Shown one piece after another: positions 1 to 64,000 of a stretch of 64,000 nt of DNA. Location: the NCBI GenBank assembly GCA_033439295.1, contig JAVTLE010000001.1, positions 496,001 through 560,000 of the forward strand. Reading direction: 5' to 3'. A model generated the notes under the pieces. That model saw nothing but the letters and a program-made list of their open reading frames with translations, ran no database searches and was not told the origin of the DNA. Within the stretch, counting starts at the first letter, position 1. Every line of letters starts with the position of its first letter. This DNA comes from Deuterostichococcus epilithicus (lineage: Eukaryota; Chlorophyta; Trebouxiophyceae; Prasiolales; Stichococcaceae). Both the position numbers and the translations under genes were made by a program.

Positions 1-70
1 CGCCTGAATAACCCACTCGCCCCATGATTGGCGCTCATACTTTGCCTCACATCGTTGCTGTCTGTCGCAG

Positions 71-484
71 GACCTGGTGGAGGAAACCTGCGAGCTGGCG
101 CTGGGGGAGCGCGCAAACGCCAACGGGCCGGCGGCGAGCACCATGGCGCCAACGGCGGCAGCGCTGCCGTTCGTGCCGTACCACGCCGACGAGCTGCGGC
201 GGAGGCGCAAGGGCCGCCCGCTGCGTTCCGCGTACGCCGCGGGCGCCGCAGACGGCGGGGGAGGCAGTGCGGATGACGCAGGAACCATCACCAGGAGCGA
301 GCAGGGGCCCTCTGGCAGCAGGGCCGCCGGCGCCGGCACTGACGGGCTGTTCCCTACCAGCGGTGGTGGTGGCAGCGTAGAACTGGCAGCCATCCTGGAG
401 GGTCGGGAGGACGGCGAATATTGGGACCAGGAGGCGGGCTTTGGCACGGGCGCCGAGACCGAGGTTGCAAGCTTGCTGCGTTGA
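71..484 (+). CDS. Last exon of an unrecognised protein (5' part outside the window)
   Basis: An open frame follows a good acceptor (ctgtcgcag, ending at 70) and runs to a TGA at 482-484, giving 137 residues. The visible part begins DLVEETCELALGE and contains a basic patch (ELRRRRKGRP), then a Gly/Ser/Ala-rich stretch and an acidic tail (ILEGREDGEYWDQEAG). No domain is recognised. The family and function cannot be named from this fragment. The upstream 70 bases look like intron. The gene is tail-to-tail with the SHMT gene. The exon call rests on the acceptor, the uninterrupted frame and protein-like composition. Confidence 0.5.
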   Translation, partial: DLVEETCELALGERANANGPAASTMAPTAAALPFVPYHADELRRRRKGRPLRSAYAAGAADGGGGSADDAGTITRSEQGPSGSRAAGAGTDGLFPTSGGGGSVELAAILEGREDGEYWDQEAGFGTGAETEVASLLR

Positions 485-943
485 AACGCTCACTGATGGC
501 GACGCTGCTGGGATCGTGAACTGATGCGGAGAGACAGAGCGGGGAAGTCGAGATGCGATGCGAGAGACAGGGCGAGAAGATTTACATGCTCAAAACCGCA
601 AGCGAATTGAGTATTACCATACAAAAATGAGAGTCATGATTCAGTGCGTGCAAGATGCAAGGTGCCGTACTCGCATGGCCACTCGTTGATGTTGGTCCCA
701 ACAACCACGACCCTCCCACTCCCTCTTGTATGTCGTATGTGCGCTGGCGTGCATGACCGACTTGATTCTCCAAACTCAGATGAACCGTTCGTTGCGACCA
801 ACCGCTTTCCACAAAAATTTTGCGATGGGTGGCAAGTCCTCGATCAACTCCCGAAGTGCCACAGGTTGGACGTCTCGTGCGCCATGCCGCAAGCCCGCGT
901 AGTGCTCCAACGCCGGTGCTCTGGGGTTGCATTGTTTAAGCGC
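485..943. other. Tail-to-tail intergenic region
   Basis: This stretch lies between two convergent stop codons and should hold both 3' UTRs. A TGTAA motif on the minus strand (582-586) could serve SHMT. No coding exon is seen. Confidence 0.5.
582..586 (-). terminator. Possible TGTAA poly(A) signal of SHMT
   Basis: TGTAA is the usual polyadenylation signal of green algae. This copy lies about 360 bases past the SHMT stop codon on the same strand. The match is only five bases, so chance is possible. Confidence 0.3.
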
Positions 944-3900
944 CTAGTCCCGGTAGCGCATGGACGCCTTCTCGAAGCCGATGGTGGGGAAGTCCTTGGC
1001 AAACGCCTCCACCTGCGATCCCCAGCCGCACAGAGTACATGTCAAGGCGGCAGCCCAGCTCCCTTGGGCTCTGGACGAGAGGGAGCCGGGGGCTCCCGGC
1101 GCGGCTCCCGCAGCGTATTGCTGCCTGTCCCGGGAGGCACGCTGTGCTCGGCTGCAGCACATGAGGACTATGCGTGCTGGAAAAGAGGATGGGGCGACAG
1201 CAGGGCTGGGGCCTCACGTCGGCCTTGAGGTCGGCGATTGACTCGGGTAGGCCCTTCTCCAGGTGCGCGCGGAAGTCCTTCAGCTTGGGGCCGCTCTCCT
1301 TCTTGAGCTGCTGTGCGATCTCCACGCCCCTGCGGCGCAACACATCGCAAAGGGTCGGCGTGGTGTGCCTGGCAATCGAGCAGAGCACACAAATGCGCAG
1401 CAGCAGGCAGCTGCCGCCACGGCGGTGCAGCAGCCACACGGTGCGAGCCCTGCGGTGAGCCCTGCGGCGCGCGCGAGGATCCTCCTGGAAAGTGAACGGG
1501 TTTGCCGTGCATTTGCCGGCAAGCAAGGGTCTAAAGAGCAGGATGTTTCCGCGCCCAGCTCTCCCGGCTCTGACTCAACGTTGCGGCTCTCGAGGCATAC
1601 AGACACGCTGCAGCGGGGCAAAAGCTGCGCAGTGGCCCCAGGCTCACGAGAAGCGGCATGCAGCCAGGGGAGAGTTCCTCCAATGCGTGGTGAACGCCCC
1701 GTGCCCAGCATCATGAACAAGCGCGTGCGCTCAGCATCATTGGATGGGCGCGCACCGGTGCACAAAATCGGCGACCTGTGCGAAGTCAGACTCCACGAAG
1801 CCGCGCGATGTGAGCGCCGGCGTGCCCATCCGCAGACCGCCGGGAACCTGCGGGGGTGGGTTTGCGCTTTAGGGGCGTAGGGGGGAGCATGGGATCAGCG
1901 GCGTTAGCGGCACCGTCGGCAGCACCGCCTGTCGGCGTGCTTGTGCATTCCCGAGCCTTGCAGCCAGCGGGATGTTCCAGAGGGACTGTGGCTGAGGGAC
2001 ACCACTCTGCAGCCGGTGCATCGGCACAAAGGGTGCGAACCATGGCGGACTTGTCGCCAGGCACGGTGTTCCCGTTGGCAGCGGCAGCGATGTGGAATCG
2101 GGGTGCAAAAACACTCTGCAGCCGGTGCATCGCCACATGGGCTGCGCACCATGGCGGACTTGTCGCCGGGCACGGTGTTCTTGTTGGCGGCAATGTGGGC
2201 CAGCTCCAGGACGCGCTCCACCCGGCTGCCGTCCACGCCCTGCGGCTTCAGGTCCACCAGCACCAGGTGGTTCTCCGTGCCTGCGGGACGGGGGGCGGAG
2301 GCTGAGTTAGGGGCGTTATGGGTTATGTCATGGGTCTTGGCTCAGCCGTCCACGCCCTGCGGCTTCAGGTCCACCAGCACCAGGTGATTCTCCGTGCCTG
2401 CAGGAGGGGGAGCGGAGGCTGAGTTATGGGTGGTTGTCGTTGGCGACTGCGCCTGAGGCGGAAGGCTGCACCGGTAGGCTGCAATGTAAGGCTCGGTCGT
2501 CCGCGCCCAGCGGCTTCGACTCCACCAGCACTGTGTGGTGTCCTGTGCCTGCCCTGCGCGCGAGAGACGGGTTCTGGGAGTGGGGCGCACCTCCCGAGAC
2601 GAGGCTGTAGCCGTGCTCCTGGAGACGGTCCGCCATCGCCTTCGAGTTGCGTATCACCTGCAGGAAAGCACGAAACGTGTGGACGTGAGCGGCCAGTGGA
2701 GTCGCTGTGCTGGGTCGGCTGCGTGTGCTGTGCGGCCTTTGCGGGCGACCCTGCACCCTCCGATGCATGGCTGCTGTGTCCGCGGTCCACATGCAGAGGT
2801 GCACAGCTCAAAGATTCCATGAGCATTCGCACACGCACACAAAGGCTGCCGCGCACCGCCAGCTGTAGCTCAATTCATTATAATTCTTTATCGGCACTCA
2901 TGGGTCCAGCCATGCCTACCTGCTCCTGGTATGACTTGAACTCGGCGGTCTGAGCCTGTTTCAGCGCGCACGCCAGGCCGCTGATGGTGTGGTTGTGCGG
3001 GCCACCCTGCAGCACAGTGGGCAAGTGGGTGCGGCAGGGGCCTGCTCACAGACGGCAAGCGGCACATCGTGCACAGTGTGAGCTTCTGGGATGCAGGGTG
3101 TCGGCATGGTGTCTGCCGCCATCTGTTGACCGGAGCACAGGTGAGGAGGTCCGCAGGATGACAACAGCCTGTGCATGAGCGAACAAAGGCCCAATGCAGG
3201 CAATTCGAGCGAGAGGTGCTCTGCCCCAGCATGTCATACTGCACCTGTCACATAAACGGATATGGAGCTCACCTGCAGCCCAGGGAACACGGAGAAGTTG
3301 ATTTTGGACTCCAGGTCGTACATGATGTCGTCACCCTTCTTCGTCTGCCCGCGCACGCCCTTGCGGTAGAATATCATCGCGCCGCGGGGGCCGCGCAGGC
3401 TCTTGTGCGTCGTCGTCGTCACTACATCGGAGTGCTCGAACGGCGACGGCACGACGCCTGCATGTGCGAGGTGGAACCCGGGTTGGCGTGCAGTGAGCAG
3501 ATCAGGTGAGCTGGCTGGCACCAGAGGTGCATTCGAGTCTCGACCCTTCTGGTCACTGCAGTGTCAGGATGAGGCTGCTCACGAATGTTCTACCCATCTG
3601 CAGCCCTGGCTGCTGGGTCAGCTGCTGGGTCAGCATGCCACAGCCACCATAGAATGCAGATTCTCTGCCGCCCTGCAGATCTCAGCCAGGGAACTTCCGA
3701 GCCTGGAGCGCACCCGCCGCGACAAGGCCGCTGATGTGGGCCATGTCCGACAGCAGGTATGCCTTGCTGGCGTCGGCGATCTTGCGCATGCGCGCATAGT
3801 CGATCGGCCGCGCGTACGCCGACGTGCCCGCAATCAGGATCTTTGGGCGGTACAGGGTGGCCGTCGCCTCCAGGGCGTCGTAGTCGATCAGGCCAGTGGA

Positions 3901-6112
3901 CTCATCCAGGCGGTAGGGTAGCGTCTGCGGGGCGGCGGCAGCCGTGAGCATGCAGTGGGGTTGCCTCCTCAACGACATTTGATGGGGGACTACAGGCGAA
4001 CATCTGGTGCATAAATTGCAAGCTTTGCCCAGTCCATGCAGGCTTCATCCAGTGTTGCGCAAAAGTTCGTCCGCCTGCCCAGGGGGATCTCTGCCGACGG
4101 CCTGCAGCGGGCGCCTAAGCGACATGGCGAGCAGGAGGGCTCGATTCGACATCTTCGACTTCCTGAGAGCCAGAAAAAGGCCAGAGGGGTGTGCACCTCG
4201 AAGAAGATGGACACTGCAGAGATCTTCTTGGCGTCCGTCTGGAAGCCGTGGCTGAGGTGGCCGCCGTGCGGCAGGTCCAGCCCCATGATGCGCTCGTGCG
4301 GCTGCAGCAGGCCCGTGAACACCTGCGTGGGGTGGCGGCAGCAGGGAGACGCTCAGCACAGTCAGGCGACACAAGGGCGCATGCACTCTCGCATGCGATG
4401 GCACGCAGATATGGCGAAGCAAACACTGTCGTCGGTCTGCAGGCGCTGCTGTGACCCCTGTGGCAGCGCGCAGCGCCAGCCGTCTCCCCGTGGATGCAAC
4501 CCACAAGCCAGCTGCGCAGCTGTTCCAATCTGCTCAGTCTATCCTGCTCAGTCTGCCCATCAACTCTTCGCAAAAGTCGCAAGAACCTTGCTGATCTCAC
4601 CTGGAAGTTGGCGGGCGAGCCTGACAGCGACTGCACGTTGACGCCCCACTTCTCCGGGTCCAGCCGGAACGCCTCCAGAGCGCGCTTCTGCAGGTTGGCA
4701 GGGTTGCGGTGCTGCCATCAGCACCAACCTTCCAGATCGGCACGAGGAGGCACTCTCAGAAGCACTCACCCGTTCAAGGAGGAAGGTCTGGGTTCCCAGG
4801 GACCATATGCTGCAAATGTGCCGCAAGGGCGGTGTACCTTAGCAATGCTAGCCATGTCAGGCCAATGCCACGTCTCAAACCTGCTTCGCTCGGGTCAGGC
4901 CCGTAAGCAGGTCCTCTCCAACAAAATGGACGCCATTTGGCGAGCCGCACAGCATCCGAGCACACCTGGCACAGCGACTCCGCCATGTCGATGAACTCGT
5001 TTCCACCATAGTAGCGGGCGCCCGGGTAGCCCTCCGAGTACTTGTTGGTCATGACGCTGCCGACTGCGTCCATGACGCTCGAGGACACGAAATTCTCACT
5101 GGGAATGAGCTCCAGGCCCTACGAAAGGGGGACAAGCAGTAGCGGGGTCAGCCCGTGAGGTCCCAGGCGCGGGCGGGCGGCGGCAGCTGCGCCAGGCTGC
5201 CGAGGGCTACGCACATCACAGCATATGGTCCCTGGGAACCCAGAACTATGTCCGGGATTGCGAGTCTCAGAACTACATCCGGCATTGCGAGTACCAACGG
5301 AGACTGCCTTTTGGCACGCCCCCGCACTTGCAAGCCCCACAATGCATTGAGACACAAACGTGCAAAGGGCTGCAGCGGCGGCGAACCTTCCACTGCCGGT
5401 TCTTCTCGTGCTCAATGATGTCGAAGAGCTCTGGGTCCACCTCCTCCAGCCGCTTGTTCAGCGCCTTGGGCCACTGTCATGTTTCAAGAGCCACAAGCTC
5501 ATGTCAAGGTGCAAGCCTGTGCACGCAAGAGCGCAGCCAGGCTGTGCTCAAGTGCCAGATGCCCCATCTGCTGTCGCACCCCCCATAGGTGTGATGGAAA
5601 GCCCACTGCGCTTCGGTGCTCGAAGACCGAAGTCAGCGCTGCCAGCAGGCGTGCAAGCACGAGGCGCGAGGCAGGCGCACCGTCACATGGCTGCGGTCAG
5701 AGCTGGACGCAAACTTGGAGTACTCTTCCTCGTTGGAGATGGGCTCCGCCTGCGACATGCCCTCTCTGGTGACTTCACTGCGCAGTGTTGCTGCTCACAG
5801 AGCAGTGTCGCTGCGGTGTCTGCAAACAAGTGCCTGCGCAGGCGCACACAGTGCAAGCTGGCGCTTTCGCAGGCTCACCTGCGCCGCAAAGCTCCTGGTG
5901 CTGCTGGCGCCCTGTCGGAAGGCAGAGCAGTGTGACGGTTGAAACATTGCATGTTGCCACGCATCGTCTACGTATGCTCGCGAGCACCTTGCACAACACG
6001 CCGCTTCTGCAGTCTTTGCACACGGCATGCAACATTGCTGAGCGATGCTTACCACAGCGCGCAGCGACGGCGCGAGCCTCTGCAGCGACCGACGCATGAG
6101 CATGCCTGCCAT
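944..6112 (-). CDS. SHMT: Serine hydroxymethyltransferase, mitochondrial
   Basis: PLP enzyme that interconverts serine plus tetrahydrofolate with glycine plus 5,10-methylene-THF (one-carbon metabolism, photorespiration). Thirteen exons read in frame. Exon 1 (6112-6053) encodes [20 protein letters not shown], a basic amphipathic mitochondrial leader. Later exons carry [24 protein letters not shown] (exon 3, 5118-4966), [18 protein letters not shown] (4687-4601), [27 protein letters not shown] and the PLP-lysine motif [13 protein letters not shown]. Exon 8 is [12 protein letters not shown]. Exon 10 (2280-2150) ends [10 protein letters not shown], exon 11 begins [17 protein letters not shown], and the last exon ends [10 protein letters not shown] with TAG at 946-944. 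The active-site set is complete, so the gene looks functional. Introns 9 and 10 contain partial repeats of exon 10, and introns 2 and 3 carry an inverted repeat around exon 3. It is head-to-head with grpE. Confidence 0.95.
2001..2197 (-). repeat. Tandem copy of the 3' edge of SHMT exon 10
   Basis: About 90 bp spanning the end of exon 10 ([10 protein letters not shown] plus the donor, 2111-2197) recurs at 2001-2094, about 109 bp away, inside the downstream intron. The copy keeps the frame ([10 protein letters not shown]) and a GT after the ATG. Confidence 0.85.
2222..2563 (-). repeat. Three copies of the 5' edge of SHMT exon 10
   Basis: The acceptor plus exon start ([17 protein letters not shown]) at 2222-2328 is repeated almost exactly at 2342-2438, and in diverged form ([17 protein letters not shown]) at 2491-2563. 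Only the first copy continues into the rest of the exon. Confidence 0.85.
4787..5244. repeat. 26-bp perfect inverted repeat flanking SHMT exon 3
   Basis: The arms at 4787-4812 and 5219-5244 are exact reverse complements (core CCCAGGGACCATATGCTG). They lie in the introns on either side of exon 3 (4966-5118). The right arm runs into a short imperfect tandem duplication (about 27-bp unit, 5241-5295). Confidence 0.9.
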
Positions 6113-6741
6113 GCTGTCGCTCCTTGCACCTCAGATGCAGACGGTTGCCGGGTACCGGTAGTGAAGAAACTCTGAGACCGCGGTGGCCTTCTGTCCGATG
6201 CGGATCAGGAGGCAATCCTGGCCTTCGCAGAACCCGAATTGAGGCGGCAGCGGAGGTCCAAAAGGTCGGCGATGCCGCGAATGCAGCAAGCTTATCGTCG
6301 GATGCCGTACACGTCACCCCAGCCGGCGACGACCCTCGAGGCAAAGGTGCCCGCACTCAGGTGGGCAGCTTGCTGCACTCGTGGGCAGCCTAAACTGGCG
6401 TGCAAGAAAGCCGGTTATGGTGTGATTGCGCGCGAGGGAAAAATGGGAGCCACGTAAATGCTGGCGGGAATTTACGGTTGTCTCCACCAAACTGATTGTC
6501 TCCACCCGGCTGCATCGCCCACAGATGACCTTCTGCAGGTGCACTGAACAACCCATCTCATTAAGCAGCGTCCAGTTACTTTTCCCGACGCCAAAGTAAA
6601 GAATCCTACCAACATTTCGGCTAAAGCATCGCTGCTGGACATTGTGCGCGCAAGTGGACCTGCGAGACAGCCTTGAACTGTAACTTGCACAAGCCAGCTG
6701 CTGCTTCAATTAGGCGCGCAAGTGGCTTGATATTGAATAAG
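6113..6741. promoter_or_regulatory. Shared promoter region between SHMT and grpE
   Basis: About 630 bp lie between two divergent start codons. No coding exon is seen. It should hold both promoters and 5' UTRs; no motif stands out. Confidence 0.4.
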
Positions 6742-9700
6742 ATGGCAGCCATGACGGCTTCGACGAGTTTGACGACCCGGCAAACGGCGCAGCCACTGGC
6801 CAGAGCCGCCAGCACAGCACGCTGCTGTCCCCTCGCAGCGCCAGGCGTCGTCGTCGTCCGTTACAGATCGTCAGCCGTCGCCCGGCTCCGGCAATCAGCG
6901 ACCCTGAACAGCAGTCAGCGGCGACGATTCTGCCTGCGGGCAGCTGCTGACGAGGTGCATCTGCGATAGAAACTCGAGACTTCTGGAACAGCATGCATGT
7001 CATCTGATGCATGCACTCAGGGACGTGTTTCCCTGGACAGGGTTGCTCAGTAGTTCGCTAGCACGCATGCTTAGTACTTGGCCTCTCTTTTTCAACCATG
7101 CAGACTGCCACAGAGGACGCGGCGGCAGAGGCGGATGCGGCAGCAGACAGCGGGTGGGTGTTCATGTTGCTCATGCACTTCAATTAGCTCCGCATTACTA
7201 CATCGAATTCCCTACGCGAACTCTCCAGGCGTGTTTGGTCGCTTGACTGTGGCGTGTGCGACATGGTGGCGGCCTTACCCACCATGCTGATTCGCCCGCG
7301 AATGGCATGTCTGCCGGCAGGGCGGAAGAGGTGCCAATCGAGGAGACATCAGACAGCTCCCCCTTCGCGGAGCTCATTCAGCGCGCGCGCGACGCCATGG
7401 CGTCTGGCGACCAGGATGATCAGGTGGGTCCTGGGCGCGCAGGACATGTGGGAATGGATGTCGGCAGTTTGCCGGCAGTCTTCATCTGGGACGGCAGTCT
7501 TCATCTGGGCAGGGCGATGCACAGCCGTTGCAGCATCATTGCGCTTGCAGCACTGCCGAGCTCGTACCCTGCATAATCATTGGAGACCACAGCTCGGAAA
7601 GGCAACATTTGCGTCCCCTGCAATGTTCCAGGACCAGGTTCTCGCGGAGATTGACACGCAGCTCACTGTGTCGGCCGCTAAGGCAGAGGCGGCGGATGCG
7701 CAGCTGTCAGCAGCACAGGGCGATGCTGACGCAGCACAGGTGAGAGCCCGCCTCCTGGCGATCTTTATCTTCAGACGTGGCATCCCGCGGTCTGCTTGCG
7801 AGCCGTGCAGCCGGCAGCTGACTCGTACCAACACCCCTCGGGCAGGGCGTGCGACCTGGGGTCCTGCTACAGAGCACCGCCTGCTGGCTGCATGTTGCAG
7901 CATTCCGCAGACAGACCAGGACGCCCTTGGCGGGTACCGTCCCGCGAGGGGTTCCGCCGGCAGGCAGCTGGTTGTGGTCCGGCTGCCGCCGCAGACGCCG
8001 GGAACTCTGCGGCTGGGCACGGGTCGATGGCAGACACCGCAGCACCTGCAGCCTCGAGCTTCGCAATTCTGCACGCAGGACAAGTACTTGCGGCTGAACG
8101 CCGAGTTTGACAACTACCGGAAGCGCTCCACGAAGGAGAAGTCGGACGCGGTGAACAAGGCCAAGGGCGGCGTCATCTCGGTGCGCCCCTGTCACTCCCC
8201 CCAGGGTGTCGCGGGCCCTGCGGTCGCACGCTGGGCTCTGGCGTCCGCCCTCTCGCGGCGCTGCGGCTGATCTCTGGGCAGTCTGCACATGCACAGCTCC
8301 GTCCGTCTCACCGCCTCTGTGCGTCACTTCCTGGCAGAGCGTCGCGGCTTGCGGGTCGCGCGCTGGATTTGCTCCCGCGGCGCGGCGGCCTCCGTGCCCA
8401 AATGCTAAACCACGTTGCACCCGCTTTCCCGCGCAGGACCTGCTGCCGGTCATCGATGCCTTCGAGGCTGCGGCGGGGCAGGTGAAGGCGGAGACGGAGG
8501 GCGAGCAGCGAATCGCGGCCTCCTACCAGGTGTGATTCCGAGCAGGGTTCCAACACCAGGGTGCACACCCTGGTGCAGAGTCTGAATGGCAGGGTCTGGA
8601 GGGGTCGCCAGACAGCGGCGCCGCCGCCCTGCCTGCGACTCGCCTCGGAGCCCTCACAGGCGCCAGACCCACCAGGGCATGAAACTTGCAGCGCGCGTGC
8701 CGGACGCCGCTCGTCTGCGTGCACCGCTCTGGCCGCGTGCGACGACTGGCAGGCCGTGAGGCGCTGCCGCATGCGCAGGGGCTGCATACGAAGCTGGTGC
8801 TGCATTCACAGGGGCCGAAGCGAGGTCAGGTATTTATCTATGTTTTACAATTTAAATAAATATATATTGTCGCAGGGGCTGTATGCGAAGATGGTGGACG
8901 CCTTCAAGAAGATGGGCTTGGAGGTGGTCCCTGGCGTGGGGACCCCCTTCGACCCCGAGGCAAGTCCTCGCTCTCACGTCGTTCCATACCACCCCTGATA
9001 CTGCAGCACAATGCACTCGGCTTGCAGACGTCAGCCTTCAGAGTGGCGACAGGGGCATGCCCTTCGTCCCCGAGGCGGGCTTGCACCTAAAATGCCCCCC
9101 AGATTGTACCTCATGTGTCAGCAGCGCAATGTGCACTGCTCTGGGTATGCCTCGACACGAGCGAGCGGATGCCCGCTGGCGTGGCGCGGCCGGCAGTGCA
9201 TTCTACACGGGGGTTGGGTTGGCGCCGTCTCAGGTATAGTCAGGCAGCGAGTGAACCACAGCAGCACGTCGATGGGAAGCTGCTTTGTCGATTGCTTCGA
9301 AGACCACATGCCAACGCGGGCAGCACAGTGCAAATGGGGACGGGCATGCAGTCTGCTGGCGCGCCGACGCTCAGGGCCAGGTTTTGTTCTGCGCAGGTGC
9401 ACGAGGCGATCATGCGGGCGCCCAGCAACGACATGCCCGACGGCTCTGTGCTGCAGGAGTTCCGCCGCGGCTTCAAGATTGGCGGCACCCTGCTGCGGCC
9501 CGCCATGGTGCAGGCGCGGCATTTGCAGGGCGCCCTAGTTGTCCTGGGGCTGCAGCAACTGTCTCCAGCATCATGCAGCCACAACCCGGGGTGCTGGGTG
9601 GTGCAATTTGGCATCTGGATGCACCCACACCGCTGGCGGAACCGCTGTCGATGTATGCAGGCAGGAGGTCGTGTGCAAGCAGGCGGTGAGCCTGTGGCGG

Positions 9701-9856
9701 GCCTGCGCAGCCATGGGACATTGAGACGCACTCCGACTTTGCTTCGTCTGTCCTCCACAGGTCTCGTACACCGACGAGGCGACAGCAGAGGAGGCAGACA
9801 CAGTCGCAAAGGGCGCAGAGCTCACGCCAGACGCCGAGGCGGACACATCTGAGTAG
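6742..9856 (+). CDS. grpE: GrpE-type nucleotide exchange factor of organellar Hsp70
   Basis: GrpE releases ADP from DnaK-type Hsp70. Nine exons fit in frame: 6742-6954, 7104-7153, 7321-7423, 7632-7739, 8079-8180, 8437-8529, 8876-8959, 9397 to about 9513, and 9761-9856. The first 70 residues are Ser/Thr/Ala/Arg-rich, like an organelle transit peptide, and an acidic segment follows. Family hallmarks are YLRLNAEFDNYRKRS (end of the long helix), LLPVIDAFEAA, MVDAFKKMGLEVV, and the beta domain GTPFDPEVHEAIM, FRRGFKIGGTLLRPAMV. The tail is acidic. Intron 7 has a GC donor (CCCGAG|GCAAGT). The donor of intron 8 is ambiguous: GT gives PAM|VSY, GC gives PAMVQ|VSY, and the latter suits the family better. 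Chloroplast (CGE1-like) versus mitochondrial targeting is not settled. Confidence 0.93.
8775..8905 (+). repeat. Echo of the 5' edge of grpE exon 7
   Basis: The acceptor and exon start at 8874-8905 (GCAGGGGCTGTATGCGAAG) are preceded 99 bp upstream, at 8775-8805, by a near copy (GCAGGGGCTGCATACGAAG) inside intron 6. Confidence 0.7.
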
Positions 9857-10391
9857 ATCAGCGGAGCGGCACGGCAGTCGCACGGACATTCCACGCATAC
9901 TTCAAGTCATGGCATGGGTCCGCGCAGTCGATCTGCTGCAGAATCGGTTGCCAACTGGAGACGGTCCAATTGATACCTAGAGTAGGTAGCAGGGCAGGCG
10001 GCTGTCCCACCGTCAGTTGGCCCAAGCGGCAATGTGTGGAGAGTGATCCAGAGGTACAGGTCGTGAATTGGGTCCGATGTGCCAGCAGTTGCGCTCTCTG
10101 CTAAGGTGACTGACACATTGGCTGCAATTACCAACGAGCCAGAAATGTATGACACCGCTGTCATCTTCGTCAGTGCACTAGATATTGGCTGCCATCTGCT
10201 CGCATGTGCTTCATGCCCTGCGTGGCTCTGCCAGTTCCTGGAGCCCGCACGTGGGGAACTCCTGCAGCGCAATGTCACCAGCCTGAGCACAGCCCATGCA
10301 GCCCAGTCTGGCATGTCCAGTCGTGGCCGAGTGCTAACCCTGGCTACTGGCACTGCAAGGCGGATGTGCTACTAGAAAATGAGCAGTACCT
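9857..10391. other. Tail-to-tail intergenic region
   Basis: About 535 bp lie between the grpE and CHMP1 stop codons. It is presumably the two 3' UTRs. No convincing gene or poly(A) signal was seen. Confidence 0.4.
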
Positions 10392-12113
10392 CTATCCCCT
10401 CCGCAGCTCCGCGATGCGTGAAGACAGGTCGTCGTTGGCCTGTCCCTGCGCCGGCGCCCGGATGGGCGCATTGGCCGCGCCCGGCAGCCCCAGGCTGACC
10501 TCCAGGCCGTGCTCGTCTGCGCGCAGGCGCAGCGAAGGTGTGACAAAAGACCAGGAGATGTGGGATGCAGGGCCGAAGCGCGGAGCCCTCCAGAGCCTCT
10601 CCATGCTCCTGAGAGCGACTCATGATGCAAGCTGTTCACGTTGCACGCACCACAACGGCGAGGTCTGCCCTCTGGCAGCAAAGCCACGCAGCAACCTGCA
10701 GGCCAAGATGTCGTGCGAGCATCATGTTGCTGCAGGGTGTTGTCGGTTCAGGGCGCGCACCTGCGACCTGCTGCATGAGCTCATTGACGTCCTCCTCCGG
10801 CGTCGACAGCGCCGCCTGGTTGTTCATCGCGTTCTCCACCACGCCCTGCACACAGGACACGTGATCAGGTTTCGCGCTGACTCAAAACTCATTGCAAAAA
10901 TCTTCAGTTCTTGACCGCGGCCCTCACTAGGCAGGCACGGCCATTCGAAGTGTGCTGGCATTGCAGCGGCATCGCAATGATGCTGGCGGCAGAGCGGCGA
11001 TGCTCCCGGCGGCTCAGGCAATCCAGCGCCCAACTGACACGCTCGCCACCTCGGCCGTGGGTTGCGACCGAGGTAGAAAGTAAACAAGGGTTGGGCTTTG
11101 TGGGGCACTCGCATGGAGCGCACCGTCTGCACGTCCAGCGTCTCGAACTGGGTCTCGAATTTGTCCATCGTCTCCGCCATTTTCTCCAGGTTGTTGCCGG
11201 CCAGCGCCACGTCCAGACTCTTTACGATGCCCACCATGCTGGCATTCACCTGGTGTGTGGACAGCATTCAATGCTGATACAACCTGCTCCGAGTTGCTGC
11301 GTCAAGCGCGGTTTTGTCCAGCGCTGCTTGCGGCAGCTGTCGCCATGTCGAGGCTGTTGACGCCGCCCAAAGTGCATCCATGTGCAGTTGTTTGTACGCC
11401 TTTGCGCTCGCTGTGGGCACCGGAAAGCATGACATCGAGGAGCAGACTGCTGGTGGCCACTGCATCCAGGACGTTGGCCATGCCACCAGGCAGCCAGAAG
11501 TCCCTGACCCACCTGGTTCATCTTGACCTGGGTGTCTAGCCGCGAGGACACAGCGTCAAGGCGCGACGCCAGGCGCAGGTAATTGAGAGCCTCGTTCTTT
11601 TTCCGGATGGCGTTCTGCGCATAGACCTACGGGCCAGCACAGAGCTTCAGGGTTAGTTGTGTCCAGGAGCACCTGCAGCGCTTGCAGACGTTGCTGTGCA
11701 GCGGCTGTCGTTGGGTGTATGCATGAACGAGAGCGGCGCCAGCGTCTAGCGGCGTGTCCGGGCAGGCATTGTGCTTCTGTACGGCGCTTTCTGCATGCAG
11801 CGGCGGCGCGGGCACCTTGGCGATGTCGATGTTGCCCTTCTCGATGGCCGCCTTGACGCGCAGCTTCTCCGCCTGCCGATGGAGTGTTTGCACTTTCAAT
11901 CTGAGTCATCAGAGTCAACGAAGCCAGGCACCAGGGCTGCCGCAATATGCGTCCTCGCAGCGGGTTGTGTTGGGAACGCAGTAACTTCGAGTCAGTCACC
12001 TTCTCCTCCTTCTCCGACTTTTTCGACGCCTTGCTCAGCTGCTTCGACGTGAACTTGAGGTTGAAGACCTGGTCAGCCATCTGCCGCTCGGCGCGGGCCT
12101 TGAGGAACCCCAT
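10392..12113 (-). CDS. CHMP1: ESCRT-III subunit CHMP1 (Vps46/Did2), copy A
   Basis: Membrane-remodelling ESCRT-III accessory subunit that recruits Vps4 during multivesicular-body sorting. Exon 1 (12113-12000) encodes [20 protein letters not shown] and the helix 1 basic region [17 protein letters not shown]. Later exons give [86 protein letters not shown] and [13 protein letters not shown]. The C-terminal end [13 protein letters not shown] is the MIM1 motif that binds the Vps4 MIT domain. Order and spacing match plant CHMP1 proteins closely. A second CHMP1 lies 16 kb away (28395-29745); this copy has one more intron, near the DVQ/VVENAM junction. The start was chosen because plant CHMP1 proteins carry a similar short leader before the NLKFTSK helix. 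Confidence 0.92.
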
Positions 12114-13026
12114 GGCGCTGCCGCACCGGGCAGCCGCCTGCGCTGGCGCCGACTCACTTGGCCCAGCTGTGATGCAGAGCAATTATCTGAAGCTGCCTGC
12201 AAGTCCTTGCCGCGTTTTACGTTCAGAACCCCGGACACGCTGGCTTTCAGATCCTAAACGCTGAACAAAACCGTCCTGTCTGGTTAACTGCGAGACATCA
12301 ACCGCGAGGTACACCAGCTGTGGCACACAAGAGGGCAGTCAGCTCGAATTGCACACTCGTCGGTACAACCTTTCCAACTCGAGAGACCTCGCGTCACGAG
12401 AAGCTGAGGAGGATCTGAAATTTTGAGACCTTTAATTGGCCGATACAAGGAGCAAGCGTGGCTCGATGCGCACTGCACGTGTCACAACATGGAAATGCGT
12501 CCGTGAGAGCCACAACAGCGACTTGTGGCACGCCGTGCAAAGCTCCGGACTGGACTTACTCCAAGACTTGGACAGGGTTTACACCTCCGCCAGATTTGGA
12601 CAAAACGATCAGCGCAAGACCGGCGCCACAGAGCACGTCACGATGGCAGACGCTGGCTCCGCACCGGCTCCGCGCCTCAATCAAAGCAAAGGGTATTCAA
12701 TAGCGACGTCAGCACGTTATGTTTCGAGGCGGCAGGTGCGCCGCATGCTCTCGTCATGGAAGCGGCCCGGGGGAGCGTGGCGCTGGCCACATGTTGTCAA
12801 TTTCAGAGGCAATTGGCAAGCGACCTCGGCTTAAGTGCTTGGATCGCCACGCCCGCGCCCTGTTGATACCAGCTCTCGGCTGACGGCAGCTCCTACCAGG
12901 AGGCCCGCTGCAGGACGGCTCTAAGGCGCTCCCGCCCTGGACTGTGCTGCGCGCATGTCCTCGGCGTGTGCGTCTCGGCGCATGGGCTCCCGCCTGGAGG
13001 CCGCCGCTTAGAACAGCGGCGGCGCC
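12114..13026. other. Intergenic region between CHMP1-A and PP2C
   Basis: About 910 bp lie between the CHMP1 start and the PP2C stop, both genes on the minus strand. It should contain the PP2C 3' UTR and the CHMP1 promoter. A TGTAA on the minus strand sits near 12580. A 132-codon plus-strand frame here lacks an ATG start and family resemblance. Confidence 0.4.
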
Positions 13027-16000
13027 TCAGGACGGCGCTGCAGCGTCTGCGGGCGCGCCGGGCGCAGGGGCGGGTGGCGGCACAGGCGGCGCCTGCTGCA
13101 GGCCCGCCAGCGCGGGCGCCGTGCCCTTGAGCAGCACCACCATCGCCGACATGTTGTCACAGCCTGCGGCGGAGGCGGCCCCGAGTCAGGCGGTCGCATC
13201 ACGGTGGGTCGGAGCCGGGGCGAGGCCCTACTGGGGCTGGAGGCAAGAGACAGACCTGCTGTTCCTCAGCTCGGCAGTGACCCTGCACACTGGGCGCTGG
13301 GAAGAGGCAGGCCCATGATGTGGCGCATGAGGGATGACAGTTCGCACAGCACATCCCTGCTGCAGGGGATGCTGCAGCCCTGCAAGCTCCCTGGTGCGGT
13401 GCTCGAGCTGCATCATGCACAGCGGCGCGGTGCTGCAGAAGGAGCAGAAGGCGGCAAGCTCAGGCCACCCTTACCGCGCCCGCAGCCGTTGGTGTTGGGC
13501 GCGAGGCACGCGTCGCACAGCTCCTCGCAGATCTTGCGCGGCGCCATGCCCCGCTTCAGCCTTGCCCGCACGAAGTCCACAGCCTGTGTAGACAAACCAG
13601 ACGGCTTCAGGGTTTGTGCAGGTGGCAGAAATTGAGGTGGTGCGCCTGGCCCCACTTCAGCCTCCTCCGCACGAAGTCCACAGTTAGGCGCTCTGGTGCT
13701 TGAAGGACATGCCCCACGATGTGCCTACTCGCCGGCCCAGGCAGCAGCCGGGAGGAGGCACTGGACCGGCGGCTGATGCAGTTGCAAATGCAGAAACGAT
13801 TGCAGAGCAACGCCCTGGATGCCGGACTCTGGTGACAAGGCAGGCTATCCAAGCTGCTGCAGCTGCATCATCGAGCTCACGGCAAGGGGGCGGGTAGTCA
13901 CCTAGCAGCATGGAATTGCTTGCTCATGTCCCAGATGCTCACAAAAATGATTGATAGAAGGGAGAGAAGGGGGGAAGGGCAAGGCTATGGGTGAGGATAT
14001 ACGAAACTCCACCTGCTGGTTGGTCAGCACATCCCAGATGCCGTCGCACGCCAGCAACAGGAACTCGTCGCCGGGCGCCATCTTCAGCCGCCGCACCTGC
14101 AATACAGTTGGGGACAGCGGCGGTGGTGGAAAGCTGTTTCCTGCTGCCTGGTGCTTTGCAGGCTGGTCACACAGCCAGGCGCCGCTCTGGCGGTGCGTGC
14201 TGCCGACAGAGCATGCCGTATTGCAGCCGCGCTCGTGTGCTGGAGCATGGAACTTGTGGTGCGCGAACACGCGGCCACAGGGTCTGGGGGCCATGGCAGC
14301 AGGCCATGCCCGCATGCGACCCCGAGCCCGCTTGCGGGTTAGCCACAAAGCCCATGCTCCCGTAAAGATGCACGATGACACATGTTGCACTGTGTGCGCA
14401 TCGTCAGCCGCTGCACGCATCGGCGCGCTGCCAGGGGGTCCTTGAAGACAAATCTGCTGTGGGGCCTTGTCACGCGCGTCAGCAAATCTTCTTCCGGATT
14501 ACTTCGGAACAATTTTTGCAGTGCCGATTCATCCACCTTAGCCGCGCATTGTTCCATCCTGTGCCAGAGTTTCAGTTCTTCCACAACCCCACCTCTAGGT
14601 CAGGCTCCAGACAGTCTGCCTGGCTGCCAGACGGCGCCGCCGGTCCGTGGACCGACACCGCCAGGTGAAAGCATGGTGGGGGGGGGGGGGGGATCCCAAN
14701 CAAGTTTCGGTCCGCATGCCTGCCGCACCTCGGGCACTGCTGTGACGATCTGCTCCGCGGCCTGCAGGTCGGCCGATTGCTTGTACTCCATGTCCCCAAG
14801 TGCGCGGCTCAGGTTGAGGCTGCCGTTCACGCGCCCGTCCGTCACAAAGCCGCCCGCCTGCAGGCGACGGCGCGCAGCGCCGGTCAGGCGAGCCCGCGGG
14901 CGGCAGGCGGCTGCGCTGCAGGACAGGGCGAGCGGCGGGGCGGCAGCAGCATCCGGGAGCGTGCCCGCGCCGGGGGCCGCCCCGAGCGACAGCCCAGGCA
15001 GCCCCACATGCCCAGCGCCTGCCTCCCACAGACCCGCATCCTTCCAGGCTCGGGCCTCGAGATCGTCGGTTCTGGCAGCGCCAGACGCCGGGGACGCTTC
15101 CCACAAAGGTGCCCCCGAGACCCAAACGAAGGCGGCCCCCTGCACCCTGGGCTCCCTAAACCCTGGGCTCCCTAAACCCTGGGGGCCGACAAACCTTGAG
15201 GATGCGGTCATGCTCCGCCTCGTCGTTGGGCTTGTGGTCGACGGTCATCGCGATCGCGCGGCCGGCGCGGCAGGCGACGCACCGCGAGTCGCCCGCATTG
15301 GCCACTGTCAGCACGCCCTCCGAGACCAGTGCCGCGACCGCTGTGCAGCCCGCCATCGGCCCCGTCCACTTCTCCGGCACTGCAACAGCAGTTTGTATAC
15401 GAGTTTGAGACATGAGGCAGCACTGGCCCACTGTTGCGTGGACGTGGATCCAGACATTCGGCACGGATGTGGATACAGACTATGCACAGCGAGCGCTGCG
15501 CCGCCACCCTGGTGCAGCCTGACATGGGCCCGAGCACTTCTCAGGCGGCGCGGGTGCCGGCAGGGATCTGCATGCACATGTGCACCGCTGATTGATATCA
15601 TCTTGGAGCTCAAGTCAGGCCCAGCTTTGAAGGTAGGCTACTCCTAGCAAGCAGCGCCGCCATGAGGCCCGTCCACTGCCCTTGGAGCCAGGCAGGAATG
15701 TGGGCGGGAAAGGATTCTGCTCGTCTGCATTCTACAACCCTGCCGCCTGCACCATGCTGGCCTGGATCGAGGCCGGACATCACAGCGAGTAAAGCCCCAG
15801 TGGCACGCCGAGCGCCGCTGCTGCGGTGCAGCTAGCCGCTGCGGCCCAGCACATCTCAAAACAAAGGTTCCAAGTCGGTCTGAGGAGCCTGCGCCACACG
15901 CTTTAGGATTTGTTGACCCACCTGCCGGCGTGGCGGGCTCGCGCTGCTGCTCCTCATCGCTGCCGCTGCCGCTGCCGCTGCTGCTGCTGCTGCTGCTGCT

Positions 16001-19000
16001 GCTGCCGACGTCGGCTTCGGCATTGGCGAACGGCGAGCAGCCTGCGCGGCGCACCAGGCATCGATGGATCACCGTTTCCACCATGTGGCATCGCTGTCAA
16101 AAGCTCGAGCATGCGACAGGCCCCGCGCAGATGCAGCAGGGCGAATGAATGTACGTCGAAACTTTCGGTTGGCTGAGTCACGAATGTATGCACAAAACCT
16201 TCCAGTACAGGCTGAGCCCTGTGCGCACTGTGGTGCTCGGCAATGCCGTTGGCCTCGGCATGCGCGGGCGGCTCCAGGTCTGCCACCGCCGCTTCCGCAG
16301 CGTCCCCGGCGTCTGTGGACGCGTCCATGGGCTGCGCCTTGGCCAGCTCGCGCTTGCGCTTGCCGCTGCGCCCCGACGGCGAGTCACCATCTGCACGCAG
16401 GGCCAGCGCCGGTCGCCAGGGCCGGATGGCAACAGGAATGCACTGACGCTGCTGTGGTTCCGCCTGCGGCATTCGCCCCCGCGCCACCCCGGAGTGAAGC
16501 AAACTTTCTCGTGCACCAGGAGCTAGCTGAGCAGGAGCAGCCGAGCCCCTCCACCGGATCCACTGCATCCTCCAGCCTCGACTCCCCGGCTCGGGGCGGC
16601 GCCCTGCCCGCCGGCATGCACAGCAGAACCAATTCAGTGTGTAGCCGCCCACGCACCGTCGGGCGGCGACGGCGGCGGCGAGTCGTCAGACGCCTCAGAC
16701 CCTTCCATGCTGGCGGCCTCGCTTTCGGCGGCAGCCTTGGCGACGGCGGCCGCGACGTCCGCCGCAAGTGTGTTGTCCAGCTCGACCAGCTCCGCCGGCA
16801 TCGGCTCGTCCCGCGCGCCGTCGCCCTCCTCCGAGCCGCGGCCACTGCTGGAGCCTGGCGCAGGGAGGACACCGACCATCAAAAGTGTGCTTTCGGGGAT
16901 TCTGCGCCGGCATTGCTCACGTGCTGCCAGGTTGCACCAGCTCCGACGGCATCGGATCATGCCTGGCGCCATCGCCATGCTCCAAACCGCAACGTCTGCT
17001 CGAGCCCGACAAGAACATCACAGACTGCAGGACTAGAGATGATCTGCACACGAGCAGCGGCCTCGGCTCCTCGATGCCGGTCACCCTCCTCCGAACCACA
17101 CCCGCTGCTTGAGCCAAGCAAGGAGCAGCATATTGTGAACAGCGAGGTGAGATGTGGACTTGGCGAATGTGGACTTGCACACGCGCGCCCGCGTTGGCTC
17201 CTCGCACCCAGTGGCGCCCTCCATTGAGCCGCGCCCGCTGCCGGAGCCTGTCCCAGCACTGCTCACGATGAAGGAGGCAGCACAGCAGCCCCAGGTTCTG
17301 CAGCAGCATGCGGCCCCGCCGCAAGGGATCGACCCCCGCCGCAAGGGGCTCGGCGTGATGGCAGGGGCAGGGCAGGCGCATCGCATGAGGGGCGTGCGGG
17401 GCCGTCCGGCGCCTCATCGCATCGCACGGGGCGCTCAGCACAGTCGGAGCGCACTTGCCATGGGCAGGGGCGCGCGTCGAGTCGCCACACAACAGCACCG
17501 CAGTGGGGGTCTGGAAACCCTGAGATCTAGCTCCTGAACACTGATCAACGGCCTCACCCCGGCGGGCGGAGCGCTTGGCGCGGTCGGAGCGCGCCCGCGC
17601 CTGGTCCAGCGCCGCCAGCTGCAGCCGCAGCGCCTCGGGCAGGTCCGCCGCGTCCACCAGCAGCGGCTGCCTGCAGGGCCACAGTGTGAACAGCGTCAGC
17701 GTCGGTTCGCAGCCGCCCGACGCCTTGCACCAGGCTGCGGCCGCTCCGTGATGCTGCGGCCCGTCCCTCGACTCGGGAGGCGGGCTGCCGGTCGCGCAGC
17801 AGCAGCTGCGCCTCTGGTGATCATCGTCGGGAGCCTTCCACAAGACACCCTGCACGGTCGTGCGCCATGCACGCAGTGCGCAGGGCCACTTCCTGTTCTC
17901 GCGAGTGCGCCAAGCGCGAGGCCAGTCGTGGCCGGGCGTGCCGCTGCAGGAGATGGCGTCACCAGGCAGCGTCCTCCAGACTCGTGACGGGCTGCCCGAG
18001 TGCTCAGTGCAACCGTTGCCCAATGGCTGGTTGCTTTGTGCGAGGGGCGGCAGGCGAAGGTCAGGAGCCAGCGCACGGCAGCAGCCGCATTTTAAATTTA
18101 TTTTCATATACCCTTCCGCACCCAGCGTCGCTGGGCGAGGCGTCTCCCGCGAGGCCCTCCAGCTCAGGGCGCGCCTCGTCACGCATCAGGAGCTCGTCCA
18201 TGCGCAGATACACCTGCGCCACAGATGCGATAGTGGTGTTTGGTTTCTTGTTCCAATGACATTGTTATGTTTCTTCTTTCCTCCAACTCATCTGGCCGGC
18301 GCTGCGGTCGGCAAGGGCTCGGCTGCATGGGCAGGTTGCATGCAGCCGCGGCAGACATCTGTGGGTGCACAGCTTTATTCTGCATGTGCATGACAGGCAG
18401 TTGCACATCGAGTTTCACCAATGGACACCTGTATGAGCGCCTGCTTCAGGTCTCCGCCGGACCAGCCCTCAGTCTGCACCAGCTCCTTGGCCTGTGTGCG
18501 GCAGATGATCCCCCAGGGTTTGCGGATGGACACTGCCGCTCAAGGAACCACGACTTGCGCCGCCTGCTGTCTTCGTCGCTGAGGCCAAGACGCATCGCAG
18601 GTGCCACCTATGAACTGGCGGCGCAACAAGAGCGGCTCCCTTGCAGTATGGTCCCACATGCAGTATGGTCTCGCATCAAGGCATGCCCGACCCAGCAGGA
18701 CCCTTGTGGTAGGGGAGCAGAGCCTTCCTCCGGCCTCCGCTGCCCGAGCTGGGTTTGAGGGCCGCCACACGACGCGCAATCAGGCGCTCGCAGCAGGGCT
18801 GCGGCTGCAGTTGCCAAAGCGCAAAATGCGATCGAGGGGCCGTACCATCTTCAGCGCCACGAACTTGGCGACCTCTTTGCCGCCGTGGCCGTCAAACACG
18901 GCGAAGAACCCCGTCTTGCCGTCGCGCCCGAGGTCCAGAGACATCGCATGCGCGTCCTCCTGTGCGCACCGCAGGAGGAGCTCGCATCGGGCGGGCGGAG

Positions 19001-19318
19001 CCACCCTCGGCGGCGATGCTTGGGTAGCAGCATCGTAAAAGGCAGGTCTCCGCAGCATTGCACCGCCACAGGGACACGCTGCGTGGCATTCTGCAGTACG
19101 CGCGCACCATCTCTGTCCGCCAGCCCTGCATGGCCGCCACGCCATACTTGAACTGCTCGTTCTCACCCTCCTCCGACTCCTGCAGGCGGAGTCATCAAGC
19201 GTGATTGAGGAACTGAGAGAGCACCGCTCCGCTGTGCGCAGGCCGCATCGTGCAAATGCATCCCCACACATAGACACCTCACCTTGTCCGTCTGCGGCTT
19301 GCTGAGATACGCGCCCAT
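13027..19318 (-). CDS. PP2C-family protein phosphatase with an acidic/Ser-rich insertion
   Basis: Metal-dependent Ser/Thr phosphatase of the plant type that begins MGAYLS. Exons near the start are 19318-19283 ([12 protein letters not shown]), 19179-19108 ([13 protein letters not shown]), 18959-18846 ([20 protein letters not shown]) and 18491-18429 ([19 protein letters not shown]). The rest of the core is seen in [28 protein letters not shown] and [19 protein letters not shown] (about 15380-15200), [40 protein letters not shown] and [14 protein letters not shown]. The stop is TGA at 13029-13027. The metal-binding Asp residues (VFDGHGG, CDGIWD, GCDN) are all present. Between the two halves of the catalytic domain, several exons (about 15930-17680) add charged and Ser-rich sequence; plant relatives have a shorter insertion there. 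One N at 14700 next to a G run lies in an intron. Confidence 0.93.
14675..14700. other. G homopolymer with an N: assembly weak point
   Basis: A run of G followed by ggatcccaaN in a PP2C intron suggests an unresolved read join. Sequence around it may be wrong by a few bases or more. Confidence 0.6.
15137..15180 (-). repeat. Short tandem with telomere-like TTTAGGG units
   Basis: A 16-bp unit (CTCCCTAAACCCTGGG) occurs twice in tandem in a PP2C intron, next to the donor of the GDSRCV exon. On the minus strand each unit contains TTTAGGG, the plant and green algal telomere unit. Two units are too few to call an interstitial telomere. Confidence 0.6.
15963..16009 (-). repeat. CTG/CAG trinucleotide run, poly-Ser in PP2C
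   Basis: An uninterrupted run of CTG after CCGCTG units, read on the minus strand as AGC codons ([20 protein letters not shown]). It lies in the acidic insertion of the phosphatase. Confidence 0.7.
16774..17260 (-). repeat. Four-copy decayed array of a PP2C exon edge
   Basis: The start of the acidic exon ([19 protein letters not shown], 16774-16860) is echoed three times upstream in the transcript: about 16931-17005 ([18 protein letters not shown]), 17055-17122 ([16 protein letters not shown]) and 17195-17260 ([15 protein letters not shown]). Spacing is about 125-150 bp, and the most distant copy is the least similar. Confidence 0.8.
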
Positions 19319-20627
19319 GCTGGTCAGCCCTGGTGCTCAGCACTGAGCCGGGAGCACGCTATGGTTTCACCGGGCGTGCTGCAGTACACTTGCTGGCAGC
19401 TACCTCAGCACCATTGCGCGGTTGCAATGCCTGCGAAGTGCATTGGCGAGAATACTGTCGTCAGACCCCGGCACAGCTGTGACGTTTATCACGCCTGCAG
19501 GCGCCTATTGCAACCTGTGACAGGCACAACAGACGTAAGAGACCACAGTGGCAAGACAGCTGTGATGCTCTCCTGCACTACCACCCAGCTCTAGGTGGCA
19601 CAAGCAGCCGTCAGTCGCAGAACTCTCTGAGAGCGCCCTCTCTGCCACACAGCGTCATGCTTGACCTCTGGAAGTTTTCCGGCCTCCCAACAACGATACC
19701 ACACCAGTGGGTAACGAGGCACCTGCGAGCTCTTTCGAACTCGCACACCAGGAAGGGGCTGCGCCGTCAATCGTGGAACTAGGAGCTATACAGCTACACG
19801 CAGCTGTCTGCACGGCGTCCGCAGCGTGCGCCTTTTGCCGGGTTGCTGACGCACCCCGACGCGCCCAAAAGGGAGCGCCTCCGCGGAGGGTGGCGTGAGC
19901 CCATTTCGCAGGTACTGTTTCTTCGGCAACATAGTGGCGGTGTGACATCAGTGTCTTGGTGCCGCACACGAGCAACGTCCTGGGGGATGCGCGAGGACGC
20001 GGCCAGGGTGCCAGCAATCCACTCCGCGAGAGGGTGCAACTCCTTGACGGCTCGAGGGGATGGCCTGAGCCCTGAGGAGACACGCCCACCTGTGTAGCTG
20101 CTGCTCGAACACCGAAATGCGCAATGATCGCGGTCAGACGCCTGCTGCAGGTGGTCACTGAGGGCAAGGTCGGAACGGTGCTGACTCGCACACGCGCTGC
20201 CAAGTCGTGGTCCCCGTCGCCGTTCACAGACCGTCAAGCATTACCTGCAGCTGAGGAGCACAAGCCTGCTGGATGCCGCTGCGATGCCAGAATGAACCGC
20301 AGATCAGCCGGTGCAGCGCCACGTGCGGAGCGCCGCTGGAAGGGGAGGTGTTGGCATTGATTAGTCGTTTCAGGTTTAAGTACAAGGGCGATAACATGTG
20401 ATGAGATGGATCTGTGAATTCATTCCCTGCACGCACAACCCCATGTGGCATCACGCAATCTTTCTGGCCTTGTTGCCCCAGCGCTGGACTGTCGCAGCAC
20501 AAAGCCTCCGCAGCGTCCGCAGCGCAAACTCCGCCATCAGGACCGGTCTGGCCGCGGCAGCCGTGCGGCAGCTGCAGAACGTAAGGCGGGTGATGCTGTG
20601 AGCGCTCGGGGCACCTCACAGCGTGAC
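19319..20627. other. 1.3 kb between divergent genes, no supported gene
   Basis: It lies between the PP2C start (-) and the small complex I-like gene (+). It holds both promoters. A 190-codon minus-strand frame (19655-20227) and a 78-codon plus-strand frame (20124-20360) are open but have no recognisable family or splice partner, so no gene is called. Confidence 0.4.
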
Positions 20628-21166
20628 ATGGCGGTCTCCGGCGCAGCTGTCGGATCCCTGCTGGGCCTGGGCGTGCAGATGTATGCCAACGCAGTCCGCA
20701 AACTGCCGCTCATGCGCAACCCCTGGGAGCACGTGATTGCCCTTGGCCTGGGAGGCTACGCTGGCAAGTGGCTGGTAGAGTTTGAGGAGCGAACCGCGCA
20801 GGAGCTCGAGGAGATCCTGCAGAAGCGAGCGCAGGCAAGCAACGTGACGTCGGGCTTCGACTGTTGCAGCGCCAGCGGCATGCGTCGCAGCGGCACTCCT
20901 ACCATATGCATGATGCCACTCGCAGCTATATAGCGTGCTGGCAGCCAAGCAAGCAGACAGCGTCAGGCACGACGCCCCTCGATGGCATTGTAGGGCGTTT
21001 CGTCGCCTGTTTTAGACTGGTCATTCAGCACTTCAGGACTGCAAGCGCATCATCATGAAATGACCTGAACACCCTCCATTGCCATGTGCCGCAGGCAAAC
21101 AAGGGGGTGAAATTCAGGGCTGTGCACCACCAACATCCGACGTATGTCGACAACGACGAGGACTGA
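20628..21166 (+). CDS. Small membrane protein, probable plant/algal complex I subunit
   Basis: Two exons (20628-20834 and 21095-21166) give a 92-residue protein. It starts MAVSGAAVGSLLGLGVQMYA, then NAVRKLPLMRNPWEHVIALG, LGGYAGKWLVEFEERTAQEL and a charged tail ending HPTYVDNDED. The block KLPxMRxPWEH followed by one hydrophobic segment and an amphipathic helix resembles the short plant mitochondrial proteins found with respiratory complex I (At4g20150-like). This match is from memory and is tentative. The intron has a GC donor (GCGCAG|GCAAGC) and acceptor GCCGCAG|GCAAAC. Splicing keeps frame and removes an early stop. A leader starting at 20443 (MWHHAIFLALLPQRW) could join in frame, but only through a 41-base intron, so the shorter start is preferred. 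Confidence 0.65.
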
Positions 21167-21919
21167 TAGTGGAGGGGCATGTGGAGGAGGCGCGCCATTG
21201 GCAGTTTCGTGCCAAGTGGCGCGTTCAGTGGCATGGACCGTAATCAGCCGCGCAGTGGTCCGGCGTCTGACCGTCACGCTGCCTGAGTGCAGCGTCGCAT
21301 TGCAGTACGGGTGTTTGTTTCACCGAAGCAGCAGAATGCGACCGGCGCATTCAACATCACGTATTGCAGCAGCAGTGAAGAAAATATTCTTGCCTGGGAG
21401 CAGGAACCCTAGCACTCTTCAAGAGGTTATATACAAGTTCGGGATGATTTGTTGAGGCATAGTGCAGGTCTGGTAAATGCTCCCACAGACTACCATATGT
21501 CCTTCTGTAAGTTTGGCGCCGGAGGGCCTGTCATGGTCATGGACCTTGTCGTTCGTGCAGGGCCCTGTGCATCTGGAATCTGCCCTCAGACCACGCACGG
21601 CAGATCTTGGAAAACCCCTCTTCAATCAATGCAATTCGCAATCACGGATCAGGGACGGGGGTTCTGGCGAAACTTGAGGTCAGAGCCGAGGCCTGCTTGC
21701 AGCATCGCTTTCGGGCAGCATCAGCGGCTCAATTTCAGAGCGCCAGTATGTCCGGTCGTGAGGCTCAAGTCTGAGTGTGCATGTGGTGCATCGTGATGAG
21801 ACACGGCACATCGATCAGCACTCCGTGAGCTAGCTTGAGATTGTCTACTTGGTCGAGGTGACACTGCCCACAAGACATCGCTACCCAGGCACTGCACGTT
21901 CCCATGCCCTTGCCCTGCG
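21167..21919. other. Tail-to-tail intergenic region
   Basis: About 750 bp lie between the small complex I-like gene and IF-3. A plus-strand TGTAA occurs at 21506-21510. Nothing else is recognised. Confidence 0.4.
21506..21510 (+). terminator. Possible TGTAA poly(A) signal
   Basis: Algal-type poly(A) motif 340 bases past the stop of the 92-residue protein gene, same strand. The evidence is only the pentamer and its position. Confidence 0.25.
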
Positions 21920-24900
21920 TCACGGTCCCGCCGCCGCTGCGGGCGCGGGAGCCAGCTCCAGGGCCAGCGCGTTGCGGGGGCCGCGGGAGCCCGGCGGCGC
22001 GTCGGAGATGACGCCGCGGCCGCGCACAAAGTCCGCCAGGCGGCGCGCCATCGCGACGCCCGCCTCCCGCGCATGCGCCGCCGGGAACGTGACCAGCAGC
22101 TTCACCTTGTGCCCCTTGTCCAGGAACCCGAGCGCCTGCTCCATCTTGAACTGCACGAATTAGGGTCAAGGGTTTATACCAGGAGGAATGAGACGACTGG
22201 GGTTGTGAGTGGCGGCTTCACATTGTGGCCCATGTCCGGAGAGCCAGGCGTCTGCCCCGTCTCGATCTGCATGGGAAGAGAATCCAAACTGGATAGACGC
22301 CAAGGAGTGAGCCGGGCCCACACTGACATCGCGACTGGTCGGCGGGGATCCTGGCTGCATGGCTGCGAGATGTTGCTGCGCGGCGCAGGCTGAGCGCGTC
22401 ACTAGCAGCACCGTGCTGCAACAGCTGACCAGGCCTGCTGCATGCGCATGTGCGCAGCCGCCCTGAACAGAGGTTTGCAGCCCGCGCGCTCACCTGCGGG
22501 GGCAGCGGAAGGGGGCAGCGGCATTAGCGGCGAGGTCGGCTTTCTCGTCCCCTCATATGTGCGTGCGCTGATGTTCGCCAGTCGCCCGTGCCGCCGCCCA
22601 CTTCTTGCGCGTCGCCGGCTTGGGCCACGTCATTGGGCCCTTGCGCCGCTTCTTGCGCTTTTTCAGCAGCGGCCGCGCCTTTGGGAATTTGATGCCCTTC
22701 GGAAAGGGCCGCCCGGGGTGCTCCGCATGCCAGGCGGCTTTCTTCTCGTGCCACCGCGCGATCCGTTCCTCCTGTGTGATTCACCGCAGGCAAACGGCGA
22801 GGCACCTTCAGTGCCAGGGGAGGGTGAAGGGGAAGGATTGGCAAGACAGGGCAGGGCACCTGGATGTCATTGTCGGCGGTGGCGGCAGTGAAGCGGACCT
22901 CCTTGACGGCCTGCTTACGCTTGAGCTCTTGGACCCTCTTCGCATGCTCCTGCGAGAATTGCGGCAGCGTAATCAGGAGCTCGCATTGTCAGCTTGCAGC
23001 CCGTCAGCTTGCAACCCGCCAGCGCAGGCTCAACCTTCCCTGCGCCCGCAATGCAAAATCCTGTAGCCGTGGGAGTGTCTGGTGGGACGAACAAACACTC
23101 CTCAGAAACGTACAGTCGTCATCGCCAGCAGCCCCTGAGGACCCTCTGAGCCCTCAAGACCCTCTCTTGCGCAAGGACAGATGGACAGGAAATGGTTGAG
23201 TAGTTGTGCGTGTTGTGAGCATCATGGCCGCCCACCGCGCAGCATCCCCGCAGGCCCACATGTTTCTGCCCCAATTCCTGGTGATCTTTCAGAATGCCAG
23301 GAAGATTTGGGCATGTGGGACTGCGGCGCCCTGCTAGGGAGGTCAAGGGTCACTGAAAAGGGCAACTGGAAGAAACAGTCGGTTCGCCTTCTCCTTCCGC
23401 CGCGCCCGGTCCTGCGTCCTGCCGTCGTCCAGCAGTCTAGAGACAAGGAGAAGAGGGAGGGGAGATATGCAGGGAGGTGCACACGACCAACATTTCCCTT
23501 CCGCTGCGCCTGGTGCTGCGCCCTGCCGCCGTCCAACAGTCTCGAGACAAGGTGAAAAGTGAGGGCACAGGATAGCAGGGAAGCGCACAACCGACCTTTT
23601 CCTTCTGCTGCGCCTGGTACTGTGCCTTCCCGGCGTCCAGCAGCTTGCACACCGGCGGCTTGGTGCGCGGGTCCACTTCGACCAGGTCCATCTTCTGCTC
23701 CCGCGCCGCTCGCCGCGCGTCCTGCGTCCGCATCACCTGCGCAAGAGCCGAAAATACGATGCAGCATGTGGACGGCTGGGCAAGTGAGAGTGTCAGAGGT
23801 ACATTCACAAGGTCCATCTTCTGCTCACGCGCCGCACGCCGGGCGTCCTGCATCCGCATCACCTAAGCGCAATGGGAGCAGCACACAATCAACACACCGC
23901 ATAAATAGCACAGCAATGGAGAGTGATGATGGTCTGCCTTGAACATGTCTTCTGCTCCCGCGCCGCGCCGCGCGTACGCATCACCCAACAGACGTGAACA
24001 GGGGCTCAGCAACCAAGGACCATTGCAAGCAAGGCTGAGCGTGGCCGTCCCACTGGCGGCCGCAGCCCGTTACAGCACCGCACGGCAGCATGGGGGTCGT
24101 GGCCGGCAGCATGGGGGTCGTGGCCAGCAGTCCTGGCCACAGTATGCCGTGACTCCCCCACCGGCTGACGCCCAGTAGGGGCCAGTGATGTGCAACACGG
24201 TCTGCGCGGGAGCGGGCTGCGGTAGAGCTGCGAGCAAGTTTTCCTCCATTTGTTTTGGTTGTTTTTCGTGTGTAGCTTCCGGTTTCTGTCTGAAAGTGCA
24301 GACCTTGTGAGTGCCGTCCGGAAAGACCAGGCGGACGTGGGGCCCATTGATGTCGGCATTGACGCGCATCTTGCGGGGCGCCTCCGGCAGCGCGTCGCGG
24401 CCCCGCCGGTTGGCCGCCGCCTGCGCGCGCCCCTTCTGCCACGCCGTCGCGAAGCCGTGCGCCGGCTGCTGCATCCCGCCGGGCCGCACGGATGTATGCC
24501 TGTACTGTGCTGGGCGGCCGCCGGCCGTTGCGCTGCCCCAGCTGCCGGCCAGCGTCCAGGGCAGTAGCGAGGCGCGGGGCGTCGACAGTGTCCGAAGCGG
24601 CGGCGGCGGGTGCGGCGGCGCTGAGTCGGCAAGCTGCCGGACCGCGCCGCCAAAGGGCCGTGCGTGGAGGGCGCAGGCTGCGGGGGCGCCGGGCAGTGGC
24701 CATGCTGCTGCGGCGATGGCCGCGTCCAGCCTGGCGGCACCTGCAAGAGCTGCTGCCACAATCGGCGGCTGCCTGCTGTCGCAGTATGGGACCACCAGGC
24801 GCCAGGAGGCTCGCAGCGGGCTGCTGACCACTGAGCGGGCTGCCTGTTGCAGAGCGCCGCCCTGAGTCGCGTCGCTGCTGCGTACGGCAAACCATGGCGG

Positions 24901-25032
24901 GCTGCATGCTGTCGGCGGCCCTGCGCTGGGAGCTGCCGCATCGCAGCCGCCGCCGCCTCCGACGCGCTCAGCCTGGGCTACGAGCTGCGCAAAGCCCCGC
25001 CGCAGGCTGGAGGCTGATTGCTGGCGTAGCAT
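21920..25032 (-). CDS. Organellar translation initiation factor IF-3
   Basis: IF-3 binds the small ribosomal subunit and proofreads start selection. Exon 1 (25032-24304) encodes 243 residues: a leader (MLRQQSASSLRRGFAQLV), a long Ala/Pro/Arg-rich extension, then the first IF-3 strands (VNADINGPHVRLVFPDGTHK). Exon 2 (23736-23596) is the most diagnostic: QDARRAAREQKMDLVEVD, then RTKPPVCKLLDAGKAQYQ. Exon 3 holds QAVKEVRFTAATADNDIQ, the start of the C domain. The last exon, after an acceptor near 22156, holds FKMEQALGFLDKGHKVKLLV and runs to TGA at 21922-21920. An exon near 22590-22770 (WHEKKAAWHAEHPGRPFPKG, LLKKRKKRRKGP) probably lies between them, but its splice borders could not be resolved. 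Whether the target is mitochondrion or plastid is undecided; the leader looks mitochondrial. Both edges of exon 2 are echoed in the flanking introns. Confidence 0.88.
23383..23648 (-). repeat. Three tandem copies of the 3' edge of IF-3 exon 2
   Basis: The end of exon 2 (KLLDAGKAQYQAQQKEK, 23591-23648) recurs downstream in the transcript as LLDGGRAQHQAQRKGN (about 23487-23552) and LLDDGRTQDRARRKEK (about 23383-23448), with period about 104 bp. The two intronic copies also share flanking sequence such as GAGACAAGG. Confidence 0.85.
23692..23994 (-). repeat. Three copies of the 5' edge of IF-3 exon 2
   Basis: The exon start (VMRTQDARRAAREQK, 23692-23751) is echoed upstream in the transcript as VMRMQDARRAAREQKMDLV (23818-23875) and VMRTRGAAREQK (23949-23994). 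Period is about 126-131 bp, and the farther copy has internal deletions. Confidence 0.85.
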
Positions 25033-25209
25033 CGCCGCTTGTAGCGCAAAGCTTTCGCATGCGCCTTGCCGGGGCTTTGGTCAGGACCCAGCGCTGCTGG
25101 TGTGTGCGCCGGCGCAGCACAAATGCCGAGCGCGACCGTGCTGAATTGCAGCGTCAATGCGGCGACGTGACCGCGGTATGTGGCTGCGAACAAAGCCGCT
25201 GCGGGCGGG

Positions 25210-25775
25210 TCATGAGAAGAAGCCGCCCTTCTGCTCAGCCTGCCGCCGCTCTAGCCGCGATGCTACCTGGTTCGAACACAGCAACATGCTTGAACCGGTC
25301 AGATCGCGGCAGCCTTCGAGGCAGACTGTCCAGCAATCCCACAGCATGGCCATCAGCTGAAAGTTAGGATTCCTGTGGCAGGCCCTGCATGAATGTGCAG
25401 CGGCTCGGCGATCACACAACGGCCGCACCTCACGCTTCTTGCACTCTTTGTACTCCGCGAAGTACGTCTCACAGGCAGCGCGGTCGTAGCCGTTGCGGTC
25501 CAGGCCTGCAGCGATGCGCGACATGAATTTCACTGCAGGCATGTGCCGTTTGGCTCAGCACCGAAACGAGATGAAAGGCCATCACTGTCGACGTTCATGG
25601 CTGGTCCACCACTAAGTGCGATAAAGCAGCGTCTCAGAGGCAGCGTGGGGTGCCGGAATGAACGGCATGGCCGAGCTGCACTGAAGGCCTCACACTTCAG
25701 CGATGCCGTGTACTCTTCTGCGCAGGGCGCCTGCAGCAGCTTCTTTCCGTCGCCCGGCTGCGTCTGCTGGCTCAT
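25210..25775 (-). CDS. COX23: Twin CX9C protein, COX23/CHCHD7-like
   Basis: Small intermembrane-space protein imported by the Mia40 relay and linked to cytochrome c oxidase assembly. Three exons read in frame. Exon 1 (start ATG 25775-25773) encodes MSQQTQPGDGKKLLQAPCAE and ends within the codon for the second Cys. Exon 2 begins after CTGCAG and gives LDRNGYDRAACETYFAEYKE. Exon 3 gives VASRLERRQAEQKGGFFS and TGA at 25212-25210. The Cys pairs are CAEEYTASLKC and CETYFAEYKEC, both exactly C-X9-C. The residues between them (LDRNGYDRAAC) match the COX23/CHCHD7 pattern rather than COX17 or COX19. The protein has no presequence, as expected for this import route. It is tandem with IF-3, whose start lies 178 bp beyond its stop. 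Confidence 0.9.
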
Positions 25776-26340
25776 CGAGCTGTGCAGGCGCAGTGCATGG
25801 TTGCATGCGGCTGCCGCGCAAACTGCAAATGTCGCCTTCGTCCTGTGAAGGAGGGAGGGGAGAAAAGCGAAACGAACCAATAAATCATAGCTTTGAACTG
25901 ACTCCAGATGCGCAACATACCGGAAGGGGGGTGCCCAGACCCTCACATCGACCAACGGCCGAGCGGCGAGGTGCAGACTCGAGGCAGTTCGTTTCAGATG
26001 CCAGGATGACCAGTTCAAATACTATACAAGACTGCAATGACTGTGCAAAGACTGCAAGGGCTGAACAAATATTCATGACAATCCACGCACAGGTGCTGTG
26101 CACCAGTGGATTGCAGGCACACAATACCTAGCGCCGCTTGCATGCCGAGCCATCGGCACCTTGCAACACCTTCCGCCTTGCCGCGGCTCAGAAATCGCAA
26201 TGCATGCCACCGGCCCGCAGGGCGCATCACTGCAGAGCGCATTGCCGCCGGCAACCGTGAAGGGTCGCGTGCCACGGCCCACAAACCCCAAGGCGGCAGC
26301 GCCGGCCAGCCGGCGGGTGGCCGGCGAGGCACCCGAGGCG
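25776..26340. other. Intergenic region between COX23 and the beta-galactosidase end
   Basis: Same-strand spacer of about 565 bp, presumably the beta-galactosidase 3' UTR plus the COX23 promoter. No coding exon or clear motif is seen. Confidence 0.4.
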
Positions 26341-29300
26341 TCAGACGCCTGTTGAGGGGGCGAGGCCCAGCCGCTGGGCGAGGCTGAGGAGGCTGCTGTG
26401 CGGCCGCGGCTTAGCCGCCTTCGGCAGCGGCCGCCACTTGGTGAAGTCTGGCTCCGATTCCAGCAACACTACACGGAAATCTCACGTTAATACTTCTGGT
26501 CTTCAACACAATCTCGATGATTCTCTGTCACCAGTCAGCAAGCTGCCTGAAGCTCTCAAGCGCTCTGATCTGCAGATGGACGCACGGCACTCCGCCAGAA
26601 CACCGCCCGCACCCCCTGCCAGCCAGCAGCTGCAGCCATGCAGAGGGGCGCGCAACGCGTGCCACTGTGCTGACGATGGAAGCGGGGCAGGCATGCCGGC
26701 GGGCGAAGGCTGCATTGTCAAGGGTGCAAAGACCCCACACCTGAGGGCGCTGCCGGTGCAGACTCCACCTCTAGCAGGACCAGGTCGTTGTCACCGTTTT
26801 GCAGCAGCGGCCCTGTGGCGCAAAAAGGTATCAGAGCATCATGCAGTTGCACATAAATGCACCCAAACACTTAAGTTTGTACGACAGGTCTTTCGAGGCG
26901 GCGCCGGAAACAGAGACCGTTTCCGGCTCTGCAGCAACGACTGGTCGTGCAGCAGGCTGCCTGGCAGGCCAGCACCATGGCGCAGCCGCACCGAGCCATG
27001 TTCAGCAGTACAGCAGCCAGGTCACTGACGCGGCGGCACTGGAATCGTACAGCAGCACAGCAGCCAAACCAATATCGAACTGCCTCACCGGGACCACACA
27101 TGCACAGCGTCTGCTTCTCGGGCACGAGCGCCGGACAGTGCCGCTGGCTGGAGCTGCAGCAGGCTGGCAGCAGGACGAAACAGGACAACCCCAAGGCAGC
27201 AGGCAGTAAAACCCCTAGGCAGCCTCACCGGGGATGTACAGCGTCTGCTGCGGCCCCAGTGCCGGCCAGTACCAGCCCAGGTTGAAGCCATTGACGAAGG
27301 CCAGTCCCTTGGTGAAGCCCGGCGTTGCCAGGAAGGTGTCCGGCGGGTGGGCGCCGCCGCCTAGCAGGCCGGCAGATGCAGAGAAGGTGCCCCTGCGTCA
27401 AGCAGATGCACTGTCAGAATGCATCAAACTACCTAGCAGACGCCGAGACATGCCCCTGCGTGACACAGACGCACTGCTACAAGGCGTCAGACAGGTGGAC
27501 ACGAGTGATTCCAGGGGGAGTTGCTCCCTGCGAGCAGCTGCTCACGACCGGGCTGCGTCGCAGATGCCAGTGTGCCCCACCAGCCCAAGAGATGTAACAG
27601 CCTGTTGAAACACTACTGACGCGCCCACCTGAAGAAAGCGGGGCCCCGGTCCAGAACGCGCGACTGCAGCGCGCCGCCGGATGTGCCGCCGCTGTGCCGC
27701 GCCAGTGACGACTCGCTGTGCGCCGCCGATGCTGCCCACAGCCCATCTTCAACCGCTGGCCGGTGCTTGAGCCCGGCTGCCAGCTCGGTAGCAGCTGGCG
27801 CCTGCTGATTGGCGGCCGCGAGGTCGTTGAACTTGATAAGCGACAGGTCCTCCAGCTGCAGGGGGAACACGCGCCAGCCGTGCAACGCCTGGCCTGTGTG
27901 CGATGGTTTTGACACGGCAAGTCAGCGACTCGCATGCGACAGTGGGCTGGCGGTGCATGGAATGCAGACACACAAGAAGTGATGGGCTGCCAGGCTGGTA
28001 TGTCAAGCAAAGAATGTGAAAGCAGGTACGAAGTCAGCGCCACATGCAACCACAGGTGAACGTGTTCATGCAGAGCGGACGGGGACGGATTCCACCACGA
28101 TCCGAGAAACAAGGCAATGTCATAGCAATGACGAATGTGATCAAGCGCAGCCCGTTATCGCCTGAACCCCTAACTCGGGTCTGACATCGGCGTTCCTAAG
28201 CGACCTGCCGTCTATGCGCACACAGGCGCAGACACCGGCGCCTTGCAAGGCTCGACACGAACAGCAGCCACAGGGCTATGTCTGAGCGGTTGCCCACTCA
28301 GATAACTACGGCTCGGGTTGCGAGATGAGTCCAGAGCTACACGTCCAAAGGCGCGGCGGCTGCAGCCATGACCGCCGCCGCCCTGGAGCAGCTGCTACCG
28401 GCCCTTCAGCTCTGCTAGCCGCTTCGTGAGGTCGCTATCTGCGTCCACTGCGGCGGCCGGGGCCTTCTGTGCTGGCGCCGTCGCCGCATTCGGCAGCCCC
28501 AGCGACACTTCCAGCCCGTGCTCGTCCTGCAGAGCGCGGCACCGGAATGCCAGCCTGAGGTCTGCGAAGCTCTGGGACGTGGGAGGTGCTGACTGTCTGG
28601 CAGCGCTGCTGCATGCCCAATGGTGGATGTGCCAACCAGTTGGGCGTATCTGCAAGTGCAGCATGCGGCAACGGGCGCCGCCAGCGGTGCCACCGCCGCC
28701 AGCCATAGACCAGCAGGCAGGCGCCTCAGTGCAGCAACACATTGTTCAGCGCCAGCCGGTCAGCAGGCCGGCAGGCAGCTTGGCTGCTTCATCCACAGCA
28801 GCCTCACCGCGACTTGCTGCATGAGCAGGTTCACGTCGTCCTCTGGTGTAGACAGCGTGGCCTGGTTGCTCATGGCACCCTCGACAAACTCTGACTGCAC
28901 GTCCAGGTTCTCGAACTGACGCTCAAACTGGTCCATCGTCTCTGCCATTTTCTCCAGGTTGTTGCCCGCCAGCGAGCGGTCGAGCGCACCGACGATGTTC
29001 ACCATCGACCGATTGACCGTCTGCATCTTGGCCTGGCGGCCAGAGGGGCTGTCGTCAGGATGGCGCCGAGACGGCAGCCAGGTGGGCGCCAGTCTGGCCG
29101 TCAGTGGCAGCAGCGGAGAAGCACGGCTCAGGCTGCATGCTGGCGGCAGGGCTCAAGCGAGGGACAGACAGGTACAGTGTGCTGCTGTGCAGGCAAGACA
29201 CACACCTGCGTGTCCAGCCGGCTGACAACCGCATCGAGACGGCTGCCGAGGCGCAAGTAATTGAGGGCCTCTGTTTTCTTTCTGATGGCATTCTGCAGAC

Positions 29301-32300
29301 GCACGATAATTTGGCGGTTCCAGGCTTTGGCTCTCCAAGTCACGCCGAGGTGTGCAGCACCAGTGCTGCATCAGGCAGTGTGACGCTTTTGTACGCAGAG
29401 TGATGCGTTGTACGCAGTGTGACGCTCTGCATGCAGCCAACACCTGAGCATATATCTTTGCACCCTCAATATTGCCCTTCTCAATGGCCTTCTTGACCTT
29501 AAGCAGTGCACTGGCACAGCTCAGCGAGCTGCTTGAGCTGATGGCGCAAAGTTCCGGTCTCAGGCGCAGGTGCGGCGGCAAAGCGGCGCAGCAAACCAAG
29601 CTCGGATGAAATTAGCTCATGCAGATACGCTCACCTTGAGCTTTTCTGTCTTCTCATCCTTCTCTGCTTTCTTGGAGGCCCTCACAAGCTGCTTCGAGGT
29701 GAATTTCAGGTTGAATATCTGGTCCATGAGACGCCTGTCGCTCATGCTGCCCTGCAGCCGCGTGCGCTGGATGTAGCAGAGATATTGCCCTTCGAGCACC
29801 TTGTAGGATGCCTGGCAACTCAGATTCCTGATTAAAGCACGACAGGACTGACACCGGCTCACTCTCGTTGCTCGTTTGGTATGATGGGCGACTGGCTGCT
29901 GAACATTGACTGTGCGGGAGGTTCTGTCGGCAGTCGTCGATAGCAAAATAGCAAATTTGTTCACGAACGGCGGTGTGCAGCTCTCGTGAGCGCCCAAAAA
30001 AGGGTTTCGGAACAGCGTGCCCACGTGCCTGATCAAGATGTTCGCAGGCCGCAGTGCTTTTGGAAACTGCACATGAATCCGGCTACATCGTCCCACGTCC
30101 AATCTTGAAGCTAGCAAGAGCTGGCATGGCGTTCTCGTGCTGGAGGCAGGCGGTTCCGTCAGCTCCGGCACCTGTGACTTCAGCCCAGGTGCAGCGGCTG
30201 TGCTGTCCTCTGCGGCCATGCAGGCCACCGTCGTCCCTGGCGCGCTGGGCAGCATTTGCGCCGCTCGCAGCACAAGGCAGCTGCCGGGCGGCGCCGCTCG
30301 CATTCGGCACAGCGCAGGCGCCGCGTCAGCGCGCAACAGGCTTCGCAGTCGCATCAGAAGGCGTATCAGGCGGCAGCAGCGACGGCGGCAGCGAGCCAAA
30401 GCTGGCGGCAGATGCGATCGCAGCGGGGCTGAAGGCATACCAGACTGGCAACCATGAGGGCGCATTAGACCTCTTCCAAATGGCGCTCAGCCTGCCTGGC
30501 ACCGGCCTGAAGCGCTACAGGTGGGCTTTGTCAACGTCCTGAACATCTAGTGCAAGGTATAATACCAACTTCAACGGCTTGGAGCTGCAGGCCATGTTTG
30601 CATCGGCCGCATGAAAATGGGATCTTTCGCGTTTTTGCTGCAACCAGTAGCAGCCGAACACCCAGCCTTGGGCCTCGTTCAGGGACAAGCCCAGGGAGGC
30701 GAGCGAGGAGGAGCGACAGGCGGCGCTGTACAACACCGCCTGCTGCCTCGGCGCCATGGGTAACCCCCAGGTGCCACGCCAGCGCTGATATGTTGACATG
30801 CTGCATTCAGCCTGCTACTGATCAGTGAGGCATTACCTGCCTCCAGCAGCTGTCACTCCTGCAGAGCCGTTTGCAGCCACAGTCCGCTGTCCTCTGCACT
30901 ATGCAGAGCAGACTTGCGCTGCTCGGAAACGTTACAGCCTGTTGGTATACTTGTATGTCAGTAGCATAACTATCATATGTAATGGCCGTGAAGAGACGTC
31001 CGCCATCTCCTCTCTTATTTTTTCAGGATGGGCTAAAGGCGGTCGCTGGCGCGCTGGAGGCGGGCTATTCGGACTACCAGCAGCTGCGGCGGGACCCAGA
31101 CCTGGCGCCGCTGCGGGACAGTGACAAATTCGAGGGCCTGCTCAAGCGCTTCGAGCCGGGCGGCGGCTTCCTGGGCACGCTGCTCAAGGGCTTCAATTAG
31201 GTTCACGGTGGGGGAGGATCCCTTCCACCTAGGCAGGGTCGTGAAGTTGAGGGGCCTAACAGTCCATCTCGCGTTGAGTCGGCTGCCGTGCACTGAACAT
31301 GGCCAGTCGACACGCTAGGGGTCAGATGGTGTTGGCTGGTGAACGACTGTCTGCGCACCCGCCACTGGCAATGCACCGCTGCTTGCAAGCAGGCCGGCAT
31401 GCCCTGATCAACATATGGACTCACGTGGAAGCTCTGTAGAAATAGGTAACCCAGCCCCCCAGCCGATTCACAAACCGCACAGAGGTGTTTTGTAAAGATT
31501 CCGAGTCGTCTGACGACAACATCGAACCAGGGTGCATGGTGGCAAACCGTGGGGGAGTGACCGCACCCCCTGGTGGTGTGACTGCGGCTGCTGGCTCTCG
31601 GTGTCCCAGGTGCAGTCGGCGCTGTTTTCGTGAGGGCGGACCATGAGTCTACCCCAGGGGTACATAGGCGCGCACCGTTCATGCTGACGTTCGGCGACTG
31701 CAGCCCCTTGGTGTCCCATAGGCAGCCGAAGTTGTAGCGCCCCAGAGCATGCACCACGATGTCCAGCGTCGCGCCGCCGTCGCTGCCTCCAGCAGCGTCC
31801 CCGGCAGCGGCCGGCGCCCGCGCGATGGCGCCGGCGGCGAAGCTGAGCGTCGGGGCGTGGTCCCGGTCCAGCTGCCCGACCCGTGCGCCGTCAACAAACA
31901 CCTGCAGCCACAGCGAGCTTGATGGCCCTGCTATGTCCTGGGTCTTTCCACCCTCGAGCGCTCAGCGCCAATGGGCAGAGCTTATGAACAGCGCCGCAAA
32001 TGTAGGGTTCAGTCTGGCTGGCATGCAACTGTGGGCGAACAAAAGTTGCAGTCGAGAATACGGATGGAGTGTACGCCGCAAATGACCTTGCCGCCAATTG
32101 TCGCCGTTGCCATGGGTGCAACAATGCTCCATTGGCATGCAGGCTTGCGGGAGCACCCTCCGCACACCTCCCCGGCCAGATGGCCAGAGCAAAAGCGCTG
32201 GATATGCGAGTTTCAATCGCTCACCTGCGCATAGTCATGTGGTACGAGGCCAAGGTCCAGCTCGTTCGAGCCATTGGCGCGCAGTGTGCCATTGTCCAGC

Positions 32301-35300
32301 TGTGTGCGGTACACGATGAAGCCGCCCCTGCGGTGCGCCACAGCCTGTTAGCCAGACGTCTTGCAAGGTGGGATTGATGACGAGTACCCAAGGCTACCGG
32401 CATGTTTCAACGGATCGCCGTCCTCAAGATGCAGGCATGTTACACAGCTGCAGCAATTATGACTTCGAGAGCATAAATGCAAGCAGCAGTGCCCTATTGT
32501 GCGATCACTCATCAGTCAACCAAAAAAAATTCGCAATGCTTGTTACACAGAGATCTCCATGATGTCAGGCTACACCAAATAATACCAGACGGGTACCCAA
32601 AATGCAATGATGACGGAATACGGAACTCCGCACCTCTGCCCGTATTCCTCCATGATGTCGGGCTGCTCCGCGTTTGCGGCGCTGTCGCCCGCCAGGGCTT
32701 GCATGTTGTCCAGCAGCAGCGCCGACTGCGTCAGATTGACGGCCCCGTACGAGACCACACGCGGCGGTGGCTGCCGTGGCGGCGGCTCGACGCCCGTGTG
32801 CTCCTGGATGGCCGCCCGGATCATCTGCAGATGTGGTTGGGACAAGTTTAGCAGATCCCGGATTGGTAAACGATTGGGGGTCAAGGGGCGGCAGGGATCT
32901 CGAAGACAATGCAAAGCCCATGGCGGCGGGTTGGGTTCCATGCCCAGAGTATGCCCCCAGGTGACGGCCCAGGTCAGCTGCAAGATTTGGCGGACGCCAT
33001 GCAGTCAGATCAGGATGAATCAAAAGCCCTGTGGGACCTTCGCTGGACACGTAAGAAGGCTTCAACTGGCCAGAGCATTGCAGCATCCTGGCTCGGTTTC
33101 GTGTGTTGGCAACGAACAGGCGGCTGTCGCCGCCTGCCCGCGCGGCACAATGTCCTACTGGTGTGATTGCATTGCAGACCAGTCTCAGCTTCCATGTTCG
33201 CTTTCCAATCTGAGACAGCTTGTCCGTTCTCGGATATGCCTGACGTGTGCACCTCGAACTTGTTGTCGCCGCCGATGCCGGGCTGCCCGGTGGAGCCCGC
33301 CTCGCTGATGGGGCAGTCGTAGTCGTAGCTGGTGATGTGTGGCATGAACTGCGCCCCCACGTTTGCACCTGCACCGTTCAGCAGCATCAAATCAACGTGC
33401 AAGCGATGTATCTGAATCTCATGCTGCGTCAGCGCTGACGATGTGCCATCCGACCTGTGCGCCCACGGCGGGAAAAACTGAGGGTTACCAAACACCAGCG
33501 TTGCCTGAACTGAGTGACCCTCAGCAGCACGTCCATCTCAACTGCTCCTCTGCCTCTGCCTGGCCATTACTTGGATCATCACTCTGATCCTGTGCAGGCG
33601 GGGTCTCACCTGCCCAAAAGCCGAAGTTGGTGCCGCCGTGCGCCATGTAGAAGTTGACAGAGCCCGTGCCGCCGGCGTACGAAAGGATGCCCTGCAGCAG
33701 AGTCCTCGGCAGTGATGCCCATATCTGGCGTTTTGTTGTCTCCTTGGACATAGGTCGCCTTGCTCAGGCCTGCAGAACTCCGAAAACGAACGGATGTGCA
33801 GTCGTCATGCTGAGCGGAGAGCGTGCTGACCACTGTGCCAGCCTGTGTTTCGAAGGCTGCGGTGCAGGCAGACTGATGGTCGTCGGCAGTTAGTCAGTGG
33901 GGCATCGGTACCTTGAGGGTCGTCACCATCTGCGAGGCGCTTGTGTTTGCCATGCCTTCACCCCAGTGTGTCAGCCACCCCGTGCTGCGGGATTTGTACG
34001 GAAGAGCATCGGTGAGCAAATTCGAACGCAGGGCGCAGCAGCGACTGGCCAAGGTGCGGCGCGAACTACATGCCCGCTGGCCAGCAGGCAGGTCAAGATG
34101 CTGAGTGATGCCTTCGCAGGGTCGTGGAGAGGGCTCACTAGTATTCGCTGCAGAAGGGCGGCGACTTGCCGCTTGGGTTCATGGCCTTTTGCGCCAGGAA
34201 CGCGAGGTGCAGCTGGAACCAACCGGTGCCAAAATCGACCACCCTGCACAGCAGACCAGGCAGCATGTCCCCCAGTTTCGTGCTGCCCAGCACGTTTACG
34301 CATGCACAGACGAGCACAGACATGCCAATTCGGCGGCAAAGGAGGTGCATGGATGCAGCGCTCGCGGCGGCCGGCTGTCACACGCACGTGTAGACTTCGT
34401 CGCCGTACAGCGACCCCTTGGGCGTCATCGCCGGCGGGTCCGTGGTGTACAGAATGGTTTCGTTGCCAAGATGCTGACGCGCCACCGCCGCAAGGTGTCG
34501 CAAGTATGGCTTCTCGGTGCCGCTGCTGCAGAAGCCCAGCTCGTTCTCGATCTGCGCAGCGGTGCCGCCCAATTTCCATTGCGCGTTCGGCAGGCTGCTC
34601 CCGCCACACTGAGTCGTGCAACCGCAGCCCTGGCGCAAAAGCGCATGCGCCGGGGGCTTGCCCTAAAACCACTCCCAGATGTAGCCACGTGTGCCTAGTC
34701 TAAACCGATACCAGAGCGCAGCGGCAGGAGCGCAGTTGTAGGCCATTCTCATGGCTGAAAGATACATCTGAGAGCAGAGCAAGCATGGTTGCCGACCTGC
34801 ACCATGACGATGGGGCCGCCATTTTGGTACAGCAACGGCCGCATGCGCGGCAGCAGCTCCGCCCACCAGGCATCGACTGCCGCCAGGTAGTCCGGGTCCA
34901 TGGACCGCAGCCTCATGGTGCGTCCGCCCTTCACCTGTAAGCATGCCCCAGTTAATTGAAATGTTGGCTTCAACCCCTTCTTGTCCATATCCACCGCATG
35001 GTGTTGCCCTTCGCCTACTCGATCCACATCGGCCTCTTGTGTCTAAGTACACGACTCGACAACCTCGCGTGCAATTTGTGCGGCCTCATTGCAAGCCCGG
35101 CATCCCCACCCAAATACCCCATGACCCCTGCTAGGGGTGAGAAGCGTTCACACCTCGTTGACATTCATCGTCGCCAGCGCCCCAGCATTGTGCTGAACCC
35201 TGCTGAACGCTGCATGCCCCGCTCTGCCGGCAGCCGTCTCCTAGTCACACCACGTCTAGGGTGCTGCCCTCCGACGTGTTCCCACATTCAACAGCACGCC

Positions 35301-36178
35301 CTGCGCTGTCCGGCGCCCTCCAACCCAAAACCTCGTTGATTCCAAGTTACTTCACTGTTCTCTGGCTGGTCACAGTAATTTCCCTCACCAATAACCCTTC
35401 TCCGCCTCCGACCCACCTTGGAGGATGCCAGCCAGGCGGGGAAGCCGCCAAAGTCCCACTCGGCGCAGATGTAGGGCCCTGGCCGCAGCAGCACCAGCAG
35501 GTCCAGCTCCCGGGCCAGCCGCACAAAGCCCTCCAGGTCGGCAAAATCCTTCCAGGTGAAGTTGCCGGGCGCAGACTCGTGCAGGTTCCAGGGGACGTAT
35601 ACCTGTAGCGGCAGAAGGGGCAGGTTCATGAGGGCATGGATTCACGCTCCTACGACTGGTGCTGGACTGCAAGCAGTGCGAACGGCGTCGGCCTGCGGCT
35701 GCGGCGCCACGAGTGCAGGGCTGATGTGCAGCGTGACAGAATCGAAAGGTTTGCTGCTTAGCATGTGATGAGCTGGGCGGGTGGAACGACCGCAGGCGTC
35801 GCATGCAGCAATGGACAACCTGCTTCAAGCTACAGGGCACCAGCAACTTGCCTGAATGGCGTTCAGACCCATGGAGCGCACTCGCAGCAATCTATCACGC
35901 CAATATTCCGGGTGGATGCGGTTGTAATGTATGCTGCCGGAGATAAGTTGCAGGGGTCTGCCGTCCTTCAAGAATACATCATTTGCGATTGTGAACGTCC
36001 CAACAGCCTCCTTGTTAGACTCTGACACAGGAGTTCTTGTGACAGATGCATATGTCAGCAACATGACGCCGAGAATCAGGAGCAAAGCCCATCCGATACG
36101 AGACTTCTGAGACGAAACAGTGCGAGAGGATTGCGACGCGCGGAGCAGCGGCTCTTGCGATGGAGCTTCCGGATACAT
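26341..36178 (-). CDS. BGAL: GH35 beta-galactosidase, membrane-anchored, with two genes in one intron
   Basis: Exo-beta-galactosidase of the GLB1/plant type. The start ATG (36178) opens a short cytosolic part and a signal-anchor ([18 protein letters not shown]), then [20 protein letters not shown]. Later exons hold [39 protein letters not shown], acid/base IENELGF, DEVYT, the nucleophile block [30 protein letters not shown] and [14 protein letters not shown]-terminal beta domains follow: [35 protein letters not shown] (about 31901-31676), [17 protein letters not shown] (from 27893), [51 protein letters not shown] and a last exon ending APSTGV. The join 31676 to 27893 restores the family sequence (SMNGQALHGW) and needs a 3.8 kb intron containing CHMP1-B and a TPR gene. 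Intron 1 has a GC donor (ATTCAG|GCAAGT). Confidence 0.9.
27083..27290 (-). repeat. Echo of a beta-galactosidase exon 3' edge
   Basis: The exon end and donor at 27225-27290 (codes for [16 protein letters not shown]) is echoed downstream in the transcript at 27083-27155. The shared blocks are CCTCACCGGG and ACAGCGTCTGCT, in the same order. The echo is diverged and has a small insertion. Confidence 0.65.
27386..27473 (-). repeat. Echo of a beta-galactosidase exon 5' edge
   Basis: The acceptor and exon start (TGACGCAG then GGGCACC, coding GTFSASAG) recurs about 61 bp upstream in the transcript as GTCACGCAG then GGGCATG with a following GTCTGC. The match is short but aligned at the splice site. 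Confidence 0.6.
28395..29745 (-). CDS. CHMP1: ESCRT-III subunit CHMP1 (Vps46/Did2), copy B
   Basis: Second CHMP1 gene of the window. Five exons: 29745-29635 ([20 protein letters not shown]), then [38 protein letters not shown], a long exon (about 29032-28807; [40 protein letters not shown]) and the last exon with [14 protein letters not shown], ending in the MIM1-like [12 protein letters not shown] (TAG at 28397-28395). It matches copy A along its whole length, but the linker before MIM1 differs ([15 protein letters not shown]). One intron seen in copy A is absent, so the two are not a recent duplication. All expected ESCRT-III helices are intact. It lies wholly inside an intron of the beta-galactosidase gene, on the same strand, which is unusual for a nested gene. 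Confidence 0.92.
30126..31200 (+). CDS. TPR-like protein, probably plastid-targeted
   Basis: Three exons (30126-30520, 30683-30770, 31027-31200) join in frame. The first about 90 residues are Ala/Arg/Ser-rich with few acids ([20 protein letters not shown]), like a plastid transit peptide. The mature part has one TPR unit ([27 protein letters not shown]), a second one ([20 protein letters not shown]), and a closing motif ([40 protein letters not shown]) ending LLKGFN. The pattern ALxAGYxDYxxLRxDPDLxPLR is common in small chloroplast TPR proteins of plants and algae; no specific partner can be named. It is head-to-head with CHMP1-B (380 bp apart), and both lie within the beta-galactosidase intron. 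Confidence 0.8.
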
Positions 36179-37055
36179 GATGTCCAGCAATTTGCAACTG
36201 TTTTTCGCAAATTAGAGCGCCGTTGGGGCAGGCTGCACCTCGTGCACCAGAAAAGTTGCTTGCGTCAGCAATGCCTTCCTGATAACTGCTTCCAGCCACC
36301 TGCCTGATCAGCTGGAGCTTGATGCGGGCGGCAACGCGGTGGCACTTCCATGTAGTGTAGGCCAGAGACCATCCACAAATGCATGCTGGTCCGGAGCTAG
36401 GCCTGCGCAGCGCTTTGTGCTCCTCATCGCAAAGTTGCTGGACGTCTGCTCAGACACCCAGGCTTGCAAGTAATCTATCGAGCGTTAAGACAGGAAAGCG
36501 GATATACCGTGAATATCATGATGTTCCCCGCGGCTAGCTCAAGGAAGGCAGATTTGCAACTTGCCGCTGACGGCACGCCTGCCCAGAGGTGCCCTTCCCC
36601 TTGCTTTGGTGACCTCCAGTCAATTCAACACGTTACTGAGGCTTCGAGTTCGCACATTCGTGGGGGGTGAAGGCCTCCTCGTGCTTCATTTGCGTGGCTG
36701 AGGGCTTGGCGCCAAACCACAGGGCGCGGAGCGCCACCGCAAGCTGTCGGCTGAAGACCCGGCCCGTTCAAGCAGCACAGCCTCGGAGCACGCAGCTATT
36801 CGCGTCAGGCAGACTCACGAGGTGCCGGCGCTGTTTATACACGGACAGCCGCGCTGCCGTGGTGCTGCACGCCTGGGATTGCAACCCCACGTGAACCCAC
36901 CGGCAATGCATATGCTGCTGCAGGGAGCAGCTGGCACCGTCACTAGCAGCACTCGCGAACCAGCTGCGGCAGCCGGCCGTACGTGAGCCGTCCCTGGAGC
37001 TTAAAAATAAGCCGGGGCGGGATGCTGGCACTGAGCCTGAAGCCGCCGTCATCCC
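36179..37055. promoter_or_regulatory. Divergent promoter region
   Basis: It lies between the beta-galactosidase start (-) and the mTERF-like gene (+). Possible upstream exons of the latter cannot be excluded; nothing is firmly coding. Confidence 0.35.
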
Positions 37056-39051
37056 ATGGAACAAAGCCACGGAGGTGAGCTGAGTTTGCGAGGCGCTCTG
37101 CAACCTTCGTCCCCGGCTTCTGAGTGCTGGACAGCCACGAATGCTGCAGCCACGGCAGCCCTTCACCCTCTGCTGCCGCCGGCCCAGCTGCTGAATTCTG
37201 CTCGCCGCGCCCGCGTCGACACCTTTGGCCTGATGGCCGGCGACCTAGAGCCTACAGCAGAGTTGTGCGCGGTGCAGTTCCCAGTGATGCATTTTTGATC
37301 GGCGCGCAGCGCCCGTGGGCAATTTGCTGCCTGCAACCCTGACTCTTCAACACTATCGACGCTGCGCAGCGTGCAGTCATGCACTTTTGGACGACGCGCG
37401 GCGCACTCGTGGACGAGGCGCTGTGGCAGAGTCCTCGGCAGGCTGCGGAGCAGCAGGCGCTGCGGGGTAGGTTGCGGCGATGGGCGGCCAGCATCGCCCG
37501 GCACCGCGACGTGCAGTTCCTTGAGCGGTGTGCGCCCCTCCCATCAAACTGATTCTGCCAGTCGTGTAGGTCGAGAGCATGCTCAGATTTGGGGCTCGGG
37601 CTGAGAGCGAGGCTCGTGACGCCCTGCATCGCCACACACTATGGCAGCGCGCTGTTCCGAAAAGGGGGGCGAGTGATGCACACGACGCCCTGCATCGCGA
37701 CATTATGGCAGCGCGGCGTTACGAGGAGAGAGCCGGGGGGGAATGGGCACCAGGCATGTCACCGCTGGCAGCTTTTAGGCGGGCTGTGTGCTGTTTGAAT
37801 CTTCGCGATCTGCCCTTTGGCTTCATCAGCCCTGGACCGACCCTCCAGAAAAGCCCAATTGTTGACCTCTGCTCGGCAGGTATGCCGGAAGCTGGGACGC
37901 AGCGGCGGCCGCCATGGGCAGCGGCATCGATGTCAATCGGATGGTGCTGAGCAAGAAGTCCATCGTGGCATTGCGGCTCTCGCCGCTGCGGGTGCTGCGC
38001 AATGCCGTGACCATCGAACGGCTGTTTGAGGAGGCCGGCATGAAGTTCCACCCGCATCGTCACGTGTCACTGGTGAGCAGTGGCCCAACATCCATGTGCA
38101 ACCACTGTCCGAGCTGCTGCCGTCGTCGCGTGATGCCATGCGAGCTTCGGATGTTGGCGCAGGCTGCCGGCGCTTGCAACTGTCAGGGCACATGTGCCTC
38201 TGGTGGGGCACTCAGTTGCAGCATGTGTGCCGCGCTGCACTCGAGCTGAATCGGAGCCCAGAACCCAGCGAGTTTGGATCGCTTTTAACTAAGCTCGTCG
38301 TGACACTGCACTGATGCAGGTGTTGGGCTCGCCGAGGCTGGTGGAGCAGCGGCTGCCGCAGCTACTGGCGGCCATCGCCGGCTGGGGCCTGCCGGTCGAC
38401 GCCGTGCGGCTCCTGGAGGCGCAGCCGCGGCTGCTGAACGCCGACCTGGCCACCATACACGAGCGGGTGGCGGGCATGCAGGCGCTGCATCCAGGGCTGG
38501 ACGTCGCCGGCGCGATCACTCGTGTCGACTCGTTGCTAGGCAGGCGGGTCGAGACGGTGGCGGCCATATGGCGGGGCCTGCAGGCGGCTGCGGGCCTCGA
38601 CGACGAGCAGATGGTGGAGCTCATCAACTACGACCCAACACCGCTGAGCATGCAGCTGGAGGCGGCGCGGTGGAAGCTGGCGCTGTATCACGCGTACGAG
38701 CGCCGGCGGGCAGCCGCGCCGCCGGCGCAGCGGCTGACCCAGCGCGGCCTCCCGCGGAAGGAGCAGCAGCTGACCTTTCCCTCCTGGCTGGCCAACGTGC
38801 TGAAAGTTAGCGTCGTGCGCTTCCGGCGGCTGGAGTACCTCATGAGTATAGACGTGTATGACAAGCGGGCATACACCATCCTGCGAGAGTCTGACACGGC
38901 GTTCATGGTACGGCACGCAGACTTCTTGCAGTTTCTGCAGTGGCCGGGGCCCAAGTTTGAGCTTGAGATGGCACCCACGGCTGAGCCAGGTACAGCTTCC
39001 GCAGCTGAGCCAGAGACAGCTCCTGCCATTGAGCCAAAGATGATTGCATGA
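37056..39051 (+). CDS. mTERF-like helical repeat protein (tentative)
   Basis: Three 3' exons are well supported. One ends at 37527 (HFWTTRGALVDEALWQSPRQ, AASIARHRDVQFLER). The second is 37880-38072 (YAGSWDAAAAAMGSGIDVNR, SKKSIVALRLSPLRVLRNAV). The third is 38320-39051 (LGSPRLVEQRLPQLLAAIAG, WGLPVDAVRLLEAQPRLLNA). All phases match. The repeated pattern of short helices with Pro before a Leu pair (QPRLL, SPLRVL) suggests the mTERF family of organellar nucleic-acid-binding proteins, but the match is loose. The C-terminal 30 residues are a degenerate repeat (APTAEPGTASAAEPETAPAI). The 5' exon is uncertain: 37056-37277 (MEQSHGGELSLRGALQP) is the best candidate, but ATG 37379 could also be the start. 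Confidence 0.6.
37270..37420 (+). repeat. Echo of the 5' edge of an mTERF-like gene exon
   Basis: The exon start at 37371-37420 (GTGCAGTCATGCACTTTTGG) has a relaxed copy about 104 bp upstream (GTGCAGTTCCCAGTGATGC, then ATTTTTGATCGGCGCGCAG), with a stop codon in frame. Confidence 0.65.
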
Positions 39052-39439
39052 CCAACGTGTATGTTGGGGGATTCCGTTGCAACTCGAGCCCAGTCGTGGA
39101 ACATGCAGTCACGATTGATGCTGTTTGTGATGCGCCTCGAATAAGATCTTCTTGTGGGGATTTGGCGTCCCAAGGCTGTGCTCCGGGCAAAGGTGCAGGG
39201 GCATTGCTGTCTGGAAGCGTTTGACGCCCGTATCTAGGGGTGCCTTGTACCCTTACAAGTCTCCACAAAAGCTTCCAGAAAGTACAATTGCACAGGGTCA
39301 CCGACCATGCACACACGAGGCTCAGGGGTAGCGAGGCTGCCATAAAGGCCGCGTGCTCGCTTGATGCCACGCACAGCCGGATGTGCTGAGGCCGCCAACA
39401 CCCCGCCCGCAGCTGCAGGCCGCGCCGCACTGGCGCAGC
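39052..39439. other. Tail-to-tail intergenic region
   Basis: It lies between the mTERF-like and S19 stop codons. A minus-strand TGTAA lies at 39253-39257. No exon is seen. Confidence 0.45.
39253..39257 (-). terminator. Possible TGTAA poly(A) signal of RPS19
   Basis: Algal-type poly(A) motif 183 bases beyond the S19 stop codon on the same strand, a normal 3' UTR distance. Confidence 0.35.
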
Positions 39440-41433
39440 CTAGGCCATGATCGAGCGCTTGAGCTCGATGCGGCCCGCGATCAGGTCCAGGTCGCGCTGG
39501 CCCTGCAGCGGAGACAGCGCGCAAAATCGGTAGAGCCTTCGAGACGACTGGTTGGAATGCGCCCCGCCGGCCAGCCTGCGCGAGCGGGCTCTGCTGGACC
39601 GACATGAGGTGGCAACAGCACTGTCAAGGTGTGCAAAAGGTGCGATGTGGACCGCAGATGGACAGTGCGGGACGGCTGTGCCGCGCAGCACCCGCGCCGC
39701 TGCAAAGGCAGTGCCTCATGATACAGTCCTCAGGCCTTCCTGCCCGGTGTTGGCAGAAATCAGGGCGCCTGGCTCTCTGCCCACGACCACCACCAGGCTG
39801 CAGCTGCCACAGCTTGAGCCCTTGACGCAGCGACGCAGCAGCAGCATCGTCGCAGGAGGCGGCGGCGGCTGGGGGCACCTGGAAGGTGATGCGGCGGCCG
39901 CCGTGCGAGCCGGTGTGCTTCCCCACGAGGCCCTCAACCCTACAAACCTAGAACCCTCCAAACCGCACCTGGGAGGTGATGCGGCGGCCGCCATGCGAGC
40001 CGGTGTGCTTCTCCACGAAGCCGATGGTCTCCAGCTGCTGCAGGATGTGGCGGATGAGGCCGCCCGAGGCACGCGCAAAGTGCTCCGGGACAACGCCCTT
40101 GCGCTTGTTGCGCCCGCCGTACTGCCGCCGCAGCGCACCCACGCCGAGGCCCTGCTTGATGTAGATCTTGCGCGCCAGCGAGGCTGCGGGACAGCATTGC
40201 AGAGGCGGTCAGCAAGGCTTGCAGGGCAGGGGGACGCGCGCGCGCTGGGTCAGAAGCACAAGGACCTTTCCGACCACGCGCCGCTGCTGACGGGACTGTT
40301 CCTGCCACCAGCGCTGGCCATGTGCGGCAGAGGCAGCCTCACTCTGGCAATCTCTGCCTCCAGCCCTCCGCCCTTTTCCCTCTTGCTCAGTGGAAAGCTA
40401 CCGGTGTCAGCGCACGATCCTCAGATGCAGGGGGCAATAGTGCTGAGTGACCAGCACCCACCTGCACGAACGTAGTACCAGTCGGGGTCGTACGGGGCCA
40501 GCTCCTTGAAGGCGCCCGTCTTCACCAGGTCCACCCAGTTCGGCAGCTGCATCTGCGACACAGGAAAAGGGCAGCGAAGGTGAGGGGCGGCAGAGTCGCC
40601 GGCGAACATGGGACATGGTGGAGCCTGGTTTGGTCTGGTCCGAAAGCTTCCCAGGCCGAGGTTCGAGCGCCTCGAGTCTCTGTCACTGAGTTGCAGGCAG
40701 TGCTGCGTGGGAGGCCTGGCTGAAGGAAGCACATTTGCCATATGCGTGTGCCGCTGCGGCACATCTGAACGAGGGACGCAGACCTCAAGAGAGCGTGCTC
40801 GCAGCATGCCATGCAACACCAGTCAGGCTCAAGAGGACCTGCGAGGGCTCCTGCTGAACGGCAAGCTACCAAAGTGTCTGCCCTCCCGAAGCACACGTCA
40901 ACTCAACCAAAGTTGGCTCAGCATCACAAGGTTGCCAGACCACGCCAGCTGCTGCAAGGATCCTATGTAGCACTCCTGTATGCGCTAGCTTACAGCCAGA
41001 GTCGTTTGGCCAGCTGTACATGCTGCTTAGAGCTGGTGCTGCATCCATCATATTGCACTGAGCTGAACCCGTCCAGTGGGGGTGAGATGATGACCCCGCT
41101 CTGCAAGGCGCTCGCGAAGAGCCTGCTGGAGAGCTGGCGAACCAGCGTTGGGCTGCAGCCTCGGCCTGGCACATTGCTCGCTGCAGCCATCTGCAGGGCG
41201 GCTTTGAGGGCTGCTGGGCTGGCGACGTCGCTGAAGAGACCGGAGTGGCGGCCAGAAGGCTCCGCTGTACCCTCTGCGCCGTCCCGCTGCCGTTCTTGAG
41301 CCGCTGTAGGCTGCCACACCAGGCATCCCACCTTGTCATTGGTCTTCAAGTGTGCAGCGTACGCCTCAATGAACGCCTCTGGGGGCACATCCTTGACCGC
41401 CCGCGGCTGGAACGCGACCTCCTCCTCCGCCAT
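39440..41433 (-). CDS. RPS19: 40S ribosomal protein S19
   Basis: Small-subunit protein needed for 18S rRNA maturation. Four exons are clear: 41433-41332 ([27 protein letters not shown]), about 40552-40464 ([29 protein letters not shown]), 40183-39969 ([57 protein letters not shown]) and 39502-39440 ([20 protein letters not shown]). Length is about 155 residues, as usual for the family, and every conserved block is present. The 3' edge of exon 3 is duplicated once in intron 3. The promoter carries a telo-box (41537-41545). It is head-to-head with the Tudor-like gene. Confidence 0.97.
39880..40020 (-). repeat. Tandem copy of the 3' edge of RPS19 exon 3
   Basis: The exon end and donor at 39969-40020 ([18 protein letters not shown]) recur at 39880-39931 ([18 protein letters not shown]), 89 bp farther into the intron. 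The copy is in frame and keeps a potential donor. Confidence 0.9.
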
Positions 41434-41886
41434 GGTGCCCTGGCGTGAGGTGGCCTGGCTACCGTTGCACGCTGAGAAAGGCCGAGCTTGGCAGTGGCGC
41501 CGTCCTGTTGTGGGAGCTCTGTAAGTACTGACGCTTAAACCCTAGACTTTTCTTATCATCAACATGCAACGGCACACGGCAGATGGCTGATGGCTCCACT
41601 TATGAGCCGCAATCAATACACAACAGCAACGTGCACATTGTAGCATTGCATGCCGGCTGATCGGGCATGCGGCTTGAATCACTATCGAGCACTGTTCACC
41701 AGATCGGCATGGTCCCAACAGCTAGCCCTTGACGTGTAGGATCAGAATGAGTTGAACCGTCATAGGCAACTTGAACACATACAGCTCCATCAGCAGACGC
41801 ACATGAATTTGCGTCGCCATCCTGCACACTGAATGGTACTACCGGTGGCGGCCCCCTTTATACAGGTCTAGCGGCCGAACTCTGAC
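41434..41886. promoter_or_regulatory. Bidirectional promoter region RPS19 / Tudor-like gene
   Basis: 453 bp lie between two divergent ATGs. A telo-box lies 104 bp upstream of the S19 start codon. No other motif is certain. Confidence 0.5.
41537..41545 (+). promoter_or_regulatory. Telo-box (AAACCCTAG)
   Basis: AAACCCTA is the telo-box found near the transcription start of many plant ribosomal protein genes. This copy is in the S19 promoter, which fits that role. Confidence 0.55.
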
Positions 41887-44800
41887 ATGGAGGCTCCAGG
41901 CAAAGCCTACATCGGCCGGTCAATGCGCAAGAAATTTCCGAATAAAGTCACGTATCAGGCAAGAAGCCGTGCCTGCTTTGACAGCGCGGCCGGCGCAGAG
42001 TGATGTGATGTCTACAGCAGCAGCAGGCAAATACGCTCGGCTTTGGCGAATGTCTGCAGGGTACAGTCGTCGGCTACGACGCAGATGCCAGTCTCTATCT
42101 CGTCGTGTATGAAGACGACGACAGGTGCAGACCAATCTTGTTGCAGATGTCCGGCTGGCGGTGGTGCAGACCTGGTAGGCATCGCGATGTGTGTGCGTAC
42201 CTGCTTCGCAGAGAGGAGCTGACGTTCGCGCAGCTGCAGCCGCGGCTGCTGTCGAAGCAGCAGGAGCCAGCGCTTCTGAAGCAGCAGGAGCCAGCCCTGT
42301 CTCTGCAGCTCAGTGATGAGTCGCGCAGCGGCAGCGCCGGCGGCGCTGGCACCGACGCGGCGGCGGCGGCGTCTTCAGGTGTGCCAGTGGCCTCTGCTGA
42401 ATAACAAGATGCCCGAATGACTGGACTGCCAGATGCCGGGCAGCCCAGTCAGCGCTGCGTTTGGTCCAGAAAGCCGCCACCACGTCCAGACAGCGACCGT
42501 GCACAGAGACACGCTTGAGATGGTGTGCCACTTTGCGGAATGTGGACAGGTCCGGCACTTAAAGTGGGCGGCAAGCGCAAGTCGAAGGCGCCACAGCGGG
42601 TCATCAGGCCCGACGTCGAGCGGTTGGTGGTGCGTCTAAACCCTAGAAAGTCGATGACATCACAGCAATCTCAAAGCACCGGCGTGCCATGTGCACTGCT
42701 GAACCTGCTGTGGGCGGGCCTCATGTGTCGCAGGACAGGAAAGTTTCAGGCCAGCTGTCTACCTGGTCCTGCGTATGCACCCACTGTTGCCTTACCGACA
42801 GGCTGCCGGATGTTTCATTGCAGAAGCCCAAGCTCGAACCTTCTGCTTGCTTGCTGGCGGAGCCGCCGCATGCGCTGCCGCCGCACCATGGCTCCCAGCC
42901 GGGGAAGCTGCCGCCGCTGGCGCCCGCCGGCAGCCTGCAGCGCCCCGGCTCCCGCGGCAGCGCGGCCAGCGGCGCGCGGCAGGTGCTCCCGGGGGTGCTG
43001 CCGCCGCCGCACGACGCGCAGCGCTGCGCCAAGTGCTTCGTGTACAAGGCGAATGCACAGTTCCCGGCGGCTCCGACGGCGGTGGCGGCGCGAGGGGTGC
43101 AGCCACCCTGCGCCATATGCCACGGCTGTGCGGGCACCAAGGTAGGGCTTGCGTCGCTGGGTGATATCCGGGCTTCTCTGCCGCGGGCATCTCCGGGTTC
43201 GATGCACAGTGGGTCTGCACACCCAACGGTCCACAGTGAGTCCCAACTGTGGACATGCATTGGTCATGCATGTGCCCGCGTCTGCCGCAGCCGCGCCCGC
43301 AGCCCAAGGAGCGTGCGCCGGGAAGCAGCGGAAGCACCGCAAGCGCAGCACGCGGCAGCCCCGTGGCGGAGTCGGAGCCCTCGGTGAAGCTGGAGGCAGA
43401 GGCGGCGCCGGCACCGGCGCCCGCAACCGGGTGGCACAGCGCGCAGCAGCCAACCGAGCCCAAGGCCAGGCCGCCCGCAGCTCAAAAGCCGAAGCAGCCG
43501 CGGGAGCAGGCGCGGCGGGCGCCGCCGGCTGCTGCGCAGGCGAAACAGCAGACAAAAAAGGGGCGTGTGCCTCAGAAGTCGAAGCGGGCAAGCGCGTTGT
43601 GTCCGGCCTCACTGTCAAATTAGCAGGGCCAGCGCACAGGGAATTTGCTTGGCCGCACCTTTCCTGCACCTCGGCTGTCATCTGCAAATTCCATTCACTT
43701 TGCGACAATATAGATGCTGCGTGCAAATGTTATCGAAAGAACTCAGCTCAAAGTCGGGTTGACATGAAGGACAATTTGTGACGCTGTTCCCTGTCTCACT
43801 GCGTGCAGCCCCTGAACAAGGCGCAGCTGCGTGCGGGTCTCTTCTTTCACGCTGCCTCTAGCGGCAGCGATGACAGCGGCAGCGGCCTGTTCTACTCCTC
43901 GTCGGACAACGAGGAGGGCGCCGGCGGGGCCATCAGCAGCGGCAAGGCGGGCGGCGATCGGCCCGCCGCCGCCGCCCCGGCGGGGTCCGCTAAAGCCGCC
44001 GCAGCAGCTGCAGCTTCTGGCACTGCAAAGTGTTCGGCTGCTGCTCAGCTATCTGGTACGGTCGTGGTCGCAGCGGCAGCCGCCAGCCAGGAGGCGGGCG
44101 CCGCGCATCCTCCCAGCAACGATTCAGCGCCCGGCGGCAGCACGGCAGGCGCTAGAAATGCACCTGCTGCTGGTGCCGGCCGTGGTCAGCCCGCAGAGCC
44201 GCTGCCTGGCGGCACTGCCGGCGCTTCCGTCAGCAACCTCAGCGCTGTGCCTGCCGCGGACGGGGTTGAAGCCACTGCCGCTGCAGGCCACGCTGGAATG
44301 CAGCGGCAGGGTGCGGCAGTCACAGCAGCAATGGAAGTGGCGGCGGCAACAGCAGCAGCAGCAGCCACCAGCAGCCAACACCATACTCCTCTACAGGCGG
44401 CGTGTTCCAGCGCAGCTGCTTCAGTGGCGAAATCTGCAGCTTTGGCGCTGCAGGTTTCAGACCAGCCTGCGAAACCGGATGCGCCATGCCCCAGAACGGC
44501 GCAGCTGCCGCCGGAGCAGCCTGCTGCCACAGCGGACGGGCGTATGCATGTGCCACCAGCCGCAGATGCTGCCATCCCAGCTGTGACCGCACGCACAGGA
44601 GCAGCGGCGCCTGGTCAGCCGGCACAGGCCGCAGACGCTGGGCCCCTTGCTACGACGTTCCAGAACGCCCCTGTAGCCGCCGCTGCCGAGTCAGGCGGCG
44701 CGCCTGCACCGCGGGATCCGGCAGCCGCAGAGCCGACCTCGGCAGCACGTGCCCACCAGCTGCTGCCCGCGGCCGCCATGCGGCCGCACGAGTCAGCCGG

Positions 44801-46706
44801 GATGCTGACAGCAGGCGCGCCGGCGGCGGCGACCAGTGCAGCATGCCTGCAGCCCGAGCCATGCCCGGCGGGGGACCAGCCACTCTGCACGACCGGCGCA
44901 TCTCCGCCCGCTGTCAGAGTGGCGTCACCTGCTGAGGTGGCTTCGGCGGCAGCCCCCAGACCGCCGGCGACGCCCGCTGCAGTGGACCTGCTGGGGGGCA
45001 CCCGCTCCTGGGTGGCCAGGTGCGCCGCATGTGTCCCTGCTTGCATGCGCCCGCCTGTTCACTGAAACAAGAAAGCGGACACCCAGGCCGCTCCTGGGCA
45101 CTGTCACACCTTTCTTGTTGCGTGCGTCTCGTTGTCTCTTCCCATTGAGCGGAAATTGCTACTGGCTGAAGCTGATTGTGACAGCCTGTGAACAGAAAGT
45201 GAGTCATGACTGATGTTCCTATGCAGGCCACCGCCAAATTATGCAAGTGGTGCCACTGCATCTGCCAAGCCGCAGACCAGCGCCCGGGCCGGCGGCGGCA
45301 GGGGCCGGGGCAGCAAATTTTGGCTGCTACCGGGCTGCCACTTGGGGCGAGGCGGCGGCCGGCAGGGCGCCGCCGGTATCCAGAAGGTGCGTTGCCGGAA
45401 GACACAGGCTCAGCGGCAGCTGCCGCAAGCACCGCAGGCCGAACAGCATCCCCACTTGGCCCCTGCAGACAGCTCGCAGCTGCCGGCGCGCTGCGAATGG
45501 CTGCACGCGCTGGCAGAGGCTGCTGCGGCAGCCGCGGACGCCCCGCGCGGCGATGCTCGTGCAGCAGACAGTGCCACGGCAGTGCCGTCCGGCATGACAC
45601 CACGGCCCGCCGCCGCCGAGCATCTGGGCCAGTCGGGCGCCTCCGGGGAGGTCGCTGCTGCGGCGCCCGCGTGCGGCGCCCAACCGGCAGGCGCCAGGCC
45701 AGCAGGTCAGCACGATGCCAGCGCCGCCGAACTCGCTGGTGAGGGGCAGGATGGGCAGATGGCGGGCGCCGGCGCGCCTCCGCCGGCGCTGATGGACCTA
45801 GCTGCAGACCCCGACCCGGGCGGCATGGGACTGGGGGTCCTCTTGCAGCAGCTGGCGGCGCTGGTGGAGCGCTATGGTCCATCGCACAGCAGTCCCGCGG
45901 CTGCGGGCGACGGATTGGCGGCGGCATTGGCAGCTGCGGCGGCGTTGGGCGCAGCGCCGACGGAGCTGGCGTCACATCAAGCCGGCTCGGGGGTGGCTCA
46001 GACAGCGGCGCCATCACCGGCGCGGGGCACGGACACAGCGACAGGCGCCGCTGCCAGCAGGACAGAGCCGGGCAGCGCGCCAGACCTGCGACCGCCGCCG
46101 CAGCTGGGCACGCCGCTGCCGGGCGCTGTCGAATCGGAGCTGCTGGCTTTGCAGGTAGGATGTCGTGGCACAGATGCCCGAGGGCCTTGCTGCCATGCTT
46201 GCGCTCTGCTGCCATGCGTGCAATGTGCTGCATACTTCCGGATTGCGCCATGTCCATCATCTTGTGAGGGAAGCGAGTGTCTGCAGCACCTGTGCTCTCC
46301 TGACGTCGTGCAGCGTGCTTTGCGATGTTGCCCAGCAACTTGCGCAACATCTCGAAATCTGCATGCAGTGCCCGTGTGTGTGCACGAGGACTCACAACAA
46401 GATATGCAGCACAGGCTGTGGCACGCAGCAATGATGCAGCACGGAAACCTCTTCAGCGAAGCAACCCGCCCCTGCCCGATCAGTCAAACATGTACTAAAA
46501 CCAATCTGTATTCCGGCGTGCAGGAGCACGCAGTGCAGCTGCAGGCTCAGGACAGTCGATGGCGGGAGCGCCGGGCACGCATCCTCGCGGACGCGACAAG
46601 CGCCGCAGCAGAAGGGCGGCGCCTGGCAGAAGGGCGGCGCCTGTTCGCTGCGGCGTTGTTCAGATGCCACAAGTGGCAGCGTCCAGTGCCGCAGGCGGCT
46701 TCCTGA
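41887..46706 (+). CDS. Tudor-like domain protein with a Cys-rich motif and long Ala/Gln-rich tail
   Basis: Exon 1 (41887-41958) encodes MEAPGKAYIGRSMRKKFPNK, and exon 2 (42060-42124) TVVGYDADASLYLVVYEDDD. Exon 3 (from 42212) gives REELTFAQLQPRLLSKQQEP. Together these form the plant Tudor/Agenet-like fold (entry F, YDxxxxLYxVVYEDGD, EELxxxxL) found in chromatin proteins. Exon 4 (from 42551) is basic (KVGGKRKSKAPQRVIRPDVE). Exon 5 (42824-43141) ends in a cluster of four Cys and one His (CAKCFVYKA, PPCAICHGCAGTK) that could bind zinc. Later exons (from 43291, 43809, 45228-46153, 46523-46706) are low complexity: Ala-rich with an acidic Ser patch (SSGSDDSGSGLFYSSSDNEE), and a last exon that may form a coiled coil (AVQLQAQDSRWRERRARIL). 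The total is over 900 residues. The donor of intron 1 is GC (TATCAG|GCAAGA). A chromatin role is inferred only. Border choices in the tail exons are less certain. Confidence 0.72.
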
Positions 46707-47885
46707 GCCGCCCAGTGGCACCTTTTGGCATGTTTCAGAATTGAAAAACAGCTGGTGACCTTCTGTATCATCGACCTTGTGCCACTACCACTGCGGGCAG
46801 GCGATCCCGCAGGCATGGTAACTCTGCGGGGTGATCCACCTCTGGACCCACATTGTCCGCGTGATGATAGATGACAGACAACGAGCAGTGCAGGCGTAGT
46901 GCAGGCGGGAACGGATACTTCATCAGCGGAGTCGTCTGGGTCTGAAGTCAGACCTAGGTGCACGACATAGTACCCATACCTGACTTAGTTCCCGCAGCTG
47001 CCGCATATCGCGCACACTTCCCTCTTGTTGCCCAGCCCTTCAGATCAGGTGCGTTCGCTGAATGTGTTCAAGCCTGACCGATACCGCTTGAGTGCAGCCC
47101 ACCAGCCTGCGCTTGAAGGTCGGCTTCATTGCCTGTTGTGGGTGATACAGACACCGCCGCACTGCCGCCATAGCTCCAAACCTAAGGCACGTGCAAACCG
47201 CACGACAGCTCAGCCAGTTTCTGATCGATTGAAGACTGTGCACTGTGTGATTGCAGTTTGCCCCACTGACTGGATCTTGCGGAGAGATGACACAGTGAGA
47301 GATACTCGTACTTGGATTTGCTGGTCTGTTGCCACGGCCCACGGTCTCAGCTGTCGTGACGGCGATCGGAGGAGCTTTCCCGCACACGCAAGGATCCGAG
47401 CTGCTGCTTGAATTGTGATCGGCTGATTCTGTCGCATGTCTAAGCACCTGCGTACGCAAAGCTATGTAGCTGGGTACAACATCCCGGGGCTGGCTGTCAC
47501 AAGATGCCAAGGTGTACACTCACTATGTTGCATGTTGCATCGGTTACACAACCCACCTGAGTGGTTTTGAGCTTCGTACCGTGCTGGAGCAAGCGCTGCA
47601 CTTGGGAACGCTTTGCAATGCTTCGGAAATCACGTTGTCTGCAACAACCTGGTACACTGTGCGCTTGCAGGTGACTGGCAGTGCAAGCTCAGGAGCAGAA
47701 ATGCTGCGCGGCCATTTCACCATTGGCCACAGTGACTGCAGGCCCGCAGGCCCTGTTGTAGGTCTTGACACTGACGCTTGCTGACGTGGGCCCGGCAGCG
47801 GCAGCAGACGCTGCTGCGCCACAGGACCAGCCCTTCGTGTGCGGCTTGAGGAAGCTCCGCAATGCTTTGAGCACCCGCTGCCAGC
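46707..47885. other. 1.2 kb intergenic region, no gene seen
   Basis: Same-strand spacer between the Tudor-like gene and the GT92 gene. It should hold a 3' UTR and a promoter. Short open frames here lack family resemblance and splice partners. Confidence 0.4.
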
Positions 47886-47982
47886 ATGTCGCATGCGAAC
47901 GCGGGCCGGCTGTCAGCCAAGCAGCGGCGGCAAGCAGAGGCCACGCCGGCAAATGGTGGGCGGCAGCACAATGGGCCCACGA

Positions 47983-48017
<35 letters not shown>

Positions 48018-51000
48018 CTGCAGCAGCAGCCGGAGCAGGCAGCGGCTCAGCCGATGTGGCGGCGACCAGCGGTGCTGCTGGCAGTGGCGCTCATGATGGT
48101 GTTGGCGGTGCACCCGGCATCGCACAGGCGGGGCGCGGCGCTGCATCAGCGGCTGGCGCGGCGGCACCTGGAGGGCAGCTCTGCTGAAGCAGGCGAGTGC
48201 TCTACTTGGCGCTGGGGGCTGCGCGATATGTCGACAGCTCAGAGCAGAAATCGCCGGACGCCGCCCCGTACCGGTTGCTCTGTGTCGCCCCCTGCTGTTC
48301 CGCAATCATATATCGCAGGCGCCGGTATCAAGCTCGAATGGTGATCCGGGTCTCACGCTGCACTTTACCTTCACCAACCCCCTCCATCTCATCTCCCACC
48401 ACCGGCCCACTCGGCGCAGGCAGCCGACGCGGCAAGGCGCCGACACAGCCGTCCGCAGCCGCACTGGCGGCCGCTAGGGCGGCAGCAACGTCAGTAGGCG
48501 CCATGGGCGACGCCTCAATTGCCGCTTCAGTGGCGCTGCAGGCCTCAGGCATCGCAGACCTCGAGGACGCAAAACACGCCAGTGGTAGGTCCGATGTCTC
48601 AGGGAAGTGGAGTCACCGTCGTCAGCATTCCGCAGCTTCAAGTCGCGGAAGGCCGCGTCGCATTCCCGCCGCATTGTGTGTGCAGCCTTGAGGGCCGGCT
48701 GAGGGCACAGGCCGGTGTCTTCGGGTCGTGGCACAACTTGCATTCGAGCCGAGCTTGCACATCCTGCGCATGCATCGTGCTACACCCTGCACCGGACCCC
48801 CCAAGCCCGTAAGGCATCTCGCTTGTGCATTTTGGCTTCTGGGCAGCCGCAGCTCGGCCACCTCCAGCAGCAGCATGGCACTCGTCATGCTGTGTGGCTG
48901 CATGCCTTGCTTCCCCAGACCCACACCTCATCTCGTTGACACGGCTCCTGTTATGTGTTTCAGACCCGCCGCCCGACAGGACTCGGCCAATGCCGGACTA
49001 CAAGCCGCCGGGCGACAACTTCCAGCCGCCGATTGTGCGCGACAGCGCCAAGCCGTGGTACATGCTGGAGCGGCTGTTGCGGCCCAATCCCATGGTGAGG
49101 CGGCTGGCAGCGCGCTGCCATGCAGGACCCTGTAAACGTATGAGGCCTTCCAGACGGATTTCCACTGTTTTGCACTACAGGGGGCGTCGCTGTGCCTGGT
49201 GGTCGAGGTCCTGGGCCGGGAGGTGCCAGAGCGCCTTAAGGCAGCCTAATCACCCATTGAACCCTACATTGGCTCACTGTTGTCTGTGGTTTCCCAGAGG
49301 GGGCGTGGGAAGGGGGGGTTGAGTGGCGCTGTGCCTGGCGGTGGGGGACCAGGTTTTGGACATGCTAGACTGGCTGGAGGCCGCAGGTTTTGACACGAAA
49401 GACCATCGGAACGCATCGAGCGTCGTTGTTTGGTGACCATGCCATTGTGTGTGTCCAGGGCGAGGTGGCGCTGTGCCTGGCGGTGAAGGACCAGGCGCGG
49501 GACATGCCTGAGTGGCTGGAATGGCACCGCGCCGCCGGCGTTGGTCGCGTGTACATGTTCGACATGGGCAGCGCACCGCCCATGAACCAGGCAAGGAGTT
49601 TCCCCGGATTCGTTCGATGCAGTCCAATCGGGGACTCCTGTGATATATTGGCATTCACAGCATGCTGCGCTGCGGTGGTGCGGCGCGGCTGCACGGCGGC
49701 GACGGGTGGCCGCCGGCACACGGCGGGGGTATGGTCCGGGGTATAGGACCCTGCCTCGGGCGGCATATCAGCCCATTCGCTGAGATGATGGACCATCACC
49801 ACGCGCGTCCCAGCAATGTCAGCAGTTCATGCTGCTTCCGATTCATGGCCTGCTTCGTGGCGGACCCGTCCATAGGGAGGGTGCCGCTTTTGCCGCCTGA
49901 AAGAGCTGCGCTGTTGCAGACGATGACCATGTTGCAGCGTCTCTGTTCGGCAAACCCACCTCGGACTCCAGCGTTGTTGGTGCCTCGCAGTCGCTGCAAG
50001 CCTACATCGACGACGGCCTGGTTGAGTACCATTGGGTCAGCAAAAGCAGCATGGGCCCAAAAAAGCAGGCCATGGGGCCGCAGCTCCAGGTGCGTGCCGG
50101 CACCGACACCCGCTGCCCTGAAATTGCTTCCCGCGCCGGCTGCCCCTGCAGCGCATGGGCAGTCTGCGCATGCGGTGTCTGCAGTGGGCCCACAGCGCTG
50201 CGGCTGTGCCCGTCTGGCGGTCAGTGCACACCTTCGCCAGCACGCATGCTGGCGCCGCTGCCTGCACTGCACAGGAGACATGCTGCCCTCCGGCATCCAT
50301 CAACCCGCTCAGAACGGACATGCGGCATTGCTTCCAGCACTGGCCCGGCTATTGTAGACTTTCGGCACACACGCTCAAGGTCAGCATGCCGTGCTTGTGC
50401 CCCTGCAGATCTACGACATCTGCCTGCACGAGTTTGCGCACCGCCATGCCTGGATGGGCTTCATCGACGCCGACGAGTTCATCGTGCTGCGGGACCGGTC
50501 GCAGCGGCTGCCGGGGTTTCTGAAGGTCCGGCACTCCGTCTCCATTTCCCCATCACATACGATGCCACAGGCTGGGCTGCAGCTATTTGCTAAGCGTGCT
50601 GGGGACAAGGGCTGAGGTTTGCTGATGCTCGACTGCATGCGTCCTCTGAACCATGCTGCGCATTCGACCACGGTTGCGGCTCAGCCCTTTTGCGCTGGCA
50701 TGACGCAGGCCTACCGTCGGCTCGGCGCGCTGGCCGTTAACTGGGTGGTCTTCGGCTCGTCGGGGCACAAGACGCGGCCGCGGGATGGCGTCATGCGATC
50801 ATACTGGTGCGAAGCCGCCGGTCGTTCGGCTGCTGTTTGTTGTATTTTCCTACACTGAGAAGCGGCCCATCTGGTCCTGTTGAGTGCCTCACCTGAGCCT
50901 CTGTCACGCCTTGCGGCCCCTGGCTGTTGGGGCGGCCCGCATGATGTAGAACACATCCCTGTGCGAAACACCCGAACAGCTCATCAGAGGGGCCTCAACC

Positions 51001-53296
51001 CGGCATGCTATTGGGTCTGCACAGCGGGCGCTGCGCCTGTAGATCATGCATGTTGGTCCCGCATCTGGGCGGCTGCATCAGCCGGCAGTCCACACTCGTG
51101 TGCAGGAAGTGCCTCAACTCAACCAGCATCCACCCGCGGCACGTGAAGATGCTGGTCAACCTGAGATATGGCGATCGCCCATACATGGACCCTCACACGT
51201 TCACGTGCGCTGCTTTGGCACTGTTCCACTGATGAGGTCTCACTGATGGCAGCATCGTCACGGACATCTCCAGTTGGTCCCAGCCGCGCCGCACCTGCTC
51301 CCCATGTCCTCAATCTTGGTTTTGAGGACTTTGCCGTCCTGCACTGCGCTCGTGAATCCAGTGCCGTGGCACTCCCTCAGGTGCACCAGGGGCGCCGCTT
51401 GGATGCAATCAATGCACACACGGAAGGCCCAGGGCCCAACAGCGCTTTTGCATTGCGGTCCCTGAGCAGTCCCGCTTGCCCAACCAAGTCGCTGGGTGCA
51501 CAAGATGCTTTGCTCACTCCCTTGCAGGTACACCAGTGGCAAGCGAGCCGTGAATGAACGCGGCGCCCTGGTGGACGAGCCCATACACCCCTACCACACC
51601 TCGGAAAAGGTGCGCACCCCGGCAGTGCTCGCCCCGGATTTACTGGCGGCGCCCTGCCTTACCACGGCCCCACGACTGGAACCCACACATGTGGTGGCTG
51701 CACCTTGCAATGGGAAGGTGCAGATTATCGAGCGACCAGCCCAACCCCGAGCGTCGGCCCTCTTGACGGGATCGCGTGTCCCCCGCGCAGATTGCGCTGC
51801 ACCACTACGTTCTGAAAAGCCTTGAGGAGTACAAGGTGAGGCGGTGTAACATTAAACTTCGAGGACTTGGACACCGTTGTCTGATCAATCGTCAGTGCAT
51901 AGGAGTGCAGCAACATGCCAGGCTTGTCAGCTGGTGAAACCGGATGCGGCAGCTGCTGAGGCCTGACATGCGCCTTGGCTCTGCTGTGCCTGCATGCTCC
52001 GGCAACTATTTTGCTGTCCATGCTAGGCACTTTAACATGTGCTGTCCTCGAGTCTGTCATTGACGATTCTGAAACAACAAGATAGCATCGGCTGTGCGCA
52101 CTGGAGACCCCACGAGTGTCCCCGCTGATTCTGAAAACCTACTTGGCAGGAAAAAATGGAGCGTGGGTCCGCGATGCTGAACAACAAACCCCTCGGGTTT
52201 TTTGACAGCATCGACAAGCAGGCGAACCTCGAGTGCTGGGATGGCGTCCGAGCGGCAGAAGATCTGGGTTTCAGGGCGGCACCGATCGCTGCGGCAGCGG
52301 CGGCCGCGCCGGCAGGCGCAGGCTCAGGGCCTGCAGGGGGACCGCCGCAGGCGCGGCAGCAGGCAGACCGGCACCAGCCGGCCGCGGGCCAGCCAGAGGC
52401 GCGGCCGGCCAAGCTGAAGGCGGCGGCGGCAGGCGGTGGAAAGCAGCGGAAGCAGCGGCGGCGGCCCCCNCCGGCGGCGGCGGAGGCTGCGCCGTCAGAG
52501 CCGGCGGCAGCAGACAGCGATGTCAGCGGCCCAATCAGCCTTCCACAGGGCACGGCGGCCCAGCATGCATTCAACGAAGACGCCAGCGGTGTCGTCAGCC
52601 TTCCTCAGGGCGCCGCGGAGGCAGGAGCAGCCGAGGACCACACCAGCGGACCAAGGAGCCTTCCTCAGGGCGCAGCGCAAAACGAGGCGGCCGAGGGCGA
52701 CACCAGCGGGCCGGTCAGCCTTCCTCAGGGCGCGACGGAAAAGGGCGCGGCTCAGGAAGACGTCAGCGGCCCCGTGAGCCTTCCGCAGGGCAGGTGAGGG
52801 ACGGCGGACTGTTGCTGTGGATGCGTCCTGTGCAGATGTGACTGGCAGTAGCCGTAGAGTCAGTTGCAGACTGGTTTCCGTGCTGGTACGGGGCACACCT
52901 GCTGTCACGCTGGCCATACTGAGGAGTGCGCCTCGACTTTGGCAATCCCTGATCCAGCAGGAACCCCTGCCGCTGGTATCTGCTTGATATTCCGTGTCCA
53001 GCCTAGCTGATGCTCGATCTGTGCACTGCAGCGACGGCAGCGGCAGCGACGGCAGCGGCAGCGGTAGTTCTGACGATGGCAGCCCAGGCACCAGCAGCAG
53101 CCCTTCGGGCGGCTCTGATGGCAGCGGCGGCGCCGGCGGCGCCGCCGACAATGTCAGCGGGCCCGTCAGTCTGGCGCAGGGCGCGGCGGAGGCAGGCGCT
53201 GTCGATGCGGTGCACGAGGACGTTAGCGGACCCGTCAGCCTGCCGCAGGGTGCGGCAGCGGCAGACGCCGCTACCGACTCGCAAGACAAAGAGTGA
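47886..53296 (+). CDS. GT92-family glycosyltransferase with a C-terminal repeat tail
   Basis: Type II Golgi-type enzyme of family GT92 (DUF23). Exon 1 (47886-48192) gives MSHANAGRLSAKQRRQ, a poly-Gln run, and a signal-anchor (RRPAVLLAVALMMVLAV). The catalytic part spans many exons: 48964-49094 (PMPDYKPPGDNFQPPIV), 49459-49590 (GEVALCLAVKDQARDMPEWL, WHRAAGVGRVYMFDMGS), 49991-50089 (SLQAYIDDGLVEYHWV), 50409-50525 (IYDICLHEFAHRHAWMGFID then ADEF, the DxD-like metal site), 50709 on (LAVNWVVFGSSGHKTRP), 51105 on (STSIHPRHVKMLVNLRYGDR), 51527 on (AVNERGALVDEPIHPYH), 51790 on (IALHHYVLKSLEEYK) and 52149-52793 (GSAMLNNKPLGFFDSIDKQA). The order matches GT92 proteins of plants and algae, which transfer galactose in some cases; the acceptor is unknown. 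The tail, including a final exon at about 53030-53296, is a repeat (VSGPVSLPQGAA). Introns 1 and 3 have GC donors. One N lies at 52470. Confidence 0.85.
47983..48032 (+). repeat. CAG run, poly-Gln in the GT92 protein
   Basis: Consecutive CAG codons ([16 protein letters not shown]) in the short cytosolic stretch before the signal-anchor. Length is likely polymorphic. Confidence 0.75.
49179..49520 (+). repeat. Three copies of the 5' edge of GT92 exon 3
   Basis: The exon start at 49459-49520 (GGCGCTGTGCCTGGCGGTGA) is preceded in the intron by a close copy at 49322-49380 (GGCGCTGTGCCTGGCGGTGG, continuing in step to GACTGGCTGGA) and a weaker one at 49179-49237 (GTCGCTGTGCCTGGTGGTCG). Spacing is about 140 bp. 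Confidence 0.85.
52515..53270 (+). repeat. Seven-unit protein repeat SGPVSLPQGAA in the GT92 tail
   Basis: Units of about 20-23 residues: VSGPISLPQG, ASGVVSLPQG, TSGPRSLPQG, TSGPVSLPQG, VSGPVSLPQG, then, after an intron, VSGPVSLAQG and VSGPVSLPQG. The linkers are acidic/Ala-rich (AAEAGAAEDH). The array is split by the last intron (donor at 52794). Confidence 0.85.
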
Positions 53297-53756
53297 TGCG
53301 CTGGTGCACAGCGTTATTTTCTTGCAAGGCCCAGGCAGCAGCGGCTGCCGGCATGAGCACCTATACATGGTGGGACGGGTCTTCAGGATTGCCAGTGGCG
53401 AGATGTCCGATTGCAACCGTGACTCTAGGAGCACTTACGCCAAGCTCGCACCCTCCAGAGAATGCTGAACTGCTTGAAATGAACAGACAGTTGCCTGTGT
53501 GTCTCTGCATGCTCGGTGGTCCAGCTGTCACTAGATGCTTCTAGACGATGTGTGGGCTGCCATACCAGACCTAAATCTTTGCGAACGAAGGCAGCCGAAG
53601 AGGCAAGGCTCTGATTCGGAAAGGGCCCCAATGCGATTCCTCCAATGCCGTCTGCTGTGTGCCTCAACTGTTGCGGCATGCCCGTCTGAAGCCGCAGTGG
53701 ATTGGTTCCCCCTCGGCGGCATGCTCAAGCCAGTCTGTACTGTGGCAGCCACATCA
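53297..53756. other. Tail-to-tail intergenic region
   Basis: It lies between the GT92 stop and the stop of the minus-strand low-complexity gene. Nothing coding or regulatory is recognised. Confidence 0.4.
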
Positions 53757-56700
53757 TCACTGCGCCAGGCTGGTGGGCGGCGAGGACCAGGCCTCCCACT
53801 GGCGCTGCTCTGCGGTCTTACGCTTGGGCGCCGCCGCCGGGCTGGACTCCGGCGTCACCGCCAGCAGCTGCTTCTTGGCTGCAGGGGGCACACAGGGGCA
53901 GCATCAACTCTACCAGCGCAGGAGGGCATGGTACACAACGCCTGCCGGCACGGCTAATGGGTATGGCAGTGTCGCCCCTCGAAACGAGATTTGTTGTTCC
54001 CTTTATGCAACGTTGCCATTGCAGGACTGCCTAGGTGAACCCATGTGTTGGGTTCCTCGCAGCCATACTCCTTAACAGCGGGGCAGCAAGGAGCCGGCTC
54101 AGTTGCCATGCAGGACTGCCCAGGCGAAACCAACTATTGGGTCCCTTGGAAACCCCGAGCCATTACAAGCTACACATCCTCGCTGGCCTCGAGTCTAGCA
54201 CTTGGCTTGCGCAACTGCGTTTTAGTGCGACTGCACCAGATTCGAAAGCGCAAGCGCGCGTTTCCGCACGCGCAGCCTTGGGATAGCAACTTCGACGGCC
54301 TGTCACGCCTCGCAGGCAGTGCCGCAAGTCGAGACCCACAAGCGATGATGCCGCAGGCGAGCGCACGGGCGAAATCCGGAGCACCGCCATTGCAACTGCC
54401 AGTGTTGGAAGAACAAGGACATGCAAGTTCGAGGATCAGCAAAGCGGCAGGTTGCGAAGCGTTGAGGACTGCGCACGCTGGAAGGCGGCCGCCTCGTTCA
54501 TTATCAGCGCCTCCAGTGTCGCCGGGCTCACCGGCTGCGACGTCGGCACCTGGCGCCCACTTCAGCCATGTCAGAGCGGGTCGCCTTGTTGTGGTCTGAT
54601 TCGCTTGGGAAAGCTGTGCGGACAGAAGTTGACTGATTCACGTGCAAAGGAGTGCTGTGCGGTCAGCCAAGGCAGTGGAGGCAGGCAGCCCACCGGCGAT
54701 GCCGCCATCCTCAACCGTTTGCGACCCGCAAACAGGGTGTTGTGTGCATCGGTGTATAGCCTCTGACCTGGCGCGGCTCCAAGTCCACGGGCGGCTGCGG
54801 CGGCAAGCGGGCGGCCGGCTGCGCACGGCTGCGCCCCGCCACTGCCGGGATGCGGGAGCAGCCTGCGCCGGCGGGACGCGCGGGCCGTGCCGCCGCTGCC
54901 CCAGCGCCTGACACANGGGGCGCAGCCGCCGCGCCCGGTGCCGCTGACGCACGACCGCCTCCCCCCCCGCGGGNNGCCGCCGGCCGCCCTGCGCCGCCCG
55001 GCGACGCCGCGGCCGCCGGCGGACGGTGCCCGCAGCGTCGGCCGGGGCGCTGCATGCTGTGGCGCAACGGCGTTGCAATGTCCTGCCGTCTTTTTGACAG
55101 ACGGCCGCCTGCCGGCGACCGGCTTAGCCGGCGGCTCCCGCCCAAGTGCCGCTGCATGGTTGGCCGCCGGCAGTGGCATCACCACTGCCGGCTGCCGGGC
55201 GCCGGCGCTGCTGCGGCCTGCCTGCCGCGCGGCCGGCGACGGGCGAGGGATGCGCGACGCCTGTTGCGCAGGTGCTGCAACAGGCCTCAGGCCTGGGGTC
55301 GCGTCGCTGGAGGATAGCGGCAGGGCGGGCCGGATGGGCGCGCGAGACGGTAGCGCCATTGTTCTGCCGTCAGGCGCCGCAGCGCCTGCCGAGGTCGGCG
55401 CATGAGAGCCGGCGGCTGAGGTCGGCCTGCCGGCAGGCGAGGCCGCCACGACAGGTGGCCTGGTGGCGGCCGGCTTGCGGCCCGGCGTGCCACGCTGCTG
55501 GCCCGCCGGCAGACGAGCCGCATTCGCGAGCCGCTGCGTGGCATCGTGCAGCAGCGACTGCTCCTGCGGCTGCAGCCGCGGCGGCTGCTGCTGCGGTTGC
55601 CCCGCCGGCGGCTGTGCCAGCTGGGTTGTTGCCGGAGGCGGCGCAGCCTTGTGTCCGCGCGGCTGTCCTGGCCTCGGCAGTACCTGCTGCCGCCGTGGGC
55701 TGCGGTGGGGGCCAGCGGTCGTGCTGGTGCTGGTGCCGCGCAAGCCGTGCTGCCCGCTGGACGCAGCCTTGGGCGTGCCATCAGTCTGCTGCTGCCGCCG
55801 GTGCCACTGCTGCGGCGGCGTTGCGTCCCTCTCCGGCGTGCTGAGGGCCGCCAGCTCTGCGGCGTCAAGCAGCCCTGGGCTGTGCTGTGCCTCCGCATCG
55901 AGGTGCGCGCCTGCCATGATGCTGCTGCGCAGAGCCGCCTGCGCTGGAGACAGCCGCCCTGAGCTCCGAGGCATGCCTGCGCCGGCTGCGGCTGCGGCGC
56001 CCCGCCCCGCAGGCAGCCCCTGCGGCGGCCGTGGCGGCGTGCACAGCGCAGAGAGTTCTGCAGCGTCTAGCAGCCCCGGGCTGCGACGCACCTGGATAGA
56101 GCAGCCAGGCTGTCACCGATATAGTCCTTTTGGAGTCTTTACTGATAACTTGCTGCAAGAACACGCTCACAGCAGCTCGGGCATTCGAATGTGCTTCGGC
56201 ACCAGCATCGCCGGGGTCAGCTTTTCTCCCAGACCCTGGCCCGAGAGATGCTCGTGAGTTGCAAGCCCACCGGCCGGCCGCTGTGTGTCCCGATACCTTG
56301 TTGCCATGCAGTCCACCTCGATCATCGCACCTCGGAGTCGAAGTGGCGCCCAGCCACAATACTGGACTGCATCGCCGCCACCGTGGGGCTGCGCGGCGGC
56401 GTTTGCGGCGCGCACCAACCTGCTGCAGATGTCCGAGACGCTGATGCCGCAGTGTCGATAACCGATGGCAGTGCGTGCTGTTCAGCTTGCGGGCTGCCGC
56501 CTCCCTGGCCGCCAGGGCTTGAGTTCGCCCTTTGCGCGGACTCTGGCAGCTGGGCGTCTGACGGCGTGGGCGCCGCCGCCACACCCGGAAGCGTCGGCGA
56601 GCTGCACGTATCAGGTCTGTCGACGTTGCCGCCGGCCCCTGCCGCATCAGACGCTGACGATGCAGTCCCTTCGGCCGCTGCTGGCTCCGCGCAGGCCGGC

Positions 56701-57693
56701 GCTGGAGGCAGCTCTGGCGAGTCGCAGCGCTCAGGCGGGCTGAAACCTGCTACCGCAGCCACAGCTGCTGGGGAGGTGGCCGTCAGCGGTATCTGTGACT
56801 GCGGCAGAGCTGCGCCGCTATCACTGTCGCTGCGGCTTCCTGCAGCTGCCGGCGCCACCTGCTGCGGGAAGAGGAGGCCAGCCGGCAAGCTGGGCAGCTC
56901 CAGCAGGCAACCTGCACCAGGGCTGTCGCCTGGAAACTCAGCCACGCTGCCCAGCTGCGGCAGCAGCTCACTGCATGCAGGCAGTCCGGGTAGCTGGTGG
57001 CGTTCGGGACATGCCTGGGCAGCCGCTGGAGCCTGTGGCGACAGTGACGACGCCCGCTGCTCAGCGGCCGACCACTCCGCATGTGGCGGCTGCTGCTGCT
57101 GCTGCCGCTGCCGTTGCCGCTGCTGCTGCTGCTGCTGCTGCTGCTCGGATGGCGCCCCGCCGAACGGCTGCCTGAATTTAAACTGGCGGGCGGCCTTGGA
57201 AGGCGACTGTGCAGCGCGCACCCTGCTTGCCGCCGCGGTGCCAAGAATTGTCGGCGACAACAGGTCGTCGCTCTCGTCCAGCAGCGACAGGTCGGCGCCG
57301 TTGGTTATCATGAAGGAAAGCGGAGGCGAGTGCGGCTGCTCTGCTTCCAGGTCATCCATGCTGCTGCTGGTGCCTGCGGTGAGCAAGCCGGTCCAGTCAC
57401 CTTCAGGTGTATCGACACAAAAGCGTGCAGTAATGATGCGGCCTTGTTACAGGGAACAAGAGTACAGAGCACGGAGAGGATGATGCGGGGACTGCGCCTG
57501 CAGGCTCACTGCTAGGGTCGTTTCGGCGATTGAGCTCTCTCACGGTGCAGCGTTGCGCTGGGGCCGCGATCTGAAGCAAGGTGTCGGGTGATATGTAAAC
57601 AGGAAGCGACACTGGACTTGACCGTGCAGACTGGACCGAAGCAGCCCGAGATGTGCGCAGCTGTCGCGAATAAACTTTAAAGGATTGCGTCAT
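53757..57693 (-). CDS. Unrecognised low-complexity protein with an internal duplicated motif
   Basis: A long minus-strand gene, family not recognised. Candidate start ATG 57693 (MTQSFKVYSRQLRTSRAASV); an internal start at 57359 (MDDLEAEQPHSPPLSFM) is also possible. The main exon runs from about 57380 to 56331: acidic/Ser (ADLSLLDESDDLLSP), poly-Gln ([20 protein letters not shown]), then Pro/Ser/Ala-rich, ending SSIVAGRHFDSE. The next exon starts at 56093 (VRRSPGLLDAAELSALCTPP) and repeats the motif (SSIMAGAHLDAEAQHSPGLL, DAAELAALSTP). It continues Pro/Ala/Gln-rich through N bases at 54974-54975 and 54916, where the frame shifts, so the sequence there is unreliable. Downstream exons are probable: VPTSQPVSPATLEALIMNEA (about 54470-54560) and a last one with KKQLLAVTPESSPAAAPKRK ending PTSLAQ (TGA 53759-53757). 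The many SP/TP sites would suit kinase regulation, but no function is proposed. Confidence 0.5.
54916..54975. other. Ambiguous bases inside a coding region
   Basis: N at 54916 and NN at 54974-54975 fall in a GC-rich coding stretch. The protein-like frame changes across them, so small indels are likely in the assembly. Confidence 0.6.
57082..57150 (-). repeat. CTG/CAG run, poly-Gln in the low-complexity protein
   Basis: CTG repeats with CGT and CCG interruptions, read on the minus strand as Gln with scattered Arg. Confidence 0.7.
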
Positions 57694-57882
57694 TGTAGGG
57701 TTTTGCAGGCCGGGGCCAGCTGCGCTTGGTTTGCAAGACACTTTTCAGCATTTTGTCCAAATACGTCGTCTCACGTCGTTTTCAGAAACGTCGAGCTGCC
57801 TACCACGTGCGGGCTGCATGATTTGCTGCTTCACTCGGAGGCTTCGAAACCATTGACGTGTTTGAAGCTAAACGACGCAAAG
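57694..57882. promoter_or_regulatory. Short divergent promoter, low-complexity gene / MnmA
   Basis: Only 189 bp separate two divergent ATGs, if both start choices are right. AACCCTA, a partial telo-box, reads on the minus strand just upstream of the 57693 start. Confidence 0.4.
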
Positions 57883-60800
57883 ATGCTGTTACGCCAGCAT
57901 TTTGTCAGGTCTGACGTGTGCCAATCCGCCGTGGCCGTCAGCGCCGCCCCCCACAGTCCGGCATTCAGGCTGTGCAGGCAGCGGCCTCTGAGCCGGGCAG
58001 CCACGGCGGCGCACAGCCAGCAGACCAGCCAGCAGACAGCAGCGCAGCATGTCGAGACTGCTGATGGATCCACGACTCAATCTTGGCAGCAGCTGCTGCA
58101 GGGTGCACAGCCGCACACTCCCGCTGCAGATCCGGCAGAGGCGGAGTCTGCTGCAGGGTGGCACGTCCCGCCGCAGCTGTGGCAGGAACACCCGACGCTT
58201 CTCAGCGGGTGCAGGACCACAATCGTTGTACCCTCAACGACGCGAACACGCACCGAACACACGCCGCAGCCTTGAATGAACCATAAATGTGATGTGCTCA
58301 TTTTCACTCCACGCGCGCATGAACGAACTCCACTGGTGCACAACTACTTCGCATGTGCGGAAGCTCTCATAGTGCAGATTGCTACACATGCCTCAGGTGT
58401 GAGAGGGATCGTGCGCCGCTGCGGGTTGCTGTGCTGCTGAGCGGGGGCGTCGACAGCAGCGTTGCGCTGCGGCTGGCTCAGGTGGGCTGTTGGACGTCTG
58501 CGCCTGATGTATCCTGGACGCGCTCGATCTACCGAGGTCCATCGAATGACGGCCACCCTGTCATCTCAGTGGAGCGCAGTGTGGGCCCGTCATAGTGTCT
58601 GTGGCAGTCAAACTACGAATCACAGCGGCGGCCGCCGGCGTGGGCGCCGCCAGGCCCGCGTCGACGCCCCTGCCGCGGCGCCGCCAAGACCTCAGCTTCG
58701 ACATACATCTCTGCAAGCCGCTGCCCACAACAGGCAGCCATTCTGATTGGCAACGCCGCCGCGGCGGCAGTGAACTGGAACCTCTCAAATTGCCGCGGCC
58801 GTTGCCGCAAAGTTTAAGCTGGTTCCAGTTGATTGCCGCCGCGACGGCGTAGCTGAATCAATGGCTGCCCGCAGTGGGTGGCAGCTTGGAGACGTATTCC
58901 GGAGCTGTTGGCTTGGCGACGCCGCAGCAGGGGCGTTGGCCCAGGTCCGGCAGCGCATTGCGGCGGCCGCTGCTGCAAAATAGGCCACACCAGGCGGCAG
59001 CGGTCACTTGACCATTCAGCAGCGGTCACCAATCCAGCCCGGCTGCCGCTGTCGGCTCCTGTCTGCCGACTGCTTCTGCCGGCCGGCAGCATGCCCTAAG
59101 GTGCTAATGGGCTGACGATGCTGTCAGCAGAGCTCGCCAGCGCTCACCTATGAGGCGTGCTATGCAGGCGGTGGTCTTGTGAGGGGATGGCTCCACCGAA
59201 GCTCATCGTTGCGATGTCACTGTGCAGGCGGCGGGGCACGACGTGACGGCGTTTTACCTCCAGATATGGTTCCAGGACGACTTCCGAAACTTCTGGGGCG
59301 CCTGCCCCTGGGAGGAGGATCTGGAGTTCTGCCGCCAGGTAACAAGCTGCCGACACGTGCCCCCGACTGATCAAGTCGCATTGTTTGCGCAAGCGTGCAG
59401 TCGCGCAGGGGCTTCAGGTCGGTCGCATGGCACGCTGCGGCATCCTGCCAAGCGCCCATCTGCCTGCCGCGCAGTCGCACTCACAGGCAGCACTGCCGGC
59501 AACCTCCCTGTGCACGGCGTGTGCCGCCTTCGCCCACCCACCGCCAGTGTGCGACCGCATAGGTGTGCGAGCATGCGCCCCGCCAGCCGACCGTCAGGTG
59601 TGTTGACATGCAGGTCTGTAATCAGGCGGGCGTGGCACTGGAGGTGGTGCACCTGACGGATGCCTACTGGGAGCGTGTGGTGGCGCACAGCATCGCCGAG
59701 ATGAAGGCGGGGCGCACGCCCAACCCGGACGTGCTGTGCAACTCCAGGCGAGTGTATTCATGCAGCACCTGCAAGTGGCGACACACTGCGGAGGTATCGC
59801 CTAACCCCCATGCCCGCCGCCCGTGACCGTGCCCTTGTAACTCATGGTCCAGATGAGCCGGGATATAACCTGTTGTTTTTGGTGGTGTCAAACCGTCCGG
59901 CGGGGGGTCACCGGCCGCGCCTGCCATGCGGCCCATGCAGCAGCCATCAGCCTGTTAGAACAGGGCGCCTTTCTGCTCGGCTCAGGAACATCAAAACTCT
60001 TTGCTCGGACTGGCAGGGTCAAGTTTGGCGCATTCCTGGAGCACTTGGAGGGCGGGTACGCGGGCTGCTTTGACCGCGTCGCCTCGGGCCACTATGCCGC
60101 GGTCGACCATAGCTCAGATGGCGAAGCGACGCTTTGCACCACGGGTGACGCTGTCAAGGACCAGACCTACTTCCTGGCACATCTGACACAGGTAAGTCTT
60201 CCATACACTGCGCTTGCCTTCTCTTCTGTGAAGCTTGCCGTCGTGAAGGACCTTATCAACTAATAGACACACCTGTTGACGTACCTGTTATGCGTCAGAC
60301 GATCCAACTTGTCACTGTGTCAATCATCACTGCACACCCAGGAGTGGTTGCGGAATCGTTTAACCTTCTGGCTGCTGCAGAGCTTTGGCGTCGTGTGAGC
60401 CAGCTGGTAGTTGCGGGCAGCTGCATGCTGCATGCGGCAGGCGCAGCGTTTTGAATAAATGCTGCCATCCGAAGATCTTGTCCCGTCCAAACTCAGGCGC
60501 AGCTGGCTCGGACGATGTTCCCGCTGGCGCCGCTGACCAAGGCGGGCGTGCGCGCGCTGGCTGCGGCGGCGGGGCTGCCGACACAGGCGCGGCGCGATAG
60601 CCAGGGCATCTGCTTCCTGGGCAAGGTTGGTATTTGACAAGAAGCGTCCTGCATGTGACGTATTGTGGCTGCAGCATAGTTTTGGGTCGCAGCGGCCAAG
60701 CTGCCACCACAGGGGCGCCGTGATGGCCCTGCCACCCACTTCCTTGGCAAGGCGTCGGGGCTGCTGGAAGCAACGGAAGGGTGCCCCCGCGTCAGCGGCA

Positions 60801-62501
60801 ACAGTGCAGCTGTGACGGCAGCAGTAGGGCGATGGGAGCTGGCACTCGTAAGGCTAGAACAGCCATGCAGCAACCTCAGCAGGGTTGCTGGCGCGACGAA
60901 GCTGGCGCGGCTTCTGCTGCAGGAAGTGCAGCTCCTGGGTCTACAGTAACCCGCTCAAGCGGTGCTCGGCCATGGTTGAGGCTGCTGGACGGCAAAATTC
61001 ATCGCCCCTGCAGCTCTGGGGAGCTAACCACGGAGAGTTTGGTGGGCGTGCACCAGGGCTCTGGCCGCTTGCAGGGGCATCCCCTCACAGTCATGCAAAT
61101 CAGGTACAGAGCGCACGTTTTTGTGTCACGCATCGCAGGTGCAGCACTCGGAGTTTGTGCGGGAGCACTTGGGCACATGGCCGGGCCCGCTGATCGAGGA
61201 GGACACCAACCAGATCGTCGGCTTCCACGAAGGTGAGCGATGTCGGCAGACATTTCGGATTGCCCGTGCCACCCTGTCTTGCGCACTGTGTAAATGCTGT
61301 GAATGCAGTGAACTGGCGCCTGCATGCGCCGCCTGTGAGGCCCCACTTTCTGCATCGTCGCTAGGTCTAGGCAGTCAGGCAGGGCCTGCCTGCACGACCA
61401 TTTGGTGAAAGCTGCTCCCGGCTGAGGATAGAGTGCCTTCTCAAATTCACAGGGTTCTCATTGCACACTGATCAGCAGCCCGAGAGCATGCACAGACTAT
61501 CACCGCTTGTCCAGCTCACGGCTCTTCGCCCTGCCCCTCTCCCTGCAGGCTTTTGGTTCCACACCATTGGGCAGCGCAAGGGCGTGCCGCTGTCGGGCGG
61601 CCCCTGGTACGTCGTCCGCAAGGACATCGCCGCCAACGCCGTCTACATCTCCCGCGAGTACAATACTGCGGAGCGCCTGCGCAACGGCTTCAGGTGTGGG
61701 CCGTTTTTGGAAATAACTATTTGGTCTTACTCCTGTGTATCTTCCCGCACATCGTAATCGCTGTAGATTCGGTCTACACCTCCCGCAAGCACATCGTCCC
61801 GGACCGCCTGCAAGACGGCTTCAGGTGGAGATGCTTCGGCCCTTCCCGCCACTATTTTGATGTTGTGAGGGAAGGCGGCAGTCGTCGGATCTGCGCTCCT
61901 CTGAGGCGGGGCTCCCGGGGCTGCTGCACCTCAGAGGTTTGATGGTGGCACCATTCCTACAGACTCCTACTTGCGAGGCACTAGGATGCCGAGCCGTGCA
62001 AGCCGCACATGCCCAGCCCAGCCTGATTTGCATGGTTGCCCAGTCGCGCCTTCTGATCCACGCAGGTGCGGGCCATTCAACTGGCTGAGCGGCGCGCAGC
62101 CGCACCCCTGGCGACTGACACGGTGCAAGGTGCGCCACGGGCCCGAGTCCTACGGCTGCTGCGTGCGCTTTGACGATGGCGACAGCGGCCGCGGCGGCGG
62201 CCACTGCGCTAGGAGCGGCAGCGTTGAGAGCAGTGGTGGCGATGGCGGCAGCGCGGCCTCCAGCAGCACCAGCGGTTCGCCGGCGGCCAGCAGCCCCCAG
62301 GCTGCCATTCGTCTTGGCGGCCGGGCCTGTGCCAAAGCGGGTTCCACACCTGCTGATGCCGTCAGCGCGGTGGTGACGCTGGACGGCCAGGATCAGGGTT
62401 TGGCGCCCGGCCAGTATGCGGTGTTCTATGACGGCGACGTGTGCCTTGGGTCGGCCGTCATCCAGGAGGCGCTCACGCTGCTGCATGGCCTCCCGCCATG
62501 A
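57883..62501 (+). CDS. MTU1: tRNA-specific 2-thiouridylase MnmA/TRMU, organellar
   Basis: Adds sulfur to U34 of Lys, Glu and Gln tRNAs in organelles. Nine exons are phase-consistent: 57883 to about 58208, 58397-58481, 59228-59338, 59614-59747, 60017-60191, 60497-60625, 61139-61232, 61549-61693, 62066-62501. Exon 1 is a Ser/Ala/Gln-rich leader (MLLRQHFVRSDVCQSAVAVS). Exon 2 holds the PP-loop (RVAVLLSGGVDSSVALRLAQ). Later come AAGHDVTAFYLQIWFQDDF, the catalytic Cys in TPNPDVLCNSR, FDRVASGHYAAV, KDQTYFLAHLTQ, the second catalytic Cys in RRDSQGICFLGK, FHTIGQRKGVPLSGGPWYVV, CGPFNWLSGAQP and the end GQYAVFYDGDVCLGSAVIQE. The C-terminal barrel has a Gly/Ser-rich insertion of about 65 residues after CCVRFDDGD. 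The donor of intron 4 is GC (TCCAG|GCGAGT). Intron 2 contains a long foldback, and intron 8 contains an echo of exon 8. Confidence 0.94.
58624..58977. repeat. About 350-bp imperfect foldback (long hairpin) in MnmA intron 2
   Basis: The left arm (58624-58799) pairs with the reverse complement of the right arm (58801-58977) with almost no loop. Matching blocks in order from the outside are GCGGCCGCC, ACGCCCCTG(C/T)(C/T)GCGGCG, CGCCAAG, GGCAGCCATT, CGCGGCGGCA and, near the centre, AACTGGAACC with GGTTCCAGTT. Mismatches and small bulges occur along the stem. Confidence 0.85.
61641..61830 (+). repeat. Echo of the 3' edge of MnmA exon 8
   Basis: The exon end and donor at 61641-61700 (VYISREYNTAERLRNGFR) recur at 61771-61830 (VYTSRKHIVPDRLQDGFR), again followed by a GT (TTCAG|GTGG). 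Spacing is 130 bp. Confidence 0.85.
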
Positions 62502-62826
62502 TTCGCCAAGTCGTGCTGTTGCTGCAGATGGTTTCGGCAGCCTCATGAACGTCAGATGATCGCTGCATTGTCTGATGGCCAAGGACCGAAGGATGCTGCA
62601 GCAATGACACGACTGCAAGCGTTGAATGTCAGGTCAAAGGCCAAGGTCGCCACTGCAAGTCTCTCATGTCCCTACATCTGAACGTCGTACACAATGATTC
62701 ACTGGACATCAAGCATAGGTGTCATCAAATCTCGCAACTCTCAAACGCTCATTCAATAATCAAGCTGAGTGACCTGCACCTGCCCGAAGCTAATGAGCAT
62801 CCAGGCACGAGCTGTTTCACGCCTAG
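62502..62826. other. Tail-to-tail intergenic region
   Basis: 325 bp lie between the MnmA and thiazole kinase stop codons. No coding exon or poly(A) motif is recognised. Confidence 0.4.
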
Positions 62827-64000
62827 TCAGCTGTCCTCTGCCACCTTGAAATTGGCAAGCCTAGTGGCGCCCTGCTTTCGGATCCCTGCTGCCAGCCAGT
62901 CGATCATGCCGGACCTGCAGTATTGCCACCCACATGACCATGATGTCGAACCCACAAACCTCGAACATCACCACATCACAAGGGGGCCCTATTCATGCGT
63001 TTTGACAAAAAAAAGCCCTGCCATGCAATGCTGTCTGAAAGGCAACTCTTGCCAGCTGCTGGCAAGCAGAAGATCGAGCAACGCCTTACCTCATGGTGGC
63101 AGGCCCGGCATCGCCGCCGCAGCTCTCTGCAGAGGCCCTGCAGCAAGAGTCATTGCCAATCTTTCATGCAAAGACCATGACTCACCCGGACGCTCAAGGG
63201 GCGGGAGGCAAGCGAGGCTAGCAGGCGCCCGTATTTCAGTCGCTCTGGCAGGGTTTTGCTGGATGCGCACCCGTATATCGCCATGGCGTGCGCGACCGCC
63301 AGCAGAGGGTCCGGCGCTTCCGCTGCCAGGAATGCCGCCATGATGGCCGTCAGTGTGCAGCCGGTCGCGGTGATCAGCTGCATCGTGGGGTGGCCATTGG
63401 CCACCCTACAGACGCGGTGCCCGTCAGTGACCTGCAGCACAGATGCGGCAGGCATGTGTTCTGACAGGAACGGTGCACACGACTCACATGGTGCTGCTGC
63501 CGGGGACATGCGTGTGCACACTATCTTGAGCCGGCCTGACGGAACATGGTGGAAGGCTGTCAAAGCGCCACAGCCTTCCTCCTGGTACCTCTGCCCTCCC
63601 CGCGCCCTCCGTGGCAGGTCGCGAGAGTGCCCAGTGCACGACCTCGTCGTGGCTCTGCCTCTGCGTCCGGATGCAAGGCATGCTCCTGAACCGGCTGCTG
63701 AGACAGCCATGGCAAGTGGGCCCCGTACCAGGTCTGTTGCGCCTGAGATGGCCACGATGCAGCCCTGCTGCCGCGCCAGCTGCTTGCTGGCCTCCAGCGC
63801 CGCCTCCGGGCTCACCGTGCTGTCCGTACCGCGGCCGCCGGCGCCAGCGGAGCCGGCCACCGTGAGCACCTCCGACGCGTTGCCGCGTATGAGCGCCGGC
63901 TTGAGGGCCAGCAGCTCCAAGACTGCCTACATCATCGAGGTCTTCGGAACTGTGAAGGTTTCGGGCGGCTACAGGCTTGGATACGGCCATCCATTGCATG
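62827..64000 (-). CDS. thiM: Hydroxyethylthiazole kinase, 3' exons (5' part beyond the window)
   Basis: Ribokinase-like enzyme of thiamine salvage that phosphorylates 4-methyl-5-(2-hydroxyethyl)thiazole. Visible exons in transcript order: 63922-63729 ([51 protein letters not shown]), 63431-63271 ([52 protein letters not shown]), 63137-63090 ([15 protein letters not shown]) and 62914-62827 ([20 protein letters not shown], ending KVAEDS and TGA). Diagnostic blocks are [22 protein letters not shown] and the catalytic TATGC. The phases of all joins agree. Bases 63923-64000 look like intron. The N-terminal third of the protein, with the substrate-binding Met/Asp region, is outside the window. Confidence 0.92.

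Follow-up and report, generated by a model that had tools for sequence, protein, structure and literature searches.

The closest precedents for the structures described here are a tandem duplication in potato and the repair-mediated duplications of the human genome. In the potato RdRp gene a tandem duplication across an intron-exon boundary made a new intron (Ma et al., 2016; PMC4974935); the unit, made up of the 3' part of the intron and the first part of the exon that follows, was duplicated in place, and the splice signals were parental. The human duplications are local, and some have filler of 1-68 nt; partial exon/intron donors account for 4 of 824 in that set, and one duplicated exon was inverted (Pace et al., 2009; PMC2671141). 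Internal gene duplication and the creation of introns at AGGT have been described by others (Rogers, 1989; Gao and Lynch, 2009; Hellsten et al., 2011; as cited in PMC4974935 and PMC3443670), and direct repeats of 4-30 bp around both intron borders have been read as insertion scars (Rogers and Bendich, 2025; PMC11782384). As judged by titles and abstract openings, we found no description in the literature of frequent exon-edge copies in algal introns.

Here we analyse a window, a 64-kb stretch of algal DNA, together with 70 kb from the same contig and two other contigs, in which the edges of exons recur inside the adjoining introns. The likeness to potato RdRp (PMC4974935) lies in the duplicated unit and the difference in the outcome: there a new intron was made, whereas here an existing intron swallows the spare copy, in about one tenth of the introns sampled. 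As in AGGT intron creation, a short direct duplication within the gene feeds intron evolution; that model, however, predicts a copy at the opposite end of the intron, and here the copies are separated from their own edge by roughly one unit. When the upstream exon end was sought by spacing at the 3' end of the intron, none of the 13 donor copies lay at the far end; they sit 41-140 nt from their own edge in introns of 100-703 nt. Local donors and partial exon/intron donors are shared with the human duplications, as may be the telomere-like spacer in RPS19 described below, but unlike the inverted human exon (PMC2671141) the edge copies are direct, inverted ones (1/524) being at chance level. The proximity of direct repeats to intron borders recalls Rogers and Bendich (2025; PMC11782384), although the copies here span 19-71 aligned columns and lie inside one intron.

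Materials and methods

The window and the additional 70 kb supplied 262 introns. Gene models were built in this analysis with a gene finder that imposes a minimum intron length, using intron seeds from SHMT. Seven stretches (five in the window and one each in stretches C5 and C11 outside it) were barred by hand from being exon; without this barring, 14 acceptor and 13 donor edges in 268 introns reached a score of at least 16 when the exon query was 50 nt long. Ten of the 16 window gene models were scanned with Pfam, prior to hand masking. An edge was called copied when its local score (+1/-1, gap -3/-1) against the adjoining intron was at least 16, with a stricter level of at least 20; expected counts came from introns of other genes of similar length. 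The 59 direct-repeat rows were sorted by hand, dropping 23 in which both copies are coding and three with a period under 40, and arrays were counted once. They were compared with a simulation of uniform tandem duplication with tolerance and decay, which used 25 unit lengths taken from the observed repeats.

Results

The exon-edge copies are real. At a score of at least 16, 28 exon edges in 27 of the 262 introns (10.3%) were copied into the adjoining intron, where 0.8 were expected; these were 15 acceptor and 13 donor edges, against 0.43 and 0.37. At the stricter level, 11 acceptor and 9 donor edges remained, with 0.07 and 0.00 expected. Wrong-way controls gave 1 and 0 of 231 (1/462) and inverted controls 1 and 0 of 262. 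Among all local direct repeats with a score of at least 18, the real sequence held 59 and three simulated versions a mean of 1.0. Copies were found in 17 of 117 introns in the window and 10 of 145 outside it (p=0.06 for the difference), the latter comprising 1/14 in stretch C1b, 3/68 in C5 and 6/63 in C11. They are 70-95% identical to the exon and lie a median of 113.5 bp from the edge (10-90% range 77-152).

The preliminary description named nine genes with such copies, and eight of them (SHMT, grpE, PP2C, IF-3, beta-galactosidase, RPS19, GT92 and MnmA) retain them in our models; in the tentative model of the mTERF-like gene, which had no Pfam match, the repeat lies within an intron. The features in the window are as follows.

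2150..2280, minus strand: SHMT exon with both edges copied outward (gene model; Pfam SHMT profile 1-399 of 399)
2003..2082, minus strand: SHMT donor-edge copy, GT kept; 89% over 80 nt, spacing 109
2345..2430, minus strand: SHMT acceptor-edge copy 1; 94% over 86 nt, spacing 117
2496..2581, minus strand: SHMT acceptor-edge copy 2; 63% over 86 nt (best 55 nt, 78%)
8774..8799, plus strand: grpE copy of the acceptor edge of exon 8876-8923; 88% over 26 nt, spacing 97
13642..13683, minus strand: PP2C copy of acceptor edge 13583, AG absent; 86% over 42 nt, homology ending at the exon edge
15490..15531, minus strand: PP2C copy of the start region of exon 15195-15379, AG absent; 74% over 42 nt
16921..17256, minus strand: PP2C three-copy series of acceptor edge 16854 (16921-17006, 17080-17115, 17186-17256)
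17411..17452, minus strand: PP2C copy of donor edge 17558, GT lost; 74% over 42 nt
23387..23595, minus strand: IF-3 donor-edge array, period 104, about 2.5 copies including the exon; no other genome match
23807..23864, minus strand: IF-3 acceptor-edge copy; 91% over 58 nt, spacing 126
23948..23974, minus strand: IF-3 second acceptor-edge copy; 27 nt, 89%
27082..27137 (approximate ends), minus strand: copy of donor edge 27229, keeping CCCG/GTGAGG; 85%, spacing 140
27451..27492, minus strand: beta-galactosidase-like gene (putative name, from motifs), copy of acceptor edge 27392, AG kept; 76% over 42 nt, exon part 5 nt
31584..31625, minus strand: beta-galactosidase, weak copy near donor edge 31676; 71% over 42 nt, the last 18 nt before the edge being without homology
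37598..37702, plus strand: mTERF-like gene, tandem repeat inside an intron (37598-37636 / 37664-37702), period 66, no exon edge in the model
39875..39932, minus strand: RPS19 donor-edge copy; 93% over 58 nt, spacing 90, no other genome match
39933..39964, minus strand: telomere-like (TTTAGGG-type) spacer between the two RPS19 copies; score reached by 1 of 3377 intron 32-mers
49183..49239, plus strand: GT92 acceptor-edge copy 2; 66% to copy 1
49323..49378, plus strand: GT92 copy 1 of the acceptor edge of exon 49459-49556, AG lost; 84% over 56 nt, spacing 142; genome search matches its own locus only
61757..61827, plus strand: MnmA donor-edge copy, AG/GTG kept; 72% over 71 nt, spacing 131

In SHMT, 4 nt remain between acceptor copy 1 and its original in a gapped alignment, a nearly pure tandem; the SHMT intron with a copy, at SG/GTENH, is missing in the C11 paralog, while the C5 paralog model is out of frame (12 stops). 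The genome's telomeres are CCCTAAA, which together with its GC content and its genes suggests a green alga. The GH35 (Pfam) beta-galactosidase model holds three copies, all weak (scores 16-18). The best copy linked to beta-galactosidase, with a score of 23 at donor edge 27229, belongs to model W6, a putative beta-galactosidase by its C-terminal motifs. Spacing had been described as regular within a gene; this holds for IF-3 (104/104 and 126/131) and GT92 (139/142) and fails for PP2C (151/109/133) and SHMT (117/151).

It had further been stated that each copy keeps its AG or GT, and often the frame. The dinucleotide is kept in 18 of the 28 copies and lost in 10, and among the 22 copies aligned across the edge the 18 that keep it compare with 15.5 expected from identity squared. 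Spacing modulo 3 is 13/5/10 for 0/1/2, no significant frame preference (p=0.17). Retention therefore does not exceed what neutral decay gives, and the statement falls. Mismatches likewise reveal no clear coding constraint, numbering 65, 65 and 86 at the three codon positions (379/376/372 columns; p=0.10).

Introns with a copy are longer, with a median of 346 nt (n=27) as against 198 nt in those without (n=223; p=1e-8; 12 of the 262 introns with an intermediate score are omitted), and the surplus is about one duplication unit. The suggestion that duplication across splice sites lengthens introns is supported, generally so in the introns sampled.

Exon edges look over-represented relative to uniform duplication. 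In the simulation 52-56% of detectable events fall at exon edges, compared with 22 of 25 hand-classified events (p=0.0007 against 0.56, p=0.003 against 0.61). Removing three doubtful events, at 15321 and 31694 (17-18 nt short of the edge) and 27388 (5 nt of exon), leaves 19 of 22 (p=0.003 and 0.01). At a score of at least 20, edges gave 20/524, intergenic control tiles 1/333 and copy-free intron tiles 1/493; intron-interior tiles gave 8/605 to the right, most of them in edge-anchored arrays, with a target length per side of 109 nt compared with 244 nt for intergenic tiles. Two confounders bear on this excess, namely one-sided decay and the choice of the window for this very feature. Outside the reader-chosen window, 7/290 edges against 1/447 control tiles gives p=0.007, which becomes 0.08 to 0.3 after halving the number of edges to allow for one-sided decay. 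The process looks general in the introns sampled, and the argument that so many cases suggest an active one may hold in part.

Discussion

We consider it probable that the copies go back to short, direct, local duplications that straddled or abutted a splice junction, and that these relics were tolerated and then decayed neutrally. We infer the mutational mechanism, the use of the inner splice site and the order of events as follows. A short direct duplication, spaced mostly 80-150 bp, would straddle or abut the junction, either through tandem duplication or through break repair in which neighbouring DNA is copied or filled in. One complete exon edge would stay in place and the spare edge would end up on the intron side; as splicing would continue at the inner site, the protein would be unharmed. 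The spare copy would then turn into intron sequence, adding about one unit to the intron, and decay neutrally. The outward direction of the copies, which the preliminary description emphasized, is confirmed by the 28 direct outward edges and is no sign of a special process, being largely forced by geometry: an extra edge within the exon would change the protein, and the duplications that are tolerated would be those that leave it on the intron side.

Both routes have candidates in the data. Events in SHMT, IF-3, a RecG-like gene (C5) and a DEAD-box gene (C11) look like pure tandems, and gaps of 0-18 nt between copies, as in near-complete head-to-tail units, occur at both SHMT edges, in IF-3 and GT92, at C11 3993 and at C5 4488. 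Unrelated spacers part the copies in RPS19 and a WD40 gene (C11), and gaps are large in grpE (43), PP2C (42), MnmA (35), RPS19 (32), C11 5304 (24) and the WD40 gene (80). Homology on the intron side extends beyond 6 nt (1% level) in only 7 of 23 edge-spanning copies; edges without it include 8876, 39969, C5 8539, C11 5304 and C11 27778, with exon parts that are 86-95% identical. This frequent lack is not predicted by simple tandem duplication.

Alternatively, exon edges might be preferentially copied, for example through breaks or template switches tied to splice junctions or transcription, with the copy tending to end at the splice site. The excess over the simulation and the control tiles points this way, and so does homology that frequently gives out no more than 6 nt from the splice site; in the donor copies of RPS19 and the WD40 gene, both at 93% identity, it ends 4 nt into the intron. 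The numbers are small, however, and classified by hand, the excess outside the window loses significance once the edge count is halved, and several cases are plain tandem units that extend far into the intron. We regard such targeting as unlikely, if worth considering; the fuller proposal, in which splice junctions would be hot spots where splicing- or transcription-coupled repair or a template switch copies exon-side DNA into introns that grow from their ends, is to our minds equally doubtful.

Retention of the copies as alternative or mutually exclusive exons, kept for alternative splicing, is very improbable on the sequence features. Of the 28 copied sites, 13 reach the 10th percentile of real splice sites or better and 6 equal or exceed the score of the original, and forbidding the copies taken for exons lowered the gene-finder score by just 0.7-8.6 units (grpE, PP2C, IF-3, C5, C11 and GT92). 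Yet each copy is a single splice edge, not a complete exon with both sites, its codon positions lack clear constraint, ten have lost AG or GT, and an open frame would survive use of the copy in only 4 of 28. The anticipated decoy exons are thus predicted to have usable sites in about half the cases and an open frame in few. Insertion of introner-like elements or transposons bearing splice sites has a precedent, introners being reported from 5% of the species searched (PMC9860276), but it can hardly apply here: what is copied comes from an exon of the gene itself, and four copy or array queries against the 46.8-Mb genome matched their own loci and a paralogous SHMT exon, with no dispersed relatives, absence of a match being no proof of rarity. 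Least credible of all is assembly error or chance similarity, for which no supporting sign was found, since copies that differ from the exon by 5-30% are not duplicated reads, and control introns and simulated sequence yield almost none.

The copies, as relics of local duplication, are best explained as a fossil record of intron growth and not as a new splicing device. Annotators should beware, as in six genes the gene finder called copies exons or placed an exon start in one; the IF-3 copy at 23807..23864 was partly called exon by the initial model. The edge excess, if upheld genome-wide, would indicate that mutation is biased at splice junctions. The lengthening of introns is seldom visible, and here 27 of 262 introns carry dead exon edges of different ages; each copy comes with its own exon as reference, which makes duplication, decay and intron growth measurable within one genome.

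Gene models and sample

The genome of Deuterostichococcus epilithicus comprises 46.8 Mb in 21 contigs and carries the telomere repeat CCCTAAA; contig C2, of just 14,706 bases, may be an organelle or a fragment. The window corresponds to C1:496001-560000. GC content, measured per 2 kb, is 58-71%. A further 70 kb was added (10 kb of the same contig, C1, and 30 kb each of contigs C5 and C11), and a small hidden Markov gene finder trained on these 134 kb returned 33 genes with 268 introns (median 207 nt), all GT-AG, with the consensus CAG/GTG at donors and GCAG/G at acceptors. Seven stretches in which copies had been mistaken for exon were barred by hand, leaving 262 introns. Among the ten of 16 window models that were scanned, Pfam supports SHMT (399/399 profile positions), GrpE, Snf7, PP2C, the IF-3 N domain, GH35, S19e, GT92 and MnmA; outside the window it supports DEAD/DDX23, WD40 and a helicase, which we take to be RecG. 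The terminal coding bases of the SHMT and MnmA models, 947 and 62498, agree with the outer limits of the preliminary description once the stop codon is added.

The window contains two stretches of Snf7/CHMP1-like coding sequence whose peptides closely resemble each other, at 9905-12113 (the one covered by the Pfam scan) and at about 28399-29132 (joined to other genes in its model). Tandem repeats of 60 nt at 52498-53268 lie in the stretch predicted to encode the C-terminal part of the GT92 model, with an SGPVSLPQG-type peptide; further coding repeats occupy bases 2075-2390 of model L010.

Exon edges are copied into the adjoining introns

For every exon edge, a query of at most 60 nt of exon and 15 nt of intron was aligned locally with the edge's own intron and with introns of similar length from other genes. 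Across the 262 introns, 15 acceptor and 13 donor edges matched at a score of at least 16, against 0.43 and 0.37 expected, which bears out the existence of the copies; at 20 or more the figures were 11 against 0.07 and 9 against 0.00. Aligning an edge with the intron at the opposite end of its exon gave 1/231 and 0/231 matches, and inverted queries gave 1/262 and 0/262. The proposed generality of the copies held within the sample, copy-bearing introns (score at least 16) numbering 17/117 in the window, 1/14 in the additional C1 stretch, 3/68 in C5 and 6/63 in C11. Introns with copies are longer (median 346 nt, n=27) than those without (198 nt, n=223; p=1e-8).

Local direct repeats anywhere, at a score of at least 18, numbered 59, with both copies coding in 23; three simulated sequences averaged 1.0. 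Local inverted repeats at this score numbered six, a count from the real sequence alone, the highest-scoring being 58712-58888 (score 36) and 4813-5218 (score 27).

Anatomy of the copies

Copies in two genes of the window
2003-2082, SHMT donor-edge copy, 89% identity
2150-2280, SHMT exon with both edges copied
2345-2430, SHMT acceptor-edge copy, 94% identity
2496-2581, second SHMT acceptor-edge copy, 63% identity
IF-3, donor-edge array of period 104, plus two acceptor copies

In gapped alignments, SHMT, IF-3, GT92, C11 3993 and C5 4488 contain near-complete head-to-tail units with 0-18 nt between copies, and unrelated or unalignable spacers separate the copies in RPS19 (32 nt), PP2C (42), MnmA (35), grpE (43), C11 5304 (24) and the C11 WD40 gene (80). 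The RPS19 spacer (39933-39964), between donor edge and copy, is TTTAGGG-like, with a score reached by 1 of 3377 intron 32-mers, and suggests break repair with telomeric filler. In grpE, positions 8831-8870, between the copy and the real acceptor, are very AT-rich despite the GC-rich genome. A genome-wide search for dispersed relatives with four copy or array sequences found only their own loci and, once, a paralogous SHMT exon. Since the SHMT paralog model on C11 (L013-L014) has no counterpart of the copy-holding intron (2281-2590, at SG/GTENH), this intron may have been gained or lost.

Signs of function and decay

Coding constraint on a copy should produce a strong third-position bias; mismatches at the three codon positions were 65/379, 65/376 and 86/372 (p=0.10). 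No significant preference was seen for the frame, which had been described as often kept: spacings modulo 3 were distributed 13/5/10 (p=0.17). The splice dinucleotide, described as kept in each copy, is retained in 18 of 28 and lost in the remainder; for the 22 copies aligned across the edge, 15.5 retentions were expected and 18 found. Thirteen of the 28 copied sites still have scores in the range seen for genuine sites, so that occasional mis-splicing is possible as judged from sequence, but use of the copied site, as in the suggested decoy exons, would leave an open frame in just 4/28.

Origin of the copies

The copies are probably neutral relics of short local direct duplications; that splice junctions are hot spots is a less likely reading. 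As for the consistent outward direction, a spare edge within an exon would alter the protein, leaving the intron side as the tolerated arrangement, and direction alone is therefore probably not evidence of a special process. Tandem duplications of the observed unit lengths were simulated with uniform placement, those breaking exons being rejected and the rest aged and subjected to the same detection threshold, and gave an edge share of 0.52-0.56 in five settings. The real, hand-classified share was 22/25 (p=0.0007 against 0.56, 0.003 against 0.61), or 19/22 minus three doubtful events (p=0.003 and 0.01, respectively); with intergenic events excluded, the null rose to about 0.69-0.73 and the real share was 22/24 (p=0.009 to 0.025). 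At a score of at least 20, matches were found for 20/524 edges, 1/333 intergenic tiles and 1/493 tiles in introns without edge copies; outside the window alone the counts were 7/290 edges against 1/447 tiles (p=0.007, which rises to between 0.08 and 0.3 on halving the edge count to allow for one-sided decay). Homology extended more than 6 nt into the intron side, at the 1% level, in 7/23 edge-spanning copies. The edge excess and this junction-limited homology count against the simplest version of the duplication explanation. They may reflect mixed mechanisms, intron-intron similarity lost faster than modelled, or a real bias toward exon edges, a candidate cause for which we make no claim.

Duplication across an intron-exon boundary is described as creating a new intron in potato (PMC4974935), repair-mediated local duplications with filler are reported in human, with partial exon/intron donors in 4/824 (PMC2671141), and tandem duplication is reviewed as a route of intron gain (PMC3443670). 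The preliminary description was right that the copies are real and general within the sample, and partly over-interpreted them. They appear to be mostly neutral fossils of local duplication which tend to sit at, and stop at, splice junctions. While this kind of phenomenon is already known, what is noteworthy is its abundance and spread of ages within one genome.
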